A model generated the notes under the pieces. The model searched no databases, had not been told where the DNA came from, and saw nothing but the letters and a program-made list of their open reading frames with translations. DNA of 64,000 nucleotides from Bacillus sp. sid0103 (lineage in GTDB: Bacteria; Bacillota; Bacilli; Bacillales_B; DSM-18226): contig NZ_JAHUWN010000005.1 in the NCBI RefSeq assembly GCF_019219025.1, positions 1 to 64,000 on the forward strand. The letters run 5' to 3'. How positions within the stretch are numbered: the first letter of the stretch is position 1; the number at the start of each line of letters is the position of its first letter. A program made the position numbers and the translations under genes. This document shows, in pieces, positions 1 to 64,000 of this stretch.

Positions 1-113
1 ACCCGTCCGCCGCTAACCAACAGGAGCAAGCTCCTATTGATTCGCTCGACTTGCATGTATTAGGCACGCCGCCAGCGTTCGTCCTGAGCCAGGATCAAAC
101 TCTCCAAGAAAGT
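1..113 (-). rRNA. rrs: 16S ribosomal RNA, 5' end only
   Basis: Read on the minus strand, this is the start of a bacterial 16S rRNA: the universal GAGTTTGATCCTGGCTCAG (8F) sequence lies around 85-104, followed by the conserved helix and AATACATGCAAGTCG. The rest of the gene runs off the left edge. The mature 5' end is estimated at about 113 by comparison with other Bacillaceae. The operon is transcribed away from oriC, co-oriented with replication, as is usual for origin-proximal rrn operons. Confidence 0.96.
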
Positions 114-240
114 TGATTAGCTCATTTTGTTACGTTGGCTTAGCTTCTTAATTGAAGCTAAATTTTATTGTTTGTTTGCACGATTTTGTTTGTTTAGTTT
201 TCAAAGAACAATTTCTCTGTCCCTCGTAAGCGACTTAATA
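114..240 (-). other. rRNA operon leader
   Basis: This is the transcribed spacer between the rrn promoter and mature 16S. On the minus strand it has GTTCTTTGAAAACTAAAC, the boxA-like sequence typical of Bacillus rRNA leaders, and an 8 bp hairpin (140-161, arms TTAGCTTC/GAAGCTAA) just before the 16S start. The element roles are inferred from family resemblance. Confidence 0.6.
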
Positions 241-269
241 AATATATCATCTGTATAAATGAAAGTCAA
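241..269 (-). promoter_or_regulatory. sigma-A promoter of the rRNA operon
   Basis: On the minus strand, a -35 TTGACT (264-269) and a -10 TATATT (241-246) are separated by 17 bases, about 130 bases upstream of 16S. The sequence around it is very AT-rich. This is a good vegetative promoter placed where an rrn P promoter is expected. Confidence 0.8.
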
Positions 270-354
270 CCATTTTTCTGCTTTTTTTTACTATGCCGAT
301 TATAAAAATATTTTATTCCTATAACATTCGTACTAACAGCGATTAGGAGTGAAC

Positions 355-386
355 AGAAAAGGGAACACACCACGTGTGCTCCCCCC
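355..386 (-). terminator. Rho-independent terminator of gyrBA
   Basis: Just after the gyrA stop, a GC-rich stem (GGGAGCACAC/GTGTGTTCCC with one wobble pair and a tiny loop) is followed on the minus strand by TTTTCT. It separates gyrA from the rRNA promoter. Confidence 0.75.
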
Positions 387-391
387 ATTAT

Positions 392-2923
392 TTATTCTTC
401 ATCCTCAGCAGAAATCACATCAGAATCATGATCTTCTAAAGCATTTTCCTCCACATCGGATGAATGATTGTCGAGGTTTTCTTCTTCCTCTTCTTTTTCA
501 ACCTTAGCTACAGTAGCTACAAATTCATCTTCGCTTTCCTTCATGCTTATGAGTTTCACACCTTGTGTGTTTCGGCCCATTTTAGAAATACCGCCTACAT
601 CCATCCGAATTAGGACACCGCCCGTAGTAATAAGCATGAGATCTTCATTGCCTGTAACAGCACGCATCGAAACAAGTTTTCCATTTTTCTCAGTTACATG
701 GCAGGTTTTGATCCCTTTTCCGCCTCTTCCTTGGATACGGTATTCAGATGCAGTTGTCCGTTTTCCATAACCATTTTTAGTAACAATGAGGACATCATTG
801 TCCTCCTCTAAAACTTCCATTCCAACCACTTCATCATCACTATCTAACGAAATCCCTTTGACACCTGTGGCTGTTCGTCCCATTGATCGAACATCTGTTT
901 CCGGGAAACGAATGAGCATACCTTTTTTGGTACCAATAATAATATCTTTGCTGCCATCCGTTAAGCGAGCAGAGATTAGTTCATCTCCCTCCCGCAAACT
1001 TAAAGCGATTAAACCATTGTTGCGGATATGGGCAAACGATGTTAATGGAGATCGTTTTGAGACTCCCTCTTTAGTTGTAAAGAACAAGAACCAGTCATCC
1101 ACAAATTCCTCAACTGGAATAATGGCGTTGACCCATTCTCCTTTTTCAATACCAAGAAGGTTAATAATTGGAATCCCTTTCGCCGTCCGGCTGAATTCTG
1201 GAATTTCATATCCCTTTGAACGATAAACCTTACCTTTGTTGGTAAAGAATAGGATGGTATCGTGAGTTGAAGTCGTTATTAAGTGTTCAACAAAATCATC
1301 CTCATTTGTTCCCATTCCTTGGATTCCACGACCACCACGTCGTTGCGCACGATAAGTGGAAACTGGAAGTCTCTTAACATACCCATTGTGTGTCAAGGAA
1401 ATGACAATATTTTCACGTGGGATTAGATCTTCATCTTCAATGTTTTCAATTCCGCCTGTCACAATTTCTGTCCGGCGTGTATCATTGAAGCGCTCTTTAA
1501 TCTCCGTCAATTCTTCACGGATAATTTCAAGAACCTTTTCCTCATCAGCTAAAATGGCCTTTAATTCAGCAATCAACTTCACTAGATTTTGATATTCTTC
1601 TTCAATTTTTTCTCTTTCCAAACCTGTTAAACGCTGTAAACGCATATCGAGAATGGCTTGAGCTTGCTTTTCAGAAAGGCTAAAGGTAGTCATCAAGCCT
1701 TCACGGGCGATGTCAGTCGTTTGTGAACTACGAATTAAATTAATCACTTCATCCAGGTGGTCTAAAGCAATTCTTAAACCCTCTAAGATATGCGCACGAG
1801 CTTCTGCTTTACGGAGTTCAAACTCTGTTCTGCGGCGGATAACCACTTTTTGATGATCCAAGTAATGGACTAAACATTGTTTAAGGGTCAATACCTTTGG
1901 ATGTCCATTAACTAGTGCAAGCGTGTTAATCCCGAAACTTGTTTGTAGCGCTGTATGTTTATATAAATTATTCAAAAGGACGTTGGCATTTGCATCTTTA
2001 CGAACTTCAATAACAACCCGCATTCCTTTACGGTCGGATTCATCTCTTAAGTCGGTAATGCCTTCAACTTTTTTATCGCGAGCTAATTCAGCAATTTTTT
2101 CAACTAATTTTGCTTTATTTACTTGGTATGGTAATTCTTTAACAATGATCGTTTCTTTTCCATTGGCTTTTTGTTCTATTTTAACTTTCGCACGGACAGT
2201 GATTGATCCTCTGCCTGTTTCATATGCTTTACGAATACCGCTCCGGCCCAAGATGATTCCGCCGGTGGGGAAGTCTGGCCCAGGGATAATTTCCATGAGC
2301 TCTTGGGTAGAAATCTCAGGGTCACGACTTAGTGCTAACACTCCGTCAATGACTTCTCCCAATTGGTGGGGTGGGATATTCGTCGCCATTCCTACAGCAA
2401 TTCCCGTTGTACCGTTTACTAAAAGGTTAGGGAATCGTGCCGGTAGAACGACTGGTTCCTTTTCCTCACCATCATAGTTATCTTGATAATCAATCGTATC
2501 TTTGTTTATATCTCGCAATAACTCCATCGAGATTTTCGACATTCGCGATTCTGTATAACGCATGGCAGCAGCTCCGTCACCATCGACAGAACCGAAATTC
2601 CCATGACCATCAACGAGCATATAACGATAATTAAAATCCTGCGCCATCCGTACCATTGTTTCATAAACAGCAGAATCCCCGTGCGGGTGATATTTACCGA
2701 TTACATCTCCAACGATACGGGCTGATTTTTTATAGGGTTTGTCTGAATGCATTCCAAGATCATGCATAGCATATAGAATACGACGATGTACCGGTTTTAA
2801 TCCATCTCGAACATCTGGAAGGGCACGAGAAACGATAACGCTCATCGCATAGTCAAGAAAGGAAGTTTTCATTTCCTTACTAATATTAATCTCTGTTATT
2901 TGAGAATTTGGGGTATCAGCCAT
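392..2923 (-). CDS. gyrA: DNA gyrase subunit A
   Basis: Breakage-reunion subunit of gyrase, which introduces negative supercoils in an A2B2 complex with GyrB. The 843-residue protein is slightly longer than the usual 820 because of an acidic C-terminal tail rich in E and D. The active-site tyrosine is Y123 in AAMRYTES. The helix that holds quinolone-contact residues is intact, with the common wild-type residues S84 and E88 ([10 protein letters not shown]). The GyrA box QRRGGRG sits near the start of the C-terminal beta-pinwheel, which marks it as gyrase rather than topoisomerase IV. The ATG follows a strong AGGAGG site. It lies 26 bases after gyrB, so the two are probably co-transcribed. Confidence 0.98.
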
Positions 2924-2949
2924 ACTTATTTCCTCCTTTCACCTTTTCT

Positions 2950-4881
<1,932 letters not shown>

Positions 4882-4935
4882 TCACCTGCACCTTCTGACA
4901 AAAATATATCTATAATCAATAAAACATGTAGTACT

Positions 4936-5184
4936 TTAAAATTCATGTATACTCATTTGATTTGAACGTTTCTTTAAAGTTCCAGAAGAAATCGGGGATA
5001 AGTAAACATTGTCATATGTAACAATGACTGATTTAAAGGGGTTTTTGGATAGATTAATTACTTTTTCCTTACGTGCCTCGAGGAATTCTTTGACTAGCGG
5101 CGAGTTTTTTACACTCTCCTTATCCAAGATAGAAATAATGTCTCTAGCTCTAATATTGATATCTTCCCCGATATGGATATACAT
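4936..5184 (-). CDS. remB: RemB/YaaB-type regulatory protein (DUF370)
   Basis: An 82-residue protein that begins MYIHIGEDINIRARDIISIL and matches the DUF370 family. RemB (YaaB) in B. subtilis is encoded at this position between recF and gyrB and is linked to extracellular-matrix gene expression; the paralogue RemA is a DNA-binding activator. The ATG has a clear GAGGTGA site and follows recF by only 9 bases, so it is translated from the recF-gyrB operon. The assignment rests on start sequence, length and synteny. Confidence 0.85.
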   Translation of the reverse strand: MYIHIGEDINIRARDIISILDKESVKNSPLVKEFLEARKEKVINLSKNPFKSVIVTYDNVYLSPISSGTLKKRSNQMSIHEF

Positions 5185-5193
5185 GGGTTCACC

Positions 5194-6312
5194 TCAATTA
5201 ACTTTCTTTATCCTTCCTGCTTCAACGATAAATGTTGAGGCTTCCCTTAATGTTTGATGATCAATACCTTCGACACTTGTGGTTGTCACAAAAGTCTGGA
5301 CCTTCCCCTGGATTGTATTAAGCAAGTGAGACTGCCGGTAATCGTCTAATTCCGATAAAACATCGTCTAATAGTAAAATTGGATATTCTCCAATCTCAGC
5401 ATAAATTAATTCAATTTCAGCAAGTTTCAAGGATAATGCGGTGGTCCGCTGCTGGCCTTGTGAACCAAATGTTTGCACATCTCGACCGTTGACAGTAAAA
5501 ATGAGATCATCTCGATGGGGACCGAATAACGTAGTTCCTCGTTCAATTTCCCTCGTTCTAACCTTGCTGAACTTTTCTTCAAAGCATGCTATCATCTTCG
5601 ACAAATCTTGCTCTTCTAATACCTCTACCGACGGTTTATAGGTAATTTCGAGTGTTTCCAAACCTCTAGAAATTCCTTGATGAATGGGTTTTGCCCAATT
5701 TTGAAGGAGACGCAGAAACTCAAATCGTTTTGTGACAATTTTCACAGCCATGGCTATAAATTGTTCTGTTAAAATCTCCAGCATCGTTTGATCGGTTTGT
5801 TTTTTTATCTGCAACATTTTTAAATAATGATTGCGCTGCTGTAGTATTTTTTGATATTGACTCATATCATGTAAATAAATTGGTGAAACCTGTCCAATCT
5901 CCATATCTATAAATCGTCTGCGGACTTGCGGGCTGCCTTTTACTAAATTAAGGTCCTCAGGAGCAAACATCACCACATTCATATTGCCTACATATTGACT
6001 TAGTTTTTGCTGCTCAATATGATTGCATTTCGCCTTTTTACCTTTTTTCGAAATAATTAATTGCAACGGAAGCGAACTGTGTTGTTTTTTTACCCTACCC
6101 TCTATTTTAGCATATTCTTGGTCCCAGCGAATAAGTTCTTTGTCACTAGAAGTACGATGTGATTTAGCCATTGCTAAAACATAGATGGATTCCATCACAT
6201 TTGTTTTCCCTTGAGCATTTTCTCCCAAGATCACATTTACTTTATTTTCAAATTCTACGAACAATTCTTCGTAATTTCGATAATCGGTGAGCGCTAATTT
6301 TTCGATATACAT
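5194..6312 (-). CDS. recF: DNA replication and repair protein RecF
   Basis: SMC-like ATPase that helps load RecA at single-strand gaps together with RecO and RecR. The 372 residues match the usual length. Walker A is GENAQGKT (residues 30-37). The ABC-type signature is around FGSQGQQRT (about 284), and Walker B is [12 protein letters not shown] (about 312). It lies 23 bases downstream of yaaA in the standard dnaA-dnaN-yaaA-recF order. Confidence 0.97.
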
Positions 6313-6335
6313 AGGAAACGCATCCTTTAGCCTTG

Positions 6336-6551
6336 CTATTCGGTAATAACAAACTCTCCAAAGCCAGGAATTCTGATTTGGTCACCGGAGCGCAGCTTTC
6401 TTCCTCTTCTTTGATCTTGTTCGCCGTTAATAAATATCTCATGTTCACTCAAAAACCATTTCGCCATGCCGCCAGTTTGAATTACATCAGCTAGTTTTAG
6501 GAATTGGCCTAATGTAATAAATTCTGTATCAAGCTTAATTTTTTCAGGCAA
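6336..6551 (-). CDS. yaaA: S4-domain RNA-binding protein YaaA
   Basis: A 71-residue protein made almost entirely of an S4 RNA-binding fold: [15 protein letters not shown], then [19 protein letters not shown]. It is conserved between dnaN and recF in Firmicutes and has been linked to ribosome maturation. Translation starts at TTG (6549-6551), supported by GAGGGTGA a few bases upstream; there is no better ATG in frame. Confidence 0.9.
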
Positions 6552-6625
6552 ATCGTCACCCTCGTTTCTAAAATGGTCTCAATACTTTATTTTACTAAAT
6601 AATCGCCAGAGTTACAAAGGAAACT

Positions 6626-6651
6626 AAAAGAAAGCCACCTTTAGTTGGTGG
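6626..6651 (-). terminator. Terminator or attenuator between dnaN and yaaA
   Basis: On the minus strand, a six-pair stem GCCACC/GGTGGC with a 7-base loop is followed by TTTCTTTT, 25 bases after the dnaN stop. It is likely a partial terminator, because yaaA-recF-gyrBA follow in the same direction. Confidence 0.65.
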
Positions 6652-6675
6652 CATTGAGTTTTTACTTGTATGAAA

Positions 6676-7812
6676 TTAGTATGTTCGAACTGGTAAGATT
6701 AATTGCAAGATCGTTTCATCATGAAGCGGACGGATGACGAAAGGACGCATTGCCCCAGTAAAACTTACCCTGATATCTGTCCCTTCTAGTGCTTTTAGGG
6801 CATCCATCATAAATTTCGCACTAAAGGAAATCTTTAATTCTTCCCCTTCAATCGCTTCGCTTTGAATCTCTTCGACTACTTTCCCAACCTCTGGTGTATT
6901 AGAAGAAATTTCAATCAGCCCGCCTTCAATCGTTGAAAGCTTAACTACATTATTTCTCCCTTCTCTTGCTAATAGCGAGGCACGATCAATCGCATGTAAA
7001 AATTCCTTGGTATTAACGGTCACATCCGTCTTACTTTCACTTGGGATTAATCTCGATGTATCTGGATAATTTCCTTCTAACAATCTTGAGAAAAATAATA
7101 AGTGCTTCGCTTTAAATAAAATTTGATTTTCAGTGATAACAATATCAATGAGTTCATTGCTGTCATCTATAATTTTACTAAGCTCATTTAAGCTTTTTCC
7201 GGGAATGACCACATTATAATTTTCGTTATTAGTCGTTTCGATTTTCGCCTTTCTTAATGCAAGACGATGACTATCTGTTGCAATACAGTTTAATTCCCCA
7301 TTTTCAACACGCCAGTTTACACCTGTCAAGATGGGGCGTGTTTCTGAGGTGGACACTGCAAAATGCGTTTGTCTAATCATCGCTTTTAATAAATCCGTGG
7401 CGATATGGAATTTATTATTTTCTTCTATCTGTGGCAGGTGAGGATATTCTTCTGCATCAAGACCGATTAAGTTAAATTCAGATTTTCCTGAGCGAATGAC
7501 AGTTTGAAGTGAGCCTAATACTTCAATTTCTACTGAATCTGTCGGCAGTTTTTTGACAATTTCACTAAAGACTTTTGCTTGAAGGACAATGGATCCAGCT
7601 TGTTTGATTTCAATAATTTCATCCCCAGCATCCTCATTTGGAATAAACGATTCAATGGAAATATCTGAATCACTTCCCGTTAAGGTAACTCCTTCTGCTG
7701 TAGCTGTAATTTTGATTCCCGTTAAGATTGGAATGGTGGTTCTGCTTGTAACAGCCTTCATAACATCTTGAACACTCTGGACTAATCGATCTCGTTGGAT
7801 GATAAATTTCAT
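6676..7812 (-). CDS. dnaN: DNA polymerase III beta subunit (sliding clamp)
   Basis: Ring-shaped clamp that tethers the replicative polymerase to DNA. The 378 residues, the same length as in B. subtilis, contain the three clamp domains (about 1-128, 129-247, 248-378). The C-terminal segment ends MRPFVIRPLHDETILQLILPVRTY, typical of DnaN. The ATG is preceded by GGAGG with a ten-base gap. The gene lies downstream of dnaA across the DNA-unwinding region of oriC. Confidence 0.98.
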   Translation of the reverse strand: MKFIIQRDRLVQSVQDVMKAVTSRTTIPILTGIKITATAEGVTLTGSDSDISIESFIPNEDAGDEIIEIKQAGSIVLQAKVFSEIVKKLPTDSVEIEVLGSLQTVIRSGKSEFNLIGLDAEEYPHLPQIEENNKFHIATDLLKAMIRQTHFAVSTSETRPILTGVNWRVENGELNCIATDSHRLALRKAKIETTNNENYNVVIPGKSLNELSKIIDDSNELIDIVITENQILFKAKHLLFFSRLLEGNYPDTSRLIPSESKTDVTVNTKEFLHAIDRASLLAREGRNNVVKLSTIEGGLIEISSNTPEVGKVVEEIQSEAIEGEELKISFSAKFMMDALKALEGTDIRVSFTGAMRPFVIRPLHDETILQLILPVRTY

Positions 7813-7844
7813 CGCATGTAATCCTCCGTTTTAAGCATATTTTT

Positions 7845-7992
7845 TATTGCAATAACATAATATATTTTTTTAAAAAAAATAGAAGAAGTACTAGTAGGGC
7901 CTGTTAGTATGTGGATAACTCATTTTTTCAACGGAAACACAGCCTATCCACATGTGGACAGACTGTGTGTAAATACAGAGAAGTTATTCACA
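7845..7992. other. oriC: oriC unwinding region: DnaA boxes, GC cluster, DnaA-trios, AT tract
   Basis: Between dnaN and dnaA there is a perfect DnaA box (TGTGGATAA, 7910-7918) and weaker ones (CTATCCACA 7944-7952, TTATTCACA 7984-7992). Reading away from the 7910 box comes a short GC cluster (7897-7902), then six triplets TAG, TAG, TAC, AAG, AAG, TAG (7897 back to 7880). These fit the DnaA-trio pattern 3'-[G/A]A[T/A]-5'. Beyond is an A/T-only tract (about 7845-7880). This is the same order as the basal unwinding system of B. subtilis, and marks where strands should open. Confidence 0.85.
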
Positions 7993-8006
7993 TAATTCAT
8001 TTATGG

Positions 8007-9353
8007 TTAGACTTTCAAAAGTTCGTGTAGTTCTTTCATTTGTCTTTGCAGCTGGGCATCGGATTGAAGAAGTTTAGAAATCTTTTCATGGGCATGAATC
8101 ACGGTCGTATGATCGCGGCCCCCAAACTCTTCTCCTATTTTTGGCAAAGAATAATCGGTTAATTCCCGTGATAAGTACATAGCAATTTGTCTAGGAAAGG
8201 CAAGTGACTTTGTCCGCTTTTTTGCCTTAAAATCCTCAAGTTTTATACTAAAGAGTTCCCCAACTGTCTTCTGAATATCCAAGATGGTGATCACCTTAGG
8301 CTTTGAACTAGGGATAATATCCTTTAATGCTTCAGCAGCCAAATCGGCATTAATATCTTTATTAATTAAAGAAGAGTAAGCAACCACGCGGATTAGCGCA
8401 CCTTCGAGTTCACGGATGTTGGAGTCAATTTGATTGGCAATATAGAGCATGACTTCGTTAGGAATATCAAGACCTTCTGCCTTTGCCTTCTTTCTAAGGA
8501 TGGCAATCCTTGTTTCTAAATCAGGTGGAGTAATATCAGTAATTAATCCCCATTCAAACCGCGAACGAAGCCTGTCCTCCAGCGTTGGAATTTCACGTGG
8601 CGGCCGGTCGCTCGAGATAATGATTTGTTTACTTTCCTCATGCAGTGCATTAAACGTATGAAAAAATTCTTCCTGGGTTGATTCTTTTCCAGCTAAGAAC
8701 TGAATATCATCTATAAGTAAAATGTCGACATTTCGATATTTATTTCGGAAATTCTCTGCTTTATTGTCACGAATCGAATTAATGAATTCGTTTGTAAATT
8801 TTTCAGACGATAAATAAACGACCTTCGCCGCAGGATTATGATCTAAAACATAATGGCCAATCGCATGCATTAAGTGCGTTTTTCCTAATCCTACTCCTCC
8901 ATAGATAAAGAGGGGATTGTATGCTTTTGCAGGTGCTTCAGCTACAGCGAGTGATGCTGCATGGGCAAACCGGTTGCCTGAGCCAATAACAAAGGTATCA
9001 AAGGTATATTTTTGATTTAAAATTCCTTGAGGAAATTCCCCATGGTCATCATCTTTTTTTACCTTTTTGGGAGGTAATTGCACTTCGTTTTCTGCATCTT
9101 TTTGATTTTGCGGAATAATAAACTTAACAGAAAGCTCTTCCCCGGTAATCTCATAAAGAATGCCGGAGATTAACTGCGAATACCGTTCTTCAAGCCAATC
9201 ACGAGCAAACTCATTGGGAGCCGTTATGATCAGCAAATCACCTTGAAGGGAATGGGCCTTGGTTGACTTAAGCCATGTGTCAAAGCTTGGTTTGCTAATC
9301 TTTTTCTCTATATTGGCTAGTGCAGCATGCCAAAGATCCGCAATATTTTCCAA
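8007..9353 (-). CDS. dnaA: Chromosomal replication initiator DnaA
   Basis: AAA+ initiator that binds DnaA boxes and opens oriC. The start chosen is TTG at 9351-9353: AGGAGGG sits 7 bases upstream and the protein then begins (M)[11 protein letters not shown], aligning with MENILDLW of B. subtilis. An in-frame ATG 36 bases further upstream lacks this support. The product has 448 residues. Walker A is [10 protein letters not shown] (about 151-160), Walker B is [10 protein letters not shown] (about 213), and the domain IV signature is [11 protein letters not shown] (about 408-418). Confidence 0.97.
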
Positions 9354-9543
9354 ATAATATCCCTCCTTTTTTGCGTTAATAAAAACCATGTATGAAAACT
9401 AGCACACGTGCAGTAATACCTGTCTTACTCCAATAAATAGTTTAGGACGGAGTAATCCCATCCGACTGGGTCATTTTCCGTTGTGAAATGATGTTTATAC
9501 TTGCAGTACAACCTATTAATTTATAAATATACGAATTAGTGAA

Positions 9544-9861
9544 TGTGGATAATAAATAATAAGGAAGTAAAGTGGAGTTTCGACAATATCCACTTCTTGT
9601 GGACAACTTTTTACAACACCCTAGGATAAGCTATCCACATGATATCCACAATTTGTGGATAACGTATTTGTGTGGATAAAGTTATTCAGAGTGAAAACAC
9701 AAATATAATATCAAATAATTGCTTGAGGCGCAATGCCTTTTCGTAGTTTATCCACAACGACAACAATATGTGCACAATATTTGTCCACAAGTAGATGTTT
9801 TGTGCAAAACCTGTCAATATCTTGTGTGGATAGCAAAAAAAATGTCGAAAAAATATCCACA
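9544..9861. other. oriC: oriC upstream DnaA-box array
   Basis: The 786-base gene-free interval 9354-10139 contains the second half of the bipartite origin. Perfect DnaA boxes are at 9544-9552, 9654-9662, 9671-9679 (all TGTGGATAA) and 9748-9756 (TTATCCACA). One-mismatch boxes are at 9631-9639, 9642-9650, 9781-9789, 9825-9833 and 9853-9861. Two TGTCGAAA motifs (9578-9585 minus, 9843-9850 plus) match the Spo0A box and sit among them. The layout matches the incAB side of the B. subtilis origin. Confidence 0.88.
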
Positions 9862-10058
9862 ACCAGGTGGCTGACGAGCTGTCCGCGTAAAGGGAGTGGA
9901 TTTTGCAAAAATCACGACTGTCGATTTACAGTGCCTAGGGTAAAAAAATGAATTCTTTTCCTTTGCTATTGGAGCTGTTCCTATAAGAATAGAATTTCTG
10001 GAAATTAGCTAATTCATGTTCAATAAAAATTGGAAATGGGGACAATATCGAAGAACAG

Positions 10059-10088
10059 TTGACAATTTTATGGTGAGGTTATTATAAT
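10059..10088 (+). promoter_or_regulatory. Sigma-A promoter of rpmH-rnpA
   Basis: TTGACA (10059-10064), an 18-base spacer and a perfect TATAAT (10083-10088) lie about 50 bases upstream of the rpmH start. It is the strongest promoter-like sequence next to the origin. Confidence 0.88.
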
Positions 10089-10139
10089 GAGTAAGACTGT
10101 CATTTAAACTTGATAGCATCCTTTAGGGAGGTGTCATAT

Positions 10140-10274
10140 ATGAAAAGAACATATCAACCAAATAAGCGTAAACACAGTAAAGTCCACGGTTTCCGTAGTC
10201 GTATGGCCTCAGCTAATGGCCGTAAGGTTCTAGCTCGTCGTCGTTTAAAGGGAAGAAAAGTATTATCAGCATAG
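10140..10274 (+). CDS. rpmH: 50S ribosomal protein L34
   Basis: A 44-residue, highly basic protein that begins [18 protein letters not shown] and ends [12 protein letters not shown], the universal L34 sequence. L34 is the smallest large-subunit protein and is encoded next to the origin in nearly all bacteria. The ATG has an AGGGAGGTG ribosome-binding site. It precedes rnpA in the same orientation, with a hairpin in between. Confidence 0.98.
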
Positions 10275-10301
10275 ACCACTGAAAAGTCAGTGGTCTTTTT
10301 T
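10273..10301 (+). terminator. Hairpin terminator between rpmH and rnpA
   Basis: A perfect ten-pair stem (AGACCACTGA/TCAGTGGTCT) with loop AAAG and a run of six T overlaps the rpmH stop codon. Leaky termination here would lower rnpA mRNA relative to rpmH mRNA, which is inferred from position. Confidence 0.9.
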
Positions 10302-10326
10302 CTAATCCGACTGAGGGTGTTTTTTT

Positions 10327-10668
10327 ATGAAAAAAGAGCTACGCATTAAAAAAAATAAAGAATTCCAAGCAGCATTTCAAAAAGGTCAGTCCTTTGCCAA
10401 TCGGCAGTTTGTCGTCTATTCCTTAGCAAAAGAGGGACAAGATTATTTTCGGATCGGCCTGTCTGTTAGTAAGAAGATCGGAAATGCTGTCACAAGGAAT
10501 AGGATCAAACGTTATGTAAGACAATCTATTTTTGAGCTGAACGAACAATTGGCGAAAGGGAATGACTATGTCATCATTGCCAGGAAACCTGCATCGGAAA
10601 TGGATGTCTTTGAGGTGAAAAAAAGTTTGACCCATGTCTTTAAAGTCGGGAAAGTTTTAAAAAAGTGA
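10327..10668 (+). CDS. rnpA: Ribonuclease P protein component
   Basis: Protein cofactor of RNase P, which trims the 5' leader of tRNA precursors with the catalytic RNA rnpB (not in this window). The 113 residues include the conserved RNR signature [15 protein letters not shown], and the protein is basic. It lies directly after rpmH and depends on that promoter. The length matches B. subtilis RnpA closely. Confidence 0.96.
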
Positions 10669-10769
10669 CGGTAAGGACATAAATGCGAAGGAATTCGCCT
10701 GAAAATTTCATCATATTGCAGACAATTCCTTTGCGTAAGTGTTAAAATACTTTTGAAATCTTATAAAAA

Positions 10770-10924
10770 GGCTCTTTTCGTAAACTTTGTTAATTTTGGA
10801 GTAATTTTACTAAGTTACAAGGGCATATTTGCCAATGTTCTATACGAAAAAATGCTGCGATGCATTTAGGAATACGGGTTGATGAACCTGTTCGAAAAAC
10901 AACAATCTATACGAAAACAGTCTA
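10770..10924 (+). repeat. MITE-like intergenic repeat, copy 1
   Basis: First of four related AT-rich elements of about 150-160 bp. It begins GGCTCTTTTCGTAAACTTTG and ends in ACAACAATCTATACGAAAAC then AGTCT. The end read backwards resembles the start, giving imperfect terminal inverted repeats (GGCTnTTTTCG). It fills most of the 313-base rnpA-yidC gap. The remaining bases (10925-10981) hold only the yidC ribosome-binding site. Confidence 0.75.
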
Positions 10925-10981
10925 CAAAAAAATAATACATAGAGTGGTTTCACTATCTTTATTGTAGGGAGGAAATTTTGG

Positions 10982-11758
10982 TTGAAAAGACGAATATTAC
11001 TAGTAGTTGGCTTACTTTCTGTCTTTATCCTGCTGACAGGATGTAGTGAAATAAAAAAACCAATTACTTCGGAGAGTACGGGCTTTTGGAATGAGTACAT
11101 TGTTTATCCATTATCCTGGTTGATTAAAGAAGGGGCGCATATCCTTGGGGGCAGCTTTGGGTTATCGATTATTGTCGTAACCATTCTCATTCGCCTTGCG
11201 ATTTTGCCGCTGATGATCAAGCAGACAAGAAGTTCGAAAGCGATGCAAGCCTTGCAGCCAGAAATGAAGGCACTTCGTGAAAAATATAGTTCGAAAGATC
11301 AAAAAACTCAGCAAAAATTGCAACAGGAAACAATGGCATTGTTTTCAAAGCATGGCGTCAATCCAATGGCTGGTTGTTTTCCGTTAATCGTGCAAATGCC
11401 AATTTTAATTGGTTTTTACCATGCAATCTCACGAACAAGGGAAATTGCATCAGATAATTTCCTCTGGTTTGACCTAGGAGATAAAGATCCATATTATATT
11501 TTGCCAATTATTGCTGGTATCACCACCTTTATTCAGCAAAAATTGATGATGGCTGGTCAAGAGCAGAACCCGCAAATGGCGATGATGCTTTGGATGATGC
11601 CAATCATGATCGTTGTGTTCGCCTTTAATTTCCCTGCTGCTCTTTCCTTGTATTGGGTAGTCGGAAATATTTTTATGATTGTGCAAACGTATTTTATTAA
11701 AGGACCGGATCTGAAAACGGCAAAATCATCCGGTAATGCGGGAGGAGCAAAAAAGTGA
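10982..11758 (+). CDS. yidC: Membrane protein insertase YidC/SpoIIIJ (lipoprotein)
   Basis: YidC/Oxa1 insertase that puts proteins into the cytoplasmic membrane, with or without SecYEG; the SpoIIIJ orthologue is also needed for forespore gene expression. It starts at TTG (10982) after GGGAGG. The N-terminus is a lipoprotein signal with lipobox LLTGC, so C21 becomes the lipidated residue. The groove arginine is R71 in TILIRLAIL. About five membrane helices follow, and the C-terminus is short and basic. The 258 residues fit the Gram-positive type. It overlaps jag by 4 bases. Confidence 0.96.
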
Positions 11759-12378
11759 AACAGGTAACTGCTACAGGACAAACTGTCGAAGAAGCAGTAA
11801 AATCAGCTTTAGCTCAATTACAAATCAGCAAAGACCGCACAGATATTGATATTATTGATGAAGGTAAAAAAGGGATTTTCGGTATTTTTGGTTCCCGTCC
11901 CGCAGTGGTCAAAGTAACTGTCATCATTGACCCAATTGAGGAAGCAAAGAAATTTCTTACTCAGGTAAGTGAACAAATGGGTGCTCCAGCGGAAATAGAA
12001 ATCAAACGTGAGGGGAAACATGTTCACTTCATTATGACCGGAGAAAAGATCGCCTTATTGATTGGAAAAAGAGGGCAAACGTTAAATTCACTCCAATATT
12101 TGACCCAATTAGTCGTTAATCGTTTTTCGAATCAGTATTTAACCGTGATTTTAGACGCTGAAGATTACCGGAAAAGAAGAAATGAAACGCTTGTTCAATT
12201 AGCACATCGACTTGCCCAAAAGGCGGTTAAGTCTGGAAAAGATGTAACGCTAGAACCAATGCCTTCTTATGAGCGTAAAGTTATTCATGCTGCTTTATCC
12301 GATAATAAACGTGTTAAGACATTTTCTGATGGATCGGAACCACATCGCTATATTGTGATTTCTCCAGCGAAAAGATAA
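11755..12378 (+). CDS. jag: RNA-binding protein Jag/KhpB
   Basis: A 207-residue protein with a Jag N-terminal domain (about 1-50, [12 protein letters not shown]), a KH domain ([15 protein letters not shown], about 100-115) and a C-terminal R3H domain (ERKVIHAAL, about 177-185). Jag/KhpB binds RNA with KhpA and influences cell division and elongation in Firmicutes. The GTG start overlaps the yidC stop (GTGA), which indicates translational coupling. Confidence 0.95.
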
Positions 12379-12391
12379 TGAGATCTGTATA

Positions 12392-12428
12392 AAAGACATC
12401 CTATCGAATGGTAGGATGTCTTTTTTTG
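12392..12428 (+). terminator. Terminator of yidC-jag
   Basis: Stem AAGACATCCTA/TAGGATGTCTT closes an 8-base loop and is followed by seven or more T, 14 bases after the jag stop. Confidence 0.9.
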
Positions 12429-12445
12429 TGCTCTCTCGCAAAAAA

Positions 12446-12557
12446 TGTCGAAAAAAGAAGTTGTTGATAACATAAATCTTTTCTCGTTTTTCGTTTTATT
12501 GTTATTCACATGTGGATAAGTTAAAATAATAATGAGATAAAAGTGAACTGTGGATAG
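12446..12557. promoter_or_regulatory. DnaA-box cluster with Spo0A-like box upstream of mnmE
   Basis: DnaA boxes TTATTCACA (12502-12510), a perfect TGTGGATAA directly abutting it (12511-12519) and TGTGGATAG (12549-12557) lie in the jag-mnmE gap. A TGTCGAAA motif (12446-12453) sits in the same A-rich context as the one at 9843 in oriC. It may titrate DnaA or control mnmE; this is inference from motifs. The mnmE ribosome-binding site is at the right end of the gap. Confidence 0.6.
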
Positions 12558-12670
12558 TTCGGTAGGAAGATGGTTTGCTTTTTAACAAGAACATGTTGTG
12601 GTATTCTAGTGTTTTGGAGAAAAAATCATTTTTTATATAGATGAACAGTTTTTAGTGTGAGGTGAAGGAA

Positions 12671-14056
12671 ATGGAATATGATACGATTGCGGCCATATCG
12701 ACTCCGATGGGAGAGGGTGCGATTGCGATTGTCCGATTGAGTGGTGATGAGGCAATTCCGATTGCAGACAAGCTATTTAGAAGTATCGGGGGGAAGAAGC
12801 TGACGGAAGCAGCAACCCATACGATTCACTATGGACATTTGCTTGATCCGAAATCACAGCAAGTGGTCGAAGAAGTAATGCTATCCGTGATGAAGGGGCC
12901 GAAAACTTTTACAAAAGAAGATGTTGTTGAAATAAACTGCCATGGCGGGATTGTTTCTGTAAATCGAGTGCTCCAGTTGGTACTGACGAATGGAGCGAGA
13001 CTGGCGGAGCCAGGAGAATTTACAAAAAGAGCATTTTTAAATGGACGGATTGATTTATCGCAAGCGGAAGCGGTAATGGATTTAATCAGAGCAAAAACAG
13101 ATCGTGCTATGAATGTAGCGTTAGGGCAAATGGAAGGGCGTTTATCAAAGTTGATTCAAAGACTTAGGCAGGAAATTTTAGAAATCCTTGCCCATGTCGA
13201 GGTCAATATTGATTATCCTGAATATGACGATGTCGAAGAAATGACGCATAAAATGTTGTCAGAAAAAGCCCATTTTGTTCGGGAAGAGATCAAAAAACTG
13301 TTACAAACGTCGGAACAAGGGAAAATTTTACGAGAAGGATTGTCGACAGCTATTGTTGGCCGCCCAAATGTAGGGAAATCTTCGCTTTTAAACAGCCTTG
13401 TTCATGAAAATAAAGCGATCGTAACCGATATTCCTGGCACAACAAGGGATGTTATTGAAGAATACGTGAATGTTCGCGGCGTGCCGCTTCGGCTCTTGGA
13501 CACAGCGGGGATCCGAGAAACTGAGGATATTGTCGAACGAATTGGGGTTGAACGCTCCCGTCAAGTGTTACAAGAGGCAGATCTGATTTTGCTGGTTTTA
13601 AATTATGCAGAACATCTGAGCGCAGAAGATGAAAAGCTGTTTGAAGTGGTTAAAGACATGGATGTTATCGTTATCGTTAATAAAACAGACTTGGAGCAAA
13701 AAATTGAGTTTGACAAGGTAAAAGCGTTAGCGAAAGAGCATAAGGTTGTCACCACCTCCCTGCTTGAAGATCGTGGTGTCGATGAGTTAGAGGAAGCTAT
13801 CGCCTCGTTATTTTTTGCAGGTTCGATTGATGCTGGTGATATGACGTATGTTTCAAACAGCCGCCATATCGGCTTATTGAGCCAAAGTCTACATTCGATT
13901 GAAGAAGCGATTGAGGGAGTAGAAATGGGTACTCCCATTGATATTATTCAAATCGATTTAACTCGAACGTGGGAATTACTTGGCGAAATCATTGGCGAAA
14001 GTGTCCATGAAAGCCTGATCGATCAATTATTCTCACAATTTTGTTTAGGGAAATAA
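12671..14056 (+). CDS. mnmE: tRNA modification GTPase MnmE
   Basis: With MnmG it forms 5-carboxymethylaminomethyl-type groups on U34 of tRNAs reading A/G-ending codons. The ATG at 12671 is chosen because GAGGTGAAGGA lies just upstream and the protein then starts [12 protein letters not shown] like its relatives; a GTG three codons earlier overlaps that site. The 461 residues contain an N-terminal folate-binding domain, an inserted G domain ([10 protein letters not shown] about 230, DTAG about 275, NKTD about 336) and the C-terminal FCLGK cysteine motif. mnmG follows after 175 bases. Confidence 0.97.
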
Positions 14057-14060
14057 ATAG

Positions 14061-14183
14061 AAAAGCTAAAAGCGCCTTCGGAACCAGCACTGCTTGTTCC
14101 TGTGACGATTATTCGCTGGAGCTATCCAAAGCGCACAGGGGCTTATGCCCCCGAGCCCTTAAGCGCAGAAGCTAGACATTAAT
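14061..14183 (+). repeat. GC-rich Bacillaceae intergenic repeat (GCGCC...GCGC type)
   Basis: Lies between mnmE and mnmG. It begins AAAGCTAAAAGCGCCTTCGG and ends CCTTAAGCGCAGAAGCTAGAC, with an internal palindrome CAGGGGCTTATGCCCCCG. The pattern of AGCGCC at one end and GCGC...AGCTAGAC at the other is common between Bacillaceae genes. It has a higher GC content than its surroundings. It may be transcribed as structured RNA within the mnmE-mnmG mRNA. Confidence 0.6.
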
Positions 14184-14231
14184 TAAAGTAAAACGCAATG
14201 TTTCCGTAGCATACGGAAAAGGAGGAACAAC

Positions 14232-16121
14232 ATGCAATACGAAGCAGGAAATTATGACGTTATTGTCATTGGGGCAGGACATGCCGGCTGTGAAGCAGGC
14301 CTTGCTGCCGCGAGAATTGGCGCAAAAACATTAATGATTACCATTAACCTCGATATGGTTGCCTTTATGCCATGTAATCCATCAGTTGGAGGTCCGGCTA
14401 AGGGAATTGTTGTCCGGGAAATAGATGCACTTGGCGGCGAAATGGGTCGAAATATTGATAAAACCTATATCCAGATGAGAATGCTGAACACCGGTAAAGG
14501 GCCGGCGGTGCGGGCGTTACGGGCACAGGCAGATAAATTTGCCTATCAGCATGAAATGAAAAAAACGATTGAAGAAGAAGAAAATATGACCTTAATCCAA
14601 GGGATGGTTGAACAATTAATCGTTGAGGATGGCGTATGTACGGGCGTTGTTACCAAAACGGGAGCGGTTTATCGTTCAAAAACCGTCGTTATTACTACGG
14701 GTACTTTCTTACGTGGTGAAATTATTATTGGTGACTTGAAGTATTCGAGTGGTCCGAATAATCAACAGCCATCCATCAAATTATCCGAACATCTTGAAGC
14801 ACTAGGCTTTGACCTGGTTCGCTTTAAAACGGGAACACCGCCGCGTGTCAATAGTAATACGATTGATTACAGTAAAACAGAAATTCAACCTGGTGACGAT
14901 ACTCCGAGGGCGTTTTCTTATGAAACAACGAAATATATTACTGATCAGCTCCCATGCTGGTTAACTTATACAAACGAAGCAACCCATCAAATCATTGATG
15001 AAAACCTTCACCGCTCTCCGATGTTTTCTGGAATGATCAAAGGGACAGGTCCGCGTTATTGCCCTTCGATTGAGGATAAAGTGGTCCGCTTTAATGACAA
15101 GCCGCGTCATCAAATTTTCCTTGAGCCTGAAGGCAGGCATACGCAGGAAGTTTATGTGCAGGGGCTGTCAACCAGCTTACCAGAAGATGTGCAGCAGCGG
15201 ATTCTAAAGTCTATTTCGGGACTAGAAAATGCTCAAATGATGCGTTCGGGCTATGCGATTGAATATGATGCAATTGTGCCTACACAGCTATGGCCTACAC
15301 TTGAAACAAAGGTTGTTAAAAATTTATATACTGCCGGGCAAATTAATGGAACATCGGGCTATGAAGAAGCTGCAGGTCAAGGCTTAATGGCCGGGATTAA
15401 TGCGGGTTTAAATGCACTTGGGCGTGACCAGTTAGTCTTAAGTCGTTCCGATGCCTATATTGGAGTGTTAATTGACGATTTGATTACAAAAGGGACGAAT
15501 GAACCTTATCGTTTATTAACATCACGGGCAGAGTATCGTTTGCTATTACGTCATGATAATGCCGATTTACGCTTAACTGAAATTGGTCATCAAATCGGGT
15601 TGATTCGTGACGACCGTTATGCAAAGTTCTTGACTAAAAAAGAAGCGATTGAATCTGAAAAGCATCGCTTAGAGTCTACGTTCCTGAAACCGACGGAAGA
15701 GGTTCAAGAAATGATTAGAAGCATCGGCGGCAGTGAATTAAAGGATGGAATCCGTGCCTCCGATTTATTAAAAAGACCAGAGATGTCGTATCATCAGCTG
15801 GAAACCATTTTCCCTAGTGAGGTTGCTTTAGACGAAGAAGTGAAAGAACAGGTGGAAATTCAATTAAAATATGAGGGATATATTACAAAGTCCCTGCAGC
15901 AGGTCGAACGATTAAAGAAAATGGAAGATAAGAAAATCCCTGAGAATATTGATTATGATGCCGTCTCAGGACTGGCGACAGAAGCTAGACAGAAATTGAA
16001 GCTTGTTAAACCACTGTCCATTGCCCAGGCATCCAGGATATCGGGTGTAAATCCAGCCGATATTTCCATCTTGCTTGTGTACCTTGAACAGGGGAAAATC
16101 GCAAGGGTTTCGAATGAATAA
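14232..16121 (+). CDS. mnmG: tRNA uridine-5-carboxymethylaminomethyl synthesis enzyme MnmG (GidA)
   Basis: FAD-dependent partner of MnmE in wobble-uridine modification. The N-terminal dinucleotide fold has [19 protein letters not shown] (about 12-30). Later motifs include [17 protein letters not shown] and the FAD-binding [16 protein letters not shown] (about 375-390). The C-terminal helical domain ([15 protein letters not shown]) contacts MnmE. The 629 residues are the usual length. The ATG follows GGAGGAAC, and rsmG follows 21 bases later. Confidence 0.98.
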
Positions 16122-16142
16122 TTATGTGAGGAAGATTACGAA

Positions 16143-16859
16143 ATGATCATCGAACAATTTGAAGCAAATTTACGGGAGAAAGGAATTTCCCTTTCAAGTG
16201 AACAGCTCGATCAATTTGAAAAGTATTTTGAGACATTGGTGGAGTGGAACGAAAAAATGAATCTGACAGCCATAACGGATAAGGCTGAAGTATATTTAAA
16301 ACATTTTTATGATTCGATTACCGCTGCGTTCTATTTTGATTTTACAAAGCCTTTTCATCTTTGTGATGTCGGAGCGGGTGCAGGGTTTCCAAGTATCCCA
16401 TTAAAAATTGTTTACCCTCATATTGAGGTGACGATTGTTGATTCATTAAACAAGCGCATTTCCTTTTTAAATCATCTTGCTAAGGTTTTAAAATTAGAAA
16501 ATGTTCATTTTATTCATGATCGTGCGGAAACCTTTGGGGTAAATCCGCAGTATCGAGAGAACTTCGACGTCGTTACGGCAAGGGCAGTAGCAAGAATGTC
16601 TGTGTTAAGTGAGTTTTGTTTACCACTCGTGAAAGTGGGCGGTCACTTTATTGCCATGAAAGCTGCCCATGCAAAGGATGAGTTAGGGATGGGACAAAAG
16701 GCTATTACCACTCTTGGCGGAAAGGTAGAGGAAATGTTTACTTTTACGCTGCCAATGGAAGAAAGCGAACGAAGTATTCTCATCATTAAAAAGGAAAAAC
16801 AAACACCAAAGAAATATCCGCGTAAGCCTGGGACACCAGGAAAGACACCGATTGAATAA
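16143..16859 (+). CDS. rsmG: 16S rRNA (guanine-527-N7)-methyltransferase RsmG
   Basis: SAM-dependent enzyme that methylates N7 of G527 in 16S rRNA (E. coli numbering); loss of the orthologue gives low-level streptomycin resistance. The 238 residues include the start [18 protein letters not shown], the segment [14 protein letters not shown] and the SAM motif [15 protein letters not shown] (about 75-89). The C-terminus is basic and proline-rich ([16 protein letters not shown]), as in B. subtilis. It is in an operon-like position after mnmG. Confidence 0.96.
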
Positions 16860-16862
16860 GAA

Positions 16863-17023
16863 GGCTTTTTCATAAAGTTGATTGTTTTGGAGCATAATAA
16901 TGGTCATTTATATAGGTAACTAGGACATTTTTGACCATGTACTTACGATAAGATGCCATGAAGCTTATAGGAATACGGAATGATGGACTATAACGAAAAA
17001 CAACAATCTATGCGAAAACAGCC
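16863..17023 (+). repeat. MITE-like intergenic repeat, copy 2
   Basis: Begins GGCTTTTTCATAAAGTTGATTG four bases after the rsmG stop and ends AACAATCTATGCGAAAACAGCC. The right end, read in reverse, matches the left end of the family (GGCTGTTTTCG). It takes up most of the 282-base rsmG-noc gap. The noc promoter presumably lies in 17024-17130, but no clear -35/-10 was seen. Confidence 0.72.
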
Positions 17024-17141
17024 ATAACAAAAACAGTTTAGGGAAACTAACAATTTTTCAACAAACATGTTATTCTAGGCAGGAAGAATTTATCTATGTA
17101 GAGAATTAGTAATAGGGAGTTTCGTAAAGGTGGTGTTGGGG

Positions 17142-18005
17142 ATGAAACAATCATTTACACGCTTTTTTGGCCTCGGCGATAAGGGAGAACAAGAGGTTGC
17201 ACTGGAAAAAGAGATAATTACGGAAAAAAACGAGGAAATTAATAAAATACCAATTGATCATATAGTTCCAAACCGCTTTCAGCCTCGGACAGTTTTTGAT
17301 GATGAGAAAATCGAAGAATTAGCGCGAACGATTCACATACATGGTATTATTCAACCGATCGTTGTACGAGAATTTGCGACTGGACAATTTGAAATTATTG
17401 CAGGGGAACGCCGTTTTCGGGCGATGAAAAAGCTCGGTTGGACGGAAGCGCCGGCGATTATTAAAAATTTATCGGATACAGAAACGGCCTCTGTTGCTTT
17501 GATTGAGAATTTACAACGGGAAGAGCTGTCCCCAATTGAAGAAGCGATGGCCTATGGAAAATTGTTGGAATTGCATAACTTGACCCAAGAAGCACTAGCA
17601 CAACGCCTTGGGAAAGGGCAGTCAACTGTGGCCAACAAACTTCGCCTTCTTAAATTACCGCAGCCGATTCAAGAGGCATTATTAACGAAAATTATTACAG
17701 AGCGCCATGCACGTGCACTTATCCCTCTAAAGGATCCGGAAAAACAAGTGGCCCTGTTAGCGGAGATTATTGAAAAGAACTTTAACGTCAAGCAAACCGA
17801 GGAACGTGTCGTCAAACTGCTTGAACAAAAAAATGAAAAGCCTAAACCGAAACGGAAAGCTTTCAGTAAAGATATGAGAATCGCAGTAAATACGATTCGC
17901 CAATCATTAACGATGGTAACGGATAGCGGAATTAATCTCGATGCTGAAGAAGAAGAATTTGACGAATTCTACCAATTTACAATCCGCATACCAAAGAAAA
18001 AGTAA
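17142..18005 (+). CDS. noc: Nucleoid occlusion protein Noc
   Basis: ParB-family DNA-binding protein that keeps the division septum off the nucleoid by attaching chromosomal sites to the membrane. The ATG at 17142 is preferred to an in-frame GTG at 17130: AAAGGTGGTG fits the later start and the protein then begins [12 protein letters not shown], the amphipathic membrane-targeting helix of Noc. The CTP-binding motif AGERRFRAM lies at about 88-96 and the HTH ([23 protein letters not shown]) at about 146-168. The C-terminal segment is like B. subtilis Noc rather than Spo0J. Confidence 0.95.
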
Positions 18006-18027
18006 CAGATCAATAGACCAATAGATA

Positions 18028-18065
18028 AAAGAACCAAACATGTTGAATGTTTGGTTCTTTTTATT
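18028..18065 (+). terminator. Terminator of noc
   Basis: Stem AAAGAACCAAACA/TGTTTGGTTCTTT, 13 pairs with a short loop, is followed by a T-rich run, 23 bases after the noc stop. Confidence 0.9.
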
Positions 18066-18067
18066 TG

Positions 18068-18145
18068 TGCTCTGTTAAAGCCTGTTGTTGATAGTGCCAC
18101 TATATTGATTGGAGTGGAAACCAACAGTCACGTTCAAATGAACCT
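18068..18145 (+). repeat. Truncated copy of the GC-rich repeat family
   Basis: GCTCTGTTAAAGCC, then TTGTTGATAGTGCCACT, then TTGATTGGAGTGGAA match the left part of the elements at 38034 and 26401. The GC-rich centre and right end are missing. It lies in the 400-base noc-parA gap, which otherwise holds the noc terminator and an AT-rich parA upstream region. Confidence 0.55.
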
Positions 18146-18259
18146 TTAGTTGATAAAGGTCAGATTAAAATGGTAATGTTTGGATAAGGTGTGCTTCTCT
18201 TGGCTTATTTAGAGACATTTCAGGAATAAGACAGTTGAATATTTTAAGAAAAAATCCAA

Positions 18260-18273
18260 AAACAGATCTGTTT
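18260..18273. promoter_or_regulatory. Perfect 14-bp palindrome upstream of parA
   Basis: AAACAGATCTGTTT is a perfect inverted repeat about 130 bases before the parA start, immediately before a TAAAAT -10-like element (18279-18284). Its position suits an operator for a dimeric regulator, but I do not recognise the site and no clear -35 was found. Confidence 0.35.
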
Positions 18274-18405
18274 CATGATAAAATAAAGGAATGGAAATTT
18301 TCATTCCCATCATTCAGATTAAATTAGCCAAATGAACATTATTTTTATAAAATTTAATAGAATAACAGAATAATACTTTGAGAGAATAAAAGGGTAGGTG
18401 ACATC

Positions 18406-19167
18406 GTGGGCAAAATTCTTGCAATCGCGAATCAAAAAGGCGGAGTCGGTAAAACGACTACCTCTGTCAACCTAGGTGCCTGCTTAGCATATATTGGAAA
18501 ACGTGTCCTGCTTGTAGACACGGATCCTCAGGGAAACGCAACCAGCGGGATTGGTATTGAAAAGGCAGAAGTTGACCAATGTATATATGATGTTTTAGTA
18601 GATGATGTGGAAGCAAAGAATGTGATTAAACCTACATCGGTGGAAAATTTGTATGCAATCCCGGCAACAATTCAGCTGGCTGGTGCAGAAATTGAATTGG
18701 TACCGACTATTTCAAGGGAAGTTCGTTTGAAACGAGCGCTCGAAGAAGTAAGAGAGCAATTTGATTATATTATTATTGATTGTCCGCCGTCATTAGGTTT
18801 ATTAACCCTTAATGCCTTAACAGCTTCTGATTCTGTCTTAATCCCTGTTCAATGCGAATACTATGCGTTGGAAGGTTTAAGTCAACTACTAAGTACGGTC
18901 AGACTTGTCCAAAAGCATTTGAATCAGGATTTGAAAATTGAAGGCGTTTTATTAACCATGCTGGACGCACGAACCAATCTTGGTATTCAAGTAATTGAAG
19001 AAGTGAAAAAATATTTTCAAGATAAAGTTTATAAAACCATTATTCCAAGGAATGTGCGTCTTAGCGAAGCTCCAAGCCATGGAGAACCGATTATTACTTA
19101 TGATGCAAAATCCCGTGGCGCTGAGGTGTATTTAGATTTAGCGAAGGAAGTGGTCTCGAATGGCTAA
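18406..19167 (+). CDS. parA: Chromosome partitioning ATPase ParA (Soj)
   Basis: Deviant Walker A ATPase that works with ParB and parS in origin segregation and, in B. subtilis, controls DnaA through its monomer/dimer state. The 253 residues carry KGGVGKTTT (11-19), with the signature lysine K11, and Walker B YIIIDCPPSLG. The GTG start (18406) has GGGTAGGTGACATC upstream. It overlaps parB by 8 bases, which suggests coupled translation. Confidence 0.97.
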   Translation: MGKILAIANQKGGVGKTTTSVNLGACLAYIGKRVLLVDTDPQGNATSGIGIEKAEVDQCIYDVLVDDVEAKNVIKPTSVENLYAIPATIQLAGAEIELVPTISREVRLKRALEEVREQFDYIIIDCPPSLGLLTLNALTASDSVLIPVQCEYYALEGLSQLLSTVRLVQKHLNQDLKIEGVLLTMLDARTNLGIQVIEEVKKYFQDKVYKTIIPRNVRLSEAPSHGEPIITYDAKSRGAEVYLDLAKEVVSNG

Positions 19168-20011
19168 AGGTTTAGGAAAAGGCCTTAATGCATTTTTTGC
19201 GGATGCTAGTAAAGAGGAATTAGTTCAGGAAATCAAATTGAACCAATTGCGTCCCAATCCGTACCAGCCTCGTAAAACCTTCCAACAAGAGACAATCGAT
19301 GAATTGAAAGAGTCCATCATCGAGCATGGCATCTTACAGCCGCTCGTGGTTAGACAAAGTATTCGTGGCTATGAAATTGTTGTAGGTGAACGGAGGTTCC
19401 GTGCGGCGAAAGCGGCAAAACTTGAAACAGTTCCCGCTGTAGTCCGTACACTATCAGAACAGCAAATGATGGAATTAGCAGTCCTTGAAAACCTGCAAAG
19501 GGAAGATTTAAATCCGATTGAAGAGGGACAAGCCTATCAATTGTTAATGGAAAAGTTAAAGCTGACCCAAGAAGAGGTTGCGAAGCGTCTTGGCAAAAGC
19601 CGGCCGCATATCGCAAACCATATCCGTCTGCTTTCCCTCCCTTCAAAAATTCAGGAATTAATTTCTGGCGGAAAAATATCGATGGGACATGGACGTGCCT
19701 TATTAGGTCTTCGTCAAAAAGAAAGTCTGCCAAGTTTAGTTGAGAAAGTAACCAAAGAAGGACTAAATGTTCGTCAATTAGAAAAACTGATTCAACAATT
19801 AAATGAAAGTGTTCCACGTGAAACAAAAAAGCTGGAACAGAAGAAAGATGTCTTTATCAAGGAACGGGAACATTTCTTGCGCGAACGGTTTGGGACAACG
19901 GTCAATATTAAACAGAACAAGAATAAAGGGAAAATTGAAATTGAGTTCTTCTCCAAAGAGGATCTAGAACGGATTTTGGAAATGCTCCATGAAGAAGATC
20001 CATCCTTATAA
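19160..20011 (+). CDS. parB: Chromosome partitioning protein ParB (Spo0J)
   Basis: CTP-dependent DNA clamp that loads at parS and spreads, recruiting SMC. The 283 residues start MAKGLGKGLNAFF, the ParA-contacting end. The N-terminal ParB/Srx domain has NPYQPRK (about 32-38) and the CTPase motif GERRFRAAK (about 76-84). The HTH is TQEEVAKRLGKSRPHIANHIRLL, and a C-terminal dimerisation domain follows. A perfect parS lies inside the gene (19810-19825), as in B. subtilis. Confidence 0.97.
   Translation: MAKGLGKGLNAFFADASKEELVQEIKLNQLRPNPYQPRKTFQQETIDELKESIIEHGILQPLVVRQSIRGYEIVVGERRFRAAKAAKLETVPAVVRTLSEQQMMELAVLENLQREDLNPIEEGQAYQLLMEKLKLTQEEVAKRLGKSRPHIANHIRLLSLPSKIQELISGGKISMGHGRALLGLRQKESLPSLVEKVTKEGLNVRQLEKLIQQLNESVPRETKKLEQKKDVFIKEREHFLRERFGTTVNIKQNKNKGKIEIEFFSKEDLERILEMLHEEDPSL
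19810..19825. promoter_or_regulatory. parS: parS site within parB
   Basis: TGTTCCACGTGAAACA matches the B. subtilis parS consensus (TGTTNCACGTGAAACA) at every position. It lies in the 3' third of parB, like the parS inside spo0J of B. subtilis. It should be the nucleation point for ParB clamps close to oriC. Confidence 0.93.
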
Positions 20012-20037
20012 ACCATCAAACGATGGTTTATTTTTTT
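20010..20037 (+). terminator. Terminator of parAB
   Basis: Stem AAACCATC/GATGGTTT with loop AAAC is followed by ATTTTTTT and overlaps the parB stop codon. Confidence 0.85.
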
Positions 20038-20098
20038 ATACTAATATGATAGTTTAAAAGGTATATATTTCGAAGGTCGTAAAAAAGGTGGATGTAAA

Positions 20099-20818
20099 AT
20101 GTTTTTATTAGGAACACTTGTAAATGGGCTGTTAATTGTGGTCGGTACGCTTCTTGGAAAATGGTTAAACCGGATCCCAGAAGGAATGAAAGTCACCGTC
20201 ATGTATGCCATTGGCCTGTCCGTCATGGTGTTAGGCTTACAAATGGGCTTGAAGAGTGAAAATTTCCTGATTGTGATTATAAGTCTGGTCGTTGGGGCTG
20301 TCGCTGGTGAGGCGCTGAAATTAGAGGATAAATTAAATGATCTAGGATTATGGCTGGAGAAGAAAGTCGGCTCTACGAATGGGAAAGGCAGTATCTCAGA
20401 AGGGTTTGTCACGGCTACCTTAATCTTTGTGATTGGAGCGATGGCGATTATTGGGGCTCTCGATAGCGGCATCCGCGGTGACCATGATGTGCTATATACC
20501 AAATCGTTAATCGATGGATTTACCGCGTTAATTTTAACGACAACCTTAGGGATTGGCGTTATCTTTTCGGCGATTCCGGTTGTCCTTTATGAAGGGGGCA
20601 TTGCCCTATTTGCGACCCAGATTGACCGGTTTGTTCCACAAGCCTTAATGGATCAGTTTATTGTCGAAATGACAGCAACGGGTGGGATCATGATTTTTGC
20701 GATTGGCTTAAATTTAACTGGAATGGTGAAAATTAAAGTAGCCAATCTGCTCCCTGGTATTGTCATCACCGGATTAATCGTCACAATCCTCTATAATTAC
20801 CATCTGAATATCCAATAA
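20099..20818 (+). CDS. DUF554 family membrane protein
   Basis: A 239-residue, strongly hydrophobic protein with about six or seven membrane segments. It begins MFLLGTLVNGLLIVVGTLLGK and contains GAMAIIGALDSGIRGDHDVL, both typical of the DUF554 (YqgA/YdfK-like) family. Its molecular function is unknown. It follows parB as a separate unit after a terminator. A MITE-like repeat begins at the base after its stop codon. Confidence 0.85.
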   Translation: MFLLGTLVNGLLIVVGTLLGKWLNRIPEGMKVTVMYAIGLSVMVLGLQMGLKSENFLIVIISLVVGAVAGEALKLEDKLNDLGLWLEKKVGSTNGKGSISEGFVTATLIFVIGAMAIIGALDSGIRGDHDVLYTKSLIDGFTALILTTTLGIGVIFSAIPVVLYEGGIALFATQIDRFVPQALMDQFIVEMTATGGIMIFAIGLNLTGMVKIKVANLLPGIVITGLIVTILYNYHLNIQ

Positions 20819-20969
20819 GGCTCTTTTCGTAAACTTCGTTGCCTTTGGAGCTTAATAAGGCTCATTTACTAAGTTTCTAGGCAATTTCCGCAAATGTTCT
20901 TACGAAAAGAAGCTAGTGATACGGATTGATGAACTTATACGAAAAAACACAATCTATGCGAAAATAGCC
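20819..20969 (+). repeat. MITE-like intergenic repeat, copy 3
   Basis: GGCTCTTTTCGTAAACTTCG at the left end and CACAATCTATGCGAAAATAGCC at the right end give the best-preserved imperfect terminal inverted repeats of the four copies. It abuts the DUF554 stop codon and precedes the terminator of the convergent yyaC gene. Confidence 0.75.
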
Positions 20970-20987
20970 TTCAATCAAGACAGCAAA

Positions 20988-21022
20988 AAAAGAGCATCCG
21001 GTCTCATCCCGTTTGCTCTTTT
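20988..21022 (-). terminator. Terminator of yyaC
   Basis: On the minus strand, AAAGAGCA/TGCTCTTT closes an internal loop and a second short CGG/CCG stem, followed by TTTTT. It overlaps the yyaC stop codon and lies between two convergent genes. Confidence 0.8.
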
Positions 21023-21641
21023 AATTTGTCTTTTCTTCTTCCAGCCAATTTAAATTTAATTCTGTCCAATTTTGCTTAGGATAGAGCAGGCTTGCCTGGT
21101 AGATTCCATTGGCAATGGTTTTGGCCATTCTCATCACAAGATTTAAGCGGGTGTTTTGTAAAACAAAAAACTCCATAAACCCGCTGACATTGACAATGCC
21201 AGTGATATGTAAATCTCCGACTGCTGGCAGCTCCTTGTTTACGCCTGCCCCAGGTTTAACAGGACCATTCCCAACTTGAATGACTCCGACATTTTTAACC
21301 CTTCCCAAGCAGGCGTCGATGCCAATGATATAGGGGTCATCATGTTTTGCTTGGATTTCCTTTAATTTATCCGCAAGATTAACAGCATGAATCGGTTCAT
21401 CTAGTGTCCCGTAGACATAGAACGACCGCAGGCCCTTTTCTTCCAGCAGTGTCCCGACAAGCGGCCCTAATGAATCTCCTGTGGAGCGATCGGTACCAAT
21501 ACATACAAAGACAATCGGGCGGCTTGTTACCTGTGGAATACTAGTCAGTAACTCTTCAGCAAGATGTTCAGCTGCATGTAATTCATCATGGCTGATCCGT
21601 GTCTTAGCCCTCCTGTCAAAAAAACTGCTCTTCAGATTCAT
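21021..21641 (-). CDS. yyaC: Spore protease-like protein YyaC (DUF1256)
   Basis: A 206-residue protein of the YyaC family, which has a GPR/hydrogenase-maturation-protease-like fold. Conserved pieces are VFVCIGTDRSTGDSLGPLVG (about 44-63), IIGIDACLG, and the acidic and glycine-rich loops around them. Start ATG 21641 is chosen because AGGGAGTGA lies 6 bases upstream and the protein then begins MNLKSSFF like its relatives; an in-frame GTG at 21659 would place that site inside the gene. It sits beside parB as in B. subtilis and runs against its neighbours. Confidence 0.9.
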   Translation of the reverse strand: MNLKSSFFDRRAKTRISHDELHAAEHLAEELLTSIPQVTSRPIVFVCIGTDRSTGDSLGPLVGTLLEEKGLRSFYVYGTLDEPIHAVNLADKLKEIQAKHDDPYIIGIDACLGRVKNVGVIQVGNGPVKPGAGVNKELPAVGDLHITGIVNVSGFMEFFVLQNTRLNLVMRMAKTIANGIYQASLLYPKQNWTELNLNWLEEEKTN

Positions 21642-21787
21642 TAAGTCACTCCCTAACACTAATAGTCTTACTAGTATACGGAAAATTCAGTAAATCTATA
21701 CATGGAGCGGGTAAAAAAGGAAAATTCATTATGCTATTCACTGCGTAGAATAATTGCTAAAATAGAAATGGCAAAAGGTTTTAGAGG

Positions 21788-22666
21788 ATGGTGTCTGGAA
21801 TGACTCTTACACAAAAGGGAATGCAAAAATTACTTGATAAATTTCAAAATGAAGATACGTGGTTGAATTTGGGCGAAGCCCTCTTAAAAATTATTGCGAT
21901 CTTAATCATTACCAATATCCTGATCCGAATTGGGAAATTGATGATCCATAACATTTTTAAAATTCGAAACCTCTCTCCGCTTAGTACGTCAGAACGGCGA
22001 GAAGAAACACTTTCGAAGCTACTTGATAATATCCTTTCATATGTGGTGTATTTTATTGCCTTTATGATGATTCTTTCTGTATTAGGAATTGATGTAAAAG
22101 CTCTAATCGCCGGCGCAGGGGTTGTTGGTTTAGCCGTTGGTTTTGGAGCGCAAAGTTTAGTGAAAGATGTAATTAGCGGCTTTTTTATCATTTTTGAAGA
22201 TCAATTTTCCGTTGGGGACCATGTCCGCATAGGACAATTTGAAGGGAATGTCGAAGCAATAGGGTTAAGAACGACAAAAATTAAAAGCTGGACCGGGGAA
22301 CTGCATATTTTACCAAATGGCAGTATCATCGAGATCACTAACTTCTCCCTTAATAATAGTATCGCTGTTGTCGATATTGCCATCGCCTATGGTGAAGACA
22401 TTGCGAAGGCCGAAAAGGTAATTGAGGATGCGATTCAGTTTATGCCGGCTCAGTATGAAGATTTAGTGAAGCCACCTGAGTTATTGGGGATTCAAACCAT
22501 GGGCGCGACAGAGATCGTTCTACGGGTTGTCGCAGAAACACAACCTATGAAGCAGGCGGGCGTTTCGCGGATGATTCGCAGGGATATTAAGCTTCAGTTA
22601 GACGAAAATGGCATTAAGGCTCCTGATCCAAAAGTGGTCATGTATGGCTCTAGTCAACCTAAATAA
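21788..22666 (+). CDS. Small-conductance mechanosensitive channel (MscS family)
   Basis: Predicted membrane-tension-gated channel that releases solutes on osmotic downshock. The 292 residues show an N-terminal helix region, two further membrane segments, and the pore helix and following strand GAGVVGLAVGFGAQSLVKDVISG (about 116-138), the MscS signature. Next come FEDQFSVGDHVRIGQFEG and a C-terminal cytoplasmic domain. It resembles YkuT/YhdY-type channels. ATG 21788 is listed, but ATG 21800, four codons in, has a better placed GAGG and may be the real start. Confidence 0.92.
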   Translation: MVSGMTLTQKGMQKLLDKFQNEDTWLNLGEALLKIIAILIITNILIRIGKLMIHNIFKIRNLSPLSTSERREETLSKLLDNILSYVVYFIAFMMILSVLGIDVKALIAGAGVVGLAVGFGAQSLVKDVISGFFIIFEDQFSVGDHVRIGQFEGNVEAIGLRTTKIKSWTGELHILPNGSIIEITNFSLNNSIAVVDIAIAYGEDIAKAEKVIEDAIQFMPAQYEDLVKPPELLGIQTMGATEIVLRVVAETQPMKQAGVSRMIRRDIKLQLDENGIKAPDPKVVMYGSSQPK

Positions 22667-22680
22667 GGGGAGGATTTTGC

Positions 22681-22878
22681 ATGGAAGAAAAGGAATTTGC
22701 TTTAAATGATGTGGTTGAGATGAAGAAGCAGCATCCATGCGGAACGAATCGCTGGAAAGTCATCCGCATGGGGATGGACGTTCGCATCAAGTGTGAGGGC
22801 TGCGGCCACAGTGTCCTCATTCCAAGGAGAGAATTTTCAAGGAAAATGAAGAAAATTTTGGTGAAGCATGAGGAATAA
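22681..22878 (+). CDS. yyzM: DUF951 small zinc-ribbon-like protein (YyzM-type)
   Basis: A 65-residue protein with HPCGTNRWKVIRMGMDVRIK followed by CEGCGHSV: three cysteines arranged as in a small metal-binding ribbon. This is the DUF951 family, encoded near ychF and rpsF in Bacillus (YyzM). Its role is unknown. It follows the mscS-like gene by 14 bases with a GGGGAGG site, so the two are probably one transcript. Confidence 0.88.
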   Translation: MEEKEFALNDVVEMKKQHPCGTNRWKVIRMGMDVRIKCEGCGHSVLIPRREFSRKMKKILVKHEE

Positions 22879-22896
22879 CCTTATGCTTTTTTTAAA

Positions 22897-23057
22897 GGCT
22901 CTTTTTGTCAACCTTTATTGCGTTTAATACTAATTATCGAAACTAAATACGAATTAGCTATTAAATACACTGGAATTTTACGAAAAGATGCCCCGATATT
23001 TAGATACGTACGGGATTGGACATTAATACGAAAAACCACAATCCGTGCGAAAATAGA
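22897..23057 (+). repeat. MITE-like intergenic repeat, copy 4 (most diverged)
   Basis: GGCTCTTTTTGTCAACCTTTATTG at the left and CACAATCCGTGCGAAAATAGAT at the right match the family, with more changes than the other copies. The middle has TTTTACGAAAAGATGC, shared with copies 2 and 3. It fills the 250-base gap before yyaE. Confidence 0.65.
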
Positions 23058-23130
23058 TTTTTTTAATGGCAAACTATATTATTCTTAGTAAAAAAGTAGA
23101 AATAGAGTTTTACGCTAGGGGGTGGGAATA

Positions 23131-25128
23131 TTGGCACTGAAACAAATACGTCAAGCAGCATGTCCGTTAAATTGTTGGGATAGCTGCGGGTTTCATGTAA
23201 CTGTCGAGAATGATCGTGTCACAAAAGTGGAAGGAGATCCCTCCCATCCAATCACACAAGGGAAAATTTGTGGGCGGGGACGGATGCTTGAGACAAGAAC
23301 AAACTCGACGCAGCGTTTGTTGCATCCTTTAAAAAAAATCAACGGCCAATTCGAGGAAATATCCTGGGAACAGGCATTGAATGAGATTGCCGATAAGCTC
23401 AAAACGATAAAAGAAACATACGGATCGACAGCTGTTTTACACAGCCATGACTATGCAAATAATGGGTTATTAAAAAACCTCGACCAGCGTTTTTTCAATT
23501 GTTATGGCGGGGTTACGGAACTTTATGGTTCGCTATGTTGGGGTGCTGGGATTGAAGCACAAAAGTGGGATTTTGGAGATGCTTATAGCCATGCACCTAA
23601 TGATCTTTATAACAGCAAAAACATTATTATTTGGGGACGAAATGTTGCCCGCACCAACATGCACTTTTATGAGAAACTGTTAGAGGCAAAAAAACGCGGC
23701 GCGAAATTGTTCGTAATTGATCCAATCTTTAATGCCACGGCAAAAATTGCCGATGAATATATTTCGATAAAACCTGGAATGGATGGATTATTGGCAGCGG
23801 GAATAATCAAAGAGCTGCTGCGCTTAGGGTTAGAGGACCGAGTGTTTATTGAGCAATTTACCGTGGGCTTTGCGGATGTCGTCGAACTACTTACCAGCAT
23901 TTCTTTACAAGAAATAGGTGAGATGACGGAGGTCCCTTGTGAAGTGATTACCCATTTAGCGCAAATGTATGCGGACAAACCAACATCAACGTTTATGGGG
24001 CTGGGCTTACAACGGTATAAAAATGGCGGCAATACGATTCGCCTGATCGATGCCCTTGTCGCATGCAGCGGAAATATCGGCATCGCGGGCGGCGGCGCTA
24101 ATTATGCCAATCTTCAAGTGGGGCAAAGCTTTGTTTTTGACGAGTTAACCCTGCCACAGCGCCGGCAGAAACAGCGCCAGTTTTCGATTATGAAACAAGC
24201 TGAAGAAGTGTTAACCGCCAAAAATCCAGAAATTCAAATGATAGTGGTCACATGCGGGAACCCACTGACACAGGTGCCTGACACTCAAGTGGTTGAAAAG
24301 GCCTTCTCTTCTGTAGAAACACTAGTGGTCATTGATCAATTCATGACCGACACTGCTTTGCTTGCCGATTATGTTCTGCCGACAACTACTGCCTTTGAGG
24401 AAGAGGATCTTTATTATTCGTCAATGTATCATCATTATGTGAATTATGGTCCGAAGCTTGTCTCAGCACCTGGTGAAGCAAAGTCTGATTTATGGATCTG
24501 GGCGGAATTAGCGAAACGGCTTGGTTTTGGTGCTGATTTTGATTTTACAAGAAAGCAATTCCTGCAAATGGCCTTTCATGCATTGGAAAAAAAGGGTGTC
24601 TCCCTGGAAACGTTAATGGAAAAGCATACCCTTGAATTGCCGGTCGAAGCCATTCCTTGGGAGGACCGGAAGTTTACAACCCCTAGCGGTAAGTATGAAT
24701 TTACAGCAAGGTTTGGCGAGGAACCGTTAACCTTAGCAGTACCAGAGGAGTCGAAATGGGCCAATCCACAGCTGGCTGAAAAATATCCGTACAGTCTGCT
24801 GACAATTCATCCGATGCGTTCCAATCACTCGCAGAACTATCATCTGTTAGGTGGGAATGTGAAACTTAAGGTTGAAGCGGCCCAAAATATTGCGGCACAG
24901 CTCGGTTTAGAAAAAGGGGATTATGTCAGAGTCTGGAATGGCCGCGGCGAAGTAAAAGGCTATCTTTCCATTTTGCCATCCGCCCATCCGAACACGATTA
25001 ATATCGATGAAGGAATATGGAAGCAATTTGGCGGGTCTGTCAATAACCTAACGTCAAGCAGTGCATCCGATAACGGTTTAGGCAGCACATTATATGATTG
25101 TCTAGTCAATATCGAAAAAATAAACTAA
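23131..25128 (+). CDS. yyaE: Molybdopterin oxidoreductase, YyaE-type
   Basis: A 665-residue member of the DMSO-reductase/formate-dehydrogenase alpha family. It has an N-terminal 4Fe-4S motif C11-x3-C15-x3-C19-x27-C47, then molybdopterin-binding domains with IIWGRNVARTNMH and GGGANYANLQVG, and a C-terminal molydopterin dinucleotide-binding domain (LTIHPMRSNHSQNYHLL). There is no twin-arginine signal, so it is cytoplasmic; substrate unknown. The TTG at 23131 is preferred because AGGGGGTGG lies 6 bases upstream; an in-frame GTG at 23122 lies within that site. The position before ychF matches yyaE in B. subtilis. Confidence 0.9.
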   Translation: MALKQIRQAACPLNCWDSCGFHVTVENDRVTKVEGDPSHPITQGKICGRGRMLETRTNSTQRLLHPLKKINGQFEEISWEQALNEIADKLKTIKETYGSTAVLHSHDYANNGLLKNLDQRFFNCYGGVTELYGSLCWGAGIEAQKWDFGDAYSHAPNDLYNSKNIIIWGRNVARTNMHFYEKLLEAKKRGAKLFVIDPIFNATAKIADEYISIKPGMDGLLAAGIIKELLRLGLEDRVFIEQFTVGFADVVELLTSISLQEIGEMTEVPCEVITHLAQMYADKPTSTFMGLGLQRYKNGGNTIRLIDALVACSGNIGIAGGGANYANLQVGQSFVFDELTLPQRRQKQRQFSIMKQAEEVLTAKNPEIQMIVVTCGNPLTQVPDTQVVEKAFSSVETLVVIDQFMTDTALLADYVLPTTTAFEEEDLYYSSMYHHYVNYGPKLVSAPGEAKSDLWIWAELAKRLGFGADFDFTRKQFLQMAFHALEKKGVSLETLMEKHTLELPVEAIPWEDRKFTTPSGKYEFTARFGEEPLTLAVPEESKWANPQLAEKYPYSLLTIHPMRSNHSQNYHLLGGNVKLKVEAAQNIAAQLGLEKGDYVRVWNGRGEVKGYLSILPSAHPNTINIDEGIWKQFGGSVNNLTSSSASDNGLGSTLYDCLVNIEKIN

Positions 25129-25158
25129 CTGCCGCTATGAAGCGGCAGTTGTCTTTTT
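25127..25158 (+). terminator. Terminator of yyaE
   Basis: Stem AACTGCCGCT/AGCGGCAGTT with loop ATGA is followed by GTCTTTTTTT right after the stop codon. Confidence 0.93.
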
Positions 25159-25257
25159 TTCTATTAATGCCTATAATTGTGAAAGACTTGTCTTTTTATA
25201 TATCCGAAACTATTTCTTAGTTCAAAATAGATCATAATTTCTTGAGGAGTGAAATAA

Positions 25258-26358
25258 ATGGCATTAACAGCTGGTATCGTAGGATTGCCGAACGTTGGTA
25301 AGTCTACTTTATTTAACGCAATTACCCAGGCAGGGGCCGAATCAGCCAATTACCCTTTCTGTACGATTGACCCAAATGTCGGCATCGTTGAAGTACCTGA
25401 CCACCGTCTCCAAAAATTAACCGAACTTGTCCAACCAAAAAAGACAGTTCCAACTGCTTTTGAATTTACCGATATTGCTGGGATTGTTAAAGGCGCAAGT
25501 AAAGGTGAAGGCCTTGGAAACAAGTTCCTTTCACACATCCGTCAAGTGGACGCGATTTGCCAAGTAGTCCGCTGTTTTGCAGACGATAATATTACGCATG
25601 TATCGGGTAAAGTGGATCCGATTGATGATATTGAAGTCATTAACCTAGAGCTAATCCTTGCCGACATGGAATCAGTCGAAAAGCGGATTAGCCGTGTCGA
25701 AAAATTAGCCAAGCAAAAAGATAAAGAAGCTGCGGCTGAATTCGAAGTCCTCTCTATGCTGCGTGATGCCTTTGAAGCAGAAAAACCTGCTCGTACGGTT
25801 GATTTTACAGAAGAGCAAATGAAACTTGTCAAAGGACTGCATCTTTTAACAATTAAACCTGTCCTTTATGTGGCCAATGTAAGTGAAGATGATATTGCCG
25901 ATCCATCAGACAATGAATATGTTCAAAAAGTACGCGAATTTGCTGCTGCCGATAACGCAGAAGTAATCGTAATTTGTGCGAAAATTGAAGAGGAAATTGC
26001 TGAACTCGAAGGCGAAGAAAAGCAAATGTTCTTGTCGGAGTTAGGGATTGAAGAATCCGGTCTTGATCAATTAATCCGTGCTGCGTATCATTTGCTTGGA
26101 CTAGCTACGTACTTTACCGCCGGTGTTCAAGAGGTTCGGGCTTGGACATTCAGAAAAGGAATGAAAGCTCCGCAATGTGCCGGGGTTATTCACTCTGATT
26201 TTGAACGAGGCTTTATCCGTGCCGAGACAGTTTCCTACGATGATCTATTAGCTGCCGGCAGTCATACAGCTGCCAAAGAAGCTGGCAAAGTCCGCCTAGA
26301 AGGAAAAGAATACGAAGTCAAAGACGGCGATGTCATCCATTTCCGTTTTAACGTCTAA
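25258..26358 (+). CDS. ychF: Redox-regulated ATPase YchF (OLA1 family)
   Basis: P-loop NTPase of the Obg/YchF group, 366 residues. G1 is GLPNVGKST (8-16) and the G2/G3 region includes DIAGIVKGASKGEGLGNKFL. The G4 position reads NVSE rather than NKxD, the change that gives YchF its preference for ATP over GTP. A coiled-coil insert and a C-terminal TGS domain (VRLEGKEYEVKDGDVIHFRF) complete the family layout. It associates with ribosomes and stress responses in other bacteria. It is followed by its own terminator. Confidence 0.97.
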   Translation: MALTAGIVGLPNVGKSTLFNAITQAGAESANYPFCTIDPNVGIVEVPDHRLQKLTELVQPKKTVPTAFEFTDIAGIVKGASKGEGLGNKFLSHIRQVDAICQVVRCFADDNITHVSGKVDPIDDIEVINLELILADMESVEKRISRVEKLAKQKDKEAAAEFEVLSMLRDAFEAEKPARTVDFTEEQMKLVKGLHLLTIKPVLYVANVSEDDIADPSDNEYVQKVREFAAADNAEVIVICAKIEEEIAELEGEEKQMFLSELGIEESGLDQLIRAAYHLLGLATYFTAGVQEVRAWTFRKGMKAPQCAGVIHSDFERGFIRAETVSYDDLLAAGSHTAAKEAGKVRLEGKEYEVKDGDVIHFRFNV

Positions 26359-26363
26359 AAGAG

Positions 26364-26393
26364 AGAGCTCTGCACATATTGCAGAGCTTTTTT
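26364..26393 (+). terminator. Terminator of ychF
   Basis: Stem AGCTCTGC/GCAGAGCT with a 7-base loop is followed by six T. Confidence 0.92.
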
Positions 26394-26400
26394 AATTGGA

Positions 26401-26541
26401 AGGCTTTGTTTAAGATTGTATTGGCGCTATGTTGATTGGAGCGGAAGGCGCTCGACTCCTGCGGGAAAAGCGGGTCAAGGGAGACCCCGCAGGTGCTGAG
26501 TGTCTGGAGCGGAAATCAACATCCCCATTTTAACGCGGGCC
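26401..26541 (+). repeat. GC-rich palindromic intergenic repeat, copy R1
   Basis: Begins AGGCTTTGTTTAAGATTG, continues TTGATTGGAGCGGAAGGCGC, has a centre GACTCCTGCGGGAAAAGCGG, and closes GGAGCGGAAATCAACATCCCC. The left TTGATT...GGAAGGCGC and right GGAGCGGAAATCAAC arms form a long imperfect inverted repeat. It is shorter in the centre than the copies at 38034 and 43903. Confidence 0.8.
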
Positions 26542-26573
26542 AATTGGAAAAAATCTCAATCCTGTGAATGAGA

Positions 26574-26602
26574 TTGCATTTGTTAAATAACTATGCTATA
26601 AT
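26574..26602 (+). promoter_or_regulatory. Promoter of the rpsF-ssbA-rpsR operon
   Basis: TTGCAT (26574-26579), 17 bases, then TATAAT (26597-26602) preceded by TGC. Transcription would start near 26609, giving a short leader that contains the S6:S18 structure. Confidence 0.75.
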
Positions 26603-26628
26603 TTCAACTTGTGAGTAATGAATAATTG

Positions 26629-26666
26629 CTCCTTGCCCAAACGGGCCGTTTAGACCAAAAGGAGGT
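26629..26666 (+). promoter_or_regulatory. S6:S18 ribosomal protein leader (autoregulatory RNA)
   Basis: The 5' leader of rpsF folds as an outer stem CTCCTT (26629-26634) with AAGGAG (26659-26664), the latter being the rpsF ribosome-binding site. An inner hairpin GCCC-AAAC-GGGC (26635-26646) is followed by an unpaired CCG (26646-26648). An outer stem, inner hairpin and conserved CCG define the S6:S18-binding leader RNA of bacterial rpsF operons. Binding of the S6:S18 complex would hold the ribosome-binding site closed. Confidence 0.75.
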
Positions 26667-26673
26667 GACTGTG

Positions 26674-26961
26674 ATGAATAAGTACGAAATCATGTACATC
26701 ATCCGCCCAAATATTGAAGATGAAGCTAAAAAAGCTCTTGTTGAGCGTTTTAATTCTATTCTTCTTGAAAATGGAGCGGAGACTGCGGAAACAAAGGATT
26801 GGGGTAAGCGTCGTTTAGCTTACGAAATCAATGACTTCCGTGACGGTTATTACGAAATCGTAAAAACTACTTCTTCAGCTGCTGCAGTTCAAGAATTTTC
26901 TCGTCTTGCAAAAATCAGCGAAGATATCATTCGCCACTTAGTAATTAGAGAAGACGCTTAA
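26674..26961 (+). CDS. rpsF: 30S ribosomal protein S6
   Basis: The 95 residues begin [21 protein letters not shown], the standard S6 start; the ATG at 26674 follows AAAGGAGGTG. S6 pairs with S18 in the platform of the small subunit, and both genes are in this operon. An upstream in-frame extension (from 26626) runs through the leader hairpin and is not coding. Confidence 0.98.
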
Positions 26962-26988
26962 TATATATTAGAAATTTATTGGTAAAAA

Positions 26989-27004
26989 CGTTTCACGTGG
27001 AACA
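26989..27004. promoter_or_regulatory. parS: parS-like site between rpsF and ssbA
   Basis: CGTTTCACGTGGAACA; the complementary strand reads TGTTCCACGTGAAACG and differs from the parS consensus only at the last base. It lies in the 72-base spacer inside the rpsF-ssbA-rpsR operon, about 7 kb from the perfect site in parB. Confidence 0.8.
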
Positions 27005-27033
27005 TTTTTCCAAACAAAAAGGAGTTGATTCTG

Positions 27034-27555
27034 ATGATGAATCGTGTCGTACTTGTTGGCCGTTTAACAAAAGATCCTGATTTGCGTTATACACCAAACG
27101 GGGTCCCTGTTGCTACCTTTACTTTAGCAGTTAACCGACCATTTTCTAGTCAGTCAGGTGATCGTGAAGCAGACTTTATTAACTGTGTTGTTTGGCGTAA
27201 ACCTGCTGAAAATGTGGCGAACTTCTTAAAAAAAGGCAGCCTTGCAGGTGTTGATGGCCGCATTCAAACCCGCAACTATGAAGGACAAGATGGTAAACGT
27301 GTCTATGTTACCGAAGTCCAAGCAGAGAGTGTTCAGTTCTTAGAACCTAGAAACGCATCTGGTGGTGGCGGTGGTAGAAACGATAATGATTACTTCGGTG
27401 CTCCACCTAGGGAACCACAAAGTGCTCCTTATGGCGGCGGCAATCAGAATCAACGTCCAAACCAAAACGCAAATAAAGGTTATACAAGAATGGACGAGGA
27501 TCCGTTTGCTGGCAATGGTCAAATTGACATTTCCGATGACGACCTTCCATTCTAA
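27034..27555 (+). CDS. ssbA: Single-stranded DNA-binding protein SsbA
   Basis: Essential SSB that coats single-stranded DNA at forks and recruits partners. The 173 residues comprise an OB fold ([20 protein letters not shown] to about 105), a glycine-, asparagine- and glutamine-rich linker, and the acidic C-terminal tip DISDDDLPF that binds replication and repair proteins. The ATG at 27034 is 9 bases after AAAGGAG; an earlier in-frame TTG overlaps that region. Confidence 0.97.
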
Positions 27556-27605
27556 ACAACCTTAAATGAACGATAATTTGAATAAGAAAAAAGGAGGGAA
27601 TTTTC

Positions 27606-27845
27606 ATGGCAGGAGGACGTAAAGGCGGTCGCGCGAAACGCCGTAAAGTATGTTACTTCACTTCAAATGCAATCACAAAGATTGACTATAAAGATGTGGA
27701 TTTACTTAAAAAGTTTATCTCTGAGCGTGGAAAGATTTTACCACGTCGTGTAACTGGTACTAGCGCTAAATACCAACGTAAATTAACAGTTGCAATCAAA
27801 CGTTCACGTCAAATGGCATTACTTCCATTTGTTGCAGGTGAATAA
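27606..27845 (+). CDS. rpsR: 30S ribosomal protein S18
   Basis: A 79-residue basic protein with [20 protein letters not shown] and [20 protein letters not shown], the S18 signatures. It is the last gene of the rpsF-ssbA-rpsR operon, with AAGGAGGGAA as ribosome-binding site. Its product and S6 are the likely ligand of the rpsF leader. Confidence 0.98.
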
Positions 27846-27856
27846 TAAATAGATTT

Positions 27857-27891
27857 AAAAGGCAGTAAGGGTGCTCCCTGCTGCCTTTTTC
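27857..27891 (+). terminator. Terminator of the rpsF-ssbA-rpsR operon
   Basis: AAAAGGCAG pairs with CTGCCTTTT around a 15-base loop that has a small inner GGG/CCC stem; TTTTTC follows. Confidence 0.85.
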
Positions 27892-27969
27892 TTATACTCA
27901 TGAACTTGTGTCGAATCGATTTTCTCGGGTAAAATAAAGAATAACTTAGTAATAAATAGGGGTGAAGTA

Positions 27970-28914
27970 GTGAAAGATGTACGCAAGCTGACAGAGGGTG
28001 CTGTTTATTTGGCCGCCTTTGCTGCGCTATTATTATTAACGATTTATGTCCCCATCCTTGGGTCATTTCTAAATCTGGTCCTGCCGTTGCCATTTATTTT
28101 GTTTTCTTTTAAAAATAATCTGAAATTGATTGCCGCATACTTTTTAGCCGCCATTTTTATCTCGTTTATTGCAGGCTCATTAATGGGTGTTGGGCTTATG
28201 CTTGTTTACGGTTCCGTCGGTGTGGTTATTGGATATATGCTCCAAAAAGGCAAAAGCCGAACATTCATATTAATTGCAAGTTCGCTTACATTTATGGTGG
28301 GACTAGTTATTACCTACGCAGTCATGGTAGCCTTTTTAAATATGAATATAATCCATGAACTTACGGTGGCATTAAATGAATCCGTTAAAAATTCCGTGGA
28401 AATCCTAAGAACAATGGGCAAAGAAGACCAAATCAGTCAATTAAAAGAGCAGAATGCCAATGTGCTTAAGATGATCAAGACGCTGGCACCAAGTATTCTG
28501 ATCCTGGCATCCATCCTTTCTGCCTTTGTTACGCAATGGCTTTGTTTTCCGATTGCCAAACGATTTGGTGTAAAAGTACAGCCATGGGGCAGTCTTAAGA
28601 ATATATCCCTGCCGAAGAGTCTTTTATGGTACTATTTAATTGCAATAGGTGCGAACATCCTTATCCACCCGGATGAAGGAACCTACTTATATACTGTGCT
28701 AATTAACGCGAGATACATATTAGAAATGTTTTTGGTTTTGCAGGGCCTTTCCTTTTTATTTTATTTTTTCGATCAAAGGTCTGTTGCGAAAGCGATTCGT
28801 GTGCTTGTGGTAATTCTTGCTTTCATGATACCAATTTTTCATTATATAATAATGATATTAGGAATTACTGATATTGGGTTTGATTTTAGAAAGCGGTTCG
28901 AAAAGCAAGAGTAG
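27970..28914 (+). CDS. yybS: DUF2232 membrane protein YybS
   Basis: A 314-residue membrane protein with about eight hydrophobic segments, similar in length and position to YybS of B. subtilis (upstream of gdpP-rplI). The family, DUF2232, has unknown function. The start is GTG (27970) after GGGGTGAAGTA. The C-terminus is basic (DFRKRFEKQE). It lies 24 bases before gdpP and is probably co-transcribed with it. Confidence 0.88.
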   Translation: MKDVRKLTEGAVYLAAFAALLLLTIYVPILGSFLNLVLPLPFILFSFKNNLKLIAAYFLAAIFISFIAGSLMGVGLMLVYGSVGVVIGYMLQKGKSRTFILIASSLTFMVGLVITYAVMVAFLNMNIIHELTVALNESVKNSVEILRTMGKEDQISQLKEQNANVLKMIKTLAPSILILASILSAFVTQWLCFPIAKRFGVKVQPWGSLKNISLPKSLLWYYLIAIGANILIHPDEGTYLYTVLINARYILEMFLVLQGLSFLFYFFDQRSVAKAIRVLVVILAFMIPIFHYIIMILGITDIGFDFRKRFEKQE

Positions 28915-28938
28915 ACTTCCGTTTAGGAGCTGAAAATT

Positions 28939-30912
28939 TTGCCTGCATTTTTAGAAAAGCGGTCCATTCGTTACCCTTTTTATGGGTTAATTGCTGTCAC
29001 AGTGGTACTGCTCATTGTCCTGTATCTATATAATAGGATATTAAGTGTAGCAGGGCTGTTATTAATGTTTTTCCCAATTTACTATATGTTTGTGGTCGAT
29101 CGCCGCCAAAGAAAAGAAATGGAAGAGTATATCTCGACTCTTTCCTACCGAGTTAAACGAGTAGGCGAAGAGGCACTGATGGAAATGCCAATTGGGATTA
29201 TGCTCATTAATGAGGAGTATTATATTGAATGGACAAATCCATTTCTTGCCTCTTGTTTTGATCAGGATACCTTGGTGGGAAGATCGCTTTATGATGTCGC
29301 AGATACCCTGATTCCGTTAATTAAACAGGAAGTTGAAACAGAGATTATTACCCTTCATCAACGAAAATTTCGCGTGATCCATAAACGTGAGGAACGTCTT
29401 TTATACTTTTTCGATGTAACCGAACAAAAAGAGATCGAGAAAATGTATCAAAATGACCGGACTGTTATTTCGATTATCTTTTTAGATAATTATGATGACC
29501 TTACCCAGGGAATGGATGACCAAATGCGTGGCAGCATTAATAATTTGGTGACGTCTATCCTAAATAAATGGGCACAGGATAATGGTATTTTTTTAAAAAG
29601 AATTTCCTCCGAACGATTTATGGCTGTGTTCAGTGAAGGCATACTTCAAAAGTTGGAAAATGGTAAATTTACGATTCTTGATGAAGTAAGAGAAATGACT
29701 TCCAAGCATAATGTGTCGTTTACCTTAAGTATTGGTGTTGGAACAGGAGTGACTTCCCTGCCAGAATTGGGAGTTTTAGCCCAATCAAGCTTGGACTTAG
29801 CCTTAGGCAGAGGCGGCGACCAAGTGGCAATAAAATTGCCAAGTGGCAAGGTGAAGTTCTATGGCGGCAAAACGAATCCAATCGAAAAGCGCACGAGGGT
29901 TAGAGCGCGAGTGATTTCACATGCACTAAGGGATTTAATCATGGCAAGTGATAAAGTGATCATCATGGGACATAAAAATCCGGACATGGATTCTATTGGT
30001 GCTAGCATTGGAATTTATAAAGTCGCACAAATGAATCAGAAGGATGCCTATATTGTTGTCAACTTGCAGGAAATCGACAATGCTGTTAAGCGGCTAATGA
30101 CGGAAATTCGCCAGCAAGAACAATTGTCTTCCCGCTTTATTGGACCAGAAGAGGCGCTTGAAATCGCTACGGATAAAACCTTGCTTGTTGTGGTTGATAC
30201 GCATAAACCATCCCTTGTCATCGAAGAACGGCTTCTTAATAAAATTGACAATAAGGTTGTCATTGATCATCATCGCCGCGGTGAAGATTTTATTGCCAAT
30301 CCGCTCCTTGTTTACATGGAGCCTTATGCGTCGTCGACCTCAGAACTGGTGACTGAGTTTCTTGAATATCAGCCAAAACGAGGTAAAATTGAAATGATTG
30401 AAGCGACTGCCCTCTTAGCGGGAATCATCGTTGATACCAAAAGCTTTACACTAAGAACAGGCTCAAGGACGTTTGATGCCGCCTCCTATCTCAGAGCACA
30501 TGGGGCAGATACCATCCTCGTTCAAAAGTTTTTGAAGGAAGATGTGGATACATATATTAAGAGGTCCAAGTTAATTGAGTCTGTTACCTTTTATCGCGAT
30601 GGGATTGCTATTGCAAAAGGGTCGGAAAATGATTTTAATGATCAAGTCATTATTGCCCAAGCAGCTGATACCTTGTTAACGATGGACGGTGTGATGGCCT
30701 CCTTTGTAATCTCAGCGCGCAGCGAAGGGGTCATTGGCATCAGTGCAAGGTCGCTCGGAAACATCAATGTCCAAGTCATCATGGAGGCCTTAAAAGGCGG
30801 AGGGCACCTGACGAACGCCGCCACACAGCTAACTGGTTTATCGATCGCAGAAACGGAAAGTAAATTAAAGCTAGCAATTGATGAATATTTTGAAGGAGTG
30901 AAAAAAGAATGA
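28939..30912 (+). CDS. gdpP: Cyclic-di-AMP phosphodiesterase GdpP
   Basis: Hydrolyses c-di-AMP to pApA and so affects potassium balance, cell-wall stress and beta-lactam tolerance. The 657 residues comprise two N-terminal membrane helices (about 15-53), a PAS-like sensor, a degenerate GGDEF domain (about 173-300), and a DHH domain with NPDMDSIGA and [10 protein letters not shown], then DHHA1 with the GGGHLTNAA motif near the end. TTG (28939) is the start, with AGGAGCTG upstream. It overlaps rplI by 4 bases. Confidence 0.97.
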
Positions 30913-31358
30913 AAGTAATTTTCTTAAAAGATGTGAAAGGTAAAGGGAAAAAGGGTGAAGTCAAGAATGTAGCTGACGGTTATGCCCATAATTTTTTACT
31001 TAAACAAGGTTTAGCGAAGGAAGCGAATAACGCTAATATCAGTACACTCGATGCCCAAAAAAAGAAGGAAGAAAAGGCAGCTGCGGAAGAATTAGCTGAA
31101 GCAAAAAAATTAAAAGAAGTATTGGATCAAATCACGGTCCAACTATCCGCTAAAGCTGGTGAAGGCGGCCGCTTATTTGGTTCCATTACGACCAAGCAAA
31201 TTGCGGAAGAATTACAAAAGAAGCACGGCATCAAAATCGATAAACGTAAGATGGAATTAGCAGACGCAATTCGCACGCTTGGCCACACAAAAGTCCCAGT
31301 TAAACTCCATCACGATGTGGTTGCGACGTTAACTGTTTCTGTTGCTGAAGTAAAATAA
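30909..31358 (+). CDS. rplI: 50S ribosomal protein L9
   Basis: The 149 residues begin [20 protein letters not shown], the N-terminal RNA-binding domain. A long central helix ([20 protein letters not shown]) and the C-terminal domain ([16 protein letters not shown]) follow. The start overlaps the gdpP stop (ATGA), and GAAGGAGTG lies within the gdpP end. L9 stabilises the L1-stalk side of the large subunit. Confidence 0.98.
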
Positions 31359-31463
31359 ACGGGTTTGTGATGGTAAGTACTTCTGTTACAGAAGTAAAAT
31401 AAAAATTTGCCAGTGCGAAATGGTTCTGGAACATGATAGAATATAAAAAGTAATCAACGCCAT

Positions 31464-31496
31464 GTGATCGGTCTAAAGCTGGTCACTTTTTTCTTT
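31464..31496 (+). terminator. Terminator of yybS-gdpP-rplI
   Basis: Stem GTGATC/GGTCAC (one G-T pair) with an 11-base loop is followed by TTTTTTCTTTT, about 105 bases after rplI. The intervening bases contain a partial duplicate of the rplI 3' end. Confidence 0.7.
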
Positions 31497-31569
31497 TGGA
31501 TTTCATGATATGATAGTTTAGAACTTTGATAATAGATCATCCTCTTCATGATAGGAGGTTTTTTGATAG

Positions 31570-32925
31570 ATGAATGACTTATTTGCAGATCGCATGCCAC
31601 CACAAAATATTGAGGCCGAACAGGCTGTTTTAGGGGCTATTTTCTTAGAGCCTTCTTCCCTAGTATTAGCTTCAGAGATTTTAATCCCTGAGGATTTTTA
31701 TCGTGCCGCCCACCAAAAAATATTTAACGTCATGCTTACTCTCAATGACCAAGGGAAAGCAGTTGACCTCGTTACGGTAACAGAGGAACTATCAGCAGCC
31801 AAATTGATCGAAGATACCGGCGGCGTTAGTTATTTAGGGGAATTAGCTGCCTCTGTTCCGACGGCTGCCAATATTGAGTATTATGCGAGAATAGTAGAAG
31901 AAAAGTCTTTACTTAGAAGATTAATACGCACCGCAACAAGCATTGCTTCCGATGGCTATTCCCGTGAAGATGAAGTAGAGGCTCTGTTAAGTGAAGCCGA
32001 GAAAAATATTATGGCGGTGGCCCAGCGCAAGAATGCTGGTGCCTTCCATAATATTAAAGACGTGCTTGTTCGTACGTATGACAATATTGAGGAAATGCAT
32101 AACCGTGTCGGTGACATTACCGGGATTTCAACTGGATTTGCTGAACTAGACCGAATGACAGCTGGATTCCAGCGCAATGATTTAATCATTGTGGGTGCCC
32201 GTCCTTCCGTGGGTAAAACCGCGTTCGCCTTAAATATCGCTGCCAATGTAGCGACAAAAACGGGTGAAAATGTAGCGATTTTCAGTCTCGAGATGGGTGC
32301 CGAACAGTTGGTCATGCGTATGCTTTGTTCGGAAGGAAACATCGATGCCCAGCGGCTTCGTACTGGTTCCCTTACCGATGAGGACTGGGGCAAACTGACC
32401 ATGGCAATGGGCAGTCTCTCCAGTTCCGGAATTTTTATCGACGATACTCCAGGGGTGCGCATCAGTGATATCCGCTCCAAATGCCGTCGTTTGCAGCAAG
32501 AGCATGGTTTAGGAATGATCCTCATTGATTACTTGCAGCTGATCTTAGGGAGCGGCCGTTCCGGCGAGAACCGTCAACAGGAAGTTTCAGAAATCTCACG
32601 TTCCCTAAAGCAATTAGCCCGTGAGCTGAAAGTCCCTGTTATTGCCCTTTCCCAGCTTTCCCGTGGAGTGGAACAACGTCAAGACAAGCGACCAATGATG
32701 TCTGATATCCGTGAATCAGGAAGTATCGAGCAGGATGCCGATATCGTAGCCTTCTTGTACCGTGATGACTACTACGACAAGGAATCCGAGAATAAGAATA
32801 TTATCGAAATCATCATCGCCAAGCAGCGTAACGGTCCAACAGGAACGGTTTCGTTAGCCTTTGTAAAAGAATACAATAAATTCGTCAACCTCGAGACACG
32901 GTATAACGATGCTCCTGGGGCGTAG
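31570..32925 (+). CDS. dnaB: Replicative DNA helicase DnaB (DnaC in B. subtilis naming)
   Basis: Hexameric helicase that unwinds DNA at the fork. The 451 residues have an N-terminal helical domain starting PPQNIEAEQAVLGAIF, and a RecA-like C-terminal domain with Walker A GARPSVGKTA (about 209-218), Walker B MILIDYLQLI and SRGVEQRQDKRPMMSDIRES, an arginine-rich DnaB signature. No intein is present. It has its own terminator. Confidence 0.97.
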   Translation: MNDLFADRMPPQNIEAEQAVLGAIFLEPSSLVLASEILIPEDFYRAAHQKIFNVMLTLNDQGKAVDLVTVTEELSAAKLIEDTGGVSYLGELAASVPTAANIEYYARIVEEKSLLRRLIRTATSIASDGYSREDEVEALLSEAEKNIMAVAQRKNAGAFHNIKDVLVRTYDNIEEMHNRVGDITGISTGFAELDRMTAGFQRNDLIIVGARPSVGKTAFALNIAANVATKTGENVAIFSLEMGAEQLVMRMLCSEGNIDAQRLRTGSLTDEDWGKLTMAMGSLSSSGIFIDDTPGVRISDIRSKCRRLQQEHGLGMILIDYLQLILGSGRSGENRQQEVSEISRSLKQLARELKVPVIALSQLSRGVEQRQDKRPMMSDIRESGSIEQDADIVAFLYRDDYYDKESENKNIIEIIIAKQRNGPTGTVSLAFVKEYNKFVNLETRYNDAPGA

Positions 32926-32931
32926 ATTTTA

Positions 32932-32968
32932 AAGGTTAGCCAAATTTTATTTGGCTGGCCTTTTTTTG
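32932..32968 (+). terminator. Terminator of dnaB
   Basis: A 12-pair stem (AGGTTAGCCAAA/TTTGGCTGGCCT, two G-T pairs) with a five-base loop and seven T follows the stop codon. Confidence 0.93.
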
Positions 32969-32994
32969 GTAGGTTTGAGAACTAATGAAGCGGT

Positions 32995-33203
32995 TGATGA
33001 TACCTATAGAGGCAGAATAAAGCAGGCCAACGGTAACCATAGGAGTTGTATGATGCCCGTTAAGGTAGAAAAGCAGCCTAACGGTAACCAAAGGGGTCGT
33101 ATGATGCCCATAGAGGCAGAAAAAAGCAGGCCAACGGTAACCATAGGAGTTGTATGATGCCCGTTAAGGTAGAAAAAGCAGCCTAACGGTAACCATAGAT
33201 ATT
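32995..33203 (+). repeat. Minisatellite: ~52-bp tandem repeat with two-unit periodicity
   Basis: Units begin GCAG at 33022, 33073, 33126 and 33178 (periods 51, 53, 52) and share CAACGGTAACCATAGG or CTAACGGTAACC, then GTATGATGCCC. A partial unit precedes them. Unit 1 resembles unit 3 and unit 2 resembles unit 4 (GCAGGCCAACGG against GCAGCCTAACGG), so a pair of about 104 bp was itself duplicated. An ORF runs through it, but nothing else suggests coding. There are no spacers, so it is not CRISPR. Confidence 0.85.
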
Positions 33204-33225
33204 ACAAAAGGGTAATTAAATGAAC

Positions 33226-34143
33226 TTAATCATTTGGTATAACATAATTTGCAGACTTTCCGTGACCGATTTGTTTATAGTACTTTGAAAGAATCCTCCT
33301 AATAGTTTTCTCCGATTTAACAATCTTACACCAGTCCTGAACAACCTTTGTGGTAATTTTTTGCTCGGGAAAAAGAAGTATCAATTCAGCGACACTCCTT
33401 ACCACAGCTGACTCCACTTCCTCTGTGCAGCCGCAATGGCCACACTTCAATTTCGATCCCTGAATCTCAGAATAGAAGAAGTAGCACTGTGGACAAAGAA
33501 TTCCTTTTTCTAGTTTTTCATAATGGTACCCTGGTAAGTACGGATAAGGTGACTCTACTTTATGCAGAGCAACTAATTGTTCCGCCAACTTGTAGTGTTT
33601 TTTATTTAGATTAACTGGCCTCGCATTTAACTTTTTCAAAAAACGGTTCATTTGTGAGTGAAAGACGAGTGATGGATTGATGGAGGTTATATATAGGTGA
33701 AACTCGGGGTTAACGAAGATTAGATACGATTCAAGCGGATAATGATAGCCAAGGTCGCGGAGCAATGCTCGAAGTAAGGTCTCACAGCGTTCTAGTTGGT
33801 GGACCGGATTCTTTACATCTTTTCTAGCACTCGAATACCATTTATCACCTTCCACATAGTAGTCACCTTCGAAATTTTTGACGTCCAAAAGGTAAATCTT
33901 ATCTTGGGATATAAGTAACGTATCAATTTGGAATTTAGAATTATTATACTCCAGTAATAAATCATGGATGATTAGCCATCCCTCTGAAAGTCCTTCTAAC
34001 CATAGATCACTCTTTTTCTCCCCTTCATAGCCTTTTATAAGGACAGTATAATTACTTACTTCCTTATCTGACAAATGCATGCGCGCATTTAAAGATCTCA
34101 ACAGGATAATTTTCAGTGGTTCCAAACGAGGCTTAATGAGCAT
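33226..34143 (-). CDS. NERD-domain protein with zinc ribbon
   Basis: A protein of 305 residues. The N-terminal NERD (nuclease-related) domain has GYEGEKKSD (about 38-46), FQIDTLLIS and IYLLDVKNFEGDYYVEGDKW (about 83-102), with the acidic and lysine residues of a PD-(D/E)xK-like core. A zinc ribbon follows (CPQC ... CGHC, about 217-241), then a helical C-terminus resembling a winged-helix fold. Start ATG 34143 is chosen for AGGATGTG upstream and the family-like MLIKPRLEPLKI; in-frame ATGs at 34152 and 34161 are alternatives. The substrate is unknown. It is transcribed opposite to the core genes around it. Confidence 0.82.
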   Translation of the reverse strand: MLIKPRLEPLKIILLRSLNARMHLSDKEVSNYTVLIKGYEGEKKSDLWLEGLSEGWLIIHDLLLEYNNSKFQIDTLLISQDKIYLLDVKNFEGDYYVEGDKWYSSARKDVKNPVHQLERCETLLRALLRDLGYHYPLESYLIFVNPEFHLYITSINPSLVFHSQMNRFLKKLNARPVNLNKKHYKLAEQLVALHKVESPYPYLPGYHYEKLEKGILCPQCYFFYSEIQGSKLKCGHCGCTEEVESAVVRSVAELILLFPEQKITTKVVQDWCKIVKSEKTIRRILSKYYKQIGHGKSANYVIPND

Positions 34144-34231
34144 AGTCCACATCCTATTCATTATTTTAAGAAACTATAATTCTATTTTATGGAAAAAGAT
34201 CCAAACTTACAAGAGAGAGTCATAAATTAAT

Positions 34232-34279
34232 ATTTTACGAACATAATATAATGTTAATAAATAAACGTTCGTGTTTTGT
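34232..34279. promoter_or_regulatory. PurR operator (paired PurBoxes) upstream of purA
   Basis: Two CGAAC cores face each other: ACGAACATAAT (34237-34247) and, inverted, ACGTTCGTG (34265-34273), about 24 bases apart. Inverted PurBoxes (AWWWCCGAACWWT) at roughly this spacing are the PurR target in front of purine genes, including purA, in B. subtilis. Neither box is a perfect match. Confidence 0.6.
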
Positions 34280-34354
34280 TTGCTTTTAACTACAAAAGTT
34301 GGTAAACTTGTCTATGGAAAATAGAAAAACGTATATAATTTGGAGGTGCCTTAT

Positions 34355-35647
34355 ATGTCATCAGTAGTAGTTGTTGGGACGCAATGGGGAGACGAAGGTA
34401 AGGGGAAAATTACAGATTTCCTTTCTGAAAATGCCGAGACAATTGCCCGTTATCAGGGAGGAAATAATGCAGGCCACACCATACAGTTCAACGGAGAAAC
34501 GTACAAATTGCACCTAATTCCATCTGGAATTTTTTATAAAGAAAAAATCTGTGTCATTGGAAACGGAATGGTTGTTGATCCAAAGGCACTTGTTACAGAA
34601 CTTGCTTATTTACATGAAAAGGGCATTACAACGGATAATCTTCGCATTAGTAACCGTGCTCATGTGATTCTTCCGTATCACTTAAAACTTGATGCGGTCG
34701 AAGAAGAAAGTAAAGGCGCAAATAAAATCGGGACAACCAAAAAAGGAATTGGACCAGCTTACATGGATAAAGCAGCGCGTGTCGGGATTCGAATTTCTGA
34801 TCTGCTTGAACGCGATGTGTTTGAAGAAAAGCTTGAACGTAATTTGGAAGAGAAAAACCGTTTGTTTGAACGTATTTATGAAACAACTGGATTTACGAAA
34901 GAAGAAATCCTCGACGAGTATTATGAATATGGTCAACAATTTAAGAAGTATGTTTGTGATACATCCGTTGTCTTAAATGATGCCTTAGATGAGGGCAAAC
35001 GCGTTCTGTTTGAAGGGGCACAAGGGGTTATGCTTGATATTGACCAGGGTACCTATCCATTTGTAACTTCATCTAATCCAGTAGCTGGCGGCGTGACAAT
35101 TGGTTCCGGGGTTGGACCATCAAAAATCACTCATGTGGTTGGAGTATGCAAGGCGTACACCTCTCGTGTTGGTGACGGGCCATTCCCAACAGAATTAAAT
35201 GATGAAATTGGCAATCGCATCCGTGAAGTTGGCCGTGAATATGGCACAACCACAGGTCGTCCGCGTCGGGTTGGCTGGTTTGACAGTGTCGTTGTCCGCC
35301 ATGCCCGTCGTGTCAGCGGTTTAACCGACCTGTCGCTCAATTCAATTGACGTTTTAACAGGGATTGAAACCTTAAAGATCTGTACAGCTTATAGTTACAA
35401 AGGTGAGCTAATTACGGAATATCCTGCAAGCTTGAAGGTATTAGCACAATGCGAACCTGTTTATGAAGAGCTTCCAGGCTGGACAGAAGATATTACGGGA
35501 GTGAAAACATTAGACGAATTGCCTGTCAATGCCCGCCATTATGTGGAACGTGTGACCCAGCTAACTGGTATTCCATTAACCACATTCTCAGTGGGGCCAG
35601 ATCGCAATCAAACAAATGTTGTCCGCAGCCCGTGGAGACAAATTTAA
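34355..35647 (+). CDS. purA: Adenylosuccinate synthetase
   Basis: Joins IMP and aspartate using GTP, the first committed step of AMP synthesis. The 430 residues, the same length as in B. subtilis, start [20 protein letters not shown] with the GDEGKGK P-loop and the catalytic Asp. Next come [18 protein letters not shown] and, near residues 297-305, the TTGRPRRVG loop. The ATG (34355) follows TTGGAGGTG; an in-frame ATG five codons earlier overlaps that site. Confidence 0.98.
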
Positions 35648-35694
35648 AAGCGGTACCTCTTTGACGCATAATTAGTTAGACGTAATGAATGAAA

Positions 35695-35722
35695 TGAAGC
35701 CCTCATTTTTGAGGGCTTCAAA
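35695..35722 (+). terminator. Terminator of purA
   Basis: TGAAGCCCTCA/TGAGGGCTTCA, 11 pairs with a TTTT loop, is followed by a second weak A/T hairpin ending in six T (to about 35742). Confidence 0.88.
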
Positions 35723-35750
35723 CTTTTTAAAAAGTTTTTTTAAAAAAGTA

Positions 35751-35780
35751 TTGCGTTTAATAGATAATCCGTGCTATTAT
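35751..35780 (+). promoter_or_regulatory. Promoter of the tRNA cluster
   Basis: TTGCGT (35751-35756), 18 bases, then TATTAT (35775-35780), 41 bases upstream of the first tRNA. Confidence 0.65.
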
Positions 35781-35821
35781 AAAAAGCGTCGTCACGATAC
35801 GACAGAAGAAAAAACAAGTAC

Positions 35822-35897
35822 GAGCCATTAGCTCAGTTGGTAGAGCATCTGACTTTTAATCAGAGGGTCGAAGGTTCGAGTCCTTCATGGCTCACCA
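35822..35897 (+). tRNA. tRNA-Lys (anticodon TTT)
   Basis: A 76-base cloverleaf with acceptor GAGCCAT/ATGGCTC, D-loop AGCTCAGTTGGTAGAGC, anticodon loop CTTTTAA with TTT at 35855-35857, T-arm GGTTCGAGTCC and encoded CCA. First of four tRNAs in one transcript. Confidence 0.97.
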
Positions 35898-35934
35898 TAG
35901 TTTTTTGCGACAGCAAAATAACTTTCAATAATAT

Positions 35935-36006
35935 GGCCCCTTGGTCAAGTGGTTAAGACACCTCCCTTTCACGGAGGTAACACGGGTTCGAATCCCGTAG
36001 GGGTCA
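35935..36006 (+). tRNA. tRNA-Glu (anticodon TTC)
   Basis: A 72-base cloverleaf with acceptor GGCCCCT/AGGGGTC, anticodon loop CTTTCAC with TTC at 35968-35970 and T-arm GGGTTCGAATCCC. The CCA end is not encoded (TGG follows), so it must be added enzymatically. Confidence 0.96.
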
Positions 36007-36070
36007 TGGCTTTTGGTTGTCAGGAAGAGACTGGCAAGGACGGTTTCCTTGCTGACAATCAATTAATTTT

Positions 36071-36147
36071 GGTCTGGTAGTTCAGTTGGTTAGAATGCCT
36101 GCCTGTCACGCAGGAGGTCGCGGGTTCGAGTCCCGTCCAGACCGCCA
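36071..36147 (+). tRNA. tRNA-Asp (anticodon GTC)
   Basis: A 77-base cloverleaf with acceptor GGTCTGG/CCAGACC, anticodon GTC at 36105-36107, T-arm GGGTTCGAGTCCC and encoded CCA. Confidence 0.97.
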
Positions 36148-36153
36148 TATAGT

Positions 36154-36226
36154 GGCTCAGTAGCTCAGTCGGTAGAGCAAAGGACTGAAAATCCTTGTGT
36201 CGGCGGTTCGATTCCGTCCTGAGCCA
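36154..36226 (+). tRNA. tRNA-Phe (anticodon GAA)
   Basis: A 73-base cloverleaf with acceptor GGCTCAG/CTGAGCC, anticodon loop CTGAAAA with GAA at 36187-36189 and T-arm GCGGTTCGATTCCGT. The CCA end is not encoded. It starts six bases after tRNA-Asp and is the last of the cluster. Confidence 0.96.
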
Positions 36227-36229
36227 TAA

Positions 36230-36262
36230 AAAAAGAAGCTTGCAAATGCAGGCTTCTTTTTT
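36230..36262 (+). terminator. Terminator of the tRNA cluster
   Basis: AAGAAGC and GCTTCTT pair around TTGCAAATGCAG, which has a small TGC/GCA stem of its own; seven T follow. Confidence 0.9.
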
Positions 36263-36265
36263 TGT

Positions 36266-36282
36266 TGTAATCTTATTGTAAT
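36266..36282 (+). promoter_or_regulatory. WalR-type binding site upstream of the M23 peptidase gene
   Basis: TGTAAT, five bases, TGTAAT is an exact match to the WalR (YycF) direct-repeat consensus TGTWAH-N5-TGTWAH. It lies in the 346-base tRNA-peptidase gap, about 290 bases before the peptidase start. The rest of the gap is AT-rich, with only weak promoter-like elements. WalR controls cell-wall hydrolases in Firmicutes, so regulation of the next gene is a reasonable inference. Confidence 0.55.
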
Positions 36283-36572
36283 AAACAAATCTATTTTTAG
36301 AAAAAAACGATCCGTTCCTGTCGAAATTTGTAATAATTGCTCCTCCTTCTTCGGAACTAGAAAAACCCTGATTTAATAGGATTTCCCCCCTATTCTTTAA
36401 AAAGATAAAGTAGCCGAATGTCAGTAATTATTCATTTTTGTTACATTATGTTGACTATTAATCTATTTACAAAAAATTATGGTAAAGTAAATTAGGTCTA
36501 AAATTCTGGAAAATTCATTAATGCTAGAAAACAATAGATTAATAGGGTTTTACCGTGGTTTAGGGAGGAAAA

Positions 36573-37991
36573 ATGTTATTTTTAGATAAGTTATCTCATG
36601 CTAAAAAGTTATTACTCAAAACGACAATTGTGACCACCATGGCAACATCGCTGATTGCCTTTAGCAATGGTCCTGTCGCGTTTGCTGATGAATCGCAATC
36701 ATCGAAGGATTATCATGTATATCTTGAAGGTACATATATAGGCAATGTAACGGATAAGAATGTGGTGAATAAAATCGTTGCTGAAAAAGTTAGTGAAACT
36801 GATCTTGCTCAGCAGGTGAAAAACATTCCGTATCAAGTATTCCCAAATGCTGAAAAAGAGTCTGAATCGGTTCCTACCATTCGAAATATCTTTCAGCTTC
36901 AAACAGAGGCTGCTGCCATCATGATTGATGGAAAACCTGTTGTTTATGTTGAAGATCAACCAACAGCGGAAGAAGTCATGAAGAAGCTGATCCATCAGTA
37001 TGTGCCAGCAGATCAATTAGCAGAACTCCAAGCGAGAAAAGCTTCAGGCAATACGACATTACCGGCCTTAAAAGAAAATGAGTCTCGTTTATTAGACGTA
37101 CGACTATCTAAAAATGTTTCATTTTCAAATGAAAATACGGCTCCAGAGAAAATTATCTCAGCCGACGAAGCAGTTACCTTTTTACAAAAAGGGACGCTAG
37201 AAGAAAAGAAATATGTGATTAAAGAAGGCGATGTACTTGAAATCATTGCTGATGATCACAACATGAAGCTGGCGGACATTTTAGACGTGAATCCTGGATT
37301 ATCAAAAGATTCACTTTTGAAGATTGGCTCGCAAATTAATTTGACTGTTCCAAAACCGTTTATTGAAGTAATTGTTGAGAAAGAAGTAAACAAAAAGGAA
37401 GAAATTCCCTATAAACATACAGTGGTTGAGGACAAGTCGCTGTTAAAAGGGAAAAAGAAGGTTAAACAAGAAGGTAAAAGCGGCTCGCGCTCCGTTACCT
37501 ATAAAATTTCTGAACAAAGTGGTGTAACCGTAAACAAGGCTGAGGTTAAGGAAACGATCCTGAAACAGCCTGTTGATGAGATTGTCATCAAAGGAACCAA
37601 AGTGATTCCATCACGCGGTGACGGTACCTTTGCCTGGCCAACAGTAGGTGGGTACATCTCCAGTAAGCAGGGTCCTAGATGGGGCAGAATGCATAAAGGG
37701 ATTGATATTGCCAGACCAAGCAACAGAACCATCAAGGCAGCGGACAATGGCGTGGTTGTTTCTGCAGGCTGGGGCGGCGGTTATGGCAATAAAATTGTGA
37801 TTGACCATCGTAATGGGTTCCGCACGCTATATGGCCATATGTCATCTCTTAAGGTAAGAGTAGGTCAAACGGTTTCCAAGGGTTCCGCCATTGGAATAAT
37901 GGGGGCTACCGGAGATGCTACAGGTGTACACTTGCATTTTGAAGTATATAAAAACGGCAGCTTAGTAAATCCACTTTCTTATTTAAGATAA
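36573..37991 (+). CDS. Secreted M23-family peptidoglycan metallopeptidase with LysM and G5 domains
   Basis: A 472-residue exported cell-wall enzyme. A signal peptide ends near VAFADES (about 38). A LysM domain follows (YVIKEGDVLEIIADDHNMKL, about 214-265), then a G5 domain (about 275-345), then a C-terminal M23 peptidase with the zinc ligands in HKGIDIA (about 372-378) and HLHFEV (about 454-459) and the GHM motif. It should cleave peptide cross-links of peptidoglycan. The RBS is GGGAGGAAAA. It lies upstream of walRK, as in the B. cereus group. Confidence 0.92.
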   Translation: MLFLDKLSHAKKLLLKTTIVTTMATSLIAFSNGPVAFADESQSSKDYHVYLEGTYIGNVTDKNVVNKIVAEKVSETDLAQQVKNIPYQVFPNAEKESESVPTIRNIFQLQTEAAAIMIDGKPVVYVEDQPTAEEVMKKLIHQYVPADQLAELQARKASGNTTLPALKENESRLLDVRLSKNVSFSNENTAPEKIISADEAVTFLQKGTLEEKKYVIKEGDVLEIIADDHNMKLADILDVNPGLSKDSLLKIGSQINLTVPKPFIEVIVEKEVNKKEEIPYKHTVVEDKSLLKGKKKVKQEGKSGSRSVTYKISEQSGVTVNKAEVKETILKQPVDEIVIKGTKVIPSRGDGTFAWPTVGGYISSKQGPRWGRMHKGIDIARPSNRTIKAADNGVVVSAGWGGGYGNKIVIDHRNGFRTLYGHMSSLKVRVGQTVSKGSAIGIMGATGDATGVHLHFEVYKNGSLVNPLSYLR

Positions 37992-37996
37992 AAGGT

Positions 37997-38034
37997 GAGT
38001 CTCTAGTAAATGCTAGAGACTCTTCTTATTTTTA
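37997..38034 (+). terminator. Terminator of the M23 peptidase gene
   Basis: A perfect ten-pair stem GAGTCTCTAG/CTAGAGACTC with loop TAAATG is followed by TTCTTATTTTT. Confidence 0.88.
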
Positions 38035-38224
38035 GGCTATGGTAAAGTCTATTGTTGATTTTGGCACTCTGTTGATTGGAGAGGAAGGCACGAAGACTCC
38101 TGCGGGAGAACGGGGCATGGGAGACCCCACAGGAGCGCAGCGACAAGGAGGCTCCCCGGATCGCCCGCGGAAAGCGAAGCGCCTGGAGCGGAAATCAACA
38201 GAAAGGTTTAACAGAGCTTATTTT
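38034..38224 (+). repeat. GC-rich palindromic intergenic repeat, copy R2
   Basis: The fullest copy of the family, about 190 bp. The left end AGGCTATGGTAAAGTC then GTTGATTTTGGCAC and TTGATTGGAGAGGAAGGC pairs imperfectly with the right end GGAGCGGAAATCAACAG then TTTAACAGAGCTTA. The centre has GACTCCTGCGGGA and GGAGGCTCCCC. A 62-codon ORF through it is a by-product of the high GC content. Confidence 0.82.
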
Positions 38225-38396
38225 TAAATAAGGCTTTATTAATGCAATAATTGCTACTATCGATTAATGCCATTCTTACCAAATGGTTATAGGTGAATTT
38301 ATGCCAATAACATGATACAGTAAAATAGTATAGTTATGACTTCTAGTAAAATTTGATTAAATAGATTAAAACGACTAATTGAAAAGGAGCAATGGT

Positions 38397-39107
38397 ATGG
38401 AAAAGAAAATTCTTGTGGTCGATGATGAAAAACCTATTGCTGATATTCTTCAGTTTAACTTAAAAAAAGAAGGATACATCGTTTATTGTGCTTATGATGG
38501 GAATGAAGCGCTTGAGTTGGTTGACGAAATACAACCGGACTTAATCCTTTTAGATATAATGCTTCCTTTACGGGACGGGATGGAAGTGTGCCGTGAAGTC
38601 CGTAAGAAATATGAAATGCCGATTATCATGCTGACGGCGAAGGATTCTGAAATTGATAAGGTTTTAGGACTTGAGCTCGGTGCAGATGATTATGTGACGA
38701 AACCGTTTAGTACGAGAGAACTAATTGCCCGCGTTAAGGCGAATTTGCGTCGTCACCAGCAAGTACTGTCACAGACCGATGCTGAAACTGAAACGAATGA
38801 AATTGAAATTGGCTCTCTGACGATTCATCCAGATGCCTATATCGTTTCAAAACGTGGTGAGTCAATTGAATTGACACATCGTGAATTTGAATTGCTTTAC
38901 TATTTAGCCAAGCATATCGGCCAAGTGATGACAAGGGAACACCTCTTGCAAACCGTTTGGGGGTACGATTACTACGGTGATGTGCGGACAGTGGATGTAA
39001 CGGTTAGAAGATTGCGGGAAAAAATTGAGGACAGTCCTAGCCATCCAACCTGGATTGTTACACGGCGCGGGGTAGGATACTATTTACGCAATCCTGAACA
39101 GGAGTAA
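38397..39107 (+). CDS. walR: Response regulator WalR (YycF)
   Basis: Essential OmpR-family regulator of cell-wall metabolism. The 236 residues have an N-terminal receiver with the phosphoacceptor aspartate in [10 protein letters not shown] (about 53) and the acidic pocket VVDDEK. The C-terminal winged helix ends RREGVGYY-like in [16 protein letters not shown]. The ATG at 38397 follows AAGGAG by 7 bases; an earlier in-frame start at 38379 precedes that site. First gene of walRKHIJ. Confidence 0.97.
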
Positions 39108-39113
39108 CAAAGA

Positions 39114-40940
39114 ATGAAAAAGGTTGGTTTCTTTCGCTCTATACACGTAAAATTCGTTATCATCTATGTCCTCCTTATATTAGTGGCCATGCAAATTATT
39201 GGTGTTTATTTTGTCAAACAGCTCGAAGAAACATTACGGACAAACTTCCAAACATCGTTAAAACAACGGGTTGATTTGCTTGCCTATAATATTGTCGAGG
39301 AAATGGAGAAAGAAAGAACACCTGAAGATCCAACACTCGAAGAAGATATCAAGAAAATCCTACGAGACTTTGATGCAGGTGATATATCAGAAGTTCAGGT
39401 AATTGAAAACAGGTCCCTTAAAATTCTTGGTACCTCCCATCCTAGTAACCAAGGGGTGGTTGGCCAGCGGACCACTAAACTTCAAGTGAAGCAATCGATG
39501 GTTTTAGAAGAGGATCAAAGTGCAATTAATATAGATAAACCAACCGGACATCGGATTTGGGTCCTCTCTACCCCAATAAAGTCCGGAAAAAAGGTCATCG
39601 GTGCGATTTACTTGGTAGCCAAAATTGAGAATGTCTTTGAACAAATGAAAACAATCAATAAGATTTTTGCCACCGGTACAGCGATTGCCTTATCGATTAC
39701 AGCGGTGTTGGGTATTTTGTTAGCTCAAACGATTACCAGGCCGATTGCCGATATGAAAAAGCAGGCTTTGGCAATGACCAAGGGTAATTTTTCACGGAAA
39801 GTTAAGGTCTATGGCAATGATGAAATTGGAACACTGGCGGTTACCTTTAATAATTTAACAAAGAAACTGCAGGAAGCGCAGGCGATGACCGAAGGGGAAC
39901 GAAGGAAACTTTCCTCTGTTTTGTCTTATATGACAGATGGAGTGATTGCCACCGATCGGAAAGGCCGCGTCATATTGATCAATGAACCCGCGGCTGAAAT
40001 GCTGAATGTTTCACGTGAAACAGTGCTGACACAGCCTATCGTGTCGTTACTTGATTTAGATGATACTAATTCCTTTGAAGACTTATTGGAAGAAAAGGAT
40101 TCCATTATTTTAGATTATAGTACCAAGAAAGAGCGTTATTTCTTGCGTGCGAATTTCTCTGTTATTCAAAAAGAGACGGGATTTGTCAATGGATTAATTG
40201 CGGTCCTCCATGATATTACCGACCAAGAAAAAATTGATGCGGAACGGAGAGAGTTTGTCGCCAATGTATCCCATGAACTGCGGACACCACTGACAACGAT
40301 GAGGAGTTACTTAGAGGCCCTTGCAGATGGAGCATGGCGAGATGAGGAGATTGCTCCGAACTTTTTAGAAGTGACGCGGACTGAAACGGAACGAATGATT
40401 CGTCTAGTGAATGACCTGCTCCAGCTTTCAAAAATGGATAGTACGGATTATCGGCTGACGATTGAGTGGGTTAACTTTGTTGATTTCTTTGACCGCATCA
40501 TCGACAGGTTTGAAATGTCCAAGGAACAAAATGTTACGTTTAAACGAAAGCTTCCAAAGCATGCCATCTTTGTTGAAGTGGATGAAGATAAAATGACACA
40601 GGTTTTATACAATATTATTTCCAATGCCTTAAAGTACTCACCAGAAGGCGGCCAAGTCACTTTTTCGATTAAAGAAATGGACGATAAAATTATTGTGAGC
40701 ATTTCAGACCAAGGGGTTGGAATTCCAAAAGAGAATATTAAAAATATTTTTGACCGTTTTTATCGTGTTGATAAAGCGAGAACGCGGAAATTAGGCGGTA
40801 CAGGCCTAGGTTTGGCGATTGCAAAGGAAATGGTTAATGCTCATGGCGGGGCAATCTGGGCAACAAGTGAGGAAGGAAAGGGAACAAAAATCTCCTTTTC
40901 ACTCCCATATGAACGTTCTGAAGAGGATGATTGGTCATGA
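39114..40940 (+). CDS. walK: Sensor histidine kinase WalK (YycG)
   Basis: Membrane kinase partner of WalR, 608 residues against 611 in B. subtilis. Two membrane helices (about 14-34 and 184-204) flank an extracellular PAS-like domain. HAMP, a cytoplasmic PAS, HisKA with NVSHELRTPLTT (H about 387) and a HATPase domain with GLGLAIAKEMV follow. A perfect parS lies inside the PAS-coding part. It overlaps walH at the stop codon. Confidence 0.97.
   Translation: MKKVGFFRSIHVKFVIIYVLLILVAMQIIGVYFVKQLEETLRTNFQTSLKQRVDLLAYNIVEEMEKERTPEDPTLEEDIKKILRDFDAGDISEVQVIENRSLKILGTSHPSNQGVVGQRTTKLQVKQSMVLEEDQSAINIDKPTGHRIWVLSTPIKSGKKVIGAIYLVAKIENVFEQMKTINKIFATGTAIALSITAVLGILLAQTITRPIADMKKQALAMTKGNFSRKVKVYGNDEIGTLAVTFNNLTKKLQEAQAMTEGERRKLSSVLSYMTDGVIATDRKGRVILINEPAAEMLNVSRETVLTQPIVSLLDLDDTNSFEDLLEEKDSIILDYSTKKERYFLRANFSVIQKETGFVNGLIAVLHDITDQEKIDAERREFVANVSHELRTPLTTMRSYLEALADGAWRDEEIAPNFLEVTRTETERMIRLVNDLLQLSKMDSTDYRLTIEWVNFVDFFDRIIDRFEMSKEQNVTFKRKLPKHAIFVEVDEDKMTQVLYNIISNALKYSPEGGQVTFSIKEMDDKIIVSISDQGVGIPKENIKNIFDRFYRVDKARTRKLGGTGLGLAIAKEMVNAHGGAIWATSEEGKGTKISFSLPYERSEEDDWS
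40007..40022. promoter_or_regulatory. parS: parS site within walK
   Basis: TGTTTCACGTGAAACA is a perfect 16-bp palindrome and a perfect parS. It encodes NVSRETV in WalK. It lies about 20 kb from the parB site on the same side of oriC. Confidence 0.92.
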
Positions 40941-42259
40941 GATACGAAAATATTAAATCAGGGATTCTAACTGTACTAGTTTTGGTCAGTATCTTGTTAA
41001 CTTGGAACCTTTGGACGTACCAACCGAACTATGAAACGATGGAAAGCAGCGAAAATGTAAAAGAGGTCTCGTTAAGTGAAAAACAAGAGGTTCAAAAAAT
41101 TGTTCGTCCTGATCAGCTGTTGTATCATGTGAAAGGCCAGCATTACGGGACGAACAACACAACCGAGATTGAAAAGGTCATTAAGGAAATGAGCGGTTGG
41201 GCCTTCTTTGATGTTAAAAAATATACGAATGAAGACAAAAACTTCAAAGAATTAATTCATGGCAGCGGCAATACAGAAATTAAATTCCCAGGGGAAGTTC
41301 CAATTGAATTATACCGGAGTGTATTAAACATCGAAGGGAAAAAAATCCCTTCTTTTAACTTCAATAGGATGATCATCAATGTGGAGAATTCAGTCAAGGA
41401 AAATGGGATTGTTTACTTTGTTTCCACCGTGAATCAGCAAGTTTATATTAGTCATATTTCAACGGCTAATTTAAATGAGTTTAAACATGATTTTTATCAG
41501 AAGGCGGCAAAGTTCCCAAAACATTTGGCATTTCAAGCATCTGATAAACGGACTATTTTCCTGCCAGAAACAGTCACGGAGATGACGACCTATAAATATT
41601 TGCCGGTTACGCTTGATTCTGAAGAGTTCAAAGAAGCCCTTTTTAGCGACCCTAGTTTTGTCCAAAAGAGTTTTGTCCCTACAGGAGAAGAGTACACGAG
41701 CGATTCTAGTAAAATGACCGTGAATTTTGAAAGTAATCTTCTACGTTATGTCAATCCGACCGTAGAGGAGAATTATATCAATACTTCCTATGATTTAGTG
41801 AAACGGAGCATTGATTTTGTCAATGAACATGGAGGGTGGACCGATCCTTATCGTTATGTTTATAAAAATGAATATACCCACTCTGTAACCTTTCGCTTGT
41901 ATAGCAGGGACGGTTATCCTGTCTTCAGTGGAAATGGGATTTCGGAAATTAGTGAAGTGTGGGGCCGCGATGAGATCAATAAATATATTCGGCCTAACAT
42001 TGCCTTAGAACTCCCATTAACAACGGAGATGGTAAAGGTGACCCGTCCTTCAGGACATGACGCCTTGAAATTTTTACAAAACAAAAAGAATTTTAAACCA
42101 GGGCTCCTAGAAGATATGGTCTTGGGCTATCGCATGGATCGGGATTCAAAGGAGAATAAGCTAATCGTCTTAGAACCTGCCTGGTTCTATCTCTATGATA
42201 AATCATGGGGAGAGATTACGATGGAAGAGCTAGGAGGAATGCAGCATGGATTGGAGTAA
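40937..42259 (+). CDS. walH: WalRK regulatory protein WalH (YycH)
   Basis: A 440-residue protein with a single N-terminal membrane helix (about 9-27) and a large outside domain. In B. subtilis YycH and YycI bind WalK in the membrane and inhibit it. The ATG at 40937 overlaps the walK stop (ATGA) and has AGAGGATGA upstream. Sequence similarity is modest in this family; the call rests on topology, length and operon place. Confidence 0.93.
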   Translation: MRYENIKSGILTVLVLVSILLTWNLWTYQPNYETMESSENVKEVSLSEKQEVQKIVRPDQLLYHVKGQHYGTNNTTEIEKVIKEMSGWAFFDVKKYTNEDKNFKELIHGSGNTEIKFPGEVPIELYRSVLNIEGKKIPSFNFNRMIINVENSVKENGIVYFVSTVNQQVYISHISTANLNEFKHDFYQKAAKFPKHLAFQASDKRTIFLPETVTEMTTYKYLPVTLDSEEFKEALFSDPSFVQKSFVPTGEEYTSDSSKMTVNFESNLLRYVNPTVEENYINTSYDLVKRSIDFVNEHGGWTDPYRYVYKNEYTHSVTFRLYSRDGYPVFSGNGISEISEVWGRDEINKYIRPNIALELPLTTEMVKVTRPSGHDALKFLQNKKNFKPGLLEDMVLGYRMDRDSKENKLIVLEPAWFYLYDKSWGEITMEELGGMQHGLE

Positions 42260-43046
42260 GATAAAAACTATTTTTATTATTACTTTCTTAATCTTAGATG
42301 TGTATCTCTTATACCAATTCATGAAAATCCGAGACGCTAATAAATATGAGGTGATAACCGAGGCCTCGTTTGAAGAAAAGCTAAAAGCGGATGAGATTAA
42401 GTATGTCGACCTTCCCAAGGACCCCATTCAGGCCCAGTATCTCAGTGCAAAGCCAAAGGTCTTTAGTCAGGTGGATGTTGATAAGCTGAAGGAAAAACCT
42501 GTGGCCATTAGGGGAACAGGAACGACAACGCTCCATGTTACATTAGAGAAGCCAATCAAGATTACGGCAAAGTTTGAACCTGCTGAATTATCTACTTTTA
42601 TAAACGATAATGTCCTTTTTGGTGAAGATTATCAATTTGGAGAGAAAAGTGACAAGGAGCAATCAGTCACTTACTTTCAGACCTCTGGGAATGTCCCTTT
42701 ATTTAAAAACATTAATGGGATGATTACTTTTAAAATTGGTAAAGGGAATCAAATTGTCTCCTACGATCAGACCTACCTGGTGGAGATGGAAAAGTTAACG
42801 GCCAAGGAAGAAATTTTGCCGCCGTTGAAGGCGATTGAAACCTTGCACCAGAAGGGGATGCTGAAGTCAAAGAGCAATATAACCGCAATTGAACTTGGTT
42901 ATTCCACGCTGATTCAGCTGGCGGCGTCCCAAGTATTAGCGCCCACATGGCGCTTTGAAGTCGATGGCAAGGAGAGCCTATTTGTGAACGCATTTGAAGG
43001 CCAGATAATTCAATTTAGCAGCGATGAAAAAAGTAAAGTGGAGTGA
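42246..43046 (+). CDS. walI: WalRK regulatory protein WalI (YycI)
   Basis: A 266-residue protein that starts MDWSKIKTIFIITFLILDVYLL, a single membrane helix typical of YycI, followed by an extracellular domain structurally related to YycH. It overlaps walH by 14 bases, with GGAGGA upstream. It forms the WalK-inhibiting complex with WalH. Confidence 0.94.
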   Translation: MDWSKIKTIFIITFLILDVYLLYQFMKIRDANKYEVITEASFEEKLKADEIKYVDLPKDPIQAQYLSAKPKVFSQVDVDKLKEKPVAIRGTGTTTLHVTLEKPIKITAKFEPAELSTFINDNVLFGEDYQFGEKSDKEQSVTYFQTSGNVPLFKNINGMITFKIGKGNQIVSYDQTYLVEMEKLTAKEEILPPLKAIETLHQKGMLKSKSNITAIELGYSTLIQLAASQVLAPTWRFEVDGKESLFVNAFEGQIIQFSSDEKSKVE

Positions 43047-43052
43047 AATCGT

Positions 43053-43847
43053 ATGTCTTTAAGTTATAGCATTCTCGCAAGCGGGAGTACAGGAAACGCG
43101 CTATATGTGGAGTCTGATGAACATTCGTTTCTTGTAGATGCGGGGTTTAGCGGCAAGCAAATGGAAGCTCTGTTTGGACAAATTGATCGTGATATTAGTA
43201 AGCTTTCCGGAATATTTGTGACGCATGAGCACAGTGATCATATTAAAGGAATTGGTATTCTCGCGCGTAAATACAATCTGCCTGTGTATGCGAATGAAAA
43301 AACGTGGCGGGCAATGGAAGGTTCAGTGGGTGCCATTCCGACTGAGCAAAAGTTTGTCTTCAATATGGAAACCGTGAAGAGTTTTGGTTCGGTGGATATT
43401 GAGTCATTCGGGGTCTCCCATGATGCGGCCGAGCCAATGTTCTACGTGTTTCATCATGGTGGGAAAAAACTCGTCCTGATCACAGATACAGGCTATGTTA
43501 GTGACAGAATGAAGGGAACCATCTCGAATGCCGACGTGTATATTTTTGAATCCAACCATGATGTTCAAATGCTGCGGATGGGCCGATATCCTTGGAATAT
43601 TAAGCGAAGAATTTTAAGTGACCTAGGCCATGTTTCCAATGAGGATGCGGCACTAGCGATGAGTGATGTAATTGGTGATCAGACCAAGCGAATCTATCTT
43701 GCACATTTAAGCATGGACAATAACATGAAGGACTTAGCAAAAATGGCGGTCACCCAAACCTTGCAGGAACGTGGCCTGATAGTGGGTGAACAATTCGGAC
43801 TCTATGATACAGACCCAAAAATACCAACAGCCTTAACAGCTGTATAG
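43053..43847 (+). CDS. walJ: Metallo-beta-lactamase-fold hydrolase WalJ (YycJ)
   Basis: A 264-residue cytoplasmic MBL-fold protein with the metal motif [10 protein letters not shown] (about 57-66) and later ligands SHDAAE, TDTG and the C-terminal HLSMDNN. WalJ/YycJ has been described as a DNA exonuclease in some Bacillus and is tied to cell-wall and division balance in streptococci. Last gene of the wal operon. Confidence 0.94.
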
Positions 43848-43852
43848 CATTT

Positions 43853-43893
43853 TAAAAGAACGAAGAGCCTTTTTATAGGCACTTTGTTCTTTT
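43853..43893 (+). terminator. Terminator of the wal operon
   Basis: AAAGAACGAAGAGCCT pairs with the segment TAGGCACTTTGTTCTTT (with a bulge) and is followed by seven T. Confidence 0.85.
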
Positions 43894-43902
43894 TTTATTT
43901 AT

Positions 43903-44092
43903 TAGGCTGTGTTTAATGTAACTCTGGATACTTAAACCGTTGATCTACGTTCCAGGCGCGAGATTCCTGTGGGAGTACGGGGGTAGGGAGACCTCGCACA
44001 GGCGCTATGCGCCGAGGAGGCTCCCCGCGCAACTCCCGCGAACCGCACGCGCCTAGAGCGTAAATCAACATTCCAACATAACACAGCCAGCC
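43903..44092 (+). repeat. GC-rich palindromic intergenic repeat, copy R3
   Basis: About 190 bp, from TAGGCTGTGTTTAATG to GTAAATCAACATTCC then ACATAACACAGCCA, so the outer 10-12 bases are inverted copies (GGCTGTGTTTAA/ACATAACACAGCC). The centre has GATTCCTGTGGGAG and GAGGAGGCTCCCCGCG. It is more diverged from R1 and R2 (GATCTACG in place of GATTGGAG). Confidence 0.78.
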
Positions 44093-44236
44093 ATTTATTA
44101 AAAATCTATGAACAAAGTGGTAAGTTTTTATTAACACAAGGTAATTATTTAGTAATTTACAGAATAGCGAGTATAATTGTAATTATAAGCCAAAATAAAC
44201 GGTAGCAATCTTTTCGGAAAGTGAGGAATGTTGTAA

Positions 44237-45475
44237 GTGGGTTATTATGATGATCATTCACAAAACCGCTTCAGGGAACAGAAAGGAAATAGAGGTGGGG
44301 TGTTCCTTGCTAGCATCGTTGGTGCAATCATTGGGGCTATCTTAGTTTTCATTGCCATTCCTACCCTATCAAGCCGGGGGATTCTTCCCTATCAAATTGA
44401 AACAAATGAAAACAATGCAGTAGAATCCAATACCAATAATAATAATCAGAATTTCACCCAAAAGCAGATTTCTTATGATGTGAATACAAATACAACGAAA
44501 GCAGTTGAAAAGGCTGCAGATGCGGTGGTTGGAATTAATAATATCCAGTCATCCAACTTTTGGACCGACGAAGAAGGCGGGTCAGAAGAAGCAGCTGGAA
44601 CGGGCTCAGGAGTCGTCTATAAAAAAGCAGGCGGCAAAGCCTATGTTGTCACGAATCACCATGTCGTTGAAGGAGCAACAAAGCTAGAGGTAAGTTTTAG
44701 TGATGGCACTAAGATACCAGCTAAGCTGCTCGGCAGTGATGTCTGGACTGATTTGGCTGTACTTGAAGTTGATGCGGCCAAGATTAAAAAGGTAGCAGAA
44801 TTCGGTGATTCTGACAGCTTAAAAATGGGCGAACCAGTAATCGCCATCGGGAACCCACTGGGCGCAACCTTCTCAGGGTCTGTCACACAAGGTATTATCT
44901 CTGGACTGAAGCGAACAATTCCCGTGGATATTAATCAGGATGGGCTGATCGACTGGAATGCGGAAGTACTGCAAACCGATGCCGCGATCAATCCTGGTAA
45001 CAGCGGCGGGGCGTTGATTAATATTGCTGGTCAGCTTATTGGTATAAACTCGATGAAGATTGCGGAAAATGCTGTAGAAGGAATTGGTTTATCGATTCCT
45101 ATTAACTCTGCACGACCAATCATTGACGACCTTGAAAAGTTTGGCACGGTTAAGCGTCCATATATGGGTGTTGATTTAAAATCAGTCTCTGAAATTCCTG
45201 CCTACTATCAAGAAGAAGCACTTAAATTACCTCGTAGTATCAATTATGGGGTAGCCTTACGACAAGTCGTACCGAATTCGCCAGCAGCTCAAGCAGGATT
45301 ACAAGAGTTGGATGTAATCGTAGAGATGGATGGAGAAAAAATTAATGATGTCATCGATCTTAGGAAGCATTTGTACCAGAAAAAGAAAATTGGCGAGCAA
45401 TTGAAGATTAAATTTTACCGTGATGGGAAGCTAAAGCAAACGACTTTAACATTATCAGCAGATACAACCCAATAA
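44237..45475 (+). CDS. htrC: HtrA-like serine protease (HtrC/YyxA)
   Basis: Membrane-anchored DegP/HtrA protease for quality control outside the membrane. The 412 residues have one membrane helix (about 22-44), a low-complexity N/T-rich linker, a trypsin-like domain with the triad H in TNHHVVEG (about 140), D in TDLAVLEV (about 172) and S in GNSGGAL (about 256), and one PDZ domain. GTG start with GTGAGGA upstream. The position after the wal operon is that of yyxA in B. subtilis. Confidence 0.95.
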   Translation: MGYYDDHSQNRFREQKGNRGGVFLASIVGAIIGAILVFIAIPTLSSRGILPYQIETNENNAVESNTNNNNQNFTQKQISYDVNTNTTKAVEKAADAVVGINNIQSSNFWTDEEGGSEEAAGTGSGVVYKKAGGKAYVVTNHHVVEGATKLEVSFSDGTKIPAKLLGSDVWTDLAVLEVDAAKIKKVAEFGDSDSLKMGEPVIAIGNPLGATFSGSVTQGIISGLKRTIPVDINQDGLIDWNAEVLQTDAAINPGNSGGALINIAGQLIGINSMKIAENAVEGIGLSIPINSARPIIDDLEKFGTVKRPYMGVDLKSVSEIPAYYQEEALKLPRSINYGVALRQVVPNSPAAQAGLQELDVIVEMDGEKINDVIDLRKHLYQKKKIGEQLKIKFYRDGKLKQTTLTLSADTTQ

Positions 45476-45488
45476 TGCTGCGAAAAAA

Positions 45489-45522
45489 CAGGAAAGTGAA
45501 CAAGTCACTTTCTTGTTTTTTT
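45489..45522 (+). terminator. Terminator of htrC
   Basis: GAAAGTGA/TCACTTTC with a five-base loop is followed by TTGTTTTTTTT. Confidence 0.88.
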
Positions 45523-45623
45523 TATGTTATTATGTATAAGTTATTGAGGGATCTCGGATGATAGTGAGTTAAAACGTAAACAATAACGATAAAGTAGAAA
45601 TGTAGGAAAGGTTGACGGTAAAA

Positions 45624-45782
45624 ATGATTTATAGCTGTGAGGAACATGTGGATATTGCCTTAGATGAGATTGTGGATGAATTTGAGACATTTCCGGTTTT
45701 ATCAAAAATAGATGGGGATAACTTATCAACACACTGTGAATATTGTCAAAATCCAGCTACATATGTTGTGGCGAACAAGTGA
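45624..45782 (+). CDS. CxxH/CxxC small protein (YyzF-type)
   Basis: A 52-residue ORF encodes MIYSCEEHVDIALDEIVDEF, then a spacer, then THCEYCQNPATYVVANK. The C5-x2-H8 and C38-x2-C41 pairs are the defining features of the CxxH/CxxC family of Bacillaceae, which is encoded next to htrC and rlmH; they suggest a bound metal such as zinc. AAAGGTTGACGG is upstream. Function unknown. Confidence 0.88.
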   Translation: MIYSCEEHVDIALDEIVDEFETFPVLSKIDGDNLSTHCEYCQNPATYVVANK

Positions 45783-45837
45783 TTCCATACAAGATGTGGA
45801 TAAAAAATGTGAATATGTGGATAACTTCTGTGGATAT
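45724..45837. promoter_or_regulatory. DnaA-box cluster upstream of rlmH
   Basis: Perfect DnaA boxes TGTGGATAA lie at 45795-45803 and 45816-45824. TGTGGATAT is at 45829-45837, a weaker TTATCAACA at 45724-45732 inside the small upstream gene, and TGTGGATTG at 45873-45881 right before the rlmH start. B. subtilis has a DnaA-binding cluster near yydA (rlmH), so this one appears to be conserved. Confidence 0.78.
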
Positions 45838-45883
45838 CTTGTTTGTAAACTGTTTGTAATCAAGTTGTAAAGGGCTGTGGATT

Positions 45884-46363
45884 GTGAATATCTCCATTAT
45901 TACGGTTGGCAAATTAAAAGAGAAATATTTAAAGCAAGGAATTGAGGAATATTTAAAACGACTAACTGCTTACGCGAAGGTCGATGTCATTGAAGTTGCC
46001 GATGAAAAGGCACCTGAGGAATTAAGTGAGTTAGAAATGGTGCAAGTGAAGCAAAAAGAAGGCGAACGAATTTTAGCAAAGATTAGCCAAGATACATATG
46101 TCATTGCCTTAGCTATCCAAGGAAAATTAGGATCCTCTGAAAATCTTGCAGAATCATTAGATAAACTTGCAACCTATGGAAAAAGTAAAATCGCCTTTGT
46201 GATAGGCGGATCGTTGGGTTTAAGTGAGGAAGTCATCAAAAGATCGAATGAGCAGCTGTCATTTTCGCGGATGACCTTCCCCCACCAGTTGATGAGGCTC
46301 ATCCTGGTCGAGCAGATTTATCGGGCGTTTCGGATTAATCGGAATGAACCGTACCATAAGTAA
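45884..46363 (+). CDS. rlmH: 23S rRNA (pseudouridine-1915-N3)-methyltransferase RlmH
   Basis: SPOUT-class enzyme that methylates pseudouridine 1915 in helix 69 of 23S rRNA. The 159 residues match B. subtilis YydA exactly in length. The SAM knot has [14 protein letters not shown] (about 104-117) and the C-terminus reads [11 protein letters not shown]. The family norm is RGEPYHK, so the glycine is replaced or lost here. The GTG start has AAAGGG upstream, next to a DnaA-like box. The 3' end is the integration site of SCC elements in staphylococci, and copies of it recur downstream. Confidence 0.97.
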
Positions 46364-46372
46364 ATGAGATTT
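46346..46372 (+). other. rlmH attachment site (copy A of the direct repeat)
   Basis: The last five sense codons and stop of rlmH (GAACCGTACCATAAGTAA) plus ATGAGATTT beyond the stop. This 27-base stretch matches copies at 59778-59804 and 62311-62337 at 25 positions. Because the match goes past the stop codon, it is a DNA repeat and not only protein conservation. Confidence 0.75.
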
Positions 46373-46379
46373 TTTTATT

Positions 46380-46409
46380 AAACAAAGGGCAAAAGCTCTT
46401 TGTTTTTTT
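46380..46409 (+). terminator. Terminator after rlmH
   Basis: AACAAAGGGC/GCTCTTTGTT (one mismatch) with loop AAAA and seven T. It is 8 bases right of attachment copy A, so it may belong to the island rather than to rlmH. Confidence 0.85.
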
Positions 46410-46512
46410 ATTGCTAATCTTAATTCAGCTCTATTATCACGATAGAAACTTTATTTAAAGAAATGAAGATAGTAGCTGCAAATAATTAAAGTTCATATTT
46501 TATTCAAATGTT

Positions 46513-46530
46513 ATGTGAAAATAATCACAA
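46513..46530. promoter_or_regulatory. Rex-type redox operator upstream of the lactate genes
   Basis: ATGTGAAAATAATCACAA (46513-46530): the arms TGTGAA and ATCACA fit the Rex site TTGTGAAnnnnTTCACAA with few changes. Rex senses NADH/NAD+ and represses ldh-lctP in B. subtilis. The site is about 170 bases before the lactate permease start in an otherwise AT-rich 333-base gap that also has the rlmH terminator. Confidence 0.55.
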
Positions 46531-46696
46531 ACTAGATGATATACTACCGTTGTTACCGTGAGATTATTAAAAACTAATATTTTTAGTGAAAGTAAAATTA
46601 TTGGTTTTTAATTTTATATAGTTCACAGTATGAATCAATGTTTTTTTATAATTGGTCAATAATAAAAGATGTACATCTAACAGGGGGTTGAACAGC

Positions 46697-48313
46697 ATGA
46701 ATGTATGGGAGCAAGTATATAATCCATTGAGTAACATTTGGTTGTCTGCTAGTATAGCTGCCATTCCTATATTCTTATTTATTGTAATGCTCACAGTTTT
46801 TAAATTAAAAGGGTATATGGCAGGACTCTACAGTATAATTGTTGCCGGAATTGTTGCAGTCTTTATCTATAAAATGCCTGCGATCTTAGTTTTAATGTCT
46901 GCAATATATGGAATATTAGCTGGTATATGGCCGGTGGCTTCTATTGTCTTTGCTGCTATTTTCCTTTATAAAATAACCGTAAAAACAGGCAAATTTACTA
47001 TTATCGAAAATAGTATCTCTTTTATTACAGCCGATCAAAGATTACAAGTTTTAATTGTAGCATTCTCATTTGGAGCATTTTTGGAAGGAGCTGCAGGATT
47101 TGGAGCACCTGTTGCGATAACAGCGGCCATTTTAGTAGGACTTGGATTTAGTCCTATATATGCAGCAAGTCTTTGTTTGATTGCAAACATTGCAGGTGGT
47201 GCTTATGGAGCGATGGGTATCCCAGTAACTGTTCCTTCCCTGCTTACAGGGTTAGATGGTCTTGTTGTTGGAAGATATACGGCATTTGTCCTTCCAATCT
47301 TAAGTATAGTAGTAGCATTCTTACTAATTTTTATCATTGATGGGTTGAAAGGGATTAGACAAACCTTCCCAGCAGTACTAGTCAGCGGTGTTTCATTTGC
47401 ACTTACACAGGCAATGGTTCTAACTTTCTTAGGTGCTGAACTTGCAGATATCTTTGCTGCCATTGTGAGCTTAGTGGCACTAGCATTGTTTTTGCAAGTA
47501 TGGAAACCGAAAGAAATTTTCCGCATTAATAAAGAAAAGATGGTAGATAGACAGATTAAATACCCTTTTGGAAAAATTGCTTATGCTTGGCTGCCATTTA
47601 TATTTTTAACCTTATGTGTTACTTTGTTTAACTTATCTTTTTTCAAAAATTTATTTATTCCAGGTGGTCCTTTAGAAAAGTTGGTATTATTACTGCCAAT
47701 TCCAGGATTAAATAATTTAGTCATTAAGCATGCACCAATAGTTCCGCAAGATACACCATATGCGGCAGTATTTAAATTAGATTTATTTTCATCTACTACA
47801 ACAGCAATTATCATTACAATCATTGTCGCAAGCATTCTCTTTCGCTGCAGCAGTAAGTTACTGTTGGACACTACAAAAGAAACGGCAAAAGAATTATTCT
47901 CACCAGTCCTAACAATTTGCAGTGTACTTGCTTTTGCATATATTTGTACTTACTCTGGTATGTCGTCAACACTCGGTTTAGCTTTTGCTTCAACCGGTGC
48001 GGTATTTCCGTTATTCTCACCCGTACTAGGATGGTTAGGAGTATTTTTAACAGGCAGTGTTGTAAACAGCGGTTCCTTATTTGCGCCACTTCAATCTGTC
48101 ACTGCTTCACAAATTGGCATAGCACCTGAAACAATGGTTGCTGTCAATGTAATGGGGGGGACAATGGCCAAAATGATTTCACCTCAATCTATCGCTGTTG
48201 CAGCCGCAGCAGTTGGAATAGCAGGAAAAGAAAGTGAATTATTTAAAGTGACAATTAAATATAGTTTAGGCTTACTTGTTGTAATTGGAATAATTAGTTG
48301 GTTAATATTTTAA
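46697..48313 (+). CDS. lctP: L-lactate permease (LctP/LldP family)
   Basis: A 538-residue transporter with about 13 hydrophobic segments. Family motifs are GAFLEGAAGFGAPVAITAAI (about 133-152), KLDLFSSTTTAIIIT, and near the C-terminus FAPLQSVTASQIGI and MISPQSIAVAAAAVG. It moves lactate with protons. The ATG at 46697 follows AGGGGGTTG; an earlier in-frame start at 46652 is before that site. Lactate dehydrogenase follows 30 bases later, in the opposite order to B. subtilis ldh-lctP. Confidence 0.93.
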   Translation: MNVWEQVYNPLSNIWLSASIAAIPIFLFIVMLTVFKLKGYMAGLYSIIVAGIVAVFIYKMPAILVLMSAIYGILAGIWPVASIVFAAIFLYKITVKTGKFTIIENSISFITADQRLQVLIVAFSFGAFLEGAAGFGAPVAITAAILVGLGFSPIYAASLCLIANIAGGAYGAMGIPVTVPSLLTGLDGLVVGRYTAFVLPILSIVVAFLLIFIIDGLKGIRQTFPAVLVSGVSFALTQAMVLTFLGAELADIFAAIVSLVALALFLQVWKPKEIFRINKEKMVDRQIKYPFGKIAYAWLPFIFLTLCVTLFNLSFFKNLFIPGGPLEKLVLLLPIPGLNNLVIKHAPIVPQDTPYAAVFKLDLFSSTTTAIIITIIVASILFRCSSKLLLDTTKETAKELFSPVLTICSVLAFAYICTYSGMSSTLGLAFASTGAVFPLFSPVLGWLGVFLTGSVVNSGSLFAPLQSVTASQIGIAPETMVAVNVMGGTMAKMISPQSIAVAAAAVGIAGKESELFKVTIKYSLGLLVVIGIISWLIF

Positions 48314-49291
<978 letters not shown>

Positions 49292-49365
49292 GAATTAGTA
49301 CTGGCTACTTTAATCAATTTAATATAAATACAAATGATGTTAAAAATAACCTCATATAGATTGAT

Positions 49366-49393
49366 CACGGTGAAACTTACCATAAATGGAGGC
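49366..49393 (+). other. Degenerate rlmH-like attachment site (copy D, candidate)
   Basis: CACGGTGAAACTTACCATAAA, then TGGAGGCGG. In frame this reads H-G-E-T-Y-H-K, close to the GEPYHK end of RlmH. The tail CATAAATGGAGGCGG resembles the end of staphylococcal SCC attachment sites (CATAAATGATGCGG, from memory). It divides the lactate genes from the rest of the island. The 273-base ldh-FAH gap also contains the terminator at 49447. Confidence 0.4.
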
Positions 49394-49446
49394 GGTGTAT
49401 TAAGGAAACACTTTTTAATTATTACTAGTTTTTTAAATTTGAAAAT

Positions 49447-49478
49447 AAAAAACGCACTGATTATTAGTGCGTTTTTTA
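49447..49478. terminator. Bidirectional terminator between ldh and the FAH-family gene
   Basis: AAAAACGCACT/AGTGCGTTTTT with loop GATTATT, A-run before and T-run after, between convergent genes. It can serve both strands. Confidence 0.88.
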
Positions 49479-49564
49479 CGGTTTTGGTGTGCTATTTATA
49501 ATTTTGTACTCCAAAACTATACGAATTATCGTTAAGAGTGCCCTGCTTCTTTTCAAAGGATCTG

Positions 49565-50368
49565 CTATAGTACATAATTACTCAGCTTGCCGATCTTTTC
49601 TACTTCCACAGATACGATGTCACCAGACTTCATTGGACAACTTCCAGCAGGTGAACCAGTAGCCAAAATATCACCCGGCTCCAATGTCATAATTTGTGAA
49701 ACCCAGCTGATAAGGAAAGGGATCGACAACGACATCTGGTTAGTATTGCCATCCTGTACGACTTCTCCATTTAAAGTAGTAACGATTCGTAAATTAGTTG
49801 GATCAATACCTGTCACGATACACGGACCCAACGGCCCAAAAGTGTCAAATCCTTTGCCGCGGGTAAATTGGGGATCTTTTTTTGTAAGATCTCTTGCCGT
49901 TACATCGTTAAATATTGTACAGCCAAATACATAATCAAACGCTTCTTCTTCTTTTATATTCTTGCCTCTTTTCCCAATAACGAGTGCTACTTCCCCTTCT
50001 AGCTCGACCTGCTGGGTTAAATGATTTGGCGGAAGAGTAATTTCACCACGATCTGGAATCAAGGAAGTGGTAGGCTTTAAAAATAGAAAGGGTTCTTTGA
50101 GGTTGGCTGTTCCACCCGTTTCTTTTGCGTGTCCGGCATAGGTCCAGCCGAAATTAATTATTTTTGAGGGTATTACAGGCTCTACTATTTTCACATCATC
50201 ATATTTAACTCGTACTCCATCAAATTTTAGTTCATTGTTTACAATTTCAGTAAAATTACTGGTCAATTGTAAAATTTCGTTATCCTCAACGATCCCGTAA
50301 TATATTTCACCGTTACGATTCTGATAACGAACTATCGTTTGTGTTCGCTTCAGCAATTGTAATCCCAT
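49565..50368 (-). CDS. Fumarylacetoacetate hydrolase family protein
   Basis: A 267-residue FAH-fold enzyme. The C-terminal catalytic domain shows INFGWTYAGHAKE, VELEGEVALVIGKRGKNI with metal-binding acids (about 121-138), FNDVTARDL and the end LEPGDILATGSPAG. Members include 2-hydroxyhepta-2,4-diene-1,7-dioate isomerases, oxaloacetate decarboxylases and acylpyruvases; the exact substrate cannot be told. A short N-terminal domain precedes it. The ATG at 50368 has GGAGTG upstream. No pathway partners are adjacent. Confidence 0.88.
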   Translation of the reverse strand: MGLQLLKRTQTIVRYQNRNGEIYYGIVEDNEILQLTSNFTEIVNNELKFDGVRVKYDDVKIVEPVIPSKIINFGWTYAGHAKETGGTANLKEPFLFLKPTTSLIPDRGEITLPPNHLTQQVELEGEVALVIGKRGKNIKEEEAFDYVFGCTIFNDVTARDLTKKDPQFTRGKGFDTFGPLGPCIVTGIDPTNLRIVTTLNGEVVQDGNTNQMSLSIPFLISWVSQIMTLEPGDILATGSPAGSCPMKSGDIVSVEVEKIGKLSNYVL

Positions 50369-50407
50369 TTATGATCACTCCATCGAAATAATTGTTGTTC
50401 TTTCAGT

Positions 50408-50542
50408 CTAGATGTTTATCGTTACTAATGAGGAACTTGGTTCAAGGTAAACCATCTCATTCAGAATCTTATAACCTTGTCTATTCTTAAAAGCATCTTT
50501 AGCTTCATTTTCCATGTCTAATTCATACATTAGGGAATTCAT
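50408..50542 (-). pseudogene. Short relative of the 52-residue protein at 50767, probably truncated
   Basis: A 44-residue ORF containing MYELDMENEAKDAFKN and then RQGYKILNEMVYLEP. It lines up with MFEFETEEEAREALKY and MNGCKILSEVVYFND of the neighbouring ORF, but lacks the MWIITRY start. No good ribosome-binding site precedes its first ATG. It is best read as a decayed duplicate. Confidence 0.5.
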
Positions 50543-50621
50543 TCAGAAAAATTTCAGTCCCGGGGTATCAGCTGATCTTCTGCAGTAACCATTATGTATG
50601 ATCTTCTCTCCAAGCAGGCAT

Positions 50622-50650
50622 AGCAGGAACTAGATGATAGTTCCTGCTTT
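50622..50650. repeat. Perfect inverted repeat (hairpin) between the two small ORFs
   Basis: AGCAGGAACTA/TAGTTCCTGCT, 11 pairs with a five-base loop, then TTTAT on the plus strand. It looks like a terminator for plus-strand transcription, yet no plus-strand gene ends here. On the minus strand it lacks a T-run. Confidence 0.6.
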
Positions 50651-50766
50651 TATCGTTCATAGAGAGTGTCATTTGATTTCTCTTTGCTTAATTATGTTCT
50701 CTAGAAAATTAGTTAATTGGCAACCTGGGATTTCAACCTTCTAACCTTCATTAGAATGCAAATATC

Positions 50767-50925
50767 TTAAGCTGCTTCCTGCTGATAACAAGGATCATTG
50801 AAGTATACAACTTCAGAAAGAATTTTACAGCCATTCATGTATTTGAGAGCCTCTCTTGCTTCTTCTTCAGTTTCAAATTCAAACATGGAAATATTTGAAT
50901 CTAAGTAACGAGTGATAATCCACAT
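50767..50925 (-). CDS. Small uncharacterised protein (52 residues)
   Basis: Encodes MWIITRYLDSNISMFEFETE, then EEAREALKYMNGCKILSEVV, then YFNDPCYQQEAA. AGGAGGAATTTTT precedes the ATG with good spacing, so it is very likely translated. A beta-strand, acidic helix and KILSEVVYF strand give a compact fold with no membrane segment. I recognise similar short Bacillus hypothetical proteins but no function. A shorter relative lies 225 bases downstream. Confidence 0.72.
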   Translation of the reverse strand: MWIITRYLDSNISMFEFETEEEAREALKYMNGCKILSEVVYFNDPCYQQEAA

Positions 50926-51243
50926 AAAAATTCCTCCTATTTTAAAATCATTTCTGTCCTACAGACAGACTTCTATAATTTGGCTAAAGATAACTTAAGC
51001 TATGTTTAACCTCAAGGATGATTTAGCATGATGAAATCCGCACTCTAGGATTTAACGAAGTAACTATTTATTTCTTCATACCAATGATAATGCAAGAATG
51101 GAAATAAATAAAATGCTATAAAGTTATAGTAACAAATAAAAAAAATTTATATGGTAAATTTTAGGGGAATAAAGTGGATTGCCGTGATTGGGAAATACTG
51201 CAGGTATAATCGTTTATGCGAGCCGTATCACTTGTTAAAGAAA

Positions 51244-51275
51244 ACAAAAAAGGAATGGAGAAAACCATTCCCTTC
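51244..51275 (-). terminator. Terminator of the DUF4822 lipoprotein gene
   Basis: On the minus strand, GGAATGG/CCATTCC with loop TTTTCT is followed by TTTTTTG. The 384-base gap to the left (50926-51309) has little else except a possible rlmH-end relic near 51200-51235. Confidence 0.88.
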
Positions 51276-51309
51276 TTGACTACATGCTAAGTCCTGCTTG
51301 AAGTATTTA

Positions 51310-52269
51310 TTACTTAGAGAATTTAAGTTTAATATCACCATCATAAGGTATATGCTCAACCGTTATGGTTATGTCTTTACCATCCTTATCTTTACCTTTT
51401 CTTTTATAGGTGAATTTATTTTCATTAAGCTCTGTTAGTTCAAGAACGGCACCATACTTCATCCCTAGGGAAACATGGGCTCTTATCTTATTTCCATGTA
51501 CGACATCGAAATAGCCGTAATCACCGCGGCTTTCACCAGTCTTAGCATCAAAAAATTCATATTTATTTGTCTTATCATCATATTTGGCAAGACCTAAATA
51601 ATTAGAATTATAACTGGATACATCGTTGCCATTTTCATCTAATGCCACGGTTCCTTGCCATAGGGTGCCTGCTAAAATTTTATCCCCATCAATGTTTGTC
51701 ACAACTTCTCCTGTGGTTGTTTCCAACTTTTTGTCCGGATCAGTAAAGGAAAGTTCTGTTTCTTTATAAGGAATATGATCAACAAATACCTCTACATCGT
51801 TACCATTAGCATCTTTACCCATTCTTTTATAGGTAAACATATCTTTATTTAGCTCTGTTATTTTGACAACAGCTTGGTAACCCATCGATTCTGATATTAA
51901 TACTCTAACCTTCCCATCGTTGGTGATAAAGAAAGTTCCTTTATCGCCACGACTTTCTTTGGTGGTTTTATCAAAAAATTCATATCTCGATGTTTCATCG
52001 TCATATTTCGCGAGACCAATAAAGTTTGCATTATATTTTGTTAAGTCATTATTATCTTTATCATATACTTTTGTTCCTTGCCAGTTTGTATTGCTTAGTA
52101 TACTAGCCAATTCCTGCCCTTTGGTTACCTTATTATCTTTTTTACTGTCTTTAGCTTTTTGTTCTTGCTTCTGTTCACTTTGATTGGCTTGTGCAATGGT
52201 GTTACAACCTGTTAGTAATAATGTGAACCCGAGTAGTATTGATGATAATGTTTTTACTTTTTTGTTCAT
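51310..52269 (-). CDS. Lipoprotein with two DUF4822 domains
   Basis: 319 residues: a lipoprotein signal with lipobox LLTGC (C22), a charged K/Q-rich linker, then two similar halves of about 125 residues. Each half has the order WQGT, FIGLAKYDDET or YLGLAKYDDKT, YEFFD, ESRGDKGTF or ESRGDYGYF, LTEL/ITEL, FTYKR-GKD and VDHIPY/VEHIPY. The halves match at most of these positions, which indicates an internal duplication. It would be anchored outside the membrane; function unknown. Confidence 0.87.
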   Translation of the reverse strand: MNKKVKTLSSILLGFTLLLTGCNTIAQANQSEQKQEQKAKDSKKDNKVTKGQELASILSNTNWQGTKVYDKDNNDLTKYNANFIGLAKYDDETSRYEFFDKTTKESRGDKGTFFITNDGKVRVLISESMGYQAVVKITELNKDMFTYKRMGKDANGNDVEVFVDHIPYKETELSFTDPDKKLETTTGEVVTNIDGDKILAGTLWQGTVALDENGNDVSSYNSNYLGLAKYDDKTNKYEFFDAKTGESRGDYGYFDVVHGNKIRAHVSLGMKYGAVLELTELNENKFTYKRKGKDKDGKDITITVEHIPYDGDIKLKFSK

Positions 52270-52374
52270 TTTGTAGTCTCCTTATTTCATTATTGTAGTG
52301 TAATTTATAGTAGTATCTACGATTTATAGTAGAAATACGGTTTGTTTTTACTTATTGAAGTTTATTCGATCTTG

Positions 52375-52704
52375 TTATTTCGCTCGTGCTTTTAACAAAA
52401 TTTGTTCAATCTCTTTAAATCCTCTCTTGCGTGCGTGTTGTAAAGGTGTCACATTCTTATTATCAGGAATGTTGACATCTGCCCCATGATTTATTAGTAA
52501 TTGCACTGTTTGCTGCTGTTTTTTGTCACCATTACCCAAAATAACCGCTTCTAGTAAAGCTGTCCAACCTAGATCATTTACATGATTAATATCAATATCT
52601 GTACTGGTAAGAAGTTCTTTAATAACATCCACATACCCATGTTCAGAAGCTGGGATTAAAGCCGTTCCTCCGTACCGGTTAGTTACAGATGGGTCGGCAC
52701 CTGC
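52375..52704 (-). pseudogene. Ankyrin-repeat lipoprotein, C-terminal half (split by inversion)
   Basis: On the minus strand, codons from GADPSVTNRYGGTALIPASE to ILLKARAK form about three ankyrin repeats (EHGYVDVIKELL, LGWTALLEAV, INHGADVNIPDNKNVTPLQH). It starts in the middle of a repeat, without signal peptide or start signal. The plus-strand fragment next door ends in the middle of the matching repeat (ILKLTIEA), and joining the two restores a continuous ankyrin lipoprotein. Confidence 0.72.
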
Positions 52705-52714
52705 TGAACTTGTG

Positions 52715-53119
52715 ATGTGGAGGTGGCTGACAGTATTCATTGGATGTATTTTCATTCTTCAGGGATGTGCCTCTGAAAACGCTGGAGATCCGAATAAACA
52801 GCAAAATGAGAGAAAAGGAGAGATAGATGTGAATCAACAACTATTTCAAGCTGTAGAACACAAAGAAACGGACACCATAAGAAGATTAATTGAGGAAGGT
52901 ATTGATATTAATTCACAGGACTCACAAGGGCGAACTGCCACGATGATTGCGACTTATAACAATGATGTAGAGATTGCAAAAATCCTAATTGACGCGGGGG
53001 CAGATGTCAACATCCAGGACAACATGGAAAATAGCCCCTTCCTGTATGCTGGTGCAGAAGGATATTTAGATATTCTTAAACTTACGATTGAAGCCAGCCA
53101 ATCGTTAATTGTTACTTAA
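52715..53119 (+). pseudogene. Ankyrin-repeat lipoprotein, N-terminal half (inverted fragment)
   Basis: Encodes a lipoprotein signal MWRWLTVFIGCIFILQGC (lipobox LQGC), a linker, and two ankyrin repeats (AVEHKETDTIRRLIEEGIDI, NDVEIAKILIDAGADV). Real homology ends at LKLTIEA near 53095; the last eight residues are off-frame filler. The start has no ribosome-binding site, because the inversion breakpoint (about 52705) cut it from its original upstream region. Two hybrid ORFs may still be expressed at low level. Confidence 0.72.
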
Positions 53120-53202
53120 ATTATGTTAATACTTAATCTTAAACTCCCTCTAAATAATTTCTTAAAAAAAAATAAACTTTTTAATAAAATTTCTTTATAT
53201 CC

Positions 53203-53231
53203 ATAAAAAATACCGCCACCTTTGTGACGGT
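53203..53231 (-). terminator. Terminator of the two-component operon
   Basis: On the minus strand, ACCGTCAC/GTGGCGGT (one G-T pair) with loop AAAG is followed by ATTTTTTAT, just after the response-regulator stop. Confidence 0.85.
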
Positions 53232-53252
53232 TACTAAAACAGATTATTTAAT

Positions 53253-53939
53253 TTACACATTAAATCGATACCCAGCTCCCCAAACAGTTTCCAAGAATTT
53301 CGGATGTGCAGGATCCCTTTCGATTTTCCCTCGTATTTTCCTGATATGAACGGTGACAGTTGAAACATCTGCTGCTGATTCTAACCTCCATATATTTTCA
53401 TATAGCTGTTCTTTGCTTAATACTTGATTCGGATGCATCACAAGAAACACAAATAAATCGAATTCTTTTGTTGTAAACGGAATTTCTTCTCCGTTCATAT
53501 GAACTTTGCGCGCTGACTTATCAATGGATATTCCATGAACGAAAATGGTATTTTTTTTAGCCTCATTTCCTGCTAAACGTTCAAAACGCTCTAAATGTGC
53601 TTTCACCCTAGCTACCAGTTCACTTGGACTAAAAGGTTTGGTAATATAATCGTCTGCCCCTAAACCGAGACCTCGAATTTTATCGATCTCGTCCTTTTTA
53701 GCGGATACAAACAAAATAGGAATATTTTTAACAGCGCGTATTTGTTTACATATCTCAAATCCATTTACACCTGGGAGCATGACATCCAAAATAATTAAAT
53801 CATAATGATTTTGAAGAGCTAGTAGGAGCCCTGCATCACCATTATGTTGAATTTCGACATTAAAATGATTAATTTCTAGATAGTCTCTTTGTAGTTCTGA
53901 AATACTAACATCGTCTTCAATAAGCAATATCTTTTTCAC
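53253..53939 (-). CDS. OmpR-family response regulator
   Basis: A 228-residue regulator. The receiver has the acidic pair in LIEDD, phosphoacceptor Asp in LIILDVMLPG (about 52) and Lys in YITKPF. The C-terminal winged helix runs from TTKEFDLFVFLVMH to ETVWGAGYRFNV. It overlaps the kinase gene by 4 bases. The pair is not a named B. subtilis system that I can identify with confidence. The targets are unknown; the adjacent subtilase or lipoprotein genes are possible. Confidence 0.92.
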   Translation of the reverse strand: MKKILLIEDDVSISELQRDYLEINHFNVEIQHNGDAGLLLALQNHYDLIILDVMLPGVNGFEICKQIRAVKNIPILFVSAKKDEIDKIRGLGLGADDYITKPFSPSELVARVKAHLERFERLAGNEAKKNTIFVHGISIDKSARKVHMNGEEIPFTTKEFDLFVFLVMHPNQVLSKEQLYENIWRLESAADVSTVTVHIRKIRGKIERDPAHPKFLETVWGAGYRFNV

Positions 53940-55387
53940 AATACATTTCCTTTCTTCTTTAAGGAAAAGAAGATACTTGTACCTTTTCCTATCTTGCTTT
54001 TAGCCCACATTTCCCCTCCATGCTCTTGAATGATATGTTTTGTGATTGCAAGTCCTAAGCCACTTCCGCCTGTCTGAGAATTTCTAGATTGTTCTGCCCG
54101 GTAAAAACGATCAAAAATGTAAGGTAAAGCAGCCGGCTCTATCCCTTGTCCATTATCTTTTACTTGAACAGTTACATCATAAATTCCTTCATATAGAGAA
54201 ATGGTAATGTTCTTTTGGTCCTTATTCATATATTTTACACAATTGCTAATTAGGTTGGCCATTACGCGTTTTAATTTCTCCCTATCTGCTAGTACACTTA
54301 TCGGTTTGTCCATAAGATGAAGGTCAATTTGGATCCCTTGTTGGAGTAAATCAAGATGAAGGTCTTCTACGTAGTCGCTCATATATTTATCCAGTTCGAC
54401 GGTTTCAAAAGTAAAGGGCTCTTTTTTTAAATCCAGCTTGGAAAATAAGAACAGTTCATCTATCAATGAATCCATATATCTTGCTTTTTGGTACACAGTT
54501 GATAAGTACTTGTCCATCTTCTGTGGAGTATTAGCTACACCGTCTTTTATCCCCTCAACATATCCAATAATTGAAGTAATAGGAGTCTTCAAATCATGCG
54601 AAATATTGGACAATAGTTCTTTTCGATTTTCCTCATACTGAATCTGGAGATTCACGGATTCTTTTAACTTTATTCTCATATCCTCAAACGCTTTATTTAA
54701 TTGTCCGATTTCATCATTCGAAGAAGCTTTGATTTCAAAATTTAGATCTCCTGATTTTATTCTCTCAGCACCTTCTCTAAGAATTGAAATAGGCTTGATG
54801 ATGCTTCGTGAAACTAGATAGTTCAAAAGTCCAATAATTATTATAAATAGAACTAGCAATAGACCGAATAAAATTGGAAACAACTCCCGAGTCAATTCAG
54901 CAAAGGAGCTTGCCTTTCTCAATACAAAAATACTTCCTTTACTTTTATCTGGAAAATAGAAGTCAAACTTCACATAAGTGAAAAAATAATCTTCAATTTT
55001 AATCGTATCTCGTGTATTAATGTTCGTTTCTTCAAACCCGGGAAGGGACTTAATCAATGTTTGCTTATTAAGAGTGGGAGAAGCGTACTCAATGTTTCTA
55101 TTCTTTCTTACGACAATCTTAATATCTTGCCGTTCAATCTTTTTTAGTTCCTCTTGGTTAAGAAGTTGCTTAGGATTATGTTTAGCCAACAGCTTTAAGT
55201 CTAGAAACGCACTTTCCTCTACGGGTGTTAATGGTTTTTGAACATAAGATTTTTTGTAAAAATACTCGATAGAATTTACATCACCAGTTATCGCAAAAAT
55301 AAGTAAGAAACCAGCTGCTAAAAATAAAATGATAGAAATAAGGATTACCCCAACGTAGGACAACAGAAACCTCATTTTAATTGACAT
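53936..55387 (-). CDS. Sensor histidine kinase
   Basis: 483 residues. Two membrane helices (about 8-32 and 165-190) enclose an outside domain of about 130 residues. HAMP, then HisKA with ISHDLKTPITSIIGY (H about 265) and HATPase with GSGLGLAITKHII follow. The ATG at 55387 is chosen because TGGAG lies 8 bases upstream; an in-frame GTG three codons earlier overlaps it. It precedes and overlaps the response-regulator gene. The 352-base gap upstream is AT-rich and holds the subtilase terminator. Confidence 0.92.
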   Translation of the reverse strand: MSIKMRFLLSYVGVILISIILFLAAGFLLIFAITGDVNSIEYFYKKSYVQKPLTPVEESAFLDLKLLAKHNPKQLLNQEELKKIERQDIKIVVRKNRNIEYASPTLNKQTLIKSLPGFEETNINTRDTIKIEDYFFTYVKFDFYFPDKSKGSIFVLRKASSFAELTRELFPILFGLLLVLFIIIIGLLNYLVSRSIIKPISILREGAERIKSGDLNFEIKASSNDEIGQLNKAFEDMRIKLKESVNLQIQYEENRKELLSNISHDLKTPITSIIGYVEGIKDGVANTPQKMDKYLSTVYQKARYMDSLIDELFLFSKLDLKKEPFTFETVELDKYMSDYVEDLHLDLLQQGIQIDLHLMDKPISVLADREKLKRVMANLISNCVKYMNKDQKNITISLYEGIYDVTVQVKDNGQGIEPAALPYIFDRFYRAEQSRNSQTGGSGLGLAITKHIIQEHGGEMWAKSKIGKGTSIFFSLKKKGNVL

Positions 55388-55675
55388 TATATTCACTCCA
55401 GTGTCTATCTCTTGCTCATTCTTTAATGAAAGTTCACCATTTTCGGCTTATTCTTGAATGGGAGATACTGTTTGCAAATGTACCATATCACATAATCCTT
55501 AAAACTTTCTAAAATATATATGAAATGTTCATAAACATCTAACAATAAACGGCTTAAATAGTAATAGCGTAGAATAAGGAAGATTTGTTGTTATCTAGTT
55601 AGGAATATATAAATGAGCTTATTTTTAAATTTACCAAGAACATAAATTCTTATAAAAGAAAACTGCTTCTACATA

Positions 55676-55721
55676 GAAAAAGCTATCAATTCCTAAAATA
55701 AATAGGAACGATAGCTTTTTC
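55676..55721 (-). terminator. Terminator of the subtilase gene
   Basis: AAAAAGCTATC and TTCCT pair with AGGAA and GATAGCTTTTT across a ten-base loop, with one internal mismatch. The A- and T-runs make it usable on either strand. Confidence 0.9.
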
Positions 55722-55739
55722 TTAAATCAAATGAAGGTT

Positions 55740-58700
55740 TTATGGTTGTTGGCGAACCGTTAATTGTTGAGGTTCTGTTGTCGCTTTAAGGCCGCTTTTT
55801 GTAACTAGATCAGCCGACATGTAATACGTCCCATCTGGAAGATCAGATTTAGGTGCCCATTGGGTTCGAAGTGTGTGTTCATTTTTCACTTCAAAAGAAT
55901 CGACTATCTTACCATTTCCATCTTTAATATTAATTGTCCAGTCTATTCTGTTTGAAGCGTAACTAATAATTTGTGCTGGATTATTTTTGTTAACATTTTC
56001 CGTCGGACTTACATAGAAAAAAGAAATGATCATGTCTTGATTAACATAGCTTGGATCTCCCCAAACTGCGTACGATTGATTATAGGCATAGTCGGCCGCT
56101 AAGACGACAACACTTTTTGGTTCATTATTTACAATTAAAGAAGTTTCCCCTGGAGCTATATCCTTATATTGTCCATCAACCCAAAGGACAGCTCCTAAAA
56201 AGTCACTTCCATTTTCATTATCCTTTGCCTTAAAGGAAATTTCATATTTTCCATCCTTTGGCGTTACTTGGATATCAGAAATCATTGGAGCAGTAGAGTC
56301 GACTTTAATGGGCATTTTCACTATCTGTGGTTTTGCATTTGTATAATCTAATGTCGTTTTAATCACATATTGATAAACACCATCCGGTACAAATTCTCCT
56401 GACTTATCTTTCATATCCCATAGATATCCGCCAATTCCAAAATCACCATATGCCATAATATTTTTTCCGAATTTCCATGATTTTCCTGTATACTCGCTAA
56501 AGTCACCTAAATATTGAATGATATTTCCTGATGGATCTTCGACATACATTTCGGTTTTTTGTAAATTACGTAAAGCTGTAAAGGTTGAATAGACACCATT
56601 AGCAAAGAAGTTTGGCGAGAAAGCAATATGATTAGGATTAAATCTTCCCGTAGCTGGGTCATATCCCATTGGATAACTTTCTGATATATCATCCCAAAGA
56701 GCGGTATAGCCTAAAAATGCATCTTTCTCCCATGCTGCAGGGTCAATATTTTGTGGCTCATCCCATTTTCCATAGAAGCCCATATAAGGAATGGATAAAG
56801 GTACGGCTTTATCTTGATCCTTTGCTACTGGAACTAGACGGACAAACCCTTCTACAAAACTATTTTTCTTTAATGAATCTGGTAAAGATACATTAACTGT
56901 TAGCATTTTTGTTTGACCAGGTTTTATTTTAATAGAGGCTCCGTCTGTTTGTGTTACTTTTTTATCATTCACAGTGACGCTTGCACCATTAATACGTTCA
57001 CTTGTTAAGGTTAGATACTCTTTGGAGTCTAAAGTACCATCATTGTCTAAATCAAATTCTTTCATTTCAGTCTTATCTTTTAGCACATCAACATAAACCT
57101 GGTATTCAATATCATCTTTATTACCTTTAGGAGCATCAAATGCTTCAACATTTAATTTAAAACTTGTTTTTTGACCCATTTCTTTTAGAGCAACGAATCC
57201 CGCTTGTTTTAAAGGTGTATCTTTGCTTGTGATAATGACTGGTGTATGAATGGCATTTTGAATTTGCATTAATCCAGATCCTTGTACTCTTGGTGAATAC
57301 GGTACAGCACCATTTGTTCGTGGATCCATAACAACCTTTGCAGTATTCATTAATGCTAGTTTTGCTTTTAAAACCGTACTTTCTGAATGTGGCAATCCTT
57401 TTTCATAAAGTGCCTGCAATAACAATGCTGAACCGCCTGCAACATGAGGCGTTGCCATGGATGTTCCGCTCATTACTTCATAGTCATTTCCTGGTACAGT
57501 GGAATAGATATTTCCACCAGGAGCAGAAATCTCTGGCTTAAAATCTAACGTATGCGGGGATCCAATGGATGAAAAATCGGACATCGAGTCTTTCTTTGTG
57601 TTTTCTAGCCAAGTACCGCCTGATAATTTCATCTGAACCGCTTGACCACTTGTCAGTTTATTGATCAATTCTTGACCAGCCGCTTTGCCGGTTGTAGCGG
57701 CGGGAATGGAATAAGAACTTAAGCCTAAGTATGGGTAGTCAGCCATATTATCTGGTGGAATAATAATAACGGCTATAGCTTCTCCATAACGTTCTGCATC
57801 AAATTGAAAATTAGAATAGAAAGAATATTGATCCTGTAGTTTTACCACAGCAATCTTACCTTTTACTTTTGGTTGACCACTTTGATCTAAATAATCAGCT
57901 TTTTTAAGTCCGTTACCTACATATACCAGGTCATAACTTTGATTTGGTGATAAAGATTTAGATAGTTTAAAGTTATATTGCGTTTGATCTTGGTAAGGAA
58001 GCTGATACCCATTTGCATCAACTAGAGTATTAAAATGAATTTTTGAATTTTCATATGAAGCAACAGATATAGCATATGGACTTACAGATGGTGAACCTAC
58101 TACTCCAATATCGGGATTTTCTGCATATGGTTTTAAAGAAGAGAACAATAGATTATTTTTTGTACTGTATGATGCATTACCCGCTGCTGCGACAACAAGG
58201 GTGCCATTTTCTGTTGCCACCCGAACGGCTTTTTGAATAGGATCGTCTTCTTCACTTACAAAGCCTGCATCAACACCTAAACTCATGTTGATAACATCTG
58301 CACCCATTATAATGGCATGTTCGATTCCTGCGATAATATCATCCTCATAAGCTCCGCCGCCATTATCTGAAAATACCTTCTCAGCTAGCAATTGAACGCC
58401 TGGTGCAATTCCTTCTACACCACCTTTTGTTTCATCGCCGCTTGCGCCAACTGTACCAGCAACGTGCGTACCATGAGAACTTCCATCTGGACCAGGAATG
58501 ACATTTGTATCGTTGTCTGCCCAATCATAACCAGTTGGTACTTTATCGCTATACCAAACTTCGTTTACATCTGTCTCTTGAAATTTAGTATTGATGCTTG
58601 CTTGAGTCCATTTCTCTTTTTCTTTTGCTTTATCAGGTAGTTTCATATCTTTGTGCATATAATCAATACCGGAATCAACTACCGCTACTAGTAAGCCTTC

Positions 58701-59285
58701 ACCTTTATAACCATATTGGTTCCATACTTTTTGGGCTTGTACTAGTTCCTTACTTGCTCCCATAGTTGGCTGGAATGTGTTTGCAATATGTACATTCGTA
58801 ACTCCTGGAATGGACTGGATATCTTTAATATTCTGAAACTCTGTTTGTAAACTAAATCCATTAAACCCTTCAAAAAAACGATGTTTCACTTTTGTAGGAG
58901 ATTTTGATTTAGATTTATTTTTCTTTGAGATTTCATCAATTACTTTGTCTTGCTTTTGCCTATATAAAGTTTTTTTATTTTTGGAGTTTTTATCAACTTC
59001 TGTTGGTTGTTCGACTTCTACGATTAAACGAACCATATCATTTGGGTTATATGGTTTAGCCAGACCTTCCTTTTTAATGTCTTTAGAATACAAATCATCT
59101 TTACTGGTTTCTTCTATATCTTTATTAAAAAATAAAGGCCTTCCTTGCTCCACCATTTTTCCACCCGTTTGAGATGGGGGTGATGTATCATTGCTTTCTG
59201 CAAAAACAGTAAATGATGAAAAAATTAATGAGGTTAAAGCGGCAGTGGACATTACCTTAAATACCTTATTTTTACTTTTATTCAT
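55740..59285 (-). CDS. Large secreted subtilisin-like (S8) serine protease
   Basis: 1181 residues, exported by a Sec signal ending near VFAES (30). An inhibitor-I9-like propeptide precedes the S8 catalytic domain with D in VVDSGID (about 203), H in HGTHVAG (about 272) and S in GTSMATPHVAG (about 607). A PA domain is inserted (about 425-560). Then come fibronectin-like domains, an EF-hand-like loop DLDNDGTLDSKEY (about 742-754, possible Ca2+ site) and further beta domains. There is no LPXTG anchor, so it is probably released. The layout resembles the lactocepin/C5a-peptidase and Vpr group. AAGGGG precedes the ATG. Confidence 0.93.
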   Translation of the reverse strand: MNKSKNKVFKVMSTAALTSLIFSSFTVFAESNDTSPPSQTGGKMVEQGRPLFFNKDIEETSKDDLYSKDIKKEGLAKPYNPNDMVRLIVEVEQPTEVDKNSKNKKTLYRQKQDKVIDEISKKNKSKSKSPTKVKHRFFEGFNGFSLQTEFQNIKDIQSIPGVTNVHIANTFQPTMGASKELVQAQKVWNQYGYKGEGLLVAVVDSGIDYMHKDMKLPDKAKEKEKWTQASINTKFQETDVNEVWYSDKVPTGYDWADNDTNVIPGPDGSSHGTHVAGTVGASGDETKGGVEGIAPGVQLLAEKVFSDNGGGAYEDDIIAGIEHAIIMGADVINMSLGVDAGFVSEEDDPIQKAVRVATENGTLVVAAAGNASYSTKNNLLFSSLKPYAENPDIGVVGSPSVSPYAISVASYENSKIHFNTLVDANGYQLPYQDQTQYNFKLSKSLSPNQSYDLVYVGNGLKKADYLDQSGQPKVKGKIAVVKLQDQYSFYSNFQFDAERYGEAIAVIIIPPDNMADYPYLGLSSYSIPAATTGKAAGQELINKLTSGQAVQMKLSGGTWLENTKKDSMSDFSSIGSPHTLDFKPEISAPGGNIYSTVPGNDYEVMSGTSMATPHVAGGSALLLQALYEKGLPHSESTVLKAKLALMNTAKVVMDPRTNGAVPYSPRVQGSGLMQIQNAIHTPVIITSKDTPLKQAGFVALKEMGQKTSFKLNVEAFDAPKGNKDDIEYQVYVDVLKDKTEMKEFDLDNDGTLDSKEYLTLTSERINGASVTVNDKKVTQTDGASIKIKPGQTKMLTVNVSLPDSLKKNSFVEGFVRLVPVAKDQDKAVPLSIPYMGFYGKWDEPQNIDPAAWEKDAFLGYTALWDDISESYPMGYDPATGRFNPNHIAFSPNFFANGVYSTFTALRNLQKTEMYVEDPSGNIIQYLGDFSEYTGKSWKFGKNIMAYGDFGIGGYLWDMKDKSGEFVPDGVYQYVIKTTLDYTNAKPQIVKMPIKVDSTAPMISDIQVTPKDGKYEISFKAKDNENGSDFLGAVLWVDGQYKDIAPGETSLIVNNEPKSVVVLAADYAYNQSYAVWGDPSYVNQDMIISFFYVSPTENVNKNNPAQIISYASNRIDWTINIKDGNGKIVDSFEVKNEHTLRTQWAPKSDLPDGTYYMSADLVTKSGLKATTEPQQLTVRQQP

Positions 59286-59768
59286 AAGCGTAGCCCCTTT
59301 TTTATATATTTAAATATAAAACTTGTGATCCTAGAATCTATAAGTTTTATATTTCTTTACTAAAATGATTAAGAGATTAGTGGTTTATAATTTTGGTTTA
59401 AATATAAACTGTTAGGTAGGATAATTGTCATTGATGTTAGTGGGTATTAGGGATGGAAGTCACAAATTCTATAAAATAGTGAGCTAATTTATGACTAATT
59501 CAAATAATAAAGCGGCTTAATAATAATGTAAATTGGGGGAATATTGAAGGAAGCGTTCGTTCAAATGACTTAATTTTTATTAAATAAAATGTCGTAAAAG
59601 CTAGATTAAAGTAGAACTATCACTTATTTGTTCGAAGGGTATTGTCGAAGATATTATTTTTAGAATTGAATGTAACAGTAAACTGGGGGAAAATAGTAAA
59701 AATGCATTCCATTTTTATGACTTTAGTAAAAAATAGAAAATATTACAGTTTTATTTCTGCCCAATTAT

Positions 59769-59807
59769 CGTAACGGTGAACCGTATCATAAGTAAATGAG
59801 GTTTATT
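59769..59807 (+). other. rlmH-end direct repeat (copy B), probable island junction
   Basis: CGTAACGGTGAACCGTATCATAAGTAAATGAGGTTTATT (39 bases, given here as CGTAACGGTGAACC then GTATCATAAGTAA then ATGAGGTTTATT) spells R-N-G-E-P-Y-H-K-stop, the consensus RlmH end, with no rlmH gene before it. It differs from copy C at two positions. It lies in the 614-base gap between the subtilase and benE-like genes; the rest of that gap (59286-59768) is AT-rich, with nothing else recognised. Confidence 0.78.
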
Positions 59808-59821
59808 CTATACAAAGAAAT

Positions 59822-59860
59822 AAATGACACCTAGACTGCACTATGTCTAGGTGTCATTTA
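59822..59860. terminator. Strong hairpin terminator of the benE-like gene
   Basis: A perfect 15-pair stem AAATGACACCTAGAC/GTCTAGGTGTCATTT with an 8-base loop, A/T-rich on both sides, starts 14 bases right of repeat copy B. Confidence 0.9.
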
Positions 59861-59899
59861 TTTTGTCATGAGATGTATCCAAGGCCTAAAGAAACGGTG

Positions 59900-61165
59900 T
59901 TAGGAAATTTTGTCCTTGCAAAGAGCTTCACTCAAGTTAGTTTCATTGTTTTGGTCACTTGATTCGGATTTATAAAAATCTTGTTTATCCAAGAATGCGG
60001 TGGCTAAGGTACCCCCAACCAGACCCCAGAATGGCGCTCCAATATGGAGAATAGAGATCCCAGAGATTGTGATTATAAAGGAAAAGAGGGCGCCTGATTT
60101 GAATGGACCAGAGAAACTCATTTTCAAAGAGTCAACCAGTACACTAATCATGGCGACGCCACCTAGTAATTGAATTAATGAGGCAGGAATGACATATGGA
60201 ATTTGCGAAGCTATTGGAGAGAATAGAGCTAATAGACAGGATAATACTCCTAATACAATAGCAGCGACATACCTATGTTCAAGTTTGCCTGATTCTTTAT
60301 TAACAAGTAAGCCCGTCATGGGACCTGCAATACAGGCTGGGTGGCCCCCAAAAAAAGCATTTATAATGGTACCGATTCCGCTCCAATTGGTCATGGCATT
60401 GATCGGTGGACGATAGCCATGGGTCTCTAACATAGCAATCCCTTGGGCATTTTGAATGGCAATAACCGTTAAGAGTAATGGAATGACAAGTTCCCCTACA
60501 ACGGAAAAACTAAATGATGGAATGATAAAATGGGGAATGCCCATTGTTATATGGAGAGGCTGTACAGAAACGTTCGGCAAAAATTTAAGACAAAGAATTG
60601 CTGCAATGATCGCCCCTAATATAGGCGGAAACTTTTTTGAAAATCGTAAGAAAAAAGAAAGAGCAAGAAAGACAAGTAAAGGGATTCCGTTGAGTAAAGG
60701 ATTTTTTACAACCGAGCCGATCATTTCAGTTCCGAAAGGGAGTAAGACGCCTGACACCATCCCCATCATAACTGGCATAGGCAAAACCTTCATCAATTTT
60801 GTAACAAGGCCAGATAATCCTAAAAGAAAAATAAGGATCCCGGTTATAATATAGGCACCAACCACTTGGTTGAAAGAATAATGGGTTAAGCTTGAGCCGA
60901 CAAGAATGGCTCCAGGTATTGAAAAGGCATAGCCTATGGGTTGCCCATAATATAAGGAGACGATGAGCGTTAGGAGTCCACCCATTCCATAAATGGCGAA
61001 AATCCATGAGCTGGTTATGCTACCAGACAAATGACCTTTTGCAGCAGCTTGTAAAACAATTAATAATGGTCCTGCTGAACCAAAAAGCCAGGCCACAAAT
61101 CCATTCGATATATTCCCAACCGATAAAAGCTTTGGAAATTGTATGGTATTTTTTTTGAACAACAA
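59900..61165 (-). CDS. BenE-family permease (benzoate/H+ symporter-like)
   Basis: About 421 residues with 11-12 membrane segments. LYYGQPIGYAFSIPGAILVG and, later, GHPACIAGPMTGLL are typical of the BenE family. BenE carries benzoate in Acinetobacter; the substrate here is not known and no aromatic-degradation genes are adjacent. TTG 61165 is preferred as start because AAGGAG lies 7 bases upstream; the in-frame GTG at 61171 is only one base from that site. It is divergent from a LysR regulator. Confidence 0.85.
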   Translation of the reverse strand: MLFKKNTIQFPKLLSVGNISNGFVAWLFGSAGPLLIVLQAAAKGHLSGSITSSWIFAIYGMGGLLTLIVSLYYGQPIGYAFSIPGAILVGSSLTHYSFNQVVGAYIITGILIFLLGLSGLVTKLMKVLPMPVMMGMVSGVLLPFGTEMIGSVVKNPLLNGIPLLVFLALSFFLRFSKKFPPILGAIIAAILCLKFLPNVSVQPLHITMGIPHFIIPSFSFSVVGELVIPLLLTVIAIQNAQGIAMLETHGYRPPINAMTNWSGIGTIINAFFGGHPACIAGPMTGLLVNKESGKLEHRYVAAIVLGVLSCLLALFSPIASQIPYVIPASLIQLLGGVAMISVLVDSLKMSFSGPFKSGALFSFIITISGISILHIGAPFWGLVGGTLATAFLDKQDFYKSESSDQNNETNLSEALCKDKIS

Positions 61166-61190
61166 AGTCACTCTCCTTCAACTTATGAAT

Positions 61191-61209
61191 TACACTACAT
61201 CTTAGTGTA
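61191..61209. promoter_or_regulatory. Candidate LysR operator in the divergent intergenic region
   Basis: TACACT, seven bases, AGTGTA is a near-palindrome in the 119-base space between the divergent permease and regulator genes, where LysR-type proteins bind. The identity of the site is inferred from position and symmetry only. Confidence 0.45.
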
Positions 61210-61284
61210 TACTTAATTTATCAATACTTAAAATATCTGTTTTATCTTTTTACTATATCTTTTGGGTATGATGGAGGTTTCATC

Positions 61285-62154
61285 TTGGATATTCGACAGT
61301 TAAAATACTTTGTCACTATAGCAGAAGAAGGTAAGATCACGACAGCTGCAAAGAAATTAAATATTGCTCAACCTCCTTTGAGCAGACAACTCAAACAAAT
61401 GGAAGAAGAGCTAGGCGTCATTTTATTTGATCGAGATAACAAAAGTCTTAATTTAACCTTGGAGGGGGAAAGATTACTTCTTCGAGCAAAAGAACTTTTA
61501 AATAAACTTGATGAAACAATGGTAGAAGTTCAAGAATTGAGGAAAGACGCCAGTGGGATTTTATCTGTTGGATCCAATCTTTATTGTGCATCTTTAATTC
61601 TTTCTAAGGTGGTAGATATTCGTGAGAAAAATCCTGGTCTTACTTTCAAAGTATGGGAAGGTGAAACGATTCATCTCATAAAAATGTTATCTAAACGTCA
61701 GATTGAGATTGCGATAACAAATAGTCCAATAACAGAAAAAAGTATCTCTCAAATGACATTGGAAGGTGACCCATATGTGCTTGTTTTGCCTGAAAAATGG
61801 ACGTGGAGTGGATCAGAACAATGCAGGTTAGAGGAAATCATCGATTTGCCATTGATTCTTCTGCGACCAAACTATGGTTTAGGTGCGTATGGACAAATTG
61901 TCAATGAATTTCAACGGTTAGATTTAGAACCAAATATACTGTGCGAATGTCAGGATTTAATTATGTTACTTGGTCTCGTTTCATCGGGGTTTGGTGCAAC
62001 GATCTTACCGCTCTCGTTATTATCCCTCCATTCATTGGGAGGATTGAGAGTCATTCAGCTAAAGGATCAGACCTTAATATCTGAACCCAAAGTAATTTGG
62101 AGGAAGAATAGTTATTTATCAAAAGCAGCAAAAGAATTTTTAAAACTTTTTTAG
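61285..62154 (+). CDS. LysR-family transcriptional regulator
   Basis: 289 residues. The N-terminal helix-turn-helix has MDIRQLKYFVTIAEEGKITT and AAKKLNIAQPPLSRQLKQME (about 1-40), followed by the linker helix and a periplasmic-binding-like effector domain that ends with ATILPLSLL. TTG start (61285) with TGGAGG upstream. It probably controls the divergent BenE-like permease gene. The 398-base gap that follows contains repeat copy C and otherwise nothing recognised. Confidence 0.92.
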   Translation: MDIRQLKYFVTIAEEGKITTAAKKLNIAQPPLSRQLKQMEEELGVILFDRDNKSLNLTLEGERLLLRAKELLNKLDETMVEVQELRKDASGILSVGSNLYCASLILSKVVDIREKNPGLTFKVWEGETIHLIKMLSKRQIEIAITNSPITEKSISQMTLEGDPYVLVLPEKWTWSGSEQCRLEEIIDLPLILLRPNYGLGAYGQIVNEFQRLDLEPNILCECQDLIMLLGLVSSGFGATILPLSLLSLHSLGGLRVIQLKDQTLISEPKVIWRKNSYLSKAAKEFLKLF

Positions 62155-62301
62155 ACACCAAAATTATTTACTCAAAAGTAAAAGACTTCAACGTTGAAAA
62201 ATGGCAAATAAAATGAAACAGGTATTAGTTTTGACTGTGGTAAAGTAGATCTTTAAATGAAAAATAAAATATATTCATGGTTTTATAACCTCATTTAGAT
62301 T

Positions 62302-62340
62302 CGTTACGGAGAACCGTATCATAAGTAAATGAGGTTTATT
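62302..62340 (+). other. rlmH-end direct repeat (copy C), probable island junction
   Basis: CGTTACGGAGAACCG then TATCATAAGTAA then ATGAGGTTTATT spells R-Y-G-E-P-Y-H-K-stop. It matches copy B at 37 of 39 bases and copy A at 25 of 27 over the shared core. Copies B and C flank exactly the permease-regulator pair. Confidence 0.78.
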
Positions 62341-62552
62341 AAAACTATTTCTATTCAATATCGATAGAGTGGACTGTAGGAGTTGCTGAGGGAGCAAAAC
62401 CTATGGCCACTCTTATTTAGTTTATTTAAAGTACTTTTACATTTCTTTAAACTTATTTACCTAATTCCTACATAAATTCCATTAATGCTTAATGTTTGCC
62501 ATTTAAACTATCAATAGATAGAAAAACATAAATGAGGAGGAATATTTACTTT

Positions 62553-63995
62553 ATGGAAAATCAAGTATCTAAAAATGGCATGAATCGACGAGATTTCTTA
62601 AAAGCGGGAGGAATGAGCACGCTTGCACTTACCCTTGGATCAACTGGAGTGTTAGCGCTCGGTTCAAAAGCATTTGCGGATACTACTAGTAATCCAACCA
62701 GCGGTTTTGGCGGGTATGGTCCTTTGGTTCCAGATCCTAAAGGAATTCTCGATCTTCCACAAGGTTTCCATTACAAAATTATCTCCGAAGAGGGCGGTCA
62801 GCTGACAAACGGCGGAAAAATCCCTGGCGCCTTTGATGGAATGGCAGCTTTTGAAGGACCCAATAATACGACCATTCTTGTTCGTAATCATGAATTAAGC
62901 AATGGTGCAGCAAATCCGGTGATTGGCACCAAGCCATATGATGCCGCATCTGCAGGGGGTACAACTGCTCTAGTTATTGGCCCAAATCGAAACGTCATCA
63001 AAGAATATGTAACCTCTTCAGGTACAATTCGAAATTGTGCAGGAGGAGCGACACCTTGGTGTACCTGGCTGACTTGTGAAGAAACACGTACTGCGACACA
63101 CGGATATGTATTCGAAGTGGATCCGCAGCAACCGGAGAATGAAATGTCCAGAACCCCAATTAAGGATATGGGACGCTTTTCTCATGAAGCCTGTGCGATT
63201 GATCCGGCGACAGGATATGTTTACTTGACTGAGGATGCATCCCCAAGTTATTTCTACCGTTTTATCCCAAATGACACCACCCAACAGCCGGGTGCCCTGC
63301 AAAAAGGCGGCAAGCTTTATGCGGCGGCGATTGAAGAGGTAGCTGGCCCATCAGCAAGCACATTTAAAACAGGACAAACATTTAAGATTGTCTGGAAGGA
63401 TTTAGATCCTCATTTATGCCGCGAGGATGCCAAGGCAAAAGGCTGTATTGAATTCAAAAAATTAGAGGGAGCGTTCTTCCAGGCGGGCGTCTTTTGGTTT
63501 GATGATAGCTCTGCCGGAGAAAAAAATCTTGGACGCATTTACCGCTATATTCCACACACTAATACCTTGGAGCTTTTCTATGAGGCAACTGATGCAAAAG
63601 ACATGGAATCTCCGGATAATATCGCCATGACTCCCTGGGGCGACCTTTGGTTCGTAGAAGATGGAGCAGGCGACGACCGACTTATGGGGATTACACCTGA
63701 AGGCAAAACCTATCCTTTTGCACACAATCGTCTAAATGGATCTGAAATGACAGGCCCTACCTTCTCGCCTGACGGAAACACGCTTTTTGTCAATATTCAA
63801 AGCCCTGGCAAAACCTTTGCCATCTGGGGGCCATTCCACCGCAGTAACGCAGCCCGTGCAAGGGAAATGTCTTACGCAGCTCCTTCAAAGGATTTTGCAC
63901 CACAGGTATCGGACAAACTAGTTAAGTTTGCCGAGAGCCAAGGAATGTCTGTTCTTGAGGCGGCAGCGTTTGAGCGCCACGGATTGAAGATTTAG
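62553..63995 (+). CDS. Tat-exported PhoX-like (DUF839) protein, probable phosphatase
   Basis: 480 residues. A twin-arginine signal NRRDFLKAGG with a hydrophobic stretch and cleavage near SKAFA shows Tat export of a folded, probably metal-binding protein. The rest is a PhoX/DUF839 beta-propeller: LVPDPKGILDLPQGFHYKII, RNHELSNG, TWLTCEETR, SHEACAIDPATGYVYLTED and SPDNIAMTPWGDLWFVEDG. PhoX enzymes are Ca2+/Fe-dependent alkaline phosphatases; the activity here is inferred. The ATG at 62553 follows AGGAGG by 12 bases; an in-frame ATG at 62532 precedes that site. Confidence 0.87.
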   Translation: MENQVSKNGMNRRDFLKAGGMSTLALTLGSTGVLALGSKAFADTTSNPTSGFGGYGPLVPDPKGILDLPQGFHYKIISEEGGQLTNGGKIPGAFDGMAAFEGPNNTTILVRNHELSNGAANPVIGTKPYDAASAGGTTALVIGPNRNVIKEYVTSSGTIRNCAGGATPWCTWLTCEETRTATHGYVFEVDPQQPENEMSRTPIKDMGRFSHEACAIDPATGYVYLTEDASPSYFYRFIPNDTTQQPGALQKGGKLYAAAIEEVAGPSASTFKTGQTFKIVWKDLDPHLCREDAKAKGCIEFKKLEGAFFQAGVFWFDDSSAGEKNLGRIYRYIPHTNTLELFYEATDAKDMESPDNIAMTPWGDLWFVEDGAGDDRLMGITPEGKTYPFAHNRLNGSEMTGPTFSPDGNTLFVNIQSPGKTFAIWGPFHRSNAARAREMSYAAPSKDFAPQVSDKLVKFAESQGMSVLEAAAFERHGLKI

Positions 63996-64000
63996 TTTTA

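Follow-up and report, generated by a model that had tools for sequence, protein, structure and literature searches.

A probable array of non-autonomous SCC-type gene cassettes at the 3' end of rlmH in a Bacillus genome

The window analysed here, a stretch of 64,000 nucleotides from Bacillus sp. sid0103, contains the rlmH gene (45884-46363, plus strand), which encodes the 23S rRNA pseudouridine-1915 N3-methyltransferase (NF000985, 264.6 bits for a cut-off of 172; PF02590) and is followed by four units separated by copies of one site. Unit 1 (46346-49371, 3.0 kb) carries on the plus strand the genes for an L-lactate permease of the LctP family (46697-48313; PF02652, 7.7e-176), whose start was placed at an ATG inside the longer listed ORF (46652-48313), and for an L-lactate dehydrogenase (48338-49291; TIGR01771 and NF000824 over cut-off). 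Unit 2 (49372-59777) is a 10.4-kb mosaic encoding, all on the minus strand, a fumarylacetoacetate-hydrolase family enzyme (49565-50368; PF01557, 1.1e-60), a predicted lipoprotein with two DUF4822 domains (51310-52269; PF16103, 4.4e-103, in two stretches), a response regulator (53253-53939; PF00072, PF00486), a sensor histidine kinase (53936-55396; PF02518, PF00512, PF00672), and a large subtilase of 1181 aa (55740-59285; PF00082, 1.7e-52, and PF06280). It also holds a broken ankyrin-repeat gene (52375-53119), split by a 394-bp inversion at 52701-53094 into halves of opposite direction (52375-52755, minus; 52712-53119, plus). A phase-variable switch was considered for this inversion and rejected, as no long inverted repeats were seen at its borders. 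Unit 3 (59778-62310, 2.53 kb) encodes a BenE-family benzoate/H+ symporter (59900-61171, minus; PF03594, 6.1e-71) and a LysR-family regulator (61285-62154, plus; PF00126, PF03466); the symporter scores just below cut-off for TIGR00843 (202.7 versus 203.4), and the name BenE is also used in the annotation of a plasmid copy described below. Unit 4 begins at the site 62287-62337 and continues past the window end (62311-64000), with the gene for a PhoX-family alkaline phosphatase with a TAT signal (62532-63995, plus; PF05787, 3e-84, and PF10518).

The initial annotation had described a 27-base repeat at 46346-46372, 59778-59804 and 62311-62337, and these copies were confirmed: allowing up to three mismatches, the 27-mer occurs at these three positions only in the window, versus no copy in 100 dinucleotide shuffles. 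Two of the 27 bases set the rlmH copy apart from the two others; both downstream copies do read G-E-P-Y-H-K-stop, as had been claimed, while the tail of rlmH itself reads N-E-P-Y-H-K-stop. A fourth, degenerate copy at 49372 had been overlooked, however (49346-49403 matches 62285-62342 at 76%), as had the fact that the repeat is one half of a dyad site of about 51 bp. The full site is laid out as element arm-ACGGT-GA-ACCGTAYCATAAG-element arm, with the dyad arms around GA, and element-end arms, AACCTCAT.., start at 49348 and 62287. Such a dyad with a central GA fits the layout typical of attachment sites for large serine recombinases (LSRs); since there are four site copies, including that at 49372, four units are delimited, the last being open at the window edge.

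The site next to rlmH (attL-like; 46346-46372, plus) consists of the rlmH arm, the central GA at 46346-46347 and the element right arm TAAATGAGATTT; in addition to matching the 27-mer, it has a right-half score of 44.7, while no right half reached 5 in ten shuffles. The junction between units 1 and 2 (49348-49398, plus; GA at 49372-49373) has a well conserved left arm, i.e., the end of unit 1, and a degenerate right arm, with scores of 32.4 for the left half and 36.5 for the full site, on a matrix (maximum 89.0) derived from 41 sites that include 62287 but not 49348; ten Markov shuffles of the window gave no full site scoring 0 or more. At the junction between units 2 and 3 (59754-59804, plus; GA at 59778-59779), the right arm is perfect (right half 48.3) and the left arm divergent (full site 18.3). 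The junction between units 3 and 4 (62287-62337, plus; GA at 62311-62312) is a complete 51-bp dyad att site scoring 86.6 of the maximum of 89.0, being itself one of the 41 sites behind the matrix. The region thereby displays several features of SCC elements, namely insertion at the 3' end of rlmH, flanking direct repeats with the rlmH end and, for units 1 and 3 in the window, terminal inverted repeats. As judged from sequence, the last codons of rlmH are the integration site.

A survey of 60 rlmH regions identified 141 site cores on the rlmH strand and none on the opposite strand, and one Markov shuffle of each region gave no core. At least one downstream site was present in 43 of the 58 regions of at least 4 kb, at least two in 28, and none in 15. 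Half of the surveyed site-bounded segments measure 2.1-5.8 kb, and their cargo often looks metabolic or transport-related. As the sites are dyads present at many loci, they could also be dispersed palindromic repeats, such as REP-like elements or transcription terminators, whose likeness to the rlmH end is due to chance or convergence. This is hardly credible given the single direction of all 141 cores, the existence of whole cassettes between sites that are common to several genomes, and the matching of arms within units: among 93 units, the likeness between the two ends of one unit is 8.55, versus 7.74 (sd 0.13) when permuted, with a best value of 8.20 in 2000 permutations, and that between the two arms of one junction is 7.66.

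Several relatives also have arrays away from rlmH. The initial annotation had counted a scattering of the repeat over the genome against insertion at rlmH; copies elsewhere do exist in relatives, yet they border further units and several of their left flanks are rlmH-like. Specifically, seven secondary left flanks hand-picked from half-site listings were ranked by their likeness to rlmH ends among 16,341 22-mers that precede GA: five are in the top 0.04%, and two are unlike rlmH. The same genes in all relatives would likewise have spoken against insertion, but the two nearest hosts, G186 and G194, carry different DNA immediately behind rlmH.

Complete copies of the benE-lysR unit, with ends at the site cores, are present in 3 of 193 genomes of the family (G040, G056 and G101; 97.9-98.6% identity), as well as on plasmid pA of Peribacillus sp. 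R9-11 (98.8% identity), where the copy is flanked by site arms that belong to other units. The unit comes first after rlmH in G056, about 21 kb from rlmH in G040, and at a distant locus in G101. Over htrA-rlmH, host identity to the window is 71% for G056 and 76% for G101, and that of G040 is 79% over 738 nt around rlmH, among the matches listed. Counterparts of unit 1 in G044, G172 and G043 show 90.0-94.5% identity over at least 80% of both lengths, and that of G044 is the second unit of its rlmH array; by these alignments, the lctP-ldh unit also changes position between genomes. A plasmid search with unit 1 returned related genes only, none covering 80% of the query. The phoX gene has a copy at 1255380 in G132, with a full site immediately to its left (1255067), and another (91%) about 21 kb from rlmH in G194. 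Further cassettes occupy differing array positions between genomes. In G185, G184 and G189, which are closely related to one another, the same cassette either adjoins rlmH or stands behind a unit of 1.4 kb or 4.7 kb, and the sequence switch falls at the core, which amounts to an insertion polymorphism beside rlmH. The presence of near-identical cassettes at other positions in distant bacteria and on a plasmid suggests an integron-like shuffling of genes on SCC-type sites.

Spread mainly by homologous recombination, through natural transformation and plasmids, with sites that merely mark old insertions, would account for the wide distribution of similar genes and for the plasmid copies, and would be in line with the lack of a detectable LSR (E <= 1e-8) in 15 of the 68 genomes with at least five site matches. 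We consider it very unlikely as the main route, because, in hosts showing 21-29% divergence from the window at rlmH, the similarity breaks off at the site cores, and because the rlmH arm is mimicked by five of the seven secondary left flanks. Homologous recombination could nonetheless be behind the movement of some cassettes. Plasmids are the best lead for the route between cells. A plasmid search with the delta and epsilon cassettes of G189 gave a single 75% match, which covers 35% of the query; all else was short fragments. No site was found in a phage search or, with a degenerate pattern, in viral contigs, so that there is no sign of phage carriage at the sensitivity of these searches.

An HMM search of the window ORFs from 80 aa upwards detected no LSR (E <= 1e-3), in agreement with the earlier statement that the window lacks a ccr gene; the ccr gene complex, which is one of the defining features of SCC elements, was not found in it. 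Using an HMM that recovers the LSRs of five control loci, three of which contributed to building it, LSR pieces were found in 5 of 94 site-bounded segments, and in 4 of the 60 rlmH regions an LSR lies beyond the last recognised site. Across 151 genomes, the mean number of site matches is 5.2 in the 116 with a detectable LSR and 5.7 in the 35 without (P = 0.76). Complete elements with the same ends do exist at rlmH, of 12.9 kb (L205), 15.6 kb (L204) and 20.0 kb (L206/L207), each encoding one LSR of 561-573 aa. The LSRs of L205, L204 and L211 have CcrB as best NCBIfam match, with 409-423 bits, far under the curated cut-off of 900, and reach 331-367 bits for CcrC (cut-off 900); they may hence be called CcrB/CcrC-like. 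L205 encodes a D5/DUF5906 helicase-type protein in addition to its LSR. The LSR pair of G019 (L131/L132) was rejected as a candidate recombinase for these sites, since the only site close to it is a single degenerate one and no pair of sites encloses it.

The initial annotation had proposed a candidate composite SCC-like island. In such a scenario, a ccr-bearing element at rlmH would have lost ccr and the repeats would be internal relics, i.e., a pseudo-SCC; LSR-bearing elements with the same ends are indeed known at rlmH, and recombinase-less pseudo-SCC exist in staphylococci, according to the relevant part of PMC10581047. Unit 2 would also fit as a decayed mosaic: its blocks (49566-50531, 50731-51205, 51231-55564 and 55675-59780) match different genomes separately, no recognised site was found in regions L190-L192 and L203, which hold three of them, and the match of the subtilase block to G173 stops at 59733, short of the core. 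This explanation is nevertheless unlikely, since units 1 and 3 occur apart from each other elsewhere, at full length and ending at cores, unit 3 being first after rlmH in one genome and between arms of other units on the plasmid, and since LSR pieces are so rare in segments. Neither the window, where no ccr was found, nor the site numbers, alike in genomes with and without LSR, speak for one composite SCC. What stands of the earlier proposal is tandem insertion of the serine-recombinase type at the 3' end of rlmH, now backed by same-cassette comparisons and by insertion polymorphism; separate recombinase-less cassettes fit better than one island.

We therefore favour, with a probability of roughly 0.8, an array of non-autonomous SCC-type gene cassettes that are mobilised in trans and have accumulated one behind another at rlmH. 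Counterpoints to it are the failure to find an LSR in the window, the low CcrB scores, the 15 regions with no downstream site and the four with an LSR past the last one recognised, the mosaic character of unit 2 with its degenerate left site, divergent right arm and blocks that elsewhere lack a recognised site or end short of the core, and a copy of unit 1 in G001 (91%, window 46361-49374) with no recognised site at either end. Each unit of the array would be bordered by the two halves of an LSR attachment site of about 51 bp. A CcrB/CcrC-type LSR would act in trans, coming from an autonomous SCC-like element that was present at some other time or in a different cell. This LSR would join the site of a circular cassette to the rlmH-end copy or to a pseudo-site, exchanging strands at the central GA. 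Because this GA is part of the Glu codon in the RlmH tail E-P-Y-H-K, an arriving cassette would bring its own last codons, which would leave rlmH intact and a usable site in place, and hence allow stacking in one orientation. A central GA is also required by Ccr, which can use non-canonical sites, as stated in the section concerned of PMC10581047.

At a broader level, towards which we lean, Bacillaceae would have an analogue of the integron that works with serine recombinases. Small, recombinase-free operon cassettes, probably numbering in the hundreds, would share the 51-bp SCC-type site, circulate among distant hosts and plasmids, and be placed in trans by CcrB/C-like recombinases into rlmH or rlmH-like pseudo-sites; the resulting arrays would be ordered and exchangeable, with many metabolic and transport genes. 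SCC elements have mostly been studied as carriers of drug resistance in staphylococci, and how they collect their cargo is not well understood. If small SCC-ended cassettes circulate in Bacillaceae, they would offer a plausible model for the way in which cassette chromosomes gain and reorder genes, and would represent a gene-cassette system of independent design, the second besides the integron. SCC-like islands are already known, but arrays of small cassettes that lack a recombinase appear to be a novel variety, none at rlmH in Bacillaceae being reported in the titles and abstract starts of the open-licence literature searched.

In integrons, small non-autonomous cassettes are lined up facing the same way, and their recombinase is separate. 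The cassettes described here are likewise small, non-autonomous and in one orientation, with a recombinase apparently supplied separately, but they use a different site and adjoin rlmH, and often have several genes, some with regulators. No IntI was seen, the 13 window ORFs scanned including no integrase. With SCC/SCCmec, the array shares insertion at the rlmH 3' end, direct repeats of the rlmH tail, the central GA and the occurrence of recombinase-less forms (sections concerned of PMC10581047), as well as terminal inverted repeats and tandem composites (sections concerned of PMC10061031). It differs by the surveyed segments, half of which are 2.1-5.8 kb long and 5 of 94 of which hold an LSR piece, by a cargo that is often of metabolic or transport appearance, and by the location of arrays away from rlmH or on plasmids in several genomes. 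The rlmH-inserted LSR islands of Bacillota (PolA-SSB/COG3378-helicase elements) have the same insertion site, an LSR, a helicase and, for some, tandem composites; L205 looks like a member, although no Pol-SSB pair was identified in it. The islands described there bear recombinases, and the sections concerned of PMC10061031 do not describe small recombinase-less cassettes. Lastly, the Enterococcus cassette chromosome, as presented in the relevant parts of PMC6222049, resembles the array by its att sites of about 50 bp with a dyad and a TATCATAA core, and by the presence of several attR sites per element in half of the cases (16 of 32), but it consists of 21-78-kb elements defined by ccrAB.

The 27-base repeat that the initial annotation had placed at the end of rlmH (46346-46372) and again at 59778-59804 and 62311-62337 was recovered at these three positions in a window search allowing up to three mismatches, which returned no further copy; 100 shuffles of the window gave no match at all. 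A fourth, degenerate copy lies at 49372. The repeats thus border an lctP-ldh cassette (unit 1, 46346-49371), a 10.4-kb mosaic (unit 2, 49372-59777), a benE-lysR cassette (unit 3, 59778-62310) and a phoX unit starting at 62311. Gene calls for the window include rlmH, lctP, ldh, an FAH enzyme, a DUF4822 lipoprotein, two ankyrin ORFs, a two-component system, an 1181-aa subtilase, benE, lysR and phoX. Among the best 80 rlmH loci kept, the nearest is that of Neobacillus cucumis (92% protein identity).

A simple pattern detects at least one extra rlmH-tail copy downstream in 21 of the 80 fetched rlmH loci, and 13 of the 27 downstream copies in these 21 loci are preceded by an arm resembling AACCTCATTTAGAT. 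Alignment of those 13 sites with two sites of the window yielded a ~51-bp consensus, AACCTCATTTAGATnnnTYACGGT-GA-ACCGTAYCATAAGTAAATGAGGTTT, whose arms are inverted copies of each other around GA; the same core is also seen with other arm types. A sequence-only model built from 13 of the 15 aligned sites matches 146 of 151 family genomes (E <= 0.01), with 797 matches in total and up to 27 per genome, many of them the rlmH half-site only. Full sites of the window score 86.6 at 62287 (itself one of the 41 sites in the scoring matrix), 36.5 at 49348 and 18.3 at 59754, and the rlmH half-site scores 44.7; no full site scoring at least 0 appeared in 10 window shuffles.

We surveyed up to 20 kb past rlmH in 60 hosts, i.e., the 61 listed hosts nearest to the window at htrA-rlmH minus G142, where rlmH is at the contig end. 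All 141 site cores lie on the rlmH strand and none on the opposite strand, and Markov-shuffled regions (one shuffle per region, 1.10 Mb) contained no core. A downstream site occurs in 43 of the 58 regions that are 4 kb or longer; 28 regions contain two or more such sites, and the remaining 15 contain none. With rlmH taken as the first border of every array, this gives 94 segments (median 3.7 kb), including 51 internal ones (median 2.8 kb). Across 93 units, the two ends of a unit match each other better than in any of 2000 permutations.

Few segments carry a large serine recombinase (LSR): an LSR ORF or piece is found in 5 of the 94, with a full-size gene in one (L235), a gene in pieces in two (L237, L242) and a small piece in two (L242, L266). 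In four regions (L262, L269, L273, L279), an LSR lies past the last recognised site. Genomes with and without an LSR have similar counts of site matches (means 5.2 and 5.7, P 0.76), and 15 of the 68 genomes with at least five matches lack an LSR at E <= 1e-8. Three complete rlmH elements with the same ends (12.9, 15.6 and 20.0 kb) each encode one LSR of 561-573 aa; the L205 element also encodes a short resolvase-domain ORF and D5/DUF5906, RadC-domain, N6-methylase-type and PLD nuclease-like proteins. The LSRs of L204, L205 and L211 are relatives of CcrB and CcrC, not CcrB or CcrC proper: their best NCBIfam match, CcrB, reaches 409-423 bits versus a cut-off of 900; CcrC comes second (331-367 bits). 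Separately, in L004, L013, L025, L064, L068 and L074 the same rlmH core is occupied by a different element family with the arm AATAGAGGCAAAAA, whose LSR reading frame is on the opposite strand and runs into the rlmH end; in L013 and L025, a second LSR adjoins the first. L010, L034 and L075 have such an opposite-strand LSR at the rlmH end with other arms.

The same cassette is found at different places. End-to-end copies of unit 3 are present in 3 of 193 genomes, directly adjoining rlmH in G056, ~21 kb along from it in G040, and at 4.64 Mb in G101, far from rlmH at 71 kb. Host identity to the window over htrA-rlmH is 71% for G056 and 76% for G101, and 79% over the 738 nt listed for G040. The unit 3 alignments end at site cores, the widest spanning window 59773-62337. 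Plasmid pA of Peribacillus sp. R9-11 carries unit 3 at 98.8%, the arms on either side being those of adjacent units. Copies of unit 1 are present in G044 (as second unit of the array), G172 and G043, and a separate 2.2-2.5-kb cassette is found at differing positions in G044, G005, G130, G172 and G117. The list of genome pairs sharing cassettes includes some close relatives, and the two members of its 100% pair, G193 and L011, are a single genome counted twice.

Insertion polymorphism is seen among G185, G184 and G189, which share a site-bounded cassette, named delta. It directly follows rlmH in G185, and is separated from it by a 1.4-kb unit in G184 and a 4.7-kb unit in G189, the sequence switch falling at the core; G185 and G189 are 96.6% identical across 2284 nt upstream of rlmH. 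Arrays remote from rlmH are found in several genomes, e.g., G146, G132, G121 and G019. When 16,341 GA-preceding 22-mers are ranked by resemblance to rlmH arms, five of seven hand-picked secondary left flanks fall within the top 0.04%; the other two, at 17.6 and 26%, do not resemble these arms. Site-bordered units also occur on two further plasmids, one from Heyndrickxia oleronia and one from Peribacillus asahii. At 16258-20290 on a 24-kb plasmid of the former (L285), two half-sites enclose a 4.0-kb unit that carries three spore-germination genes. Macrococcus/Macrococcoides plasmids NZ_CP080015.1, NZ_CP079957.1 and NZ_CP079966.1 show a weak att-site match (84%, E 8e-3). In G095, a fragment of a second rlmH (C-terminal 45 profile positions) at C1:4319239-4319373 lies between two array site matches and looks as if it were an rlmH piece carried by an element.

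Unit 2 does not form a clean cassette: the four blocks in it match different genomes separately, the site on its left is degenerate, and the site on its right has a left arm unlike the others. The subtilase block ends at 59780, at the core, when compared with G117, and at 59733 with G173. An ankyrin-repeat lipoprotein gene is broken into two oppositely oriented ORFs by a 394-bp inversion at 52701-53094; the inverted segment has the opposite orientation in G197 and several others (e.g., G198, G127, G117, G173), and no long inverted repeats were seen at its ends. The ~470-bp stretch at 50731-51205 has no listed ORF of at least 60 aa and is 80-91% conserved in G019, G197 and G194, where it is separated from the sequences that adjoin it in the window; it is possibly a small cassette, an RNA or a small gene.

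For cargo, the scan covered 105 of the 200 ORFs that are 150 aa or longer in 0.3-7-kb segments, a selection made to remove near-duplicates. The commonest Pfam families in it are amino acid permeases, ABC transporters, short-chain dehydrogenases, histidine kinases and FtsX permeases (4 or 5 each), followed by thiolases and AMP-binding enzymes (3). Each defence model matches at most 5 of the 105, in part via general domains.

LSR islands inserted at rlmH and their composites have already been described in Bacillota (PMC10061031). ECC in enterococci are likewise published (PMC6222049), and work on staphylococci covers pseudo-SCC, the central GA and non-canonical sites (PMC10581047). Searches of open-licence literature by title and abstract opening yielded no report of arrays of small recombinase-less cassettes in Bacillaceae, and these arrays therefore look like a novel form of a known kind of element.
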